Assembly (NCBI RefSeq): GCF_016097555.1
Contig: NC_054711.1
Location: 31,592,053 to 31,656,052, forward strand
DNA: 64,000 nt
Reading direction: 5' to 3'
Source of the DNA: Gigantopelta aegis
Taxonomy: Eukaryota > Mollusca > Gastropoda > Neomphalida > Peltospiridae
Shown here: piece by piece, positions 1-64,000 of the stretch
Layout of the letters: every line of letters begins with the position of its first letter
Position numbering within the stretch: position 1 is the first letter of the stretch
Made by a program: the position numbers and the translations under genes
Notes under the pieces: generated by a model
Told to the model about the DNA's origin: nothing
Databases searched by the model: none
The model's input: only the letters and a program-made list of their open reading frames with translations

Positions 1-50
1 AAGATTTTCTGATTCCGCCACTGACAATCCTTCCTTTCTTTTAATTTCAG

Positions 51-231
51 CTGGTGTTCTGTGTGACAGCGAGGAGGCCATACACCTGGCTAAGGAGGCG
101 CACGAGGCGGAGAATGTCGACTTCAAAGGAGTTTACACGCACGAGGGCCATTCTTATTTTATTAAAGGGGTGCAGGAGCAGATGCAGTTTGGTCATGAAA
201 TAGTTGACAAACTGCTTACTCTAGCCAGCCG
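51..231 (+). CDS. PLP enzyme exon with [10 protein letters not shown]
   Basis: Preceded by a good acceptor (tttaatttcag, AG at 49-50) and followed by gtaagt at 232. It starts with two bases of a split codon and ends with two (CG), which join A of the next exon to give Arg. The translation begins [20 protein letters not shown] and ends KLLTLASR. Its last 14 bases are copied in the 100-bp array that follows. Confidence 0.88.
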
Positions 232-2420
232 GTAAGTACGAGAATATCAAGTACCGTTATTCCTAGCGTATTGCCCGTTATATAGAACAGTAGCCCACAC
301 CTTGTTAGGTGTTGTTCACTCTACCCAGCCGGTAAGTACGAGAATATCAAGTACCGTCATTCCTAGCGTGTTGCCCGTTATATAGAACAGTAGCCCTCAC
401 CTTGTTAGGTGTTGTTCACTCTACCCAGCCGGTAAGTACGAGAATATCAAGTACCGTCATTCCTAGTGTATTGTCCGTTATATAGAACAGTAGCCCACAC
501 CTTGTTAGGTGTTGTTCACTCTACCCAGCCGGTAAGTACGAGAATATCAAGTACCGTCATTCCTAGTGTATTGTCCGTTATATAGAACAGTAGCCCACAC
601 CTTGTTAGGTGTTGTTCACTCTACCCAGCCGGTAAGTACGAGAATAGCAAGTACCGTCATTCCTAGTGTATTGTCCGTTATATAGAACAGTAGCCCACAC
701 CTTGTTAGGTGTTGTTCACTCTACCCAGCCGGTAAGTACGAGAATATCAAGTACCGTCATTCCTAGTGTATTGTCCGTTATATAGAACAGTAGCCCACAC
801 CTTGTTAGGTGTTGTTCACTCTACCCAGCCGGTAAGTACGAGAATATCAAGTACCGTCATTCCTAGCGTGTTGCCCGTTATATAGAACAGTAGCCCACAC
901 CTTGTTAGGTGTTGTTCACTCTACCCAGCCGGTAAGTACGAGAATATCAAGTACCGTCATTCCTAGTGTATTGTCCGTTATATAGAACAGTAGCCCACAC
1001 CTTGTTAGGTGTTGTTCACTCTACCCAGCCGGTAAGTACGAGAATATCAAGTACCGTCATTCCTAGCGTGTTGCCCGTTATATAGAACAGTAGCCCTCAC
1101 CTTGTTAGGTGTTGTTCACTCTACCCAGCCGGTAAGTACGAGAATAACAAGTACCGTCATTCCTAGCATATTGCCCGTTATATAGAACAGTAGCCCTCAC
1201 CTTGTTAGGTGTTGTTCACTCTACCCAGCCGGTAAGTACGAGAATATCAAGTACCGTCATTCCTAGCGTGTTGCCCGTTATATAGAACAGTAGCCCTCAC
1301 CTTGTTAGGTGTTGTTCACTCTACCCAGCCGGTAAGTACGAGAATATCAAGTACCGTCATTCCTAGCGTGTTGCCCGTTATATAGAACAGTAGCCCTCAC
1401 CTTGTTAGGTGTTGTTCACTCTACCCAGCCGGTAAGTACGAGAATATCAAGTACCGTCATTCCTAGCGTGTTGCCCGTTATATAGAACAGTAGCCCTCAC
1501 CTTGTTAGGTGTTGTTCACTCTACCCAGCCGGTAAGTACGAGAATATCAAGTACCGTCATTCCTAGCGTGTTGCCCGTTATATAGAACAGTAGCCCACAC
1601 CTTGTTAGGTGTTGTTCACTCTACCCAGCCGGTAAGTACGAGAATATCAAGTACCGTCATTCCTAGCGTTTTGCCCGTTATATAAAACAGTAGCCCACAC
1701 CTTGTTAGGTGTTGTTCACTCTACCCAGCCGGTAAGTACGAGAATATCAAGTACCGTCATTCCTAGCGTGTTGCCCGTTATATAGAACAGTAGCCCACAC
1801 CTTGTTAGGTGTTGTTCACTCTACCCAGCCGGTAAGTACGAGGATATCAAGTACCGTCATTCCTAGCGTGTTGCCCGTTATATAGAACAGTAGCCCTCAC
1901 CTTGTTAGGTGTTGTTCACTCTACCCAGCCGGTAAGTACGAGAATATCAAGTACCGTCATTCCTAGCGTGTTGCCCGTTATATAGAACAGTAGCCCTCAC
2001 CTTGTTAGGTGTTGTTCACTCTACCCAGCCGGTAAGTACGAGAATATCAAGTACCGTCATTCCTAGCGTGTTGCCCGTTATATAGAACAGTAGCCCACAC
2101 CTTGTTAGGTGTTGTTCACTCTACCCAGCCGGTAAGTACGAGAATATCAAGTACCGTCATTCCTAGCGTGTTGCCCGTTATATAGAACAGTAGCCCTCAG
2201 CTTGTTAGGTGTTGTTCACTCTACCCAGCCGGTAAGTACGAGAATATCAAGTACCGTCATTCCTAGCGTGTTGCCCGTTATATAGAACAGTAGCCCACAC
2301 CTTGTTAGGTGTTGTTCACTCTATCCAGCCGGTAAGTACGAGGATATCAAGTACCGTCATTCCTAGTGTATTGCGCGTTATATTGAATAGTAGCCCTCAC
2401 TTTGTTAGGTGTTGTTGTAT

Positions 2421-2455
<35 letters not shown>

Positions 2456-5400
2456 GGAGGGGGTGATTGTTTCTTTGTTGTGTTTTTTATTTATTTATTT
2501 TTATTTTTATTTTATTTTTTTCGGGGGGGGGGGGGGGGTCTGGGTGTTTAAGAGGGGGAGAGATCGTCTGCTCCGGTTGATAGTCTTCAAGCTATTGAAA
2601 GACGTGACAATATGGCTGAATGGCCCCATCGGCTTATTTCACGTTCCAGCCAGTATACCGCGACTGGTATATCAAAGGCAATGGTAAATGCTGTCCTGTC
2701 TGTGGGGGTAGTACATATAAAAGATTCCTAGCCCAAGGTTTCTGACAGTAAAAGAGCAAGACGGACAGTTATGATGCTTTTATTACCGTCGGAGAAAACT
2801 GTATATCAAAACAGTGTAATCTGTGCTGTGTTTGACATTAAATTCCCTTACATCGATCATTAGGAGGCCTCCCTCCCCCAGCACTTCTGTCCCATGGAAA
2901 TCTCGACCAGCTAACTTGGGCTTACCTGCCTTTTGGACCGCTGACTGGATTGGATGCACCAGCTAAGCTACTGGCATATTATTATTATTTTATAGTGCAT
3001 TTGAATTAAGAAATGTTTTATTTAACGATGCCCTCAACACATTGTTAAAGGGACATTCCTGAGTTTGCTGCATTGTAAGATGTTTCCGACTAATATACTA
3101 TTTCTATGATTATAAACTTACATATTAAATATATTTTCTTGTTTAGAATATCAGTGTTTGTATATTCAATGTGTTTCAAGTCGTCTTAATATTTGTAAGA
3201 TGCCCAAACTGGGTTTTGTCTTCAAATAATTTTGTACGTACAAAAAACAAACAATATTTTAGGAAATAAGATGAAATTTAACCTAGTACAAATATTATAA
3301 TGAACAGAAACATGTTTAATATACAGTCACTAATATTTTATGCAGAAAACTATATTTGATATGGAATTACAATCATTAAAAAGTTTCTGTTAGTCGATAA
3401 CATCTTTAAAAGTGCAGCAAACTCAGGAATGTCCCTTTAAGTCATTGCTAAAAATAAAACAAGTACGGAAAACTGTGGGAGAGATGGACAGGTAGCACAT
3501 TTTTCAGGTTATCAACTGAATTAATAGAGAAATTCACACAAGCTACTGTCAGTAGAAATACTTTATACCAACACTACTACGCATACATATAGTAGACCTA
3601 TAGTCCATCCCATTCTCCTTCAATTTTTTATATTTTTTTAATAATTTCAGTTTGGTTTAACGTAATAAGAAAAGTAAAAGTGTTTTGGAAATAACACAAA
3701 ATTACTATTCTTGTGTGCAATTTAGAAAACAATCAGCTCAGAAATAAATAACTTGTACTAACTTCGATAGTATGAAAAAAAGCATTCCCTGTGGGAATGA
3801 CTATATAGGAAGTACACAGTTGATATTGGGAAATATAAATGTATGGATATTAATTGGTATTCAAATATTCACTTGGGAAGTACTCGATATTACTGATATT
3901 AAATGATATACTGATTTGCGAAATATAACCGTTATTAAATGGGATCGGAAAATAACGGATACTCAGTTGTATGTTCACCTGGGAGATACAAGTGTTATTA
4001 AACACGCGTCTGATTATTTGCCATGCTTATGTATTTATTTCTCTTTTTTTCTGGGGTGGGACGTAGCCCAGTGGTAAAGCGCTCGTCTTATATGCAGTCG
4101 GTCTATGATCGATCCTCATCAGTGGGCCAATTGTGCTATTTCTTGCTCCAGCCTGTTCACTACAAGTCTGATATATCAAAGGCCGTGGTTTGTGCTATCC
4201 TGTCTGTGGGATAGTGCATATAAAATATTCCTTGTTACTAATGGAAACATGTAGCGGGTTTCCTCTCTAAGACAATGTGTCAAAATTATCCAGTAGCCGA
4301 TGATCGATAAATCAATGTGCGACAGTGGTGTCATTAAAGGCATACTGTTACGGATTTAAAGACCTTATTTCTCTAAAAATGGATAATAAATATAAATTAC
4401 ATTAATTATTAACTGAACCATGATGGAGTGAAATCCATGTCAACCCTCTCGGCAATTTCAGTTTTTGAATTATGGACCATTGCCATAATTCAATTATCTT
4501 TACAAAATATCATTAATAAATGGAGTATGGTGGTTATGAAGATGATTGAATAAAGTACATTTAGGGACAAATCAAATTATTTTTGTTCAGGTAATACTTT
4601 TTAGACCATTAAATAGGTCAGTGGTCTGTGACAATATGCCTTTAAATGAAACAAACTTTAAACTTTCTCTCTTTTTTTCAGACTTCGTGCCACAGGGGTG
4701 GATTGCCGTATCCTAGCGGCTGGGTCCACCCCCACCTGCAGCCACCCTGCGGAAAATGCTGGTCTTCTCACCGAACTTCACCCTGGGGCCTATTTTTTCT
4801 ACGGTTGGCTTCCACGTTATTTATAGTGTGTAGCCTGGTTTGTAGACATGGTGGTGAAATCTTTTGAACTTTCGTCAGCATTGTATTTTATCTTTGGAAC
4901 TAATATCACATCGTTGGGGATGACATTGTAAGGGTGGAATAAAGGTATTGGGAAATTCATTGTAACTATGGCAATACCATTTTGACCCGAATTTACGGTA
5001 ATATTCTTGAATGAAGGGGCAGGATTTAGTTCAGTCGGTAGAGCGCTTGTCTGAGGTGTTTGTATCACAGCCCCTGCGCGTGCTGTAACCTCACCATGGT
5101 GCAGGGGTGTAACATTCTCTTTGAGAACCCCTGCACGTGCTGTAACCTCACCGTGGTGCAGGGGTGTAACATTCTCTTTGAGAACCCCTGCACGTGCTGT
5201 AACCTCACCGTGGTGCAGGGGTGTAACATTCTCTTTGAGAATGGCCAATACAGCACAAATCCCCTTGTTTTCTTCGGGATACAATTAAAATTTTGAATAA
5301 AAGTCAGTATCAATCTGTGATATTTGTATTTTTGCACAGTTCTTTACACTGTTTTTAGTTAAATCTTGAATTTTTATATTGATGTTGATCATCACTTTAT

Positions 5401-6663
5401 TTGTTTGCATTAATATAGTTTGACACACAATATCCGATGTATTTTTCTTGCTGGGGTGTCGTTAAATATTTATTCATTTATTCATTCATTGTATCGCAGG
5501 ATCGAACCACTTCAGTGGATCCATTCAGCTGACTGAGGTTTTTGTCTTGTTCCAACCAGTGCACCACAACTTGTCAAAGGCCATGGTATGTGCTGTCCTG
5601 TATGTGGGACAGTGCATATAAAAGATCCCTGGCTGCTAATGGAGAAATGTAGCGGGTTTCCTCTGATGACTACGAGTCAGAATTACCAAATGTTTGACGT
5701 CCAATAGCCGATGATAAATTAATCAATGTGCTCTAGTGGTGTCGATAAACAAAACAAACTTTAACTTGTTGTAAAGGTGGGATACAGTTCTGTGGTAATC
5801 CACTGTAACTATGGCAATAACATTCTGACCCGAATTTACGAAGCCTGTTTAATTTAAACACAGGTTGTTAACTTTGTAATGTGTATGTCGTTAACTGTGT
5901 GTAAGACAAAATCAGATTTTTTCCCCCCATAGAATTCTCGCTCCAGCTAGTGCACCACGACTGGTATATCAAAGGCCATGGTAGGTGGTATCCTGTCTGT
6001 GGGATGGTACATATCCAAGATCCCATTCTACTAATGGAAAAATGTAACAGGTTTCCTTTCCTAGACTATATGTCAAAATTACAACAACAAAAAATGACAC
6101 CCAATAGCTATTAAATTATTAATAAATCAGTGTGCTCTAGTGGTGTCATTAAACAAAACAAACATTTAACTCTGTTTCTAGAATCAGTGTCTCTCAAACA
6201 CTAGTTAAAATAACCTTATGTTAAACACCAACTAGCCATGGGTTAAAAGGTGCTGCAGTGTCGTCAAACAGAGTTGAAGCTACGCCAATGAGGTCTGGGA
6301 CCACACTTGATTAATTAATCACTGAATATAGAAAACATTTCTTCATTCTTACATGTAGTCTGAAGATGACACCGGGTACATTTTCCCCATTAGCAGCAAG
6401 AGATATTTTGTGTGTACAGACAGGACAGCACATACCATGGTCTTTGATATATATATATATATATCTTTGATAGATAAAAGCAACAATGATGAAATTAAAT
6501 CAATCCTCTTCTACTGCAGTAACGTCATAATATGTATGACGTCATATTTAGCAGTTATTTAGCAGTTCCTTTCTGAAGATAAGATTGAAACATGTAAAAG
6601 GATAGTTATTTCTTTAAATTATATTTTAAATACAGGTATACTGTACACTTGTTTTCTTTTATC

Positions 6664-6719
<56 letters not shown>

Positions 6720-6918
6720 TCGAATCCACTTTATTGCATATCGGTTTATAGCATAAATCGGTTATTTGCATATTATTCGGCTGCACAGAACCATTTAGCA
6801 TTAAATCAATACAAATTATGTTGCATATATGAATAGCTTGATATATATATATGTGTGTGTGTGTATATATATATATATTTATATCTATCTATGTATATAT
6901 GTATGTATATATATATAA

Positions 6919-6969
<51 letters not shown>

Positions 6970-8043
6970 CACATACATACATACCAGTCGTGGGGCACCG
7001 ATTGGGACTGAGAAACCCCCAATCAGACAATGGATCCACCTAGGGGATTCGATGCTATGACCAAAGCATCTCAGACGATCTGACTAAACAAATCCCTTAC
7101 CATAATTTCGTGCAATTATCATTGTGTATTAACTATGACGTTTTCATCATGACCAGTCTCGATGGTGCAGTGGTTAAGTCATCGGTCATAGGACTACCGG
7201 CTAGTAGGTACAGGGTTCGTAGCCCGGTACCGGCTCCTACCCAGAGCGAGTTCTTAAGGGCTCAATGGGTAGGTGTAAGGCCACTACACCCTCTTCTTTC
7301 TCACTAACCTCTAACCAACTAACAACTAACCCATTGTGCTGGACAGACAGCCCAGATAGCTGAGGTGTGTGCCCAGGACAGCTTGCTTGAACCTTAATTG
7401 GATATAAGCACGTCAGATATTTCAAGTATGTCCCTAACAGACTTGCTTTTTCTCACAGACCAAGAGCTACTCCTCTTGGGCTGCTGCACCAGTGCCGACA
7501 TCGCCTGTCGCGTAGCAACTCGAGTGGTCAGTCACAAGAAGTCTCACAACGAGTTTCTGGTGGATGCTGGGTACATGGCACTCGGACACGACGGAATCGC
7601 CCAGCAACCACCCGGGGGGTTCTGTAAATTCCAGGAATACGACCACTTGAGGTAGCACCAGTGTTTTCTGGCTCTACCATACTTAATGTTTGTCTCGGTC
7701 ACTCGTCTCTTCTTTCTGTCTCTGTCTCTCTTTCATTACGTCTGACTCTCTCTCTCTCTCCCCCAGGTCTATCTCTGTCTAACTCTATATCCATCCATCC
7801 ATCCATCCCTCTCTTCCTGTCTGTCTGTCTGTGTCTGTGTGTCTCTCTCTCTCTCTTTATATATCACTAGCTCTATCTATCTCTCTATCAATCTATCTAT
7901 CTGTCGCTCTCTCTCTCTCTCTCTCTCTCTCTCATTCACTCACCATCTCATTCGCTCACTCGTTCACTCATACGTTCTCTGTCTTTCTCTCTCTCTCCAA
8001 GTCTATCTCTGTCTAACTCTATATCCCTCCCTCTCTCCCTCCC

Positions 8044-8120
<77 letters not shown>

Positions 8121-9779
8121 CACTCACTCGCTCACTCATACTTTCTGTCTCTCTGTGTGTCTCAAACAGTTTAGAAATAACCATATATTGAAACACTTAA
8201 TTTTTAGTGCCTCCCCCTCCCCATGGGGGAGATGATTAGGGTTTCACTGCCAGTGGGAGGGGGTGGGGTCATGGATTTTGTTTGTGTTATTGTTTCTGGG
8301 AGTTTTTTTCAGGAGGGTGTTGTTGTGTTGTTGTTGGTTTTTTTAGTTGGTTGGTTCTTGTTTTTTTTTCTTCTATTTTTCCTTTTCTTTTTGTTCTTAA
8401 CTCATATAGATGAGCCCAGAATTAAATGAACGTGTATTGTTTATTTTAGGATGGTCTGTCTTGACCAGGAGATGGGGAAGGTGACCACTACAAACAGCAA
8501 ACTGGACTTTGATGAATTTCCCATTGGAAAAATACTTTTTATTTACCCATACCATGTAAGTGTGATTTCATCTTTTTCTCACTCTACATGTTCACAAGTC
8601 AGGGCACTATTCCGTATACCCCGGCCTCGGTGGCGTCGTGGTTAGGCCATCGGTCAACAGGCTGGTAGGTACTGGGTTCAGATCCCAGTCGAGGCATGGG
8701 ATTTTTAATCCAGATACTGACTCCAAACCCTGAGTGAGTGCCCTGCAACTCTCAATGGGTAGGTGTGAACCACTTGCACCAACCAGTGATCCATAACTGG
8801 TTCAACAAAGGCCATGGTTTGCTGCTAATCGGAAAGAGTAGCCCATGTAGTGGTGACAGCAGGTTTCCTCTCAAAATCTGTGTTGTCCTTAACCATATGT
8901 CTGACGCCATATAACCGTAAATAAAATGTGTTGAGTGCGTCGTTAAATAAAACATTCCTTTCTTTTGATCCCTGTCAGTGGGCCTGTTGGGCCATTTCTC
9001 ACAAAAGCAAATGCACCATGAGTGGTACATCAAAGTCTGTGGTATGTGTTATCTTGTCTATGGGATGGTGCATATAAATAAAATGTGTTGAGTGCATCGT
9101 TAAATAAAACATTTCTTTCTTTTTTGCTTTAGCAGTATTCAGAATGCTCGTTATTATCATCATGACTATTATTATTATTATCATTAGTGTTAGTATCATT
9201 ATTTTTTTTATTATATTATCATCATTATTATCAGTATTAACATTATCATCATTTATTATTATTATTATCATTAGTATTAGTATCATTATTATAATATCAT
9301 TTTATCATTATCATTTATTATTATCATTAGTATTAGTATCATTATTATCATTATTATATTATGATCATTATTATTATCGTAACTATTATTATCATTATCA
9401 TCATCATATTTATAATTATTATCATCATTTATCATCATCATATTTATAATTAGTATCATCATTTATTATCATTAGTATTAGTATCATTATTGTTATCATT
9501 ATTATATTATCATTAGTATTATCATAACAATTATCATTATCATCATCGTATTTATAATTATCATTATCACCATTTATTGTTATCATTATCATCATCATCA
9601 TTATTTTAATTATTATCATCATTATTATTATCATTATTATTGTTCAGGCTGGATCGACCGCCTCACAACACCCGCTGTACTTCGTCCATTCTGGCGAGAG
9701 GGTGACGGGAACATGGCGTCCCACGCGAGGCTGGCACCCCAGGAGTAACCATGTGCCTGAGAAACATCTATGTGCCTGA
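51..9779 (+). CDS. D-serine dehydratase / D-threonine aldolase-like PLP enzyme, C-terminal part, five exons
   Basis: Exons 51-231, 4682-4803, 7459-7651, 8450-8555 and 9648-9779 join in phase to 243 whole codons plus a shared first codon, ending at TGA 9777-9779. The protein belongs to the fold-type III PLP family that acts on D-serine, D-threonine or 3-hydroxyaspartate. Seen: [10 protein letters not shown] late in the barrel, [11 protein letters not shown] (phosphate-binding Gly/Ser loop of the family), then the C-terminal D-serine-dehydratase-like domain with [35 protein letters not shown] and YPYHAG. The N-terminal third, with the catalytic lysine, lies before the window. Animal family members are about 370-400 residues, so roughly two thirds is here. 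Odd: the usual metal-binding HxC reads HAG. Exact substrate cannot be told. The next gene (ORP) is convergent, 16 kb away. Confidence 0.88.
221..2416 (+). repeat. 100-bp minisatellite containing the exon end and 5' splice site, 22 copies
   Basis: Copies begin at 221, 321 and so on to 2321, exactly 100 bp apart with no length change; a last partial unit decays to 2416. Each unit carries CTCTACCCAGCCG followed by gtaagtacg, a copy of the exon-1 end and donor (the true exon has CTCTAGCC). A few point variants (gtgttgccc or gtattgtcc; ccctcac or cccacac) alternate among units. Confidence 0.98.
2424..2453 (+). repeat. Poly(G) tract, 30 G, with a second tract of 16 G at 2523-2538
   Basis: An unbroken G run just after the 100-bp array. 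Similar G runs occur at about 22390-22410 and 26264-26288, and a C run at about 45171-45184. They could form G-quadruplexes and are places where assembly length may be wrong. Confidence 0.95.
2600..2740 (+). repeat. SINE body fragment
   Basis: Matches the body of the main SINE family in this window: wcagccagtrcaccacgactgg, 'tatatcaaaggc', 'ctgtctgtggg' and 'catataaaagat'. The tRNA-like head is mostly missing. Confidence 0.7.
3049..3436. mobile_element. MITE with TTAA target duplication, copy 1
   Basis: Terminal inverted repeats start AGGGACATTCCTGAGTTTGC and end with its reverse complement. TTAA stands at both outer ends (3045-3048, 3437-3440), as for piggyBac-type elements. A second copy lies at 16342-16687. 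No coding capacity. Confidence 0.88.
3596..3809 (+). mobile_element. Small MITE, 'AGTCCGTCCCA' family, copy 1
   Basis: Begins 'tatagtccatccca' and ends 'ccctgtgggaatgactata', inverted ends. About 200 bp. Related copies: 20063-20252 (reverse), 53714-56165 (split by the Tigger-type element) and 56183-56292 (partial). Confidence 0.7.
4053..4664 (+). repeat. tRNA-headed SINE, split by a MITE
   Basis: The head 'gggacgtagcccagtggtaa' carries a pol III A-box and the 'gatcgatcc' B-box-like segment, followed by the family body. The tail is interrupted by the MITE 4338-4641 and resumes 'atgaaacaaactttaaact' up to about 20 bp before the acceptor of exon 2. Confidence 0.85.
4338..4641. mobile_element. 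TTAA MITE nested in the SINE tail
   Basis: Ends AGGCATACTGTTACGG and, inverted, ...CAATATGCCT; TTAA at 4334-4337 and 4642-4645. Removing it restores a normal SINE tail, which proves the insertion order. Confidence 0.82.
4682..4803 (+). CDS. PLP enzyme exon with GSTPTCSHP loop
   Basis: Acceptor ctttttttcag ends at 4681. The exon reads [20 protein letters not shown] and continues to the [11 protein letters not shown] segment that precedes the C-terminal domain in the family. It joins exon 1 through CG|A (Arg) and exon 3 through G|AC (Asp). The donor gttggc at 4804 is weak after its GT, but the phase and the family match fix it. Confidence 0.85.
5017..5765 (+). repeat. SINE with 'tttagctcagtcggtagagc' head, interrupted
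   Basis: Head at 5017-5066, body at 5491-5765. The break point word 'tgtatc.ca' occurs on both sides (5059 and 5491), so about 430 bp were inserted, including the 57-bp array at 5070-5245. Confidence 0.7.
5070..5245 (+). repeat. 57-bp tandem repeat, 3 copies
   Basis: Unit: 'gcacgtgctgtaacctcacc', 'gtggtgcaggggtgtaacat', 'tctctttgagaacccct'. The open frames on both strands here are only the repeat read through. Confidence 0.93.
5940..6175 (+). repeat. SINE body copy
   Basis: Carries 'gctagtgcaccacgactgg', 'tatcctgtctgtgggatgg' and the tail 'ctctagtggtgtcattaaac'. Head lost. Confidence 0.8.
6667..6968. repeat. TA-rich microsatellites
   Basis: (TA)n at 6667-6715, and mixed (TA)n, (GT)n, (TATC)n and (TACA)n at 6841-6980. 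Open frames of the IYIYIY type on both strands are artefacts. Confidence 0.95.
7155..7402 (+). repeat. Second type of tRNA-headed SINE
   Basis: Head 'gatggtgcagtggttaagtc' (A-box) and 'agggttcgtagccc' (B-box), tail 'ggatataagcacg'. Lies 56 bp upstream of exon 3. Confidence 0.78.
7459..7651 (+). CDS. PLP enzyme exon, start of the D-serine-dehydratase-like C-terminal domain
   Basis: Reads [20 protein letters not shown] through [14 protein letters not shown] to KFQEYDHLR. Family members have a Q..LG.C..DDCA..V..VVS pattern and a conserved (I/V)DAG here. An in-phase AG 18 bp upstream (7439-7440) would add LLFLT; the chosen AG at 7457-7458 fits the family spacing FFYDQEL. The exon ends AG|gtagca and joins G of exon 4 to give Arg. 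Confidence 0.86.
7741..8140 (+). repeat. (CT)n/(CTGT)n microsatellite
   Basis: Long pyrimidine-rich simple repeat in the intron after exon 3. Serine/leucine-rich open frames across it are not genes. Confidence 0.95.
8450..8555 (+). CDS. PLP enzyme exon with LDQEMG and PYH
   Basis: Acceptor ttattttag ends at 8449; donor gtaagt starts at 8556. Reads [11 protein letters not shown] and then [13 protein letters not shown]. The family has (S/D)QEHG and, at the exon end, PNH or PYH, whose His is a metal ligand in characterised D-serine dehydratases. Confidence 0.87.
8624..8960 (+). repeat. SINE-B copy
   Basis: Head 'cggcctcggtggcgtcgtgg' then 'ttaggccatcggtc', B-box-like 'gggttcagatccc', body 'gagtgagtgccctgc', tail 'gagtgcgtcgttaaataaaa'. 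The same family occurs at 43669-44060 (+), 13745-14122 (-) and 31674-32082 (-). Confidence 0.88.
8966..9125 (+). repeat. SINE fragment joined to the preceding copy
   Basis: 'gatccctgtcagtgggcc' through 'gggatggtgcatataaa' followed by a SINE-B-type tail, so it looks like a mosaic of two families. Confidence 0.6.
9150..9645 (+). repeat. (ATT/ATC)n microsatellite reaching the 3' splice site of the last PLP-enzyme exon
   Basis: About 500 bp of trinucleotide-like TTA/TCA repeats ending only a few bases before 'ttgttcag' (AG at 9646-9647). Confidence 0.95.
9648..9779 (+). CDS. PLP enzyme terminal exon
   Basis: Acceptor ttgttcag ends at 9647, directly after about 500 bp of ATT/ATC microsatellite. 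Reads [20 protein letters not shown] and a [11 protein letters not shown] segment, ending HLCA-stop at 9777-9779. The position normally held by Cys (HxC) is Gly. The [15 protein letters not shown] pattern matches the family C-terminus. Confidence 0.82.
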   Translation, partial: AGSTASQHPLYFVHSGERVTGTWRPTRGWHPRSNHVPEKHLCA

Positions 9780-9945
9780 GAAACATCAGACGTAACCATA
9801 GCAACACACAATGTGCAGGCATTTCATATGCGTGTATTTTAAAGGTGTTTTCTCCACTAACAACAATGTGTGTCATTCTACCCTATTGGTTCAACCAGAG
9901 AAGACTATACATGTATGGTTTTGTCTCTGTCTGTCTGACCAACTG

Positions 9946-9977
<32 letters not shown>

Positions 9978-10409
9978 CAACATATATTTTTTCGGATACT
10001 TTATTTTGACAATGCATCAAGATATAATTATAATTATCATTATCATTATTTTGTGCATAGATTTATCATAAAAGAGCTACAGATCAAGGTTGTTTATCAT
10101 AGGGATTTTACTCATTTTTGACAGAGTTATGGCCCTTGAAATTGGGAGATACTCACAATTTGTTTTCTGGACTTTGTGTACATTGATTTGTCATGTAGAG
10201 TTACAGATTAAGGTTGAGGTTCATGGGGTTTTACCTATTTTTGACAAAGTTATGCCAGATTAATTTATGTAAAAATAGCAGAGAATCGCAAAATGGAAGG
10301 GAATACTTAAGACAATTCCCAGTGGTTTATGTTCGGCTTTGCAAACCACTTAAACTGTCACGTTTGTGTTCTCTTGGTGGAAATGGACAATAGAATATCA
10401 ATAGTTAAA

Positions 10410-10590
10410 GTTTAAAATTCATTTTGTTTAATGACACCACTAGAGCATATTGATTAATTTATCATTGGTTATTGGATGTCAAACATTTGGTAATTCTGAG
10501 AGGAAACCCGCTAGTTTTCCTAAGACAGCAAGGGATCTTTTATATGCACTTTTCCACAGACAGGAAAGCACATACCACAGACTTTAATCA
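10410..10590 (-). repeat. SINE body copy, reverse
   Basis: 'gacaccactagagcatattg', 'ggatgtcaaacatttggta' and 'ggatcttttatatgcac', the reverse of the family body. Confidence 0.75.
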
Positions 10591-10751
10591 ACAGAACCAA
10601 TCTATTCACATTCACTTGGTATGAAAGTGTCATTACCAACATTACTTTTTGTACATTAAGCAACATTTCAATATGCATGTTTTTTTATTGATCGTTTCCA
10701 TATTCATGTGCATAGACCCATCCATGAAGGCATAATGACAGAAATCAATTT

Positions 10752-10945
10752 CAAAGATGGTGGTATGTGCTATTCTGTCTGTTGGATGGTGCATATAAAA
10801 GATCCCTTGCTACTAATGGAAAAATGTAGCGGGTTTCCTGTCTAAGACAATATGTCACAATTACCATGTTTGACATCCAATAGCCGATAATTAATAAATC
10901 AATGTGATCTAGTGGTGTTGTTGTTAAACAATACAAACTCTTTAT
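10752..10945 (+). repeat. SINE body copy
   Basis: 'gatggtggtatgtgctattc' through 'ctagtggtgttgttgttaaa'. Head missing. Confidence 0.75.
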
Positions 10946-10974
10946 TACAACAAACAATACGCTACTGAACCAGG

Positions 10975-11270
10975 ACTTCTATATTATAGCAGCCCCACTC
11001 CCATGGCTAGTGATATTCAATGTTGGGTTTGTAAATAACTACTATTGATATGCTCGATGGCTAGTTAAAAACAAAATTGTCAAATGCATGTTGCAGTTAA
11101 GTCTATGTTGTAGATATGAATATCCTGACCGCACCCCAACCTCCAATATTAAGTGTTTCTAAACTTTTTAGGCGACATATTTAATTATTACTATTATTAA
11201 GAAAAGTTAAGTAGGGCTAGTAAATATTTAATCGTGGCTAGTACATTTTTAAAATCACTGATTCCCATGC
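10975..11270 (+). repeat. Dispersed repeat, inverted partner of 22250-22560
   Basis: 'agccccactcccatggctag', 'ttaagtagggctagtaaa' and 'aaatcactgattccc' recur in reverse at 22250-22560. One end of this element is the unit of the 49-bp array at 22510-23300. Confidence 0.7.
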
Positions 11271-11687
11271 CTAGTGGATTTAAAAAAAAATCTAGAAGCC
11301 CCAACTGATTGATGGGACAGTTTTGCAGGGTTCAAACTTAATGATGGCAATTGCCGTAGAAGTGATATGCTTTGTAGTAGGACCTTTACCGATGGCAGTT
11401 TTCCTGCCGTTAGATATAAATTACTGTAAAATACTTTATCTTCGAGGGGTGTAATTTTCACGCTGAAAACTAGTAGTTGCAAGTTGTCATTATCGGGCTA
11501 TTTACAACAATTAACTGGTCACGATCTGTTGGGTTTAATTTTTCGGAGGATCCTAACATTCGAGATAAATATCTTTGCGCAGTTCAACGGATAATTTGTG
11601 ATTTTTTGATTTTTTATTTATTTGTTGCAAATATTATTTGTTTAAAATTGCCATAGCCAGGCAGAAAATTGCCTTGATGGGATAGAC

Positions 11688-12039
11688 CCTAGTTTTTAAA
11701 CACTAAGGCATAATTTTCACCTAGACTCTAGTTTCAACCCATAAGAATGGACACTAATTTACAAACCTGTAACAAATTTGAATACAACAGAGTGAAACTA
11801 GAGTCTATGATGTTGAAATACCCTTAAAAATAGAATAAAACGCAAGTCCATAACCGAATGTGCATTTTTAAAAATATGAAAAAATGCATTTTGTGGCATT
11901 AGAAACACCAGGATAACCAGAAACACTTTGTTTGTATGGAAATGAATAAACTAAACAATAAGATATAAGTAATGTTTGATTTCAGTGATCATAAACGGCT
12001 CTAATAGTGAAAAATACGCCTTAGTGTTTAAAAACTAGG
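11688..12039. mobile_element. MITE with about 33-bp terminal inverted repeats
   Basis: Starts CCTAGTTTTTAAACACTAAG and ends with its reverse complement (CTTAGTGTTTAAAAACTAGG). Related pieces: 31463-32227 (split by a SINE) and 53487-53620. Confidence 0.82.
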
Positions 12040-12263
12040 AGTGAGCATTTCAAAATTGTCGTAGGTAACAAATTATGTTCCAACCTTGGGCCTACTTCGT
12101 GTTTTGTATATTATTTTATATTGTGTGAATGTTTTGTTGAGGACCAAACCAAAAAGTCTGACATGTTTATAAAGAAATAAACTGCTTTACAAATAAATGG
12201 ACGTAAATATGCTTAACCAATGGGTTTCTTCTGTATTTATCTTGTTTTTTCTTCTTCTTCTTT

Positions 12264-12592
12264 TTACATCGCCGAGTGGTAAAGTACTAGCTTGAGGCAT
12301 GATCGGTCTGGGATCAATCCCCATTGCTTGGCCTATTGGGCTATTTTTCATTCCAGCCAGTGCACCACGACTGGTATCTCAAAGGCATATAGTCTTACAG
12401 AGGAAACCCATTACATTTTTCCAATATGGTAGTAGCAATGGATTTTTTCTATGCACCATCTCACATACAGGATAGCACATATCACAGCCTTTGACATACC
12501 AGTCGTGGTGCACTGGCTGGAACGAGAAATAGCCGAATGAGTCTACCAATGGGAATCGATCCTAGACCCGAGCACTTTAAAACTGAACTACG
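12264..12592. repeat. Two SINE fragments in opposite orientation
   Basis: Forward head and body at 12264-12388 ('gccgagtggtaaagtactag', 'gtgcaccacgactggtat'), then a reverse body at 12390-12592 ('taccagtcgtggtgcactgg'). Confidence 0.7.
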
Positions 12593-12779
12593 TGTCACCC
12601 CCACCCCCCACCCCCTGCTAAACAAAGTGCAGTCTGGTAAAGATGATCATGCTGAAACATGCACACAGTAAAAACCAACACAAACACATGTTAAGCATTA
12701 TTTATTATTGTATAATATATCTGCATAGCTTAATGTTGTGTTCCTCCAAGTGATCATTGTAAATACATCTAACATCACC

Positions 12780-12965
12780 AGTACACTACAATCATATGTA
12801 TATACAAACAGTACACTCCGCACTCTAACAGTAGTATCACCAGTAACCTACAATCATATGTATATACAAACAGTACACTCCGCACTCTAACAGTAGTATC
12901 ACCAGTAACCTACAATCATATGTATATACAAACAGTACACTCCGCACTCTAACAGTAGTATGTCT
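12780..12965 (+). repeat. 62-bp tandem repeat, 3 copies
   Basis: Unit 'acaatcatatgtatataca', 'aacagtacactccgcactct', 'aacagtagtatcaccagta'. Confidence 0.93.
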
Positions 12966-13021
12966 TGGGTTATATCTACAGTTCTACAGCACTGGAAGTA
13001 ATATATATATATATATATTAT

Positions 13022-13375
<354 letters not shown>

Positions 13376-13744
13376 AGACCGAGGGAAACAGAAACTGATG
13401 CTGCCATAAATAGACTACTACCAAAACACAGCAAGAGATCTCCTATATACATACACATTCAGATAATCACAACAGCACATACCACGGTCTGTGCTGCACC
13501 CATCACAGGTCACTGGTTGGAACAGCCAATAATCTAAGACTGAAGACAATCACTCCTTTGACCCATCACACCTCTGACGAGCACTCTACCACTATACCAC
13601 ATCCTTCCCCAACACTAAAGGCTCATTCACACTGTATGCAGAGCATGCACGCTGCACGTACGGCTCCAAAAATTAAAAGCTTTTTAATGAGTGCATTAAC
13701 ACTGAATTCACGCGCTGTATGCATTTACAAAACTCATGAGGCTA

Positions 13745-14122
13745 GATGCAGTGAAAGAAAGAAAGAAATATTTTATTTAACGACGCACTGAACACATTTT
13801 ATTTACGGTTATATGGCATCAGACATATGGTTAAGGACCACACAGATTTTGAGAGGAAACCCGCTGTCGCTACTCTTTCCGGTAGAAGCAAGGGATCTTT
13901 TATTTGCACTTCCCGCAGGCAGGATAGCACAAACCATGGCCTTTGTTGAACCAGTTATGGATCACTGGTTGGTGCAAGTGGTTTACACCTACCCATTGAG
14001 CCTTGTGGAGCACTCACTCAGGGTTTGGAGTCTGTATTTGAATTAAAAATCCCATGCCTCGACTGGGATCCGAACCCAGTACCTACCAGCCTGTAGACCG
14101 ATGGCCTAACCACGAGGCCGGT
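13745..14122 (-). repeat. SINE-B copy, reverse
   Basis: Begins with the tail 'tatttaacgacgcactgaac' and ends with the head 'gcctaaccacgaggccggta'. Confidence 0.85.
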
Positions 14123-14309
14123 AGATGCAGTGAAATAACCAACCACTTGCCTCTGATATGTTAAGTCAATGTTATTTAATTATTTTAACACAAACAGTCA
14201 AGTGTAACTATGACATTTCCTCTTTAACATGAACCTGTACATGTATATAGAATAACATGTTTATGAAAGGAGTGGACAGTTTTAGTATCTGACGAGCGAA
14301 GGAGAGTCG

Positions 14310-14735
14310 GACACCAACACTGTTCACGAGTTTCATAAAAATGGTAGGACAGGCAAGCTAGTTTAGTAACACTGTTCACGAGTTTCATAAAAATGGTAGG
14401 ACAGGCAAGCTAGTTTAGTAACACTGTTCACGAGTTTCATAAAAATGGTAGGACAGGCAAGCTAGTTTAGTAACACTGTTCATGAGTTTCATAAAAATGG
14501 TAGGACAGGCAAGCTAGTTTATAACACTGTTCACGAGTTTCATAAAAATGGTAGGACAGGCAAGCTAGTTTAGTAACACTGTTCACGAGTTTCATAAAAA
14601 TGGTAGGACAGGCAAGCTAGTTTAGTAACACTGTACACGAGTTTCATAAAAATGGTAGGACAGGCAAGCTAGTTTATAACACTGTTCACGAGTTTCATAA
14701 AAATGGTAGGACAGGCATGCTAGTTTAGTATTTTG
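14310..14735 (+). repeat. 52-bp minisatellite, about 8 copies
   Basis: Unit 'acactgttcacgagtttcat', 'aaaaatggtaggacaggcaa', 'gctagtttagta'. Two units lack two bases (tttataac). Confidence 0.95.
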
Positions 14736-15589
14736 TTTATTACAAACCAACTGCAAACAAGCCGCATAGCAGAAGTCAGCCGATGTCGAGACCTTACATG
14801 TTATTTTTCTATGAATTGAGTCAGCAAGTGATCTACGTCACATTTAAACTTAAATGACGTCACAGTGAGCAACAAGACGTCATCGATGAACAGTTTGGAT
14901 TTGCGTGCGAAGCTTGCATTAATAAGGTTTTGAAATTCACAATAATGACTTATTGTTGATCGGACCAGCAAACAACACTGAACTGAGTGAATGGGACGCC
15001 AACATTTTACATAAAGGGCGGTAAAAAGGAGTAGCAGGTCAACAACATCGTTTTTGTTTCGTACACAAAAGGCCCAAATATAATGGCCTATCTTATTGCA
15101 ATTTCAATTCATGGCCATATTTCATAATGGTACACTTTTAAATTACACTATTTTGTACAAACAGTTAGATATGTTAATAATCTCAAAATAAAATATTTTC
15201 AACAGCAATTTTGCACTCCATGTTTTCTAGTGTTCAGAAAAAGGACCCATCATGCACCCAGTTTATTTTATTGCAGCGAGAAGCAAAGTGACGTCATTCG
15301 AAGACTTACGTCATTCAATTTAAAAACACGACACTGCCAGTCTGCGCATGCCAATATTACACTAGTTAGATATTGAGTAATTGTTATGACATGAGTACGG
15401 TAATATCTTACACTGGTGTGTAATAAAAAACAATATTGTTAGTTGTAAAGATGTAGTAAGATATTTACTGTATGATACCATACCATCAATTTATCAAACT
15501 AATGGTTTGTACGCTCTTTAAATTTCGATACAAATAATATATAATATTGATACCCATTTGGTACAACCTTGCACTACAACCTTACAAGA

Positions 15590-15800
15590 ACGTCAACCAA
15601 ACGAGCTGAAGGATATAAATTAAGATCAATTATGGGTACGGTAATAAATAATATGTTAAACTCGCTACCATTTTGTATCATGGTTATGTCCCTCGTGAAA
15701 TACTTTTCATTATAACTCGCTAAAGATCATGACAACTGAAAATTACTTCACTCGGGACATAAACATGAAATAAAATGGAAGCTCGTTTAATATCCTGTAA
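15590..15800 (+). repeat. Dispersed repeat shared with 30085-30240
   Basis: Shared words: 'atataaattaagat', 'tatgtccctc', 'gctcatgacaactgaaaatt' and 'ttcact'. Unknown family. Confidence 0.6.
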
Positions 15801-16019
15801 TTAGTAAATGATGTTATAATATGACGAGGTGAGATTGCAAGTTTATTAAAACTGTAGTTGAGTTTGTTATAATCAAATAACAAGAGATTAAAAACAGTGT
15901 TTTTGAAGTGTCATTATACCAGCATTCCTTTTTTTTCATTTCACTGTAATTATGACACAGCAATAATAAACATGACAAATACGTAATCTTATAAAAATGC
16001 ACGGCAGTGAGCTTATTAA

Positions 16020-16262
16020 CTGCATCCAGAATGCAGCTGGTGTGAATGCCCCTAATGCGCGCTGCGGCCAGAACGCAGCTGGTGTGAATGCCCCTATGCA
16101 CGCTGCGGCCAGAACGCAGCTGGTGTGAATGCCCCTAGTGCGCGCTGCGGTTAGAACGCAGCTGATGTGAATGCTCCTAGTGCATGCTGCAGCCATGACA
16201 GTTGCAAGATCGGGACCACACGCATGCACATCGTCCAGTGTCGTCCAGTGTGAACGAGCCTT
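16020..16262 (+). repeat. 41-bp GC-rich tandem repeat, about 4-5 copies
   Basis: Unit 'gcagctggtgtgaatgcccc', 'tagtgcgcgctgcggccaga', 'ac'. It has much higher GC and CpG than its surroundings. Confidence 0.9.
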
Positions 16263-16341
16263 AAAACATTAAGTACTTTAGCTAAATAAATACAACTTTC
16301 ATCCTACATGTACATTATTTACATTTATTGTCTCTTCTTAA

Positions 16342-16687
16342 AGGGACATTCCTGAGTTTGCTGCAATTTTTAAAATGCTATCGACTAACAGACTTTTTAA
16401 CGATTGTAATTACATATCAAATATATCTTTCTGCATAAAATATTAGTGGCTTTATATTAAACGTGTTTCTGATCGTTCTAATGTTTGTACTAGGTACGAG
16501 GTACGAAACTATTTGAAGACAAAATCCAGTTTGGGCTTCTTACAAATATTAAGACGACCAGAAACACATAGAATATACACACACTGATATTCTAAACAAG
16601 AAAATATATTTAATATGTAAGTTTAATCGTAGAAATATTTTATTAGTCAGAAACATCTTACAATGCAGCAAACTCAGGAATGTCCCT
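16342..16687. mobile_element. MITE with TTAA target duplication, copy 2
   Basis: Same ends as 3049-3436 (AGGGACATTCCTGAGTTTGC). TTAA at 16338-16341 and 16688-16691. Confidence 0.87.
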
Positions 16688-17399
16688 TTAAGGCTTGAAC
16701 ACACTACAGCAAATAGGCACATAATTAATTTTATATACCAGATTTTTCTTTTTAAAATTAATTTTAACGCTACACAACAGTGATACGGTGTATTTCTAAT
16801 CAACATTAATATTCATGATTTACAGGTATTGAATTTTAAGAAATCTACTGCAATTGTACAATGTAAATTGTAAAAGTGATCTAGATATTTTGAGATTCCA
16901 TCTCATAAACTCACACTTTCGACCCCAAATCTGGGATTTGTGGAAGCTCAAAATCATCCTAAATTCACAGCCGGATGAATATATTTATCTATATGTATGT
17001 AATAAAACAATATTATATACCAGGGTACATACAGTATACTATATACATATATTATATACTAATATCTAATAACATATACATACAGAATACTATATAATAT
17101 ATATATATATATATACATACATACACACACCTTAAACCATAACGATATGTTTTACCTGATAAAACATGATAACTGTATAACAACTATAGTCATATTCTGG
17201 TGTGTTGTATCAAACACATACAATATTGTAGTATTAATTTCTTTTCTTTCTTTTGTTTTCTTTTTTTTTTTTTACATCTGCCACACAGAACAAAACACCC
17301 TGAAAGACTGAGTAACAGGCCTCTGCAATTTGTTAATGTAGTTCTAACATTGATGTGAAATTCTTGTCTTGGATGAAAGGGTTGACACATGTCAGTTAA

Positions 17400-17640
17400 A
17401 GTTTGTTTTCTTTAACGACATCACAAGAGCACATCGATTTGTTGATTCTGACACATAGTCTTAGAGAGAAAACCCGCTACATTTTTCCATTAGTAGTAAG
17501 GGATCTTTTCTATGCACCATCCCACAGACAGGATAGTACATACCACAGCCTTTGATATACCAGTCGTGGTGCACTGGCTGGAATGAGAAGTAGCCCAATG
17601 GGTCTACCTACAGGAATTGATTGTCACGTAAGAGTGTACT
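17400..17640 (-). repeat. SINE body copy, reverse
   Basis: 'ttaacgacatcacaagagca' through 'gataccagtcgtggtgcac'-type words and 'gcccaatgggtctacc'. Confidence 0.8.
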
Positions 17641-18013
17641 CTAGCCGTATTTTCACACATAAACAGAAGAGGGATAAAGGACACTCTAGCTAACGTAATC
17701 TTTAATCTGTAATCCATAATCCACAATCCATAATCCACAATCCATAATCCATGGGGGGCCAGGGCTACACACATCTGGTAAACTGTCTGAGGTCTGATGT
17801 AAATACAAATATTGTGAAAAACATCCCAAGAAAACAGATACTTATTACATAACCCACGAGAAAGATAATTTCATACAAACAAACAATAGCATACGGCTTT
17901 AAGAGTATTCAGAGAATTGTGGGTTACCGAGGGTCCAGGCAGTTATCAAGAGCTTCACTGAATGTTCTTCAGGATGATAGTTCAGTCATAGTAAAGAGAA
18001 GTTATTACCCTCG

Positions 18014-18134
18014 TGTGTTTTGGTATCGTTATTATCATATATTAGGAATAAAAATTGTATTATGCGAACCTCTGGCGAGCATAATACATTATTTTTATTC
18101 ATAATATATGATATTGACGATACCGAAATACACT
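18014..18134. repeat. Fold-back element, about 60-nt arms and almost no loop
   Basis: Left arm 'tgtgttttggtatcgttatt' and onward pairs with the right arm ending 'gacgataccgaaatacact', about 90% complementary, meeting near 'gaacctctggcgag'. It would form a long hairpin in RNA or single-stranded DNA. Confidence 0.85.
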
Positions 18135-18139
18135 CAAAT

Positions 18140-19320
18140 GACGTCATTTTGGATGTCTTTACATCAAAATAAACTAGTGCATAACATTTTTTGCTTTCTG
18201 AATGCTGGACAGCTTTCAGTGTAAAATTGTTATTGAAATGTTTTTATTTGATGACTCTGAATGCATACGTCAATTATGGAGTGTCAACCTAGTACATTTG
18301 CTTAAATGTCAATAAACGTAGTGCCATGACCTCGATTAATTTATATCTAATTTGCAAAGTTACCAAATTCTTAAAGTATGTGATCTGAAAAAACACACAT
18401 ACTTTGATTACACTGAAAATAAAAGGTATTATATGATAAATACATTTATCCTATAACTTACACATGATATCCATGTCATAAACACGTGATAATTTAGTGT
18501 ATTAACCCGGTTAATAATGGTATGGAAATTTGCAAGGTCTCTAGGTAAATTGTTGCTGTGGGTGGGTCAGTGGCTAATAAGTGGCAGTGGCAACACGACC
18601 TGTGTACCTGAGAGTAATGTTAAAATGTGTGACGTCAAACTAATTTGTGCTAATTGTTATGACGTCATATTACCGATGGTGGCGACTTTAGTACTATGAT
18701 TTACTAAAAATCGAATTGAAATGTTATTTTAGAAGTGTTATGGGAGACCAGTCATCTTGTACTGAATGTGTTTACCCTCTGAAAATAAAGAATTTTATTA
18801 TTATTATTATTATTGAGGTGTCTGATTTCTCAATCTTCTAAGGTTTTTCAAAAAGGAAAAATCTTTATTTATAAAGAGAGGGAGAGAAGTGTTTGTATAT
18901 GCTCCTATACCACTAGGGTTTCAGGCGTGTCTAGCCCAGGTCCGGTCTCTGGCATCGTCAGGGGCCTGGCCTGGGACAGAAGTTTAGTTATAATATAAAC
19001 ACCATATCCAATACATAATACACATTATATATAAATAACCTTGTTAAATACATTGTATAACAACTTCAATCATTAACAATAAAATATATTAAATGTATAA
19101 TATTCAGATATTTAAACACAACTATTACAAATGTTGTATATTTCTTCTTCTTTTTTACATTATTAGTAAATATAATTTTATTGCTGCTTTGAAATGCGAG
19201 TGTGTCGAAAACACTAAGAACGACTAGTTTAAGATTGTACATCACAAAAATGTAGAGAGTCTAAAAAAAATATACCACCTAAAATTATATTCTACAAGTT
19301 CTGCAAGTGAAGAAACTAGA
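18140..19320. other. AT-rich intergenic DNA without a recognised feature
   Basis: Only a short (TTA)n run near 18796 and scattered GACGTCA palindromes are visible. No gene or clear repeat family. Confidence 0.6.
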
Positions 19321-19324
19321 AATA

Positions 19325-19628
19325 AAATTATGTTTGTTTTGTTAAGAACACCATCATTGGCTATTGGATGTCAAACATTTGGTAATTTTAACACATAGTC
19401 TTAGAGAGGAAACCTGCTACATTTTTCCGTTAGTAGCAAAGGATCTTTTATATGCACTATCCCACAGACAGAATAGCACATACCACGGCCTTTGATATAC
19501 CAGTCATGGTCCACTGGTTGGAACAAGAAAAACCCAATCAGTTGAATGGATCCACCGAAGTGGTTCGATCCTGCAATGCAAGCACCTCAAGCGAGCATTC
19601 AACCGACGAAATAAGTCTGGTTTCTTCT
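19325..19628 (-). repeat. SINE with 'ctcagtcggtagag'-type head, reverse
   Basis: 'ggatgtcaaacatttggtaa', 'ggatcttttatatgcacta' and the head remnant 'gtggttcgatcctgcaa'. Confidence 0.78.
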
Positions 19629-19632
19629 TCAA

Positions 19633-19757
19633 TGCAGAGCTGGGGCCTAATTCACAAACGTCTCTTGGGCTCTGTTAGACACCAAAGCATCCTCGTTGGA
19701 AGTCTTTTAGCATTGCACTGCGAGATTGCAAAGTTGCGAGAGTTTAGTGAATTAGGC
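19633..19757. mobile_element. Short MITE, inverted ends GGGCCTAATTCAC
   Basis: Starts 'gggcctaattcacaaacgtc' and ends 'agtttagtgaattaggctt'. About 125 bp. Confidence 0.7.
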
Positions 19758-20062
19758 TTTTCACTCTCTTGTTAATTAAATCATTCGACTAGTCACACAC
19801 ACACACACACACATAAACGAATATTAATTAAAGTAGTTAAACATCCAATCATTCATGGCAGTAAAGAACAAATCATTGTCATGGGTCAAGATGAATTATT
19901 CCTAATGGAATGAATTATTATCAGCCTCTTCGTATAATTATTGCCTAATTAATTTTTACAGCTTTCGAGTCTGATGATAAAAAACTTATTTTTACACAAA
20001 CACAAATGAATTCTTTAAAGATTATTTGAACAAGAACAATAAGAAAGAATGTTGTATGATAT

Positions 20063-20252
20063 CACAGTCCGTCCCACAGGGAACACCTTTTTCCATACAA
20101 TGGAATTTAACAAGTTATTCATTTCTGAGCCGACTGTTTTACTAAACTGCGCACACTTTTCCAGAACACTTTTATCTTTTTTTATTACGTCAAACCAAAC
20201 TGAAATTATTTACAAAAAACATTTTTGTAAAAGGATGGGACGGACTATAGTA
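20063..20252 (-). mobile_element. Small MITE, 'AGTCCGTCCCA' family, reverse copy
   Basis: Begins 'cacagtccgtcccacaggg' and ends 'ggatgggacggactatag'. Same family as 3596-3809. Confidence 0.75.
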
Positions 20253-20483
20253 GCGTAAAAAGAAACCGTTTTTCTATACTCATACGTCTTGTGCAGTTAT
20301 GACACCTATGATTACCCTTTTTTAATTCATAAATTAGTGTGGAAAGCATTAGAAAAAGAAATATTAGTACATGATTTTTGTACCTACATGTACTTGGGTA
20401 AATCAGAAATAGAAAATACGACTTTTTCTAAAGAACACCATCGTAAAATGACATGCAAATAGAGAGATATATGAAAATAAAGT

Positions 20484-21290
20484 CTGCTTTCCATGTACAC
20501 AATTTCACAAGTAATTTCATCAATACAATGTACAGACACTGTACATTTTCCATGTACACAATTTCACAAGTAATTTCATCAATACAGTGTACCGACAGTG
20601 TACATTTTCCATGTACACAATTTCACAAGTAATTTCATCAATACAGTGCACCAGTGCACCGACAGTGTACATTTTCCATGTACACAATTTCACAAGTAAT
20701 TTCATCAATACAGTGCACCAGTGCACCGACACTGTACATTTTCCATGTACACAATATCACAAGTAATTTCATCAATACAGTGCACCAGTGCACCGACACT
20801 GTACATTTTCCATGTACACAATTTCACAAGTAATTTCATCAATACAGTGCACCAGTGCACCGACACTGTACATTTTCCATGTACACAATTTCACAAGTAA
20901 TTTCATCAATACAGTGTACGGACACTGTACAGTTTCCATGTACACAATTTCACAAGTAATTTTATCAATACAGTGCACCAGTGCACTGACACTGTACATT
21001 TTCCATGTACACAATTTCACAAGTAATTTCATCAATACAGTGTACGGACACTGTACAGTTTCCATGTACACAATTTCACCTGTAATTTCATCAATACAAT
21101 GTACGGACACTGTACAGTTTCCATGTACACAATTTGACAAGTAATTTCATCAATAGTGTACAGACACTGTACAGTTTCCATGTACACAATTTGACAAGTA
21201 ATTTCATCAACAGTGTACACTGTACAGTTTCCATGTACCCAATTTGACAAGTAATTTCATCAACAGTGTACAGACACTGTACAGTTTCCA
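20484..21290. repeat. 57/67-bp minisatellite, about 13 copies
   Basis: Unit 'ttccatgtacacaatttcac', 'aagtaatttcatcaatacag', then either 'tgtacggacactgtaca' or the longer 'tgcaccagtgcaccgacact'. The short and long forms are interspersed. Long open frames on both strands are the repeat read through. Confidence 0.95.
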
Positions 21291-21325
21291 GTCTGTATTT
21301 TCGTGCACTAAATCATGCACAGGGG

Positions 21326-21640
21326 GCAGGGGGCAGGACGTAGCTCAGTGGTAAAGCGCTCGCTTAATGAGCCACCCGTCTGGGATCGATCCTCATCGTT
21401 GGGCCCCATTGGGCTATTTCTCGTTCCATCCAGTGCACCACGACTGGTATATTAAAGGCCGTGGTATGTTCTGTTCTGTCTGTGGGATGGTACATATAAA
21501 AGATACCTTCCTACTAATGGAAAAATATAGCGGATTTTCTCTCTAAAACAATATGTCAAAATTACCAATTACAAATTGTTTGACATCCAATAACTGATGA
21601 TTAATAAATCAAAGTGCTCTAGTGGTGTTGTTAAACAAAA
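21326..21640 (+). repeat. Full-length main-family SINE
   Basis: Head 'ggacgtagctcagtggtaaa' then 'gcgctcgcttaatg', B-box-like 'gggatcgatcctc', body and the tail 'ctagtggtgttgttaaaca'. Confidence 0.88.
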
Positions 21641-21772
21641 AGTCTTCAGAGGAAACCCACTACATTTTTCTTAATGCAGCAAGAGATCTTTTATATGTAC
21701 TTTCCCACAGACAGGATAACACATACCACAGCCTTTGACCAGTTGTGGTGCACTGGATGGAATGAGAAAAAG
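21640..21772 (-). repeat. SINE fragment, reverse
   Basis: 'cttcagaggaaacccactac' through 'gttgtggtgcactggatgg', directly abutting the forward copy. Confidence 0.75.
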
Positions 21773-22249
21773 AGACAGAGATAAAGAAAGGAAATTCAAT
21801 GCTTAAATGCACACTCCAGTACCACCACTGGGCAGTACATACCATGGTCTTTTCACACACAGCTATGGATCGCTGGTTAAACTTTGATAAATATTAAGTT
21901 GTTGTAGAAAATAGGTGAAAACATCTATCAAAATACATACATAGATGCATTTGTAGAAATTCACATGAGAAATTGTGACCAGAAAGATGTTCATGGAAAG
22001 CAGACATAAAAAAGGTCAAGATAAAAAATTATTGTAAACCTTCTAGTGAGAAATCTAAAATACCTGAACACACTATTTACACACACACTAATGTCAATGA
22101 CAGGACATTGTGGCAACGTCGATTTAGCTTTGTACTTAAAGGTTAACTGTATAATAAAATTAATAACTATAAGCTAAACAATTTAAATCTAATTTACTGT
22201 ACACTTTGTATTAGCAATACGTTTAACAGGCAGGTTTTCTGGAATTGTT

Positions 22250-22560
22250 ATAAAAATCAGTGACTTAAACATTTTACTAGCCAGGATTAAAAATTCACTA
22301 GCCCTACTTTAAGTAAATACAATTTTACTAATAGTAATAATTGGATATGTCACCTAAAGAAGGAGATGGAGCTTAAAAACCCCTAGACTTGGGGGGGGGG
22401 GGGGGGGGGGGAGAGGAAGGGGCAGGATAGTCACATTTACAAAATATACTTATATGCAACATTTGACACAAAATAATTCACTAGCCATCGGGCTTGGCAA
22501 TATTAAGTTATTTACTAGCCCAACATTAAATATCACTAGCCATGGGAGTGGGGCTACCAT
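22250..22560 (-). repeat. Dispersed repeat, inverted partner of 10975-11270
   Basis: Shares 'actagccctacttt', 'actagccatcgggctt' and 'ccatgggagtggggct' with the reverse of the other copy. Contains a poly(G) run near 22390. Confidence 0.7.
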
Positions 22561-23300
22561 AATCTATCTTAACATTGAATATCACTAGCCATGGGAGTGG
22601 GGCTACCATAATCTATCTTAACATTGAATATCACTAGCCATGGGAGTGGGGCTACCATAATCTATCTTAACATTGAATAACACTAGCCATGGGAGTGGGG
22701 CTACCATAATCTATCTTAACATTGAATAACACTAGCCATGGGAGTGGGGCTACCATAATCTATCTTAACATTGAATAACACTAGCCATGGGAGTGGGGCT
22801 ACCATAATCTATCTTAACATTGAATATCACTAGCCATGGGAGTGGGGCTACCATAATCTATCTTAACATTGAATATCACTAGCCATGGGAGTGGGGCTAC
22901 CATAATCTATCTTAACATTGAATAACACTAGCCATGGGAGTGGGGCTACCATAATCTATCTTAACATTGAATAACACTAGCCATGGGAGTGGGGCTACCA
23001 TAATCTATCTTAACATTGAATAACACTAGCCATGGGAGTGGGGCTACCATAATCTATCTTAACATTGAATATCACTAGCCATGGGAGTGGGGCTACCATA
23101 ATCTATCTTAACATTGAATAACACTAGCCATGGGAGTGGGGCTACCATAATCTATCTTAACATTGAATAACACTAGCCATGGGAGTGGGGCTACCATAAT
23201 CTATCTTAACATTGAATAACACTAGCCATGGGAGTGGGGCTACCATAATCTATCTTAACATTGAATATCACTAGCCATGGGAGTGGGGCTACCATAATCT
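22510..23300 (-). repeat. 49-bp minisatellite, about 16 copies
   Basis: Unit 'taacattgaatatcactagc', 'catgggagtggggctaccat', 'aatctatct', regular at 49 bp. Two unit types (aatatcac and aataacac) are mixed. Confidence 0.96.
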
Positions 23301-23672
23301 AGAAGCCCAGAACAAGTAAAAACGTTTATTCCTACTACCGCTAGCATGCAAGCATCACAAATTGTCTTACAAAATATCTATTCTGAACGTTCTAAAGTTT
23401 AATTAAAAACAGGGATGACATTCTTAATTCTTATTCATTATGTGATGGGATCATGTTCAGTATGCTATTACACAGCTGCCATTGGGGGAAATTCTCACAG
23501 ATTACACCTTAAAATAAGTTTTTTTTTTGTTTTAACCTAAATGCAATTTTAATGCATGATTTTCAAGATTAAAAACAACAACATTAAATAGCCGTTATAA
23601 TAAGAAGAAGAAGATGAAGAAGTTTATAGGAAAAAAATGAAAAGGTAATGACAAAAGCTATTTTGGTCGTAG

Positions 23673-23811
23673 CCCGTGCTTATAAAACTTAAAGTCTAGA
23701 CTTTAATCAAGTCTAGTCTAGACTTTAATGTAATGCTATTTGAATGGCGTTGCCATGATGTTAAAGTCTGGACTTTATTAAAGTCTAGACTTCAAGGTTT
23801 ATAAGCACGGG
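23673..23811. mobile_element. Short MITE, inverted ends CCCGTGCTTATAAA
   Basis: Starts CCCGTGCTTATAAAACTTAA and ends TTTATAAGCACGGG. Inner 'aagtctagactt' palindromes are repeated. Confidence 0.82.
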
Positions 23812-24163
23812 GCCTGGTTTCAGCTTTACTGTCTTTAAGTTTCTTATAAAGTTAACCTTTAATAAAAAGCATATAATGCCATGTACAGATTACGGTCAAT
23901 GTTACAGTACAAAGAAATTACAATACATAGCCAAAATGTCCTTTCATCAACACTAATTACCCAACAATATATTGACTAATAATTAATTATGTTGTAAGAA
24001 CATAAATATAACAGTTGTCATGATATGCTAATATGTATATATATATAAATATTGTAATTTTTAAACAAGTATTAGAAATAGAATAGAATAAACAGAATAT
24101 GTATAATGCTTATCACATGTAAAACCTTGCCAACATCTGTAATGGGATTTTTTGTTTTTGTTG

Positions 24164-25929
24164 GTTGCCGTGACAACAAGAATCTCTACAAAATCTATGA
24201 TATCACCATGACGATGGCAGTGAGGAACAGCTAAGGAAGAGCAAGGTGGGTGGGAGGTCTCTCCACCACAGTTACCTTGGCAACAACGAGAAATGTATGT
24301 AAGTGATGAGGGGCCATCTTTATACAGTTGCGCGTCCACGTGTGTGTATGCGATCGCGGACACGAATGCGGCTAAAATCCGACACAATGAAATAACATAG
24401 GATTGGCTAGCTCTGGACTGGCAGTAAACTTCGCCAAATTATTTATTAAACTTCAAAAATTACAGTAACCCAGTTATTTTCCAGCAAAATATCAATTATT
24501 TCATAAAATTATTTCGCCAAATTAAAATAAAATTAGCCGTTTGTGTTTTTTAAATTCGCAATTGATGAATTTGACAAATGCCAGAGCTAGTGGCTGTCTC
24601 CACCTGTCTGGTGTGGAGTGTCGTCCGGGTTACAGCTGCAGATAGCCTGGAGTAGTCAGTAGTCGCGCTCGTAATAATACGGACAAACAGTAAAATAATC
24701 ATGTACATGTAGTTGGACCAGTGCTGTATATATACAGGTAGTATATATATTTGTTGTTAATAGCTACTGCCAAATTCATCTGTTATAGCAAGTTTTTAAA
24801 TAGAACCCACTTTTGGCGTACTATCTAAAACGTAATGAATAGTCACACACTCCATTCTATTTATATGTTCGGCAATTTTATCTCATGATCCTTGTATATG
24901 GTATTAGAGAAAACAGACTTTTTACTGATGAAAGAACAAATGATGTAAATCACTTATCGAAATGTTTTTCATTTTAGGTATAATATGATATTGGACCAGG
25001 AAGTATTGTCTTTTCATTTGTTGGTGAATATGACGTCACTGGTTCGCGCATGTTCGTGAGCTTTAGAAAAATGATGCCATGCACGACTTTTGAAGAAGTT
25101 TGTTTTGTTTGACGACACCACTAGAGCACATTGATTTATTAATCATTGGCTATTTGGCAAATTTTGATATATAGTTTTAGACAGAAAACCCTATACATTT
25201 TTCGCAGGACTTTTGATGCGTGCGATTATTGATTACTCCACAATATCAATTTTTTTTGCCCCCGACCAGATCATGTAACGGTAGATACAGAAATGTGTCC
25301 ACAAGCACACACTGTCAAGTGGATACATCGTATTGGTAACCACATGAACAGACACACACACAAAATATATCCGAATCCGAATCAGTGTCCACACCAACCA
25401 GCACAAGTTAAAAACTAAAAATTCCTTAATGATTGTAAGGTAAAGATAAAAAGATGCTATGTCAGTGGCTGCTCCTTACCATGGCAACGAGGAAGGAAAA
25501 TTGTCACATCTGCAACACTGCAAAAATTTACAGATCGGAGAGTTTCTCTGGCAACAAGGATAACCGTCATGGATTTAATTCACAACCCAGCAATAACGCA
25601 ACCATCTGTCAACAGTTGCCATGGCAATGACAATACGTGTCACAGACCTGTGACAGCAACATGAAAGCATCCCACAGTTTCCATGGCAACAAGGATAAAA
25701 CTGTCACAGATATGTCACACAGCAATCCACGTTTCCATTAAACAAGAATAAAACTGTCACAGATACGTCACACAGCAATCCACGTTTCCATGGCAACAAA
25801 GATAAAACTGTCACAGATATGTCACACAGCAAAATCCACGTTTCCACGGCAACAAGGATAAGACTGTCACAGATATGTCACACAGCAATGGAAGGCATCA
25901 CGGTCCTGTCTGGCAGTAACCATGGCAAC
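24164..25929. promoter_or_regulatory. Cluster of X-box-like (RFX-type) palindromes beyond the ORP stop codon
   Basis: Copies of GTTNCCATGGNAAC-like sequence: 24164 (GTTGCCGTGACAAC), 24271 (GTTACCTTGGCAAC), 25476, 25542, 25615, 25677 and 25784 (both GTTTCCATGGCAAC), 25840 and 25916 (GTAACCATGGCAAC). Several match the RFX X-box consensus. From 25670 on they sit in a degenerate 55-bp tandem unit. Whether they bind RFX proteins, form RNA hairpins in the 3' UTR, or are by-products of the repeat is not known. Confidence 0.5.
25095..25205 (-). repeat. SINE fragment, reverse
   Basis: 'tgacgacaccactagagcac' and 'cagaaaaccctatacatttt'. Confidence 0.65.
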
Positions 25930-25961
25930 AAGACTTGTTGCTCAGCAAAAAACATTTCATT

Positions 25962-26067
25962 TCACCAGAGTTTTACGAAGGACATCCGACTGAATCCGGG
26001 ATCTTTGCGAGCCTCCCAGTATTGCTTTGTGAAGTCGTACACTTCCTTGTCATTCGTCATCGTCTTT
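25962..26067 (-). CDS. OSBPL3/6/7: ORP terminal exon, residues 518-552 and stop
   Basis: Acceptor tatttctccag. Reads [20 protein letters not shown] and [17 protein letters not shown] at 25962-25964. The length and the W.. YWE.RKD.GF..LW ending match ORP3-group C-termini. Confidence 0.93.
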
Positions 26068-29000
26068 CTGGAGAAATAAATAAATAAATATCATTATTAT
26101 CCACATAGTTCAAGATATTCATGGACAACAACGAATGATGTCATTTTGGGAAGCGAAGTCTAAGCTTTGTGTAATTGCTTCTCAAAATGACGTCATTTCA
26201 TCATCTCCTAGTTACATTTGAAACATTTTGACATGGTCCTAGCTTGTTCAGGCCCATAGCCAATGGGGGGGGGGGGGGGGGGGGGGGGTCAGGGGTGTCA
26301 GTCGACACCCCCCCACCAGTGGCTCTTTTTTTCCAATATGCCCCTGGACCCCCCCATGAGCCTCACCATAAGCCTAAACAACCCCCCCCACCCCCAACCC
26401 CCACCCCCTCAAAATCCTGGCTACGGGCCTGTGTTATAAAAATAATAATATGTATAATTGTTGATAATAAAGAAATTATTACACTTGCGTGTGAATCGTA
26501 CTGATTTGACAAAACTCGTGTCAGGATTTATGTATTACCCTGGCTGTCGTTCTGGCAATACAAAAATCCTGACTCTCGTTTCGTAAAATCAGTACGACAC
26601 ACAAGCTGGTATAATAATCTCTAATTATCAGTCACAGTTAGCAGTGAGCAGTGAGTTAGAGATTAGCAACAGTCAAGCAGGAATAAAATAGAGATGGATG
26701 GCCAAACAAAAGGATGAAACACTAAATGGATGAATGGACAGATGGACGGACGGACGGACGGACAGAAGGAACACTCGTTGGATGGATGGATAAGCACTTT
26801 CTGACCAACATATACCACTTGTGTAGCACTAATTGGAATGAGAAAACCTCCCAGTTCTTATCATGCGCTTTAGAAATTATAAGAACAAGAGACTGGTTAA
26901 GAGTAACTTTACTTCTAATGATCTTACTAAAACCAGCGTGGCTCTGTCTTGTTACATCCGACTCATTGACACTGAAAGGTAGTGTATTCCTAGAAGTGTG
27001 AATTATAACAACTACGAGAGACTGGTTGAAGAGGACGCTAGCTCTAATGACCTTACTAAAACCAGCGTGGCTCTGTCTTGTTACATCCGACTCATTGACA
27101 CTGAAAGGTAGTGTATTCCTAGAAGTGTGAATTATATCAACTACGAGAGACTGGTTGAAGAGGACGCTAGCTCTAATGACCTTACTAAAACCAGCGTGGC
27201 TCTGTCTTGTTACATCCGACTCATTGACACTGAAAGGTAGTGTATTCCTAGAAGTGTGACATATCAACTACGAGAGACTGGTTGAAGAGTAACTTTACTT
27301 CTAATGATCTTACTAAAACCAGCGTGGCTCCGTCTCGTTACATCCGACTCATTGACACTGAAAGGTAGTGTATTCCTAGAAGTGTGAATTATATCAACTA
27401 CGAGAGACTGGTTGAAGAGGACGCTAGCTCTAATGATCTTACTAAAACCAGCGTGGCTCTGTCTTGTTACATCCGACTCATTGACACTGAAAGGTAGTGT
27501 ATTCCTAGAAGTGTGAATTATATCAACTACGAGAGACTGGTTGAAGAGGACGCTAGCTCTAATGATCTTACTAAAACCAGCGTGGCTCTGTCTTGTTACA
27601 TCCGACTCATTGACACTGAAAGGTAGTGTATTCCTAGAAGTGTGACTTATATCGACTACGAGAGACTGGTTGAAGAGGACGCTAGCTCTAATGACCTTAC
27701 TAAAACCAGCGTGGCTCTGTCTTGTTACATCCGACTCACTGACACTAAAAGGTAGTGTATTCCTAGAAGTGTGAATTATATCAACTACAAGAGACTGGCT
27801 GAAGAGTAACTTTACTTCTAATGATCGTACTAAAACCAGCGTGGCTCTGTCTTGTTACATCCGACTCATTGACACTGAAAGGTAGTGTATTCCTAGAAGT
27901 GTGAATTATATCAACTACAAGAGACTGGTTGAAGAGTAACTTTACTTATAATGATCTTACTAAAACCAGCGTGGCTCTGTCTTGTTACATCCAAATCATT
28001 GACACTAAAAGGTAGTGTATTCCTAGAAGTGTAAATTATAACAATTACAAGAGACTGGTTGAAGAGGACGCTAGCTCTAATGACCTTACTAAAACCAGCG
28101 TGGCTCTAAAAGGTAGTGTATTCCTAGAGTTGTGAATTATAAGAACTAGAGAGTAACTTTGGCTCTTACGATCTTACTGAAACCAGTTTGGCTCTGTCTT
28201 GTTACATCCGACTCATTGACACTGAAAGGTAGTGTATTCCTAGAAGTGTGAATTATAACAATTACAAGAGACTGGTTGAAGAGTAACTTTACTTCTAATG
28301 ATCGTACTAAAACCAGCGTGGTTCTGTCTTGTTACATCCAACTCACTGACACTGAAAGGTAGTGTATTCCTAGAAGTGTGAATTATATCAACTACAAGAG
28401 ACTGATTAAGAGTAACTTTACTTCTAATGATCTTACTAAAACCAGCGTGGCTCTGTCTTGTTACATCCGACTCATTGACACTAAAAGGTAGTGTATTCCT
28501 AGAAGTGTGACATATCAACTACAAGGGACTGGTTGAAGAGTAACTTTATTTCTAATGATCGTACTAAAACCAGTGTGGCTCTGTCTTGTTACATCCGACT
28601 CATTGACACTGAAAGGTAGAGTATTCCTAGAAGTGTGACTTATATCGACTACGAGAGACTGGTTGAAGAGTAACTTTATTTCTAATGATCGTACTAAAAC
28701 CAGCGTGGCTCTGTCTTGTTACATCCGACTCATTGACACTGAAAGGTAATGTATTCCTAGAAGTGTGAATTATAAGAACAAGAGACTGGTTAAGAGTAAC
28801 TTTACTTCTAATGATCTTACTAAAACCAGCGTGGCTCTGTCTTGTTACATCCGACTCATTGACACTGAAAGGTAGAGTATTCCTAGAAGTGTGACTTATA
28901 TCGACTACGAGAGACTGGTTGAAGAGTAACTTTATTTCTAATGATCTTACTAAAACCAGCGTGGCTCTGTCTTGTTACATCCGACTCATTGACACTGAAA

Positions 29001-32000
29001 GGTAGTGTATTCCTAGAAGTGTGACTTATATCGACTACGAGAGACTGGTTGAAGAGGACGCTAGCTCTAATGATCTTACTAAAACCAGTGTGGCTCTGTC
29101 TTGTTACATCCGACTCATTGACACTGAAAGGTAGTGTATTCCTAGAAGTGTGACTTATATCGACTACGAGAGACTGGTTGAAGAGGACGCCAGCTCTAAT
29201 GATCTTACTTAAACCAGCGTGGCTCCGTTTCCCCGTCTTTCTTCCGCCGCTCTCGTTGATTGTATTCCAGACGCTGTTTCTCGGCCTCGGCTTCGGTTAT
29301 ACGACCTTCCTCCAGTAACCTGCAACACGAGGGAAACCTAGGTCACAGTCACTGGACTGGTTAAAGACAGGGCTAGCTCTGGGTAACAAAGTTAAAAGTT
29401 TAGTTTTGTTTAACAACACCACTAGAGCACACTGATTTATCAATCATCGCCTATTGGATGTCAAACATACGGTAATCTTGACATAAGTCTTAGAGAGGAA
29501 ACCCACTATATTTTTCAATTAGTAACAAGGGATCTTTTATATGCACCATCCAATAAATAGGATAGTACATACCACGGCCTTTGATAAACCAGTCGTGGTG
29601 CAATAGTTGGCTAAAACAAAAAATAGCCTAATGGGCCCACCGATGGGGATCGATCCTAGACTGACCATGCATCAGGTGTGCACTTTACCATTGGGCTATG
29701 TCCCGACCCTCCAGGTAAGAACATTACACCAAACTGTCTAACAATCTTCAGGTAGCACTAGACCAAATAACTTCCGGCTGGGTCAAAGTTCGAGGTGCAC
29801 CCAACTTTTGATAGAGAAGTGAACACCACAAGTCCTGTGATTGGTTATAAATGTGAGTGTGTTGGTTGTTAAAAATAATAGTTTCATCTGGGTAAAAAAA
29901 ATATGCAATTTTATTTCATCTAGTACCAATGTGTCAAGTAGCCTTGTGCTTGAAACATGTATGGGGTACCTGTAAAAAAAAAGTACCCGAATTTTGTGCA
30001 GAACTAGGGTAGTCATAGACGCTACCCGTTATCTCAGAAACAAGCAGCTTGACCCCCAATTTTTTCTGATTCACTTTAAGGTTTAAAGTTGAGCAATATA
30101 AATTAAGATTGATTATCAGTAATAAATAGGATATTAAACTCCCTTCCATTTCGTATCATGTTTATGTCCCTCATGAGATAATGTTCATTGTCATTCGCTA
30201 AAGCTCATGACAACTGAAAATTATTTCACTCCTATAAATACAGACCAGGGCCCTTTTCCACGAAACGATCTTAGTGCTAAGATCACCTTAAGTGCATAAG
30301 GTAGTGCATACGGTGATCCCAGCACTAAGATCCCTTTTTTGAACAGGGCCAAGAACTATATCTAGCAAATACACCTACACTATATTAAACATGATTTTTT
30401 TTAGCTACCTTAAAACTACGGAAGTTTGTGACATCACTACAGAATATGCCATAGTTGCGTCACAGCTTACGAGGGTTTTACAATTTCATAGCACTAAAAT
30501 AGCTTCGAAAATATGAGCCCTAATCAACTTTTTTTTATAAAGAGACACGACCATTACACTGTAAATAAACCTGATCATTAACATTTCTATAAATAGACAC
30601 GACCATTACACAGTAAATAAACCTGATCATTAACATTTCTATAAATAGACACGACCATTTCACTGTAAATAAATCTGATCATTAACATTTCTATAAATAG
30701 ACGACCATTAAACTGTAAATAAACCTGATCATTAACATTTCTATAAACAGACACAACCATTACACTGTAAATAAATCTGATCATTAACATTTCTATAAAT
30801 AGACGACCATTACACTGTAAATAAACCTGATCATTAACATTTCTATAAATAGACACGACCATTACACTGTAAATAAACCTGATCATTAACATTTCTATAA
30901 ATAGACACGACCATTTCACTGTAAATAAACCTGATCATTAACATTTCTATAAATAGACACAACCATTACACTGTAAATAAACCTGATCATTAACATTTCT
31001 ATAAATAGACACAACCATTACACTGTAAATAAACCTGATCATTAACATTTCTATAAATAGACACAACCATTACACTGTAAATAAACCTGATCATTAACAT
31101 TTCTATAAACAGACACAACCATTACACTGTAAATAAACCTGATCATTAACATTTCTATAAATAGACGACCATTAAACTGTAAATAAACCTTTAAACCTTC
31201 AAGTTAAACTACACTCTTAAATACATCTTTAAGTTAATACTACACTCTTAATACATCTTTAAGTTAACACTACACTCTTAACACATCTTTAAGTTAACAC
31301 TACTCTCTCTAAAGATCTTTTCTAACAAAACATTTGATTTTGGTTTTCTTCGTTGCCATTAAACATATACCTTTTGCAATACATAACAAGAACTTTTTTC
31401 CATCTAATCCTGTTTGTATTCTGAATGGGGAAAAAGAAAGTGATCGCAGCCTGTGACAAACCCTATTTTTTAAACACTATGGCATATTTTTCACTATTAG
31501 ACCCATTGTTGATAATTGAAACTGGACATTATTTAGATTTAATTGTTTAGGTTACTGATTTCCATATGTCCAAAGTGTTACTGGTCATCCTAGTGTTACT
31601 AACACCACGAAATGCATTTTTCATTTTTTTTTTAATGCACATGCGTCGAAGAACTAATGGTTATGGAGTAAAAAGTAAAGTTTGTTTTATTTAACGACGC
31701 CACTAGAGCACATTGATTTTTAATCTTATCATCGGCTATTGGATGTCAAACATATGGTCATTCTGACACTGTTTTTTAGAGGAAACCCGCTGTTGCCACA
31801 TAGGCTACTCTTTTTTACAACAGGCAGCAAGGGATCTTTTATTTGCGCTTCCCACAGGCAGGATAGCACAAACCATGGCCTTTGTTGAACCAGTTATGGA
31901 TCACTGGTCGGTGCAAGTGGTTTACACCTACCCATTGAGCCTTGCGGAGCACTCACTCAGGGTTTGGAGTCGGTATCTGGATTAAAAATCCCATGCCTCG

Positions 32001-34205
32001 ACTGGGATCCAAACCCAGTACCTACCAGCCTGTAGACCGATGGCCTGCCACGACGCCACCGAGGCCGGTAGGTTATGGAGTAAAGTTTTAGTCTATTTTA
32101 AAGGGTTTTTCACCATTTCAACGTCACAGACTCTTATTTCACATTGTTGTAACATTATTCAAATGTGTTACAGGTTTGCAGATTAACTCAACTTAGTGTG
32201 CATTTATATGGGTTGAAACTAGGGTAAGCGCCTTTAAATAAATTTCAAAAACTTAAAAACTGATTTAAAAAATAAATCAATCTGTTTCTCACCTTTGATC
32301 GGGTCGGAACCGAGAGTCTGTCGGTGGTAAAAACTTAATCTGATCCTTGTCGAGTTCATTAAGCTCTATAGCAAACTGCGAAAACCCGTAATACAAATCA
32401 CTGTCTTCTGGCATAGCACCTGTAACAATGAATGAATGAATGAATGAATGAATGAATGAATGAATGAATGAATGAATGAATGAATGTTTAAAGACACCTC
32501 AGCACAAAAATACACATCGGCTACTGGGTGTCAGCAAAGTGTATGGAAATATTATTTATAATGATTAAGTAAAACGATTTATATAATTATTTAAAACCAC
32601 AGTATAAAGAGCTGTGGGGAAAAAGTACAACACAATACAAATATCAAGGTAAGTATATTTTAAAACTATGTATAGAAATCAAAGTGTTTTAAAAACTTAA
32701 AATTAATTCTGAGTGGAATTGAAAAGATTCCATAACATTTCTGTTGCCAAATATATCAAATCTCGTCAGCTTCAGATGATTACACTCCACCAAACTGTGG
32801 CGCACAGTCGGTGTACACTGACAATGTTTACACTGAGGAAGCACCTGTAACAAAGTTAAAGTTTGTTTTATTTAACGACGCCACTAGACACCTATTGAAA
32901 CTTTTCTATGGTTACGACGCCACTAGACACCTATTGGAACTGTTCTATTTAACGACGCCACTAGACACCTATTGGAACTGTTCTATTTAACGACGCCACT
33001 AGTCACCTATTGGAACTGTTCTATTTAACGACGCCACTAGACACCTATTGGAACTGTTCTATGTAACGACGCCACTAGACACCTATTGGAACTGTTTTAT
33101 TTAACGACGTCACTAGACACCTATTGGAACTGTTCTATGTAACGACGCCACTAGACACCTATTGGAACTGTTCTATGTAACGATGCCACTAGACACCTAT
33201 TGGAACTGTTTTATTTAATGACGCCACTAGACACCTATTGGAACTGTTCTATGTAACGACACCAGTAGACACCTATTGGAACTGTTCTATGTAACGATGC
33301 CACTAGACACCTATTGGAACTGTTCTATGTAACGATGCCACTAGACACCTATTGGAACTGTTCTATGTAACGATGCCACTAGACACCTATTGGAACTGTT
33401 TTATTTAACGACACCACTAGACACCTATTGGAACTGTTTTATTTAACGACGCCACTAGACACCTACTGGAACTGTTCTATGTAACGACACCACTAGACAC
33501 CTATTGGAACTGTTTTAATTAACGACGCCACTAGACACCTATTTGAACTGTTTTATTTAACGACGCCACTAGACACCTATTGGAACTGTTTTATTTAACG
33601 ACGCTACTAGACACCTATTCCAACTGTTCATTACCATTACACTGTAAATAAACCTGATCATTAACATTTCTATAAACAGACACGACCATTACACTGTAAA
33701 TAAACCTGATCATTAACATTTCTATAAACAGACACGACCATTACCTGTAAATACCCCAGCACCTGTCCATTATCCAGTATATAAAAACACCAGCACATTA
33801 CTTTGTCTATAAACACCAGCACATTACCTTGTCTATAAACACCAGCACATTACCTTGTCTATAAACACCAGCACATTACCTTGTCTCCATATACAGCGAG
33901 CGGATGACGAGTGCCCACAGTAGAAAGCTTCGTTCCACTTGCCGAAGAGGTTGTGCACCACGTTGCCCTCCGGATTGAGAATCTCACCTTGAACCTCATA
34001 ACGCTTCGACGACCAGTGACTCGCCTAACAAAGTTACAAAACAAGGGTTACAAAACAAGGATTACATAGCTTTTAAATTATATGAAAAACTATTATTATA
34101 TATAATTTAGTCTGAAAAATCACTGATTTTTAAAACCTTAGTACAAATTAAACTACATCTATTTGGTGTGTTTATAGTAGTTATTTCGACATGAGAGAGA
34201 GAGAC

Positions 34206-34278
<73 letters not shown>

Positions 34279-37200
34279 CGAGAGAAAGAGAGAAGAGAGA
34301 AAGAGAGACAAATGAGGCTGAGGCAAAATATGAGAGACAAGAAACTTACTGACATCACCAAGGCTACTCTTAATATAAACCAACAAGGGAGCTTCTATAT
34401 GCACCTTCCCATGGACAGGACACTATCTACAATGGTCACTGCAATTTGGATGGGGCACTGGTTGGGATGGGAAAAAAGCCCATGTCCATAGAGAGCGATC
34501 ACGCCAACTACCCACTGCACCGGAGACAGCACTCTACAACTGAGCCCCTATAACTTACTCTGGTTGGTTACCTGCCACTAAGACATGCTACCTTTGTAAA
34601 CGTCAGCTTGAGACTATGCCACCGTTGGTTACCTGCCACTAAGACATGCTACCTTTGTAAACGTCAGCTTGAGACTATGTCGCCGTTGGTTACCTGCCAC
34701 TAAGACATGCTACCTTTGTAAACGTCAGCTTGAGACTATGCCACCGTTGCTTACCTGCCACTAAGACATGCTACCTTTGTAAACGTCAGCTTGCAGACTA
34801 TGCCGCCGTTGCTTACCTGCCACTAAGACATGCTACCTTTGTAAACGTCAGCTTGAGACTATGCCACCGTTGCTTACCTGCCACTAAGACATGCTACCTT
34901 TGTAAACGTCAGCTTGCAGACTATGCCGCCGTTGGTTACCTGCCACTAAGACATGCTACCTTTGTAAACGTCAGCTTGAGACTATACCACCGTTGGTTAC
35001 CTGCCACTAAGACATGCTACCTTTGTAAACGTCAGCTTGAGACTATGCCGCCGTTGGTTACCTGCCACTAAGACATGCTACCTTTGTAAACGTCAGCTTG
35101 AGACTATGCCACCGTTGGTTACCTGCCACTAAGACATGCTACCTTTGTAAACGTCAGCTTGCAGACTATGTCGCCGTTGGTTACCTGCCACTAACACATG
35201 CTACCTTTGTAAACGTCAGCTTGCAGACTATGTCGCCGTTGGTTACCTGCCACTAAGACATGCTACCTTTGTAAACGTCAGCTTGCAGACTATGCCGCCG
35301 TTGGTTACCTGCCACTAAGACATGCTACCTTTGTAAACGTCAGCTTGCAGACTATGCCGCCGTTGGTTACCTGCCACTAAGACATGCTACCTTTGTAAAC
35401 GTCAGCTTGCAGACTATGCCACCGTTGGTTACCTGCCACTAACACATGTTACCTTTGTAAACGTCAGCTTGCAGACTATGCCGCAGTTGGTTACCTGCCA
35501 CTAACACATGCTACCTTTGTAAACGTCAGCTTGCAGACTATGCCGCAGTTGGTTACCTGCCACTAACACATGTTACCTTTGTAAACGTCAGCTTGCAGAC
35601 TATGCCGCAGTTGGTTACCTGCCACTAACACATGTTACCTTTATAAAGGTAAGCTTGAAGACTATGCCACAGTTAGTTGCCTGCCACTATTAGGGTCAGT
35701 ATTTTAGATATCTTACCTTTATAAAGGTAAGCTTGAAGACTATACCACAGTTAGTTGCCTGCCACTATTAAGGCCAGTATTTTAGATATCTTACCTTTAT
35801 AAATGTAAGCTTGAAGACTATGCCACAGTTAGTTGCCTGCCACTATTAAGGCCAGTATTTTAGATATCTTACCTTTATAAAGGTAAGCTTGAAGACTATG
35901 CCACAGTTAGTTGCCTGCCACTATTAGGGTCAGTATTTTAGATATCTTACCTTTATAAAGGTAAGCTTGAAGACTATGCCACAGTTAGTTGCCTGCCACT
36001 ATTAAGGCCAGTATTTTAGATATCTTACCTTTATAAAGGTAAGCTTGAAGACTATGCCACAGTTAGTTGCCTGCCACTATTAAGGCCAGTATTTTAGACA
36101 TTTTACCTTTGTAAATGTAAGCTTGCAGACTATGCCACCGTTGGTTATGTACATCTCTCCGTACTGGTCGACCCAGCGCTGCCCTCCCAGCACGTTGTGA
36201 ACACACGTGGTCACTTTGTTCCACTTGTAGTGGTCCTGGAACCTGCAACACACGAATTACAGAACAGATTAAAAAGGAAAGGTATATATTTTTAATAACA
36301 CCTCAATACATTTTAAACCATGGCTATCTAGTGTCCAACATGGTTATTTTAACAATTTATCAATGGAATGAATTAGTGAACGAACGAACGAACGAACGAA
36401 CGAACGAATGAAACGAACAATGTACTGTAAAACAGAAATGAGCCTTTTATATGCACTTTTCCACAGACAGGACAGTGCATACCATGGCATTTAACAAGCC
36501 AGATTTAGGGTACTGGATGGGAGTGTGAAAAAACCTGATTCCATTTCGGGCAATTGATTTAAAAACATCTAATTGGCCACTCTATGGTATGAATTGCCCA
36601 TGAAGCCAAAAAGTCCAATGAAATTAGCACCACCGATGCTGACTGCTGCGAGTCATATGTTAAAGAATTATTCACACAGGGGCAGAGAGTGGTGGGAAGG
36701 CAAAACCCCATCAGACATAAACATACTACAACATCGATGTAATCATTTGTGAAACGGCGATAACAAAACCCCATCAGACATAAACGTACTACAACATCGA
36801 TGTAATCATTTGTGAAACGGCGATAACAAAACCCCATCAGACATAAACGTACTACAACATCGATGTAATCATTTGTGAAACGGCCGTAACAAAACCCAGC
36901 AAATGAACTTACTTGGGCAAGCAAACGTTGACCGTTCCTAATGGCTGTATCTCCATGGATTTACCCCAGAATTTGGTTTTAACTCGGATATCTGGAAAAA
37001 TAAACATGTTACATTTTTAGCCGAATAACTGACGAGAAAATACACAACTGATTTATCAAATGTGAATGAATGAATGAATGAATGAATGAATGAATGAATG
37101 AATGAATTATTGAATTATTGAATGAATGAATAATTGACTGAATGAATAAATGAATGAATGAATGAATGAATGAATGATTAAATGAATGAATGAATGGAAT

Positions 37201-40200
37201 GGAATGGAATGGAATGAATGAAATCAAATCAAATGAATGAATGAATGAATGAATGAATGAATGAATGAATGAATTATTGAATGAATGAATGAATGAATGA
37301 ATGAAATGAATGAAATGAATGAAATGAAATGAATGAATAAAATGAATGAATTATTGAATGAATGAATGAATGAATTATTGAATGAATGAATGAATGAATG
37401 AATGAATTAATTAATATGCTATTGGGTGTCAAACTAAGGTAACTGCAATACATGAAGTGATAAACAACATCAATATAAAAATTTAAGAGTTAAACATCAA
37501 AATCGAATAGTTTAAATTATGATACTGCCATCTTCAGATTTACAACATCTTCCTATGGATTCAAATATTATACGTAGGAGAAAAGGAAACCTGGGTATTT
37601 TAACATGATTCATAACAGCATTACGTGCCCATTCATCGGTTCACTTTTGACACAACGTACATAGAGAATAATGCATGAGTGTCCGTTTGATACCATTTAT
37701 CTTACGAAATGTATCCAATAAGCGAAAGTGAGTTTGATACGTTTTTAAACAACAAGTTGTAAGATAAATGGTATCAAACGGACACGAATGTAGTATTCTA
37801 TTTCTTACATACCTCGAAACAATGAAAATGTAAACAATATAACTAACTAAATTATGTTGTTACAGAATGTAGCATAACTGGGTCATGGCTTATGGATGCT
37901 TGGCTTTAAGCATATATACCACGTCATAACCAAATCACTACTATACTAACAGATCCATTTTCCTTAACAAAATAGAGCACTCTAAAACATTTGCCAACCA
38001 TTCGGAAAATGAAACTGATGAAAAGCGAGCATTTTAATGTGGTGTAGCATTGTTATAATATAGCTAATTTTGAATTTGAATGACGTCAGTATTCCAATGA
38101 CGTCACTTTACATTTCCTTACAATAACACTAAACTGGGTCATGACCTCTCAGAAACGATCTCCAACATACATTAATGTATTCGGTTTTGATACACAAAGG
38201 TACACAGGAGGAAAATAGTTTGAAATTATTCCACTTGCCTTGCCAGAAGGTAAAGTTTTTCGATTCACAGAAGCAGGCAGATATTGGAGGGTGATGGCTG
38301 ACCTAAAACAAAAACACAAAGCATCACCAACAGACATATATAACAATTTTTTTTACATTTAATAGTTGTCTTCTTTCCATTAATAACCGAATGCATAATT
38401 CAGAACCTTTCTGAATGAAGGAAAGAAGGAAACTTTTTATTTAACAACGCACTCAACACATTTTATTTACGGTTATATCGCATCAGACATATGGTTAAGG
38501 ACCACACAGATACTGAGGGAGGAAACCTGCTGTTGCCACTTCACGGACTACTCTTTTCGATTAGCAGCAAGGGATCTTTTATATGCACCATCCCACAGAC
38601 AGGATAGCACATACCACGGCCTTTCTGAATGAATGCAGAACGTGACCAAACATTTCGAAAGTTTGTTTTGTTTAACACCACAACCACTGGGTACATGATT
38701 TATTAATGACACATTCATTCTTCTAACATTCATGTATAATCTTAGAGAGGAAAGCCGCAAACGTTTTTAAATTTAGCAATGAATGTTTATTTTTATCAAA
38801 CTTCTTCCCTTTCTCCCGGGAAAGGAGATGTAACTTCAACCACTTTTTTCCAATTCTAAATTAAGGCCTAGATTATTAATTGTATGTAATACATAAACCT
38901 GAATGAGAATAGCCAGGTTGCTAGGTAACCCACCTGCTCGGAGACGAAGAGCCAGCCTCTGTCTTCTCGTACACACTCGTACGTCTCCCCTAGCAACGGG
39001 TTGAATGGCTTGTTCCCCGCGCGGTAGAACGAGCTTGCATAGCTACTCACAGCAAATGCTGCTATATAGGTCTGAAAACACAAATAAATAATATGTGCTT
39101 AAAAGTCAAAAAGTTAAAACACTAAGTAAAAATCAAAAGATGGGAAAACCGAAATAAATATTTACTTAAAAGTCAAAAATTAAACACTAAGTAAAAATCC
39201 CAAAATGGGAAAACAAATAAATATTTGCTAAAACGTTTGAAAGTTAAAGACTAAGTGAAAATCCCCAAATGGGAAAACAAATAAATATTTGCTAAAACGT
39301 TTTAAAGTTAAACACTGAAGCTACTGTCACACCTTGCCTGATAGTGTTAACGGACGTCCGACGGAGCGAAAGAAAATTATCTGGTGGTGAAAGTCGTCTC
39401 CATTGCTGCTGGAGGCCCTTCAAACGGAAGAACACCCAATATTTAGCGGAAAAAATGCACAATGACCGCACAATCACCGGACAAGTACAGGACAATTGCC
39501 GGCCACTGTAACAGACATTACCGTATGAGTAACGGACAAGATCCGGTCAAAACGAAAGCGGAATGCATGAGAAACTGACAAAACGTTCTTCGAACATATT
39601 TGTACAGGTCACGTGATGGACAAAACGGGTATAAATAGTCCGGTGAATTGAACACAGGGTGCACATATCATCAGGCTCCAGTTGGCTCAACACCTCTCTC
39701 CAACATGACCATGGGGAAGTCCGGGAAGGCTGGGAAGGGCAAGGCCAAGGCACGGAGGAAGGCTTCCCGGTCCCCCTCTCCTTCCTCCGACAGTGGGGCA
39801 GAACGGGCCAACACCCTAGAGGCAGTTGCAGTCGTAGACAAGAATGCACCTCCAGTCTCAAAAGCCCATGATGAGCCACAGGAAGAAGCCCTTTCTGAGC
39901 CTGAAGGGGTCCCTACAAGATAGTCTCTCCCACTCCTAGCCATTCATCAGTTTCATCACATAAATCAAAGTCAAAGAAGAAGCCCAAGAAGTCTTGCTGC
40001 CTACGAAATGAGCAGGAAGAAGGCCAAGTCCTGGAATGGGTTGTGGAGCATCCCTGCCTTTGGAATTCGAAGCACAAGGACTACAAAAACAAGGCCATGA
40101 AGGAACGCCTCTGGGAAGACATGGGCATAGATGTTGAGATTGGCATCTAGCAGGTCAATCTGTGCCTGGATCAGGGCCACTTGATACTGCAGGTGGAGTC

Positions 40201-42925
40201 TCACACGACACTCCATCATGAAGGTCTTGAGAGGGTGAGACGGAAGCCACATTATATACCTCGGATGATGTACATCGCTGTCCGTTTCGGACCCGGTGAA
40301 GACCCGTTACATGTACGGTACTTATACTGTACTTTTCCTGAAGTCGTCAGTTTTGTCCTGTGGGCCCTGTTACACATCCGTTATTCATCAGTTCCCATGC
40401 ATTCCTTATCAGGTAATCGTCCGCTGAACATGCTGTACACCTCCAGTTCATCTGATGCATGTCAGGTAGTAGTCCGGCCGTGAGTCACGTCCACCGGACA
40501 TCAACGAATGCGAACTGACAAGTACAGGACGAGGAACACACAACAACCTTGCCTGACATGGAACGCATTCGCCGAACGACAAACGGACAGGAAACGCATG
40601 TGAACGGAGAAGAACGGATTGAAAATTTTGCTCTCCGTCGGACGTCCGTTAACGCTATCCGGCACGGTGTGACAGTAGCTTAAGTAAAATGGGAAAACAG
40701 AAATAAATATTTTCTCAAAAGTTTAAAAGTTAAACACAAAATAAAAATCACAAAATGAAAAAACTAAAATAAATATTTGCTTAAAAGTCAAAAAGTTAAA
40801 CACTAAGTAAACATCTCAAAATGGGAAAACTGAAATAAATATTTGCTTACACGTCAAAAACTGAAAATCCTAAAATGGGAAAATAGAAATAAAATTAGCT
40901 TAAAAGTCAAAAAGTTAAAATCCCCAAATGGGGTAAAGTTAAACACTTAAATGCTTTCATTATAATTATAAATCAATGTGCTCTAGTGGCGTCGTTGAAT
41001 GGATCCACCGAGGTGGTTTGATCCTGCAACACAAGCACCTCAGGCGAGCACTCTACCGACTGAGCTAAATCCTTCCCCTTATAAAAAAAGGTACAGGTGA
41101 GGAAAAATAGCAAAATATTATTTAAGCATTTCTTTTTTCATAGCCAATGGTCACACGGGTGTGTTCAGCTCAAAGAGATATATATATATGAGGACTGGAA
41201 TTTTGAACATGTAATTATGAAAAGAGTTGTCTTCAGGCAATTAATATACATGTACATGTATAGCCAAACTATTCATTCATCATGAAAGATAACAAACGGA
41301 CAGCATTTAATTGAAAAACACTTTCCTTTTTCACTTATTATATATATTGTTTAGTCATGTTGACATCATTCTCAACAACCAAGTGTCCCACATATGCTCA
41401 GTGGCGTAGCGGGGGCGGGGCACAAAATTCTGGATTGGTGGAAGGGACTCGGGGAGTGCTAACGGTCCACTGGTTAGGGGGGCGCAATACTTGCCTTGCC
41501 CCGGGCGCTGGCAACCCATGCTACGCCAATGCATATGCTACATGTACAATTGAAATTCCATATGATGTCATTTTAAACATTGTTTGCTACATGAATGAGG
41601 TCATGCCTCATCGGTGCTCTTTTTCACAGACCTGGTCACATATTATTATGAGAAGTCGTTTCATTATTATGGGCTATGTGCGACCGCGATAAGTAGAATG
41701 TGTTGTGTATTTACCATTCTCTCATAAGGATCACGAGGACACTGTATTTACCATTCTCTCGTAAGGATCACGAGGACCTGTGTGTGACCACGATAAGTAG
41801 AATGTGCTGTGTATTTACCATTCTCTCGTAAGGATCACGAGGACCTGTGTGTGACAGCGATAAGTAGAATATGCTGTGTATTTACCATTCTCTCGTAAGG
41901 ATCACGAGGACCTGTGTGTGACCACGCGTATTTACCATAAGTAGAATATAAGTCTGTGTATTTACCATTCTCTCGTAAGGATCACGAGGACCTGTGTGTG
42001 ACCACAGCGATAATTCTCTCGTAGAATATGCTGTGTATTTACCATTCTCTCGTAAGGATCACGAGGACCTGTGTGTGACCACGATAAGTAGAATGTGTTG
42101 TGTATTTACCATTCTCTCGTAAGGATCATTAGGACCTGTGTGTGACCACGATAAGTAGAATGTGTTGTGTATTTACCATTCTCTCGTAAGGATCACGAGG
42201 ACCTGTGTGTGACAGCGATAAGTAGAATGTGTTGTGTATTTACCATTCTCTCGTAAGGATCACGAGGACCTGTGTGTGACCACGATAAGTCGAATGTGTT
42301 ATGTATTTACCATTCTCTCGTAAGGATCACGAGGACGTGGACCTGTGTTGTGACCGCGATACCTGTGTGTGACCGTGATAAGTAGAATGTGTTGTGTATT
42401 TACCATTCTCTCGTAAGGATCACAAGGACCTGTGTGTGACCGCGATAAGTAGAATGTGTTGTGTATTTACCATTCTCTCGTAAGGATCACGAGAACCTGT
42501 GTGTGACTGTGTTAAGTAGAATGTGTTGTGTATTTACCATTCTCTCGTAAGGATCACAAGAACCTGTGTGTGACTGTGTTAAGTAGAATGTGTTGTGTAT
42601 TTACCATTCTCTCGTAAGGATCATCAAACTCCACAGCCTTGTCCAGCAATTCACTGTATTCAAGCTCCTCACAGAGTCTCTGTGAAAACAGAATACAATG
42701 AGAAAATATAACTGGATCACTAGCAGTAAAGTTATTTAGTGACTTAGAGAGATTCAGACAGAGAGAGACGGAGACAGAAACAGAGGAGACAGAGGAGAGA
42801 CGGAGAGAAAGACATATATAGACAGATACAGAGTGAGAAATAGAGACAGACGCATAGAGACAGTAAGGGAGGAGGGAAAGGGAGGGAGAGGGAGGGAAAG
42901 GGAGGGAGGGAGAGGGAGAAAAGGT

Positions 42926-42993
<68 letters not shown>

Positions 42994-45900
42994 CAAAAAG
43001 AGGGGGAGGGACAAAAAGAGGGGGAGGAACAAAGGGAGGGAGGGAGAGAGGGGGAGGGACAGAGAGAGGGAGGTAGGGAAGAAAAGAAAGAAAGAAAGAA
43101 AGAAAGAAAAAAATGAAAGGAAAGAAAGAAAAAGGAAGGGAAAGAGAGAGGGAGAAAGGCAGGGAGGGGGAGACAGACAAAGGAAGGGATGAAGATATGG
43201 AAAAAGAGAAAGAGAGAGGAGGGAGGGAGAGACGGGGTTGACAGACAGACACAATGAAGAACTTTTAACAAGTTTTATAACAACAATATTTTTTATTTCT
43301 GAATTTGCCCCAAACCCCAGACCGTGTACCAACTGACCTGTAGGGTGCAGAGCGGTTCGTTGAGCGTGACAGGCATGGAGATCTTGGTGAGGTCCTTGCC
43401 GATGTTCTTGTACAACAGATTCCACAGACTGATGTCGCCCGTGTCGGGCCGCGGAGCCGGCAGCTTGGAGCGGCGTCCGGTCGGGTACACCGACGAAAAC
43501 TCACCCACGGAAGCTGCGCACACAAAATAAAATATGTGCAAAGAAAATTATATTTAAAAAAAATAATCGTTTCTGGGACGAGGTTTTGTCTGACATGAGT
43601 CTGAATCAACGAAGTCCCAGAAATATTTTATAGTGCCATTAATCATGTAATTTTAGTACCTACCGGCCTCGGTGGCGTCGTGGTTAGGCCATCAGTCTAC
43701 AGGCTGGTAGGTACTGGGTTCGGATTCCAGTCGAGGCATGGGATTTTTAATCCAGATACCGACTCCAAACCCTGAGTGAGTGCTCAGCAAGGCTCAATGG
43801 GTAGGTGTAAACCACTTGCACCGACCAGTGATCCATAACTGGTTCAACAAAAGCCATGGTTTGTGCTATCCTGCCTGTGGGAAGCGAAATAAAAGATCCC
43901 TTGCTGCCTGTCGTAAAAGAGTAGCCTATGTGGCGACAGCGGGTTTCCTCTAAAAAACAGTCTCAGAATGACCATATGTTTGACGTCCAATAGCCGATGA
44001 TAAGATTTTTTTTTTTTAAATGTGCTCTAGTGGCGTCATTAAATAAAACAAACTTTACTTTTTTTAGTACCTGGTACAGTTATTATATAAATTGCACTGC
44101 ATTTTATTTATGTACCGTAACCTTGCTCATTCTCTGAGCTGATATATAACAAGTATTATTTGAGATAAACAAAAGCTAGGTAACAACAACGGTCTACCAG
44201 CCAGACAACAAGATCATTTAACCAATGTTTGTTTGTTTTGTTTAACGACACCACTAGAGCCCATTGCTTTTATCAATCATCAGCTATTGGATGTCAAACA
44301 TATGATCATTTTGACAGTCAGTGAGAGGAAACCTGCTACATTTTTCCATTAGTAGCAAGGGATCTTTTAGATGCACCATCCCAGAGACAGGATTAATTAA
44401 CCAATGAAAAGGGTGCTTTTCTGTCATGATACAGTGTGCCTTGTAGAAATAAGATGAAACTAAAGTTCTATAAAAGACCTAACAGCTTACCACATGTTAC
44501 ACTAACAGCATCAGTTTCGGTCTCAAAATCGTCAGACACATCACTGGAAGCCTCATCGGAATGCTATAACACAAACACAAAATTAAAATAACACATATTA
44601 CACACACACAGAGATAGACAGACACACAGACAGACAGACACAAACACAAACACACACACACAAACACAAACACACACACACAAACACACACAGAGAGAGA
44701 GACAGACAGACAGAGAGACAGACAGACAAAGATAGAGATACATGTAGAGACAGAGACAGACAGAGAGACAGACAGACAGACAGAGACAGACAGACAGAGA
44801 CAGATACACAGAGATAGACACAGATACAGACATACAAAGACACTGACAGAGAACAGACAATAAGACAAAGAAAGAAAAAACAACAGAGAAACAAACAAAA
44901 CAAATAAAAAAGTAAATGCAGATTTATTGGTGAACAGACACAAGTTATATATACCTCTGAGGAAGATTCACTGATATTCTCAAAAATCTCTTCAGCATCG
45001 TAATATTCAGACAAAGAGAAACTGTCTATAGACAGAGATTGTCCCAGCTTCGACTGCTCCACCTACAAAACACAAGTCACAGACAATATTGAAACAAACA
45101 TTCTGAAAGTACCATTCCTAAACTCAGTGACAATGAAGCTGGATGTGTCTTTGTGCTCTGTCAACTTAACCCCCCCCCCCCCCCTGGGGGGACTGATTAC
45201 AAGTTATGTAATGCTGTTAAAACTACTGAGTCGCATACACCAGGTCATGGACAACCCTGACTTTGGTGTACGGAGACTTGGTACAACCTAAGAAGAGGAC
45301 TCGGAAGAGGAACCCTGCACCCGGGACGGCACGGGGAAGGGGCCAAAACTGGTGGCTCAACAGCCAGCAGTAGTCCCTTCCACCTTACCCCCACGACCCC
45401 CCTCAGTTTTTCCTGACGGCTCCCAAACCCAAACTGCAGTATAAGCACCTCATCAGGATGGAAGGAAAAAAGGAAATGTTTTATTTAACGACGTACTCAA
45501 CACATTTTATTTTCAGTTATATGGCGTCAGACATATGATTAAGGACCACACAGATATTGAGAGAGGAAACCCGCTGTCGCCACTTCATAGGCTATTCTTT
45601 TCAATTAGCAACAAGGGATCTTTTATATGCACCATCCCACACGCAGGATAGTTCATACCACAGCCTTTGTTACACCAGTTGTGGAGCACTGGCTGGAACG
45701 AGAAATAGCCCAATGGATCCACCAATGTGGATCGATCCCAGACTGACCGCACATCAAGCGAACGCTTTACCACGGGGCTACTTCCCACACCCCTCATCAG
45801 GACGGACACCAGAGGAGACAGACTTTACACCAAAAGCCAACTGCTCACCTTCCAAATACTACCTAGTGGCGAGGGCGAGTACTCACTCCATCCCACCACC

Positions 45901-48900
45901 ACCAGTGATGGAGTGAGTACTCACTCCATCCGACCACCACCAGTGATGGAGTGAGTACTCACTCCATCTGACCACCACCAGTGATGGAGTGAGTTTGGTC
46001 TGCCTCACCAAGTAGCAGAATTTACTCCTACAACCAGGACTCCTAGTGCCGGAAATGGACAACACAGCTCTACATAGAGTCATCAAGACTGTCATAGGCC
46101 AGGACTACCCAGCCATCACGAGGGCGTTACCTGCTACACAACGCAGCTCTACATAGAGTCATCCAGACTGTCATAGGCCAGGACTACCCAGCCATCACGA
46201 GGGCGTTACCTGCTACACAACGCAGCTCTACATAGAGACATCAAGACTGTCATAGGCCAGGACTACCCAGCCATCACGAGGGCGTTACCTGCTACACAAT
46301 GCAGCTCTACATAGAGTCATCAAGACTGTCATTGGCCAGGACTACCCAGCCATCACGAGGGCGTTACCTGCTACACAACGCAGCTCTACATAGAGTCATC
46401 AAGACTATCATAGGCCAGGACTACCCAGCCATCACGAGGGCGTTACCTGCTACACAACGCAGCTCTACATAGTCATCAAGACTGTCATAGGCCAGGACTA
46501 CCCAGCCATCACGAGGGCGTTACCTGCTACACAACGCAGCTCTACATAGAGTCATCCAGACTGTCATAGGCCAGGACTACCCAGCCATCACGAGGGCGTT
46601 ACCTGCTACACAACGCAGCTCTACATAGAGTCATCAAGACTGTCATAGGCCAGGACTACCCAGCCATCACGAGGGCGTTACCTGCTACACAACGCAGCTC
46701 TACATAGAGTCATCAAGACTGTCATAGGCCAGGACTACCCAGCCATCACGAGGGCGTTACCTGCTACACAACGCAGCTCTACATAGAGTCATCCAGACTG
46801 TCATAGGCCAGGACTACCCAGCCATCACGAGGGCGTTACCTGCTACACAACGCAGCTCTACATAGAGTCATCAAGACTGTCATAGGCCAGGACTACCCAG
46901 CCATCACGAGGGCGTTACCTGCTACACAATGCAGCTCTACATAGAGTCATCAAGACTGTCATTGGCCAGGACTACCCAGCCATCACGAGGGCGTTACCTG
47001 CTACACAACGCAGCTCTACATAGAGTCATCAAGACTATCATAGGCCAGGACTACCCAGCCATCACGAGGGCGTTACCTGCTACACAACGCAGCTCTACAT
47101 AGTCATCAAGACTGTCATAGGCCAGGACTACCCAGCCATCACGAGGGCGTTACCTGCTACACAACGCAGCTCTACATAGAGTCATCAAGACTGTCATAGG
47201 CCAGGACTACCCAGCCATCACGAGGGCGTTACCTGCTACACAACGCAGCTCTACATAGAGTCATCAAGACTGTCATAGGCCAGGACTACCCAGCCATCAC
47301 GAGGGCGTTACCTGCTACACAACGCAGCTCTACATAGAGTCATCAAGACTGTCATAGGCCAGGACTACCCAGCCATCACGAGGGCGTTACCTGCTACACG
47401 CTACCTACACCACATTCCAGTGCTTAATGTCCGTCACTACTTGGGATCGCCATAACACCAACCTTCCTACAAGAACTTTCGCCTCCAGGTAAGGGCTTAG
47501 TCGGACTTTAAATTATTCGGCCAGTGTTCAAAAATTTATGTTTATGTTTTTTGTAAACAGTCCAACACACTTTATTTTGGCAGCCCATTAAATTGCTCAA
47601 ATCACCTTAAAACCTTTTCGTCCGAGCTTTTTAAATTTTATGTTTGGACTTAAGTTTTTTTATTCCAGACAAGATTAGAGTGAGTGAATCAGCTGCTTTT
47701 GGTCTTAGGTCTCTGACCTAACTTCTAAATTTGTATTCCAAATTCCACCCACCTCAACTCTTACTCCCCCCCCCCGGTCAGGACTTAGTCATTGGCGATG
47801 TCAGAGGTTAAGCCCAGGACAGGCGTGTTTGAAACCTTCAAGGGTCGTAACTCTGTCAGACATGCATAAATTCCATTTTTGACAGAGTTATGGCCCCTGA
47901 AATTCAAACATGATCTGTAAATCTACATGATGAACATACACACAAAATTTTACCTTAGTATCTTGAGGCATTGTGGGAAAAAAAAGTCCAGTAAACTATG
48001 TGGGTCAGACAGATAAAAACGTGGAGATGAAACCTATAGGCCCGTCTGGTTAGACAGGGAGAGGACTAACAAAGAGAAACTGTCTATAGACAGACTGTTC
48101 GAAATTCGACTACACCACCTACAATATACAAGTCAAAAGCAAAATTACACAGAAAATTGAGTCGACACAACCAAATGTACAATTTATAATAACTACAGCT
48201 TTGTTATTAAAGCAGTAGGTATGTTATGTTAAATCAAACAGTAACTTAAGTGTCTTTCTGTTGGTCAGTGTATTAAATTTTAATGACTATACTGCCCAAA
48301 ATGTTATGATCATAAACCTCTTTACACAAAACCAATAGAGCTAGGCGGTATACCATATATTCACTTTGGTATCAGAAATATATGTTAATACCTATTTACC
48401 GAGCAAGTTTCAAAATACCGAAATTTTGGTGCTGAAAAAGTGTTTCCCACCATTTAGTAAAGCACTAACAATGTATCTGACGAACACAAAATGGCTGAAA
48501 AGAAGAGCGAATGTACACCATTCTTCCTCTGAATTGACAGAAAAACAGTTGAGTCTTAATTCGGGTTTGCATTTAAAGAAAAGTATGCCGAAAATACCAC
48601 TCGATATTGGTATCGGTATTGTGTTAATACCAAATACTGTGCCGATACCAAGGTAAATCACATCAAAAATACAGATACCGAACCTGAAATTTCAATACTG
48701 CCCAGCTCCAAAAACCAACACGTTATGTCTGCAAATTTAACGTACATGCACACTTGGACAGAGCAATTTTGAGAAAAGAATTTTTTTTTTTTCATTATGC
48801 ATCGAGCAAGTTTTCCTTAACTTGGCTTAGGAGCATAACAAACATTCATGTAAATTATCTGTTAACTTCAAAAATTTACAAAATTTCAATTATTTTATGT

Positions 48901-51900
48901 AATTATTTCGCCAATTAAAAACAAAATTTGTCAACTGTTTCCAAAACTCAGACTTGACGAATTTGGCAAGTGCATCAATGTGTTCTAGAGGTGCCATTAA
49001 ACAAAATAAACTTTTCATTTTTATTAGTCACGTAACAGCTTGCAGTCCAGCAGGTATGTGACAAAACTGTGCCTTTGATGATACAAGCCTGCAACTTAGC
49101 ATGGTGCCAGGGCATACCCTAGAGACGGACCTACCTTAGGAGACAATATCGGTGACGTGGGTGGAAGTTGCAAGTCAGAAATATTCGATTCAGTGTGGAT
49201 CCGAGAAAGTCGGCTCTTTAATGCTGTGTTTTGTCGTTGTGCCTACATACAGAAAACAGAAATCCAGTTTTCAGTGCAACAAGATAAACATACGTGACAA
49301 GAAATTATGCAGAATTAAATATCTTGTTATCATAAACTCAATTGGTTTTACTCATAATACTACAATTATAGAATGATGTTCAGTTTAATGCATATCAGGG
49401 CTTTGGAGCTCACTAATTTGGACAAAAAATTTTTTTTTATTGTTCCGAGTATAGCGAGATCTTTAAGGAGCACATCAATGTAATTAATTGATGGTGTTGG
49501 TGTTCTGTGTCAGAGTGTACACGTACCTCAAATAGCGACTGTTTGAGAGACGTGATGGTGTTGGTGTTCTGTGTCAGAGTGTACACGTACCTTAAATAGC
49601 GACTGTTTGAGAGACGCGATGGTGTCGGTGTTCTGTGTCAGAGTGTACACTATCTCAAATAGCGACTGTTTACGAGACGCGATGGTGTCGGTGTCCTGTG
49701 TCAGAGTGTACACGTACCTCAAATAGCGACTGTTTGAGAGACGCGATGGTGATGGTGTTCTGTGTCAGAGTGTACACGTACCTCAAATAGCGACTGTTTG
49801 AGAGACGCGATGGTGATGGTGTTCTGTGTCAGAGTGTACACGTACCTCAAATAGCGACTGTTTGAGAGACGCGATGGTGTTGGTGTTCTGTGTCAGAGTG
49901 TACACTATCTCAAATAGCGACTGTTTGAGAGACGCGATGGTGTTGGTGTTCTGTGTCAGAGTGTACACGTACCTCAAATAGCGACTGTTTGAGAGACGCG
50001 ATGGTGTTGGTGTTCTGTGTCAGAGTGTACACGTACCTCAAATAGCGACTGTCTGAGAGACGCGATGGTGTTGGTGTTCTGTGTCAGAGTGTACACATAC
50101 CTCAAATAGCGACTGTCTGAGAGACACGATGGTGTTGGTGTTCTGTGTCAGAGTGTACACGTACCTCAAATAGCGACTGTCTGAGAGACACGATGGTGTT
50201 GGTGTTCTGTGTCAGAGTGTACACGTACCTCAAATAGCGACTGTCTGAGAGACACGATGGTGTTGGTGTTCTGTGTCAGAGTGTACACGTACCTCAAATA
50301 GCGACTGTTTGAGAGACGTGATGGTGATGGTGTTCTGTGTCAGAGTGTACACGTACCTCAAATAGCGACTGTTTGAGAGACACGATGGTGTTGGTGTTCT
50401 GTGTCAGAGTGTACACGTACCTCAAATAGCGACTGTGTGAGAGACGCGATGGTGTTGGTGTTCTGTGTCAGAGTGTACACGTACCTCAAATAGCGACTGT
50501 CTGAGAGACGTGATGGTGTTGGTGTTCTGTGTCAGAGTGTACACTATCTCAAATAGTGACTGTCTGAGAGACGCGATGGTGTTGGTGTTCTGTGTCAGAG
50601 TGTACACGTACCTCAAATAGCGACTGTTTGAGAGACACGATGGTGTTGGTGTTCTGTGTCAGAGTGTACACGTACCTCAAATAGCGACTGTTTGAGAGAC
50701 GCGATGGTGTTGGTGTTCTGTGTCAGAGTGTACACGTACCTCAAATAGCGACTGTTTGAGAGACGCGATGGTGTTGGTGTTCTGTGTCAGAGTGTACACG
50801 TACCTCAAATAGCGACTGTTTGAGAGACGCGATGGTGTTGGTGTTCTGTGTCAGAGTGTACACGTACCTCAAATAGCGACTGTTTGAGAGACGTGATGGT
50901 GTTGGTGTTCTGTGTCAGAGTGTACACGTACCTCAAATAGCGACTGTTTGAGAGATGTGATGGTGATGGTGTTCTGTGTCAGAGTGTACACGTACCTCAA
51001 ATAGCGACTGTTTGAGAGATGCGATGGTGTTGGTGTTCTGTGTCAGAGTGTACACGTACCTCAAATAGCGACTGTGTGAGAGACGTGATGGTGTTGGTGT
51101 TCTGTGTCAGAGTGTACACTATCTCAAATAGCGACTGTTTGAGAGACGCGATGGTGTTGGTGTTCTGTGTCAGAGTGTACACTATCTCAAATAGCGACTG
51201 TCTGAGAGACGCGATGGTGTTGGTGTTCTGTGTCAGAGTGTACACTATCTCAAATAGCGACTGTTTGAGAGACGTGATGGTGTTGGTGTTCTGTGTCAGA
51301 GTGTACACTATCTCAAATAGCGACTGTTTGAGAGACGTGATGGTGTTGGTGTTCTGTGTCAGAGTGTACACGTACCTCAAATAGCGACTGTTTGAGAGAC
51401 GCGATGGTGTTCTGTGTCAGAGTGTACACGTACCTCAAATAGCGACTGTTTGAGAGACGCGATGGTGTTGGTGTTCTGTGTTAGAGTGTACACGTACCTC
51501 AAATAGCGACTGAGAGACGTGATGGTGTTGGTGTTCTGTGTCAGAGTGTACACGTACCTCAAATAGCGACTGTTTGAGAGACGCGATGGTGTTGGTGTTC
51601 TGTGTCAGAGTGTACACTATCTCAAATAGCGACTGTCTGAGAGACGCGATGGTGATGGTGTTCTGTGTCAGAGTGTACACGTACCTCAAATAGCGACTGT
51701 TTGAGAGACACGATGGTGTTGGTGTTCTGTGTCAGAGTGTACACTATCTCAAATAGTGACTGTCTGAGAGACGCGATGGTGTTGGTGTTCTGTGTCAGAG
51801 TGTACACGTACCTCAAATAGTGACTGTTTGAGAGACGCGATGGTGTTCTGTGTCAGAGTGTACACGTACCTCAAATAGCGACTGTTTGAGAGACGCGATG

Positions 51901-54900
51901 GTGTTGGTGTTCTGTGTCAGAGTGTACACGTACCTCAAATAGCGACTGTTTGAGAGACGTGATGGTGTTGGTGTTCTGTGTCAGAGTGTACACGTACCTC
52001 AAATAGCGACTGTTTGAGAGACGCGATGGTGTTGGTGTTCTGTGTCAGAGTGTACACGTACCTCAAATAGCGACTGTCTGAGAGACGCTATGGTGTTGGT
52101 GTTCTGTGTCAGAGTGTACACGTACCTCAAATAGCGACTGTTTGAGAGACGTGATGGTGTTGGTGTTCTGTGTCAGAGTGTACACGTACCTCAAATAGCG
52201 ACTGTTTGAGAGACGTGATGGTGTTGGTGTTCTGTGTCAGAGTGTACACGTACCTCAAATAGCGACTGTTTGAGAGACACGATGGTGTTGGTGTTCTGTG
52301 TCAGAGTGTACACGTACCTCAAATAGCGACTGTTTGAGAGACGTGATGGTGTTGGTGTTCTGTGTCAGAGTGTACACGTACCTCAAATAGCGACTGTTTG
52401 AGAGACACGATGGTGTTGGTGTTCTGTGTCAGAGTGTACACGTACCTCAAATAGCGACTGTCTGAGCGACGTGATGGTGTTCTGTGTCAGAGTGTACACG
52501 TACCTCAAATAGCGACTGTTTGAGAGACGTGATGGTGTTGGTGTTCTGTGTCAGAGTGCTCGATTCGCTCTCAATCGTCTGCTTCAGCCGCTCTCGCTCA
52601 GTGTTCATCATGTGTAATAAACTCTTCAGCTGGTTGTGCACTGCAACAACAGAAAAGAAACCCAATAAGCTTGTTAACACTTAAAGGCTAACTTAATAAT
52701 AATAAAATTGTTAAGTTACATACAGTTTAAATCTCTTTTTAATACTATAAACTTTGTATTTCTAATAATGAGTAAAAACTGTTATTTCTAATTTTTATAC
52801 TCATGCCAAAGAGCAATTTTATTTCCAAATTTTCAATGAAATGGCCTTTATTGGAAATAGCCAATCTTGTGATTGGTGATAAATGTATGTGTGTTGGTTG
52901 TAAAAACAAATTAGTTTCATCTGGGCAAAAAATGTCTGCAATTTTATTTCACCTAGTACCACCGTGTCAAGTAGCCTTGTGCTTAAAATATGTATGGGGT
53001 ATCTGCAAAAGAAAAGTATTCAAATTTTGTTCGGAACTAGGGTAGTCATAGACGCTACCTGTTATCTCTGAAATGAGCAGCTTGACACTGAATTTTTTGT
53101 GATTCACTTTAAGGGTGAGGGGTGGTAGTGTTTATATCCATGTTGTTTATGTCAAATGATACGCTGCAGGAAGTAAGGAAATGTTTTATTTAACGATGCA
53201 CTCAACACATTTTATTTACAGGTATATGGCATCAGACATATGGTTAAGGACCACACAGATATTGAGAGAGGAAACCCACTTCATGGGGTACTCTTTTCGA
53301 TTAGCAGCAAGGGATCTTTTATATGCACCATCCCACAGACAGGATAGTACATACAACCCCCTTTGTTACACCAGTTGTGGAGCACTGGCTGGAACAAGAA
53401 ATAGCCCAATGGGTCCACCGACGGGGATTGATCCTAGACCGATCGCACATCAAGACAACGCTTTACCACTGGGCTACGTAATGGTTATGGAGACGAATCT
53501 AGTCTATTTTAAGGATATATTTCCCCCATTTCAACGTCACACACTCTTGTTTCATTCTACTGTAACTTCATTCACATGTGTTACAGGTTTGTAGATTAAC
53601 AAAACTAAATGTTCATTTTCATGGGTTAAAACTAAATGTTTATTTTCATGGGTTAAAACTAAATGTTTATTTTCATGGGTTAAAACTAAATGTTCATTTT
53701 CATGGGTTAAAACTATAGTCTGTCCCATCCTCCAACAAAAATGTATTTTGTAAATAATTTCAGTTTGGTCTGATGTAAGAAGAAAAGTAAAAGTGTTTTG
53801 GAAATAACAAAAAAAACCCACTATTTTTGTGTGTAATTTGGAAAACAATCGGCTCAGAAATAAATAACTTAGTAAATTACATAGTACAGTAAAACCTGTC
53901 TAAACCAGATCATGTCAGGGACCTAATATTTATCCGGTTTGGAGAGGATCCGGTATTTAGAGGGTCACGTTTTAGAATATAGAGTTATTTCCCTTGACAT
54001 CGAATTCATAACTGCGAACGAACTTGTCCGAGAATCGCCGAATGAATGTGACTGTCGAAGCGACGACTCATACTAATGTCGCTATCTTCCAATTTTGTTA
54101 TGTATCTTTCTTATTTATTAATTGACATTAAAATATAAATAAAAACAACAGATTTCAATTTAATTTAGTTTTTACCACAATTAACATTGCAAAATGACAG
54201 TCTTTGTAATCATCAATTGCGTTGTTAGCTATACCGGCACTTTCACCGCTGATCTTGAAATGTCGAACAGAAAAGTATGACTTCCAGCTTTCTAACCATC
54301 CATTAGAAGCCTTAAAATCCTGAATCAGCAGATCAGATGAAACTTTAAAAGCTTTTTCCTGAATGATCGGTCCAGATATGAGAATATTCTTTGCTCGTGC
54401 ATGTTGGAACCATTTCCATGTCAGTTCATACAGTTCGTCATATTTGCAGCCTGTACTGAATCTCGTTTTGTTGGCGCTAGAGTTATTGTCATATTCTTGC
54501 AGATAAGCTGTCTTTTTCATTAATATGTCTGACACAGTGGAAATGCCAATGTCATACTTTCCTGCCAAATCCGTTTGAGTTAATTTTGGTACAGACTGCG
54601 AATCATTAGGCCTAATCAAATGAAATTTTACTTTCAACGATAATTCCACACTTGGGTGTGCAGCAGAATCTAAAGGATCAATGCAAGTGTCCAGTTTTTG
54701 TCTGATATCATCTCGGTCTTTCTTGTCTTCAGCGATCCTGGCTTTTGCCTCTTCCTTGTGTGCTGTTACCACCTTGTTTTGAGTGTCCTCCTCTATCATA
54801 TCATCGAGATCGGATTCCAATCGGCTGCATGTATGCAGACTAAGTGCCCATACCTTCAGGGTCTCTGGCTTAATCGTAATACCAATTATCCCACCTGGAG

Positions 54901-57900
54901 CATGACCATACCGCATGAAGGTCGTCTCAATCATCATATCGCTCCAAATGCCATTCCACAATCCAGCAGAATGGTGCAGGACATGCTCACCCTTGAGGAA
55001 GTGTGACAATACCTCTTCTGGTAGCCGCTCCATCTCCCGCTGGTAGCACAACCCATACCTAGCATAGTTCACATGTCCCGCAGCAAAGAAGTATGGTAGC
55101 ATTTGCTTGTAGGTAGCCAGATGAAGTGGCCAGTCACCTTCCCGTTCAGCTCGTATGAACATCATGATGAGCCGGACAGGCTTTATCAAGACGTCAACCC
55201 AGAGTTTGACAGTTTGGCTCCTGTTGGTTTCTGTTTCAAGAATATGCATAAGGTCATCACTGCGCTATAGTGGTTTGTCCTGAACAATTCCACAAAGTGC
55301 CTCTTCAGCTACCATTCTTATTGCTCGAACGTTCTGGGGAAACGTTTTTCCAGTGAGCATTTTTGGCACACCGCCAAACACAGAAGACATTATATCTGAC
55401 AGACCGGTATCAGCCATCAATGTTCCAATCTCTATATATAAAGTGTGGTGATCGAGACATGTTCGTTTGTTGTTGTTTTAGCAACATTCAGCGTGCATGT
55501 TTTTTGTATCTATCACAGAAAAAAAACTAAAATTCTGTTTGTATGTAGTGTATACAAATTAAGTCACGTGTGCATATTTTAATTCTAAATTAAGTTGTTT
55601 CTAATATTTTACTCTGTGTGTCAGTATTCCACTATCAAAGTGCACTGATTAAAAATAAAAGGTGAAAAACCTAATGTGTGAGTATCTGAGAATTGTCTGA
55701 AGCTGTAAAGAATTTGCTCAGCTGTGCACTGCACAAGACAGGACAATTGAAAACAATCAAGCCTTAATTCCTCTGCCGTCTGCTAAGCTGGGCTGAGATC
55801 ACGGAAATCAGTGATCAGTGACGTAACTCTGGATGCTGGACAGCAGAAATTTCGGTCTGCATTGTTTTCTGGAAATTGTGTTTTCGTTCAGGTTACTCTT
55901 CATTCGTTTATACTACGCCGGTTTGTTCAGGTTAATTAATAAAGGATTTTACATTTCTGAACCAAAAATCAATCCGGTTTCCGAAATGTACTGGTTCCGG
56001 TTTTATCAGGTTTTTAATACATGGTTTAAGTAAGAGAATATTCGGGACCATGAAATTTGGCCATTTTTGACAGTATTTCGGTAACTTCAGGGTCCGGTTT
56101 AGACAGGTTTCACATACTGTATTAAAAAAGGTGTTCCCTGTGGGAAGTCCAATAAATGTTAATTTTCATGGGTCGAATCTATAGTCTGTCCCATCCTATA
56201 AAAATGTTTGGAGTGCAATTTAATAAATAAATAATTTGTAGTAAATTCCATGGTATGAAAAAAGGCATTCCTTGTGGGAAGGACAATAAGGTTCCATTTG
56301 CACGGGTTGATATGGTACACCTTGTTCGCCCTTGGTGATGAAAGTTAAACTATAAGTTGGTATGTCATACCTTGTTCGCCCTTGGTGATGAAAGTTAAAC
56401 TGTAAGTTGGTATGTCATACCTTGTTCACCCTTGGTGATGAAAGTTAAACTGTAAGTTGGTATGTCATACCTTGTTCGCCCTTGGTGATGAAAGTTAAAC
56501 TATAAGTTGGTATGTCATACCTTGTTCACCCTTGGTGATGAAAGTTAAACTGTAAGTTGATATGGTACACCTTGTTCGCCCTTGGTGATGAAAGTTAAAC
56601 TGTAAGTTGGTATGTCAGACCTTGTTCACCCTTGGTGATGAAAGTTAAACTATAAGTTGGTATGTCATACCTTGTTCACCCTTGGTGATGAAAGTTAAAC
56701 TGTAAGTTGATATGGTACACCTTGTTCGCCCTTGGTGATGAAAGTTAAACTGTAAGTTGGTATGTCAGACCTTGTTCACCCTTGGTGATGAAAGTTAAAC
56801 TATAAGTTGGTATGTCATACCTTGTTCACCCTTGGTGATGAAAGTTAAACTGTAAGTTGGTATGTCATACCTTGTTCGCCCTTGGTGATGAAAGTTAAAC
56901 TATAAGTTGGTATGTCATACCTTGTTCACCCTTGGTGATGAAAGTTAAACTGTAAGTTGGTATGTCATACCTTGTTCGCCCTTGGTGATGAAAGTTAAAC
57001 TATAAGTTGGTATGTCATACCTTGTTCACCCTTGGTGATGAAAGTTAAACTGTAAGTTGGTATGTCATACCTTGTTCACCCTTGGTGATGAAAGTTAAAC
57101 TATAAGTTGGTATGTCATACCTTGTTCACCCTTGGTGATGAAAGTTAAACTATAAGTTGGTATGTCATACCTTGTTCACCCTTGGTGATGAAAGTTAAAC
57201 TATAAGTTGGTATGTCATACCTTGTTCGCCCTTGGTGATGAAAGTTAAACTGTAAGTTGGTATGTCATACCTTGTTCACCCTTGGTGATGAAAGTTAAAC
57301 TATAAGTTGGTATGTCATACCTTGTTCGCCCTTGGTGATGAAAGTTAAACTGTAAGTTGGTATGTCATACCTTGTTCACCCTTGGTGATGAAAGTTAAAC
57401 TGTAAGTTGGTATGTCATACCTTGTTCGCCCTTGGTGATGAAAGTTAAACTATAAGTTGGTATGTCATACCTTGTTCACCCTTGGTGATGAAAGTTAAAC
57501 TGTAAGTTGGTATGTCATACCTTGTTCACCCTTGGTGATGAAAGTTAAACTATAAGTTGGTATGTCATACCTTGTTCACCCTTGGTGATGAAAGTTAAAC
57601 TGTAAGTTGATATGGTACACCTTGTTCGCCCTTGGTGATGAAAGTTAAACTGTAAGTTGGTATGTCAGACCTTGTTCACCCTTGGTGATGAAAGTTAAAC
57701 TATAAGTTGGTATGTCATACCTTGTTCACCCTTGGTGATGAAAGTTAAACTGTAAGTTGGTATGTCATACCTTGTTCGCCCTTGGTGATGAAAGTTAAAC
57801 TATAAGTTGGTATGTCATACCTTGTTCACCCTTGGTGATGAAAGTTAAACTGTAAGTTGGTATGTCATACCTTGTTCGCCCTTGGTGATGAAAGTTAAAC

Positions 57901-60900
57901 TATAAGTTGGTATGTCATACCTTGTTCACCCTTGGTGATGAAAGTTAAACTGTAAGTTGGTATGTCATACCTTGTTCTCCCTTGGTGATGAAAGTTAAAC
58001 TATAAGTTGGTATGTCATACCTTGTTCACCCTTGGTGATGAAAGTTAAACTATAAGTTGGTATGTCATACCTTGTTCACCCTTGGTGATGAAAGTTAAAC
58101 TATAAGTTGGTATGTCATACCTTGTTCGCCCTTGGTGATGAAAGTTAAACTGTAAGTTGGTATGTCATACCTTGTTCACCCTTGGTGATGAAAGTTAAAC
58201 TATAAGTTGGTATGTCATACCTTGTTCGCCCTTGGTGATGAAAGTTAAACTGTAAGTTGGTATGTCATACCTTGTTCACCCTTGGTGATGAAAGTTAAAC
58301 TGTAAGTTGGTATGTCATACCTTGTTCGCCCTTGGTGATGAAAGTTAAACTATAAGTTGGTATGTCATACCTTGTTCACCCTTGGTGATGAAAGTTAAAC
58401 TGTAAGTTGGTATGTCATACCTTGTTCACCCTTGGTGATGAAAGTTAAACTATAAGTTGGTATGTCATACCTTGTTCACCCTTGGTGATGAAAGTTAAAC
58501 TATAAGTTGGTATGTCATACCTTGTTCACCCTTGGTGATGAAAGTTAAACTATAAGTTGGTATGTCATACCTTGTTCGCCCTTGGTGATGAAAGTTAAAC
58601 TGTAAGTTGGTATGTCATACCTTGTTCACCCTTGGTGATGAAAGTTAAACTATAAGTTGGTATGTCATACCTTGTTCACCCTTGGTGATGAAAGTTAAAC
58701 TGTAAGTTGGTATGTCATACCTTGTTCACCCTTGGTGATGAAAGTTAAACTGTAAGTTGGTATGTCACACCTTGTTCACCCTTGGTGATGAAAGTTAAAC
58801 TGTAAGTTGGTATGTCACACCTTGTTCACCCTTGGTGATGAAAGTTAAACTGTAAGTTGGTATGTCACACCTTGTTCACCCTTGGTGATGAAAGTTAAAC
58901 TGTAAGTTGGTATGTCACACCTTGTTCGCCCTTGGTGATGAAAGTTAAACTGTAAGTTGGTATGTCACACCTTGTTCACCCTTGGTGATGAAAGTTAAAC
59001 TGTAAGTTGGTATGTCACACCTTGTTCGCCCTTGGTGATGAAAGTTAAACTGTAAGTTGGTATGTCACACCTTGTTCACCCTTGGTGATGAAAGTTAAAC
59101 TATAAGTTGGTATGTCACACCTTGTTCACCCTTGGTGATGAAAGTTAAACTGTAAGTTGGTATGTCACACCTTGTTCACCCTTGGTGATGAAAGTTAAAC
59201 TGTAAGTTGGTATGTCACACCTTGTTCGCCCTTGGTGATGAAAGTTAAACTGTAAGTTGGTATGTCATACCTTGTTCACCCTTGGTGATGAAAGTTAAAC
59301 TATAAGTTGGTATGTCATACCTTGTTCACCCTTGGTGATGAAAGTTAAACTGTAAGTTGGTATGTCATACCTTGTTCACCCTTGGTGATGAAAGTTAAAC
59401 TGTAAGTTGGTATGTCACACCTTGTTCACCCTTGGTGATGAAAGTTAAACTGTAAGTTGGTATGTCACACCTTGTTCACCCTTGGTGATGAAAGTTAAAC
59501 TGTAAGTTGGTATGTCACACCTTGTTCACCCTTGGTGATGAAAGTTAAACTGTAAGTTGGTATGTCACACCTTGTTCACCCTTGGTGATGAAAGTTAAAC
59601 TGTAAGTTGGTATGTCACACCTTGTTCACCCTTGGTGATGAAAGTTAAACTGTAAGTTGGTATGTCACACCTTGTTCACCCTTGGTGATGAAAGTTAAAC
59701 TGTAAGTTGGTATGTCAGACCTTGTTCGCCCTTGGTGATGAAAGTTAAACTATAAGTTGGTATGTCATACCTTGTTCGCCCTTGGTGATGAAAGTTAAAC
59801 TGTAAGTTGGTATGTCATACCTTGTTCATCCTTGGTGATGAAAGTTAAACTGTAAGTTGATATGGTACACCTTGTTCGCCCTTGGTGATGAAAGTTAAAC
59901 TGTAAGTTGGTATGTCATACCTTGTTCGCCCTTGGTGATGAAAGTTAAACTGTAAGTTGGTATGTCATACCTTGTTCACCCTTGGTGATGAAAGTTAAAC
60001 TGTAAGTTGGTATGTCATACCTTGTTCGCCCTTGGTGATGAAAGTTAAACTGTAAGTTGGTATGTCAGACCTTGTTCACCCTTGGTGATGAAAGTTAAGC
60101 TATAAGCTGGTATGTCATACCTTGTTCACCCTTGGTGATGAAAGTTAAACTATAAGCTGGTATGTCATACCTTGTTCACCCTTGGTGATGAAAGTTAAGC
60201 TATAAGCTGGTATGTCATACCTTGTTCACCCTTGGTGATGAAAGTTAAACTATAAGTTGGTATGTCATACCTTGTTCGCCCTTGGTGATGAAAGTTAAAC
60301 TTTAAGTTGGTATGTCATACCTTGTTCACCCTTGGTGATGAAAGTTAAACTTTAAGTTGGTATGTCATACCTTGTTCACCCTAGGTGATGAAAGTTAAAC
60401 TATAAGTTGGTATGTCATACCTTGTTCACCCTTGGTGATGAAGGTTAAACTATAAGTTGGTATGTCATACCTTGTTCACCCTTGGTGATGAAGGTTAAAC
60501 TATAAGCTGGTATGTCATACCTTGTTCACCCTTGGTGATGAAGGTTAAGCTATAAGCTGGTATGTCATACCTTGTTCACCCTTGGTGATGAAAGTTAAGC
60601 TATAAGTTGGTATGTCATACCTTGTTCACCCTTGGTGATGAAAGTTAAACTATAAGTTGGTATGTCATACCTTGTTCACCCTTGGTGATGAAAGTTAAGC
60701 TATAAGCTGGTATGTCATACCTTGTTCACCCTAGGTGATGAAAGTTAAACTATAAGCTGGTATGTCATACCTTGTTCACCCTTGGTGATGAACGTCTCCC
60801 TCAGTTTGATCTCCTGGATACGTTGTTCGTGCGACTGACTCAGCGGCATGTCTGAGAGACTCATCGGCCGTGACGATGTTGTGTGGTTCAACAGGTTCGG

Positions 60901-60954
60901 GTTCGACGCGCTTGAGTGCATCCGCTCAGGAACCACCAACGATCCAGAGCCAGC
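25962..60954 (-). CDS. OSBPL3/6/7: Oxysterol-binding-protein-related protein, ORP3/6/7 group, last 14 exons
   Basis: Fourteen exons (60954-60771, 52640-52504, 45062-44955, 44563-44491, 43513-43338, 42679-42605, 39071-38934, 38302-38239, 36991-36913, 36242-36107, 34024-33880, 32419-32293, 29319-29209, 26067-25962) join in phase to 1659 nt: 552 residues and a stop. Local residues: 62-107 coiled coil; 126-132 EYYDAEE, an FFAT motif for VAP binding at the ER; 133-166 acidic Ser-rich; about 175-540 the ORD lipid-transfer domain with [45 protein letters not shown] (fingerprint, His at 300-301), [28 protein letters not shown] and the KxxxExxxR (495/499/503) expected to bind PI4P. The end [14 protein letters not shown] resembles vertebrate ORP3. 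The PH domain must lie upstream of the window. Expected role: sterol/phosphoinositide exchange at ER-plasma membrane contacts. Five of its introns, at six donors counted with the split array, carry donor-seeded minisatellites. Confidence 0.95.
26126..26198. repeat. Short inverted repeat with GACGTCA
   Basis: 'aatgatgtcattttgggaag' faces 'cttctcaaaatgacgtcatt' across about 26 bases. Confidence 0.75.
26264..26288 (+). repeat. Poly(G) tract followed by C-rich DNA
   Basis: About 25 G, then several C runs to 26410. Possible G-quadruplex or hairpin; length uncertain in assembly. Confidence 0.9.
26471..26622. repeat. Fold-back element, about 60-nt arms, 20-nt loop
   Basis: Left arm includes 'gaatcgtactgatttgacaa' and 'gtcaggatttatgtatt'. 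The right arm carries their complements ('aatacaaaaatcctgac', 'aaatcagtacgac'). Lies in the last ORP intron. Confidence 0.85.
26860..29230 (-). repeat. 129-bp minisatellite containing ORP exon end and 5' splice site, about 18 copies
   Basis: Each unit contains the complement of GAGCCACGCTGGTTTTAGTA, i.e. the end of exon 29319-29209 and its gtaagatcattagag donor. Two unit types differ by 'gaggacgctagctc' or 'gagtaactttacttc'. A few units are shortened (around 28094-28172). The last unit at 29209 is the real exon. Confidence 0.95.
29209..29319 (-). CDS. OSBPL3/6/7: ORP exon with KxxxExxxR, residues 481-517
   Basis: Acceptor gtgttgcag, donor gtaaga. Reads [30 protein letters not shown] and TEPRWFK. 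K495, E499 and R503 fit the PI4P-binding triad of yeast Osh4. Its last bases seed the 129-bp array. Confidence 0.94.
   Translation of the reverse strand, partial: VTGGRSYNRSRGRETASGIQSTRAAEERRGNGATLV
29395..29715 (-). repeat. Full-length SINE, reverse
   Basis: Tail 'ttaacaacaccactagagca', body, and head complement 'accattgggctatgtcccga'. Confidence 0.85.
29775..30085 (+). repeat. Dispersed repeat shared with 52805-53115
   Basis: Both contain 'gtgattggt.ataaatgt', 'gtgtcaagtagccttgtgct' and 'ctagggtagtcatagacgct' in the same order. Unknown family, about 300 bp. Confidence 0.75.
30248..30350. mobile_element. Short MITE, inverted ends GGGCCCTTTT
   Basis: Starts 'gggcccttttccacgaaacg' and ends 'tttttgaacagggcc'. 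The inner repeat 'atcttagtgctaagatcacc' has its inverted partner 'ggtgatcccagcactaagat'. Confidence 0.78.
30538..31190. repeat. 51-bp minisatellite, about 13 copies
   Basis: Unit 'tttctataaatagacacgac', 'cattacactgtaaataaacc', 'tgatcattaaca'. Two and a half more copies lie at 33635-33752. Confidence 0.95.
31674..32082 (-). repeat. SINE-B copy, reverse, with target duplication
   Basis: Flanked by 'ggttatggagtaaa' on both sides (31660 and 32084). Inserted in an older repeat related to 53487-53620. Confidence 0.87.
32293..32419 (-). CDS. OSBPL3/6/7: ORP exon with [13 protein letters not shown], residues 439-480
   Basis: Acceptor gttacag directly after a (CATT)n run, donor gtgaga. Reads [29 protein letters not shown] and [13 protein letters not shown]. 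Confidence 0.95.
32430..32487 (+). repeat. (AATG)n microsatellite at a 3' splice site
   Basis: On the gene strand it reads (CATT)n and ends six bases before the AG of exon 32419-32293. Confidence 0.95.
32862..33625 (+). repeat. 38-bp minisatellite grown from a SINE tail, about 19 copies
   Basis: Starts 'aagtttgttttatttaacga', the reverse tail of the SINEs here. Then the unit 'cgacgccactagacacctat', 'tggaactgttctatttaa' repeats. Confidence 0.92.
33791..33885 (-). repeat. 26-bp minisatellite with ORP donor, 3 copies plus the real site
   Basis: Unit 'cagcacattaccttgtctat', 'aaacac'. On the - strand each copy carries ACAAG|gtaatgtgctg, the end of exon 34024-33880 and its donor. Confidence 0.9.
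33880..34024 (-). CDS. OSBPL3/6/7: ORP exon with [11 protein letters not shown], residues 391-438
   Basis: Acceptor ttgttag, donor gtaatg. Reads [37 protein letters not shown] and [18 protein letters not shown] is a conserved ORD block. Confidence 0.94.
34192..34292 (+). repeat. (GA)n microsatellite
   Basis: Simple GA repeat; SLSLSL frames are artefacts. Confidence 0.96.
34385..34560 (-). repeat. Diverged SINE fragment, reverse
   Basis: 'gagcttctatatgcacctt' and 'ggcactggttgggatggga'. Confidence 0.55.
34565..36130 (-). repeat. Donor-seeded minisatellite of ORP exon 36242-36107, two subfamilies
   Basis: 34565-35640: about 18 units of 61-62 bp. 35640-36107: about 6 units of 78 bp. Each repeats the end of the exon (gene strand ...CATAGTCT..CAAGCT then TTTACAAAG or TTTATAAAG) and GT donor. 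The distal 61-bp units are closer to the real exon than the adjacent 78-bp units. Confidence 0.95.
36107..36242 (-). CDS. OSBPL3/6/7: ORP exon with [16 protein letters not shown], residues 345-390
   Basis: Acceptor tgttgcag, donor gtaaaa. Reads [34 protein letters not shown] and [11 protein letters not shown]. Phase 0 out. About 39 bases of its end are in the array that follows. Confidence 0.94.
36435..36520 (-). repeat. SINE fragment, reverse
   Basis: 'gagccttttatatgcacttt' and 'ggacagtgcataccatggca'. Confidence 0.6.
36680..36895 (-). repeat. 62-bp tandem repeat, 3 copies, just inside an ORP intron
   Basis: Unit 'caaaaccccatcagacataa', 'acgtactacaacatcgatgt', 'aatcatttgtgaaacggcga', 'ta'. 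Ends about 15 bp from the donor at 36911 but does not contain it. Confidence 0.93.
36913..36991 (-). CDS. OSBPL3/6/7: ORP exon with FWGKSMEI, residues 319-344
   Basis: Acceptor tttttccag, donor gtaagt. Reads [20 protein letters not shown] then VNVCLPK across the join. Confidence 0.95.
37064..37412 (+). repeat. (AATG)n microsatellite
   Basis: About 350 bp with GGAAT and AAATG variants; no coding value. Confidence 0.96.
37678..37786. repeat. Fold-back element with 27-nt arms
   Basis: 'gtgtccgtttgataccattt' then 'atcttac' faces its exact complement 'gtaagataaatggtatcaaa', 'cggacac', across about 55 bases. Confidence 0.85.
38239..38302 (-). CDS. OSBPL3/6/7: ORP exon with VSHHPPISA, residues 298-318
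   Basis: Acceptor gttttag. Reads [20 protein letters not shown] then Q. The only donor that joins in phase to the next exon is gcaagt right after CAAG: a GC-AG intron. Both PI4P-contacting His are present. Confidence 0.95.
38412..38770 (-). repeat. Two adjacent SINE fragments, reverse
   Basis: SINE-B-type tail and body at 38412-38625 ('catcagacatatggttaagg', 'gggatcttttatatgcacca') and a main-family fragment at 38650-38770. Confidence 0.75.
38934..39071 (-). CDS. OSBPL3/6/7: ORP exon with [12 protein letters not shown], residues 252-297
   Basis: 46 codons, phase 0 at both ends, acceptor gttttcag, donor gtgggt. Reads [40 protein letters not shown] and LFVSEQ. Ends inside the EQVSHHPP fingerprint (EQ|VSHHPP). 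Confidence 0.97.
39319..40680 (+). mobile_element. PIF/Harbinger-type DNA transposon, non-autonomous, 1362 bp
   Basis: About 48-bp terminal inverted repeats start AGCTACTGTCACACC and end in the complement. Target duplication TAA on the right (40681-40683) and TGA (mutated) on the left. The intact minisatellite unit 'cactaagtaaaa' shows the empty site. 3-bp TWA duplications are the PIF/Harbinger rule. It codes for a MADF-like DNA-binding segment but no transposase. Confidence 0.85.
39705..40149 (+). pseudogene. MADF-domain protein remnant of the Harbinger-type element
   Basis: First frame from ATG 39705: [20 protein letters not shown], Lys/Ser-rich, ends TAG 39921-39923. A second frame shifted by two continues [20 protein letters not shown], then [20 protein letters not shown] and [19 protein letters not shown], ending TAG 40147-40149. 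W..EHP.LW...H.DYKNK......W is the MADF/Myb-like signature of Harbinger second proteins. The change of frame could be a frameshift or an intron. Confidence 0.7.
40965..41078 (-). repeat. SINE head remnant, reverse
   Basis: 'gtggtttgatcctgcaacac' and 'gactgagctaaatccttccc', the complement of the 'tttagctcagtcggtagag' head. Confidence 0.6.
41700..42626 (-). repeat. 67-bp minisatellite with ORP exon end and donor, about 13 copies
   Basis: Unit (+): 'tttaccattctctcgtaagg', 'atcacgaggacctgtgtgtg', 'accacgataagtagaatgtg', 'ttgtgta'. Gene strand carries TGATCCTTACGAGAGAATG|gtaaatac. The unit at 42605 is the real exon 42679-42605. Confidence 0.96.
42605..42679 (-). CDS. OSBPL3/6/7: ORP exon [19 protein letters not shown], residues 227-251
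   Basis: Exactly 25 codons, phase 0 at both ends, acceptor tttcacag, donor gtaaat. The (L)EYSELLD...DP.ERM pattern is conserved in all ORPs. Its last 19 bases and donor seed the 67-bp array. Confidence 0.95.
42745..43245 (+). repeat. (GA)n/(GGGA)n microsatellite
   Basis: About 500 bp purine-rich. The SLSLPP and RERERE frames on both strands, some over 200 codons, are not genes. Confidence 0.97.
43338..43513 (-). CDS. OSBPL3/6/7: ORP exon, start of the lipid-transfer domain, residues 168-226
   Basis: Acceptor gtgcgcag, donor gtcagt. Reads [40 protein letters not shown] and [11 protein letters not shown]. The IGKDL..I.MPV..NEP..LQ block is the classic ORD N-terminus with the lid region before it. 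Confidence 0.95.
43669..44060 (+). repeat. SINE-B, near full length
   Basis: Head 'cggcctcggtggcgtcgtgg', B-box-like 'gggttcggattcc', tail 'ctagtggcgtcattaaataa'. Confidence 0.9.
44228..44398 (-). repeat. SINE fragment, reverse
   Basis: 'tttaacgacaccactagagc' and 'agtagcaagggatcttttag'. Confidence 0.78.
44491..44563 (-). CDS. OSBPL3/6/7: ORP acidic Ser-rich exon, local residues 144-167
   Basis: Acceptor gttatag, donor gtaagc. Reads [20 protein letters not shown] then SVTC. Phase 0 in, phase 1 out. The acidic tract after FFAT is typical of the ORP3 group. Confidence 0.88.
44595..44880 (+). repeat. (CA)n/(GACA)n microsatellite
   Basis: Lies just upstream (gene strand) of the acceptor of exon 44563-44491. 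Confidence 0.95.
44955..45062 (-). CDS. OSBPL3/6/7: ORP exon with FFAT motif, local residues 108-143
   Basis: Acceptor tttgtag, donor gtatat. Reads [18 protein letters not shown] then EYYDAEE (44988-45008) and ends SESSSE. Vertebrate ORP3 has SLSEFFDAQE followed by an acidic serine stretch at the same place, so the call as the FFAT exon is firm. The two Phe are Tyr here. Confidence 0.92.
45470..45790 (-). repeat. SINE, reverse, with target duplication
   Basis: Flanked by 'cctcatcaggatgg' (45449) and 'cctcatcaggacgg' (45792), a 14-bp duplication typical of LINE-driven insertion. Confidence 0.85.
45868..45988 (+). repeat. 35-bp tandem repeat, 3 copies
   Basis: Unit 'gagtactcactccatccgac', 'caccaccagtgatgg'. 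Contains the inverted word 'ggagtgagtactcactcc'. Confidence 0.92.
46057..47398 (+). repeat. 79-bp minisatellite, about 17 copies, with higher-order structure
   Basis: Unit 'acaacgcagctctacataga', 'gtcatcaagactgtcatagg', 'ccaggactacccagccatca', 'cgagggcgttacctgctac'. A four-unit pattern of variants (acaatgcag, attggcc, actatca, catagtcatc) at 46297-46540 recurs at 46926-47170. On the - strand each unit has GTAGCAG|gtaacg, a donor-like site. Confidence 0.94.
47480..49485. other. Intron sequence without a recognised gene
   Basis: AT-rich. Contains a short dispersed piece with 'gacagagttatggcccctga' near 47880 and a decayed copy of part of ORP exon 45062-44955 at 48068-48160. Nothing else is supported. 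Confidence 0.6.
48068..48160 (-). pseudogene. Decayed partial duplicate of the 5' half of the ORP FFAT exon with its acceptor
   Basis: 'acaaagagaaactgtctata' then 'gacaga' and 'cgacta/gct.ccacctaca' match 45010-45080 in order, including the tgtag acceptor and flanking intron. The copied reading frame meets a TAG early (GGTGTAGTCG) and stops before the FFAT codons, so it is a dead exon copy 3 kb upstream in the same intron. Confidence 0.7.
49490..52557 (-). repeat. 63/64-bp minisatellite made mostly of ORP coiled-coil exon, about 48 copies
   Basis: Gene-strand unit: 55 bases of exon (CTCTGACACAGAACACCAAC ... GTCGCTATTTGAG) plus 9 bases of intron (gtacgtgta). Most units are 64 bp with a GAG|gtacgt donor. 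About nine units are 63 bp, have GAGATAGTG in place of the donor and stay in frame. A few are shorter (for example 51507, 51400, 52475). Confidence 0.96.
52504..52640 (-). CDS. OSBPL3/6/7: ORP coiled-coil exon, local residues 62-107
   Basis: Acceptor gttgttgcag, donor gtacgt. Reads [31 protein letters not shown] and [14 protein letters not shown]. Ends in phase 0. The last 55 bases are repeated about 48 times downstream, so the true donor is taken as the one nearest the unique exon part. A transcript could use another. Confidence 0.85.
52805..53115 (+). repeat. Dispersed repeat shared with 29775-30085
   Basis: Same ordered words: 'gtgattggtgataaatgtat', 'gtgtcaagtagccttgtgct', 'actagggtagtcatagacgc'. 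Confidence 0.75.
53170..53485 (-). repeat. SINE, reverse
   Basis: Tail 'tttatttaacgatgcactca', body 'tatgcaccatcccacagaca', head complement 'accactgggctacgta'. Confidence 0.85.
53600..53715 (+). repeat. 27-bp tandem repeat, 4 copies
   Basis: Unit 'aaaactaaatgttcattttc', 'atgggtt'. Confidence 0.9.
53887..56119 (-). mobile_element. pogo/Tigger-type DNA transposon, 2233 bp
   Basis: Ends CAGTAAAACCTGTCTAAACC and, inverted, GGTTTAGACAGGTTTCACAT then ACTG. TA at both outer ends (53885-53886, 56120-56121), the Tc1/mariner-pogo rule. It encodes the paired DNA-binding helices of Tigger/jerky transposases but no DDE catalytic domain is visible, so it should be non-autonomous. Confidence 0.88.
54155..55249 (-). 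CDS. Chimeric open frame in the Tigger-type element: unknown domain plus psq/CENP-B HTH
   Basis: 364 codons open. Residues about 1-205 hold an unrecognised domain ([69 protein letters not shown]) and a charged helix. Residues about 206-350 are a Tigger-like N-terminus: a psq-type HTH ([20 protein letters not shown]) then a CENP-B-type HTH ([20 protein letters not shown]). The join near [12 protein letters not shown] suggests capture of foreign coding DNA; similar sequence continues upstream of the frame to about 55440. Not an ORP exon. Expression unknown. Confidence 0.6.
   Translation of the reverse strand: MHILETETNRSQTVKLWVDVLIKPVRLIMMFIRAEREGDWPLHLATYKQMLPYFFAAGHVNYARYGLCYQREMERLPEEVLSHFLKGEHVLHHSAGLWNGIWSDMMIETTFMRYGHAPGGIIGITIKPETLKVWALSLHTCSRLESDLDDMIEEDTQNKVVTAHKEEAKARIAEDKKDRDDIRQKLDTCIDPLDSAAHPSVELSLKVKFHLIRPNDSQSVPKLTQTDLAGKYDIGISTVSDILMKKTAYLQEYDNNSSANKTRFSTGCKYDELYELTWKWFQHARAKNILISGPIIQEKAFKVSSDLLIQDFKASNGWLESWKSYFSVRHFKISGESAGIANNAIDDYKDCHFAMLIVVKTKLN
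56183..56292 (+). repeat. Partial copy of the 'AGTCCGTCCCA' MITE
   Basis: 'ctatagtctgtcccatccta' and 'aaaggcattccttgtgggaa', with the middle shortened. Confidence 0.65.
56311..60790 (-). repeat. 50-bp minisatellite with ORP exon end and donor, 89 copies plus the real site
   Basis: Word 'cttgttc' recurs exactly every 50 bp from 56321 to 60771 with no indel over 4450 bp. Gene-strand unit: TTTCATCACCAAGGGTGAAC, AAG|gtatgaca, taccaacttatagtttaac. Only point variants (gcc/acc, tataa/tgtaa, catac/cacac/cagac). The block 56711-57610 recurs as 57611-58510 in the same variant order, an 18-unit (900-bp) duplication. Confidence 0.98.
60771..60954 (-). CDS. OSBPL3/6/7: ORP exon (linker after PH domain), local residues 1-61
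   Basis: Acceptor ttttttag before 60954 and donor gtatga after 60771. Reads [20 protein letters not shown], then [20 protein letters not shown] and ends ETFITKGEQ. Serine-rich linker then helix. Phase 0 in, phase 1 out. Its last 22 bases and donor are the seed of the 50-bp array. Confidence 0.88.
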
Positions 60955-61234
60955 CTAAAAAATCAAAACGAAAAAACAAATCTCTAAAAAACAGCACTTC
61001 AAAAATGTAATAGTTCAGGAAAGAAAAGACACCTTTACACTGTGGTTAATCAGTAGTTATTGAGGGCATGTGCCCAAATCAAATCCCATAGAACATGGCT
61101 CACAGTTAAGTTAAAGTTTGTTTTGCATAAAAAAAAAAAAATTATCCTTTGAACCGACAACAATAATTTATATCTAATGGCAAGAAAACTGCCATCTGGC
61201 CCTACAGCAAAAACGTTTTGGGTGGGTTTTTTAC

Positions 61235-61338
61235 CGACACCACTAGAGGATATTGATTTATTAATCATCGGCTTTTCGATGTCAAACATTTGGTCATTGT
61301 GACACTTAGTCATCAGAGAAAATCCGCTACATTCCACC
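61235..61338 (-). repeat. SINE fragment, reverse
   Basis: 'gacaccactagaggatattg' and 'gatgtcaaacatttggtcat'. Confidence 0.7.
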
Positions 61339-61832
61339 ACTCAAACTTAAGATGTTGTTACCTATGGCAATTTTAAAGATTTGTGCAACATGCAAAATTT
61401 TCATCTATGGCAATAAATATTTTGAGCATGCTTACAGCAAATTTTCATCTATGCTAATCAGTGATGTCATTAAAAATAAAAATAGCAGGTGAAAATTAAA
61501 TTATAGGTGGCCATTAATCAACAAAAAGTCGACAAGCATTGTTTATTGGAAGTTCGATAGCCGGCGACAATTGATTCGATAGCCGGCGACAATTGATTCG
61601 ACAGCCGGCGACAATTAATTCGATAGCCAGCTATTAATGACATCCCTGCCAATATTTTTTTGAGCATGTTTACAGCAAGTCCAAACCAGAAACTTTTCCA
61701 ACAAATAAACACAAAATTAAAAACAAAACATTATCCCTTCCGCCTGCTTGACAAACTGCCAATTGATAAACTACAGTGATGGCCATCAGTGCCACAGTTA
61801 AATTCAAGCCCTGCAAGAGACGTCAATTTGAG

Positions 61833-62145
61833 GCAGGATGTAGCCCAGTGGTAAAGCGCTTGCATGATGCACGGTCGGTTTGGGATCGATCCCCATTGGT
61901 GGGTCCATTGGGCTACTTCTCTTTCCAGCCAGTGCACCACGACTGGTATATCAAAGGCTATGGTATGTGTTGTCCTGTCTGTGGGATGGAGCATATAAAA
62001 CATCCCTTGCTACTAATAAAAAAAATGTAACGGGTTTCCTCTCTAAGACCATGTGTCAAAAATACCAAATGTTTAACATCCAATAGCAGATGATTAATTA
62101 ATCAATCAATGTGCTCAAGTGGTATTGTTAAACAAAACAAACAAA
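61833..62145 (+). repeat. Full-length main-family SINE
   Basis: Head 'aggatgtagcccagtggtaa' and 'agcgcttgcatgatg', body 'ccagtgcaccacgactggta', tail 'aagtggtattgttaaacaaa'. Confidence 0.88.
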
Positions 62146-63716
62146 CTTTTAGAGGTCAATTTTTTCACACACAAAAAAAAAGTGCTCATTCCTTCAGATG
62201 GCAAAGTATTTGTAAGAGGAATGAATCATTCTACAGCCCACTGCACCACTGTAGGAAATTCTGCTTCCTAAACAACCTTTCTGCATTACAACAAGCATGC
62301 TGAGAGTACTGCTAAAGCAATACAAATTTTTATATCTCCTAATCTCAAGGGTCATAACTCCGTAAAAAAAAAAAAAAAGGGTAAACAGCCATGAAAGTTA
62401 AAAAAATTGGTCTGTAATAGTAGATGGTAAAACTATATGAGAAAATTCCTTCTAAATATCTTCAGGCATTGCAAAAACAAGTCTAGAAAAAAAACATTCA
62501 TCTCTCCTAAGGGCTATAAATTAAAAAAGGGGTAAATTGCCATGAAAAACAAATCTGATATGCAACAGAACATGATAAATCTATACGGGAAATTTCAGCT
62601 CAATATCTTAAGGCATTGAAGAAGAAAAAAGGCCAGAAAAGAAATTTTCATATCCTCTAAGTTCAAGGGCCATAACTCTGTCAAAAATGGGTAAATTGCC
62701 ACGAAAGTCAAATCCGGAAAACTATATGTGGGCCAGACAGACAGACAGACAGACACACACACACATAGACAGACAGATACAGACAGAAAGACAGACAGAT
62801 GGACAGAAAGACGGACAGATGGACAGAAAGACGGCTAGATAGACACAGACAGACAGACGAAGATGAAACCTATAGTACCCTCCAGTTGGACCGGCAAGCG
62901 ACTAATAAATCAAGGGTAAGTAATAAAAACCATATGTTCCCCTACTAGTTGGTTATCGGTTTGAAATCTATTGATATTGGACACTGCATTTCATGTGCTT
63001 TGGCAAAGTTTATAAAAATATATTCAAGATTTTACGGTACGTAATTTTACCCTTTTAAACTGGCAGAAATCCTGCTATAATATACATTATATGCAGGGCT
63101 GTTGCCAGTTCGCCAAATGCGACGAATGTCCCGTTTGGGCGACATAAATATTTTTTAAATAATGGCATTAGTCGCCCAAATAATATTATGTGGGCGATCT
63201 TCTTTAGAGCTATAACATAAGCCACTACTAATTTGTATTCCATGTTAAAATCTGCTCATGGTTCTCTTAGTCTTACCATAACCTGCCAACAACCATTATT
63301 ATTTTGGGGGATACCATACTTTTGGGTGAGTTTCGAGCCCTGTATATGTGGACAATACCTCAGTAGAACAAAAATAGTCCACGGCCACAAACCGAGCTAC
63401 ATTTAGAATCATATTTTGCTAACTTTTTAATGCATGCAATAAACTTTTAAAGAAATATAAAAAAGCACACAGAGACACTAAATTCATTTACATGTAACTG
63501 TTTTATATTAACATATTTTAATTGAAATTAATCTTTTTTAAATAGTTAAGGAGAGCTTGGTTACAGTAATTGTAATTAAGTAGGTAAAAATGGTTTAAAA
63601 ACAAAAGGGGGGGAGCACCTGACTTGTCCCGTGGTGTCTCCATCCCCCACCCTCATCCCCTACGGAAAAAAAAATCAGTGCATGTGAGAGATATACTTAA
63701 TCTAATAATACTGGGG

Positions 63717-64000
63717 GTGGAATTTAGCTCAGTCAGTAGAGCACTCGTTTTAGGTGCTTCGGTTAAAAACAAGTTTGTTTTGTTTAATAACACTACTAGA
63801 GCACATCGATTTATTAATCATCAGCTATTGGATGTCAAACATTTGGAAATTTTGACTTTTAGTCTTAGAGAGGAAACCTGCTACATTTTTCCATTACTAG
63901 CAAGGGATTTTTTATATGCACCATACCACAGACAGGATAGTACATACCACGGCCTTTAATATACCAATCGTGATGATCCTAAACCAAACGCACATCAAGT
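63717..64000. repeat. SINE head (+) followed by a reverse SINE, cut by the window end
   Basis: Head 'aatttagctcagtcagtaga' at 63726, then at 63770 the reverse tail 'gtttgttttgtttaataaca' and body to the window edge. Confidence 0.78.

Follow-up and report, generated by a model that had tools for sequence, protein, structure and literature searches.

Genes and exons in the window

The window, that is, the whole 64,000-nt stretch of Gigantopelta aegis DNA analysed here, belongs to an assembly of 1.149 Gb in 5,216 contigs, and holds a gene on the minus strand and an exon of another gene on the plus strand. The joined exon peptides of the minus-strand gene are matched by PF01237 (E 3.5e-107) and resemble no PDB chain more closely than 7dei (oxysterol-binding protein-related protein 3; E 2.6e-104). 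This peptide homology unites the exons in a single ORP3-like gene for an oxysterol-binding protein. Its two most upstream exons (60771..60954 and 52504..52640) gave no family match above the cut-off, and they are placed by their open frame and splice signals only. The plus-strand exon (51..231) has a weak Ala_racemase_N match (E 0.0099), which lies below the Pfam cut-off. A search of Rfam at the gathering threshold returned no match. Exon ends were assigned from homology and signal scores alone. The exons are listed below, a slash marking the boundary between exon and intron here and throughout.

51..231, plus strand: plus-gene exon, acceptor after 50 and donor after 231, weak alanine-racemase-like match (read directly)
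60771..60954, minus strand: ORP3-like gene, upstream exon ending GAACAAG/GTATGA (open frame, splice signals)
52504..52640, minus strand: minus-gene exon ending TTTGAG/GTACGT (open frame, splice signals)
49135..49242, minus strand: minus-gene exon, unrepeated donor (direct reading, local-repeat test)
44955..45062, minus strand: minus-gene exon, unrepeated donor (direct reading, local-repeat test)
43338..43513, minus strand: minus-gene exon, unrepeated donor (direct reading, local-repeat test)
42605..42679, minus strand: ORP3-like exon ending AGAATG/GTAAAT (direct reading, PDB-chain match)
38934..39071, minus strand: ORP3-like exon with peptide ending SEQ/, unrepeated donor (direct reading, local-repeat test)
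38239..38302, minus strand: ORP3-like exon with peptide starting VSHHPP, probable GC donor GGCAAG/GCAAGT (direct reading)
36107..36242, minus strand: ORP3-like exon ending ACAAAG/GTAAAA (direct reading)
33880..34024, minus strand: ORP3-like exon ending GACAAG/GTAATG (direct reading)
32293..32419, minus strand: ORP3-like exon, unrepeated donor (direct reading, local-repeat test)
29209..29319, minus strand: ORP3-like exon ending GGTTTAA/GTAAGA (direct reading)
25962..26067, minus strand: last coding exon of the ORP3-like gene (direct reading, PDB-chain match)

Twelve GT donors are supported in the window, 11 on the minus strand and one on the plus strand, together with one probable GC donor, after 38239, which was left out of the 12 that were counted. 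Most of the window donors are of the form AG/GT or NG/GT. An intron of the ORP3-like gene also contains, at 54155-55264, a 369-aa open frame that encodes the DNA-binding domain of a Tc5-type transposase (PF03221, E 4.1e-11). Transposon-like fragments are reminiscent of those of molluscs.

Seven arrays that begin inside exons

The tandem-repeat finder TRF returned 109 rows for the window. Seven of the window's arrays each begin 7–55 nt within an exon, and repeat the end of that exon, the GT donor and the start of the intron. In unit size and head-to-tail order they are minisatellites, with units of 26–130 bp in 3.9 to about 89 copies (TRF).

Array 1, 218..2416, plus strand: 22 copies of a 100-bp unit, 14 nt exonic, including CCG/GTAAGT (TRF)
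Array 2, 56319..60792, minus strand: about 89 copies of a 50-bp unit, 22 nt exonic (TRF)
Array 3, 49490..52558, minus strand: about 48 copies of a 64-bp unit, 55 nt exonic (TRF)
Array 4, 41706..42623, minus strand: 67-bp unit, 19 nt exonic (TRF)
Array 5, 34563..36146, minus strand: 78-bp units beside the exon, then 62-bp units, 40 nt exonic (TRF)
Array 6, 33785..33886, minus strand: 3.9 copies of a 26-bp unit, 7 nt exonic (TRF)
Array 7, 26888..29225, minus strand: 129–130-bp units in two blocks (26888-28107 and 28150-29225), 17 nt exonic (TRF)
Arrays off donors, in the minus-strand gene: 53601, 46059-47399, 45877, 40686, 39082, 36701, 32864-33753 and 30532-31320 (TRF)

A sequence-only reading of this stretch had described seven arrays made of exon end, donor and intron start. 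All seven were recovered by TRF and by direct reading, each with its GT donor and with coordinates within about 30 bases of those it gave, and the exonic overlaps listed above bear out the description of the repeated unit. Its count of seven among 17 donors has to be replaced by seven among the 12 supported GT donors. It had also stated that no array includes an acceptor-exon junction; in agreement with this, none of the 14 window acceptors is repeated within 300 nt. When the genome was searched at the DNA level with the first 350 bp of array 2, the sole array searched in this way and by a method that passes over very common words, all 19 matches fell inside array 2 itself.

The remaining arrays of the minus-strand gene in the TRF list overlap none of the assigned donors. 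The repeats at 30532-31190 and 33633-33753, about 2.4 kb apart in the same gene, have very similar 52-bp units, some of which may move or spread. The 79-bp array at 46059-47399 is intronic and carries a sense-oriented donor-like site (score 3.9); on reading the sequence, no exon was found upstream of it. A run of 30 G (2424-2453; TRF) lies a few bases past array 1.

Donors and acceptors outside the window

As the window was chosen for its donor arrays, only sequence outside it provides an independent test. The genome was searched with PF00063, PF01237 and PF00118 and the matching stretches were added to the window, giving a merged sample of 335,845 bp in 22 segments, with 271,845 bp (15 loci) outside the window. 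Exons were taken from family matches, tblastn between paralogues and splice-signal scores. The first set of 98 exons excluded array-internal matches, matches below 28 bits, low-signal junctions and a handful of named clusters, including the partial second copies of two exons on scaffold C5. Another 29 predicted exons (myosin, chaperonin and oxysterol-binding) were added by eye, some of them superseding earlier assignments, so that the junction assignments are partly a matter of judgement.

The sample contains 124 non-overlapping arrays with a period of at least 15, which add up to 55,242 bp. Between 50 and 500 nt downstream of the sampled donors, 17–23% of positions lie inside arrays; upstream of acceptors the coverage is 11–18%, dropping to 1% in the last 150 nt. 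Random intron points fall inside a local repeat in 15.0% of cases outside the window and in 18.8% overall. A plain comparison of coverage, in which donors (12 of 93) were no richer in repeats than the intron interior, was discarded as the wrong null, since copies upstream of a donor would be exonic, so that no unit but the first in an array can overlap it. In the local-repeat test, a 20-mer at each point was compared, with up to four mismatches, with the 300 nt on each side, and the point was scored when it was the 5'-most copy of the repeat (the 3'-most for acceptors). Intron points are the 5'-most copy in 2–3% of cases.

By this measure, seven of the 12 window donors score as 5'-most copies, against 0.35 expected. 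Outside the window the figure is 9 of 112, against 2.3 expected (P 6.5e-4), and for the whole sample, window included, it is 16 of 124, against 2.65 expected gene by gene. The donor P values, Poisson ones included, are optimistic because the cases cluster within genes: six loci supply all nine outside the window, a single myosin gene contributing three and a second myosin gene two, and the share of repeated donors is 6 of 11 for the ORP3-like gene and 3 of 13 for one myosin gene, against 0 of 12 and 0 of 9 for other genes. Four of the 107 usable acceptors outside the window (109 assigned) are the 3'-most copy, against 2.57 expected. Exon by exon, the ratio of observed to expected is thus 3.9 for donors and about 1.5–1.6 for acceptors. 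The assertion that chance placement of intronic repeats would not produce such overlaps is upheld as an excess over the 5'-most-copy null, although an array coverage of 17–23% downstream of donors calls for care.

TRF arrays gave a similar count for donors outside the window, 7 of 111 (one weak donor having been removed by hand), against a mean of 2.5 for random points in the same segments (P 0.013). These seven arrays are on five other scaffolds (C1, C4, C5, C8 and C9). An earlier, smaller set of donors outside the window gave 6 of 84 (P 0.010). For acceptors outside the window the TRF count is 3 of 109, and the contrast with donors has a Fisher P of 0.33; with the window included the counts become 14 of 123 and 3 of 123 (Fisher P 0.0099). 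The repeat-finder comparison put forward in the sequence-only reading, when carried out on the 335,845-bp sample, therefore places donors above random points but does not separate them from acceptors outside the window.

The extra copies within 300 nt lie downstream in all 16 repeated donors and upstream in all four repeated acceptors. This one-way polarity had been put forward as a possible sign of a process acting at exon-intron junctions; it is confirmed in every donor case, but coding constraint suffices to explain it, since copies on the exon side would alter the coding sequence and an intron-only direction is to be expected whatever the mechanism. In the best TRF rows, the three acceptor-spanning arrays have 2.2–2.4 copies and the 14 donor-spanning arrays 1.9–89.5, some of the latter being as short as the acceptor ones (2.0 copies on C5 and on C9). 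At G000:C5:3246119-3247026, partial second copies (76% and 87% identity) lie beside two adjacent myosin exons and are an exon-scale form of edge duplication.

Array borders and tandem motifs

Outside the window, the 5' edges of arrays pile up at donors. Against a mean of 0.33 per kb, there are 8 edges (1.79 per kb) at [-20,20) of donors, 4 (0.89 per kb) at [-60,-20) and 4 (0.91 per kb) at [20,60), the pile-up extending about 60 nt in each direction. The 3' edges accumulate at acceptors, with 6 edges (1.38 per kb; mean 0.33 per kb) at [-20,20), and 3'-most copies are elevated 20–150 nt upstream of acceptors, in a profile that is noisy farther away (6 at -800). As borders accumulate at acceptors too, the pile-up is an exon-edge effect rather than a donor-only one, and it is strongest at donors.

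The donor consensus MAGGTRAGT, taken three times at 29–59 bp spacing, gave 2,778 matches genome-wide, against 746 for the reversed motif. Two scrambled words and their reversals gave 971 and 887, and 848 and 680, so that the consensus is about 3.4-fold over-represented in tandem triples relative to the mean of the five control words (826). Single occurrences number 41,233 for the consensus and 44,954 for its reversal; normalised by these, the donor motif is 4.1-fold enriched over the reversed motif. The exact word CAGGTAAGT gave 493 against 216 tandem matches, one very long array being among the first 100 matches listed. For the acceptor-like motif TTTTNCAGR the triples number 1,932 against 1,131 (singles 169,802 and 156,940), an enrichment of about 1.6-fold after normalisation. 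The two enrichments, 4.1 and 1.6, are near the exon-by-exon ratios of 3.9 and 1.6; they are counts of matches instead of arrays, so that long arrays carry more weight, and they are made by motif alone, irrespective of real exons, with single occurrences counted for just one control word and a single acceptor pair. Of the donor-directed process that had been suggested, the excess over intron points and the enrichment of motif triples are retained, but not strict donor specificity, in view of the four repeated acceptors outside the window, the acceptor edges at 1.38 per kb and the Fisher P of 0.33 there.

The first donor, the later copies and the age of the introns

In 11 of the 14 cases, translation continued past the first donor runs into a stop inside the first unit; in the remaining three the stop is at +44, +81 and +95 nt. 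The frames were picked by script, several exons having more than one that is open. Since no such reading stays open beyond +95 nt, the first donor is probably the one in use.

Probe-found copies of array 1 carry the same donor in 22 of 22 instances, a count biased toward intact copies. An apparently perfect conservation of GT in the seven window arrays (212 of 212 probe-found copies) was dropped after an unbiased cyclic alignment. That alignment covers 12 of the 14 arrays; 13 changes fall in the GT columns, where 19.4 were expected (P 0.45), and 105 in the donor 9-mer, where 87.8 were expected. The GT columns thus vary about as often as other column pairs, as unselected copies do, and no sign of selection keeping or removing later copies was found in these 12 arrays.

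Matching introns were found in paralogues for three of the 14 array-bearing introns. The myosin intron behind the donor C8:71020337 (LIER/) is shared by two paralogues (LIEK/ and LLEK/), two paralogues also carry the HIFYQ intron of C4:109857507, in phase 1 (exon ends as assigned here), and the DPYERM/ intron of the window (exon 42605..42679) lies within one codon of the ERMQ/ intron in the paralogue on C7. In the NPIME pair, the assigned intron positions are one base apart. To judge from the matches between paralogues, those three introns predate their arrays, and the arrays therefore did not create them. The proposal that intron birth through AGGT duplication had run away here is accordingly not supported for these introns, which are the testable ones.

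Origin of the arrays

The most probable explanation, in our view, is that these are intron minisatellites in a minisatellite-rich genome, whose borders accumulate at exon edges, and that duplications straddling a donor have been tolerated and then expanded. A tandem duplication across a donor would leave the exon, the donor and the reading frame intact while the first donor is used. It would for that reason be kept, and could grow by slippage or unequal exchange, all the extra copies being intronic. Duplications across an acceptor also occur, those in the sample having stayed short, plausibly from constraint by the branch point, the pyrimidine tract and first-AG choice. Tolerance alone predicts no excess over the intron interior, so some further bias must be added: the roughly fourfold excess may come from more frequent duplication near exon edges or from longer survival there. 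Within this explanation, we infer the chemistry of duplication, the use of the first donor and the cause of the donor excess.

A tentative alternative is that active 5' splice sites, or transcribed exon edges, are hotspots of tandem duplication, in which case the arrays would be ladders of up to about 90 competing, near-identical donors, only the first giving the correct message. In its fuller form, with a process linked to transcription or splicing (R-loops, U1-bound nascent RNA, pausing) seeding repeats at 5' splice sites beyond any effect of selection, it seems to us possible but rather unlikely. It would account for an excess over intron points of about fourfold in the case of donors (9 found, 2.3 expected) and about 1.5-fold in that of acceptors (4 found, 2.6 expected), and for the parallel difference between the donor and acceptor-like motif triples. 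Among 102 arrays off known donors, moreover, units with a donor-like score above 5 are sense-oriented by 6 to 1 (at about four places), but the contrast is 1 to 1 above score 6 and the overall comparison of sense and antisense gives a Wilcoxon P of 0.17. Array borders accumulate at acceptors as well, and donors and acceptors do not differ significantly outside the window.

Pure survivorship, with duplications arising at a uniform rate and the donor-spanning ones merely among those that selection retains, would explain the intron-only direction and the few long acceptor-spanning arrays, and 15–19% of random intron points fall within local repeats in any case. Its prediction for repeated donors outside the window is 2.3, where nine were found, and it leaves no room for a surplus of donor-motif triples, where 2,778 were counted against 680–971. 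If the sample is representative, we consider it improbable. It is more doubtful still that selection favours the repeated donors, whether for splice-site redundancy or because arrays binding U1 would guard long introns against premature polyadenylation: intact donors in many copies, such as the 22 of 22 in array 1 (probe-biased), would suit this idea, but neither the GT columns (P 0.45; 12 arrays) nor the donor 9-mer shows significantly stronger conservation than the rest of the unit.

That the arrays are run-away products of intron birth through tandem duplication across AGGT is very unlikely; the AG/GT or NG/GT form of most window donors agrees with such a model, which is supported for other genes in the available text of PMC3443670 and PMC4974935, but it requires an acceptor derived from a copy, while window acceptors are repeated in 0 of 14 cases, and three array-bearing introns have a match in a paralogue. 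An assembly artefact, with repeats collapsed, expanded or misplaced at exon ends, is hardly credible: errors are likely in long arrays, but the window is without any N, the first copies run on unbroken from intact exons, and comparable structures are present on five further scaffolds, at seven donors in all.

Significance and comparison with known systems

The structure is real and is present in several genes of the genome. If the exon-edge bias is a mutation bias, transcription or splicing would be tied to the birth of tandem repeats; even if it is due to selection only, the arrays offer a natural test of how the spliceosome chooses among near-identical donors about 24–170 nt apart. When donors are duplicated in test systems, the intron-proximal copy is often favoured. 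A literature search by title and start of abstract, with subscription papers outside its scope, found no report of donor-anchored minisatellites, and none of the splice terms looked for is present in a tandem-repeat study in Daphnia (PMC3152781).

Several known systems share features with the arrays. In human segmental-duplication genes, tandem repeats overlap the exon-intron boundary and can alter splicing (PMC2812944), as the overlap seen here might; the human case concerns recent paralogues and alternative transcripts that retain the repeat, and neither a donor bias nor long donor arrays were found in the part of that paper available. Tandem duplication that copies a splice site has been described in intron gain (PMC4974935, available text). 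Here such copying is also seen, but the arrays are younger than their introns in the three cases tested, the window acceptors lie outside the arrays and the copies reach about 89. CeRep25B of C. elegans, according to the accessible part of PMC4039745, is likewise an intronic minisatellite linked to splicing, enriched in introns that flank alternative exons; it is one family at several places, whereas each of the seven window arrays is made from its own exon end. Introners (PMC9860276), finally, are repetitive sequences tied to introns, as the window arrays are, but they spread into many genes and make new introns, whereas the search with array 2, which passes over very common words, gave matches at no other locus.
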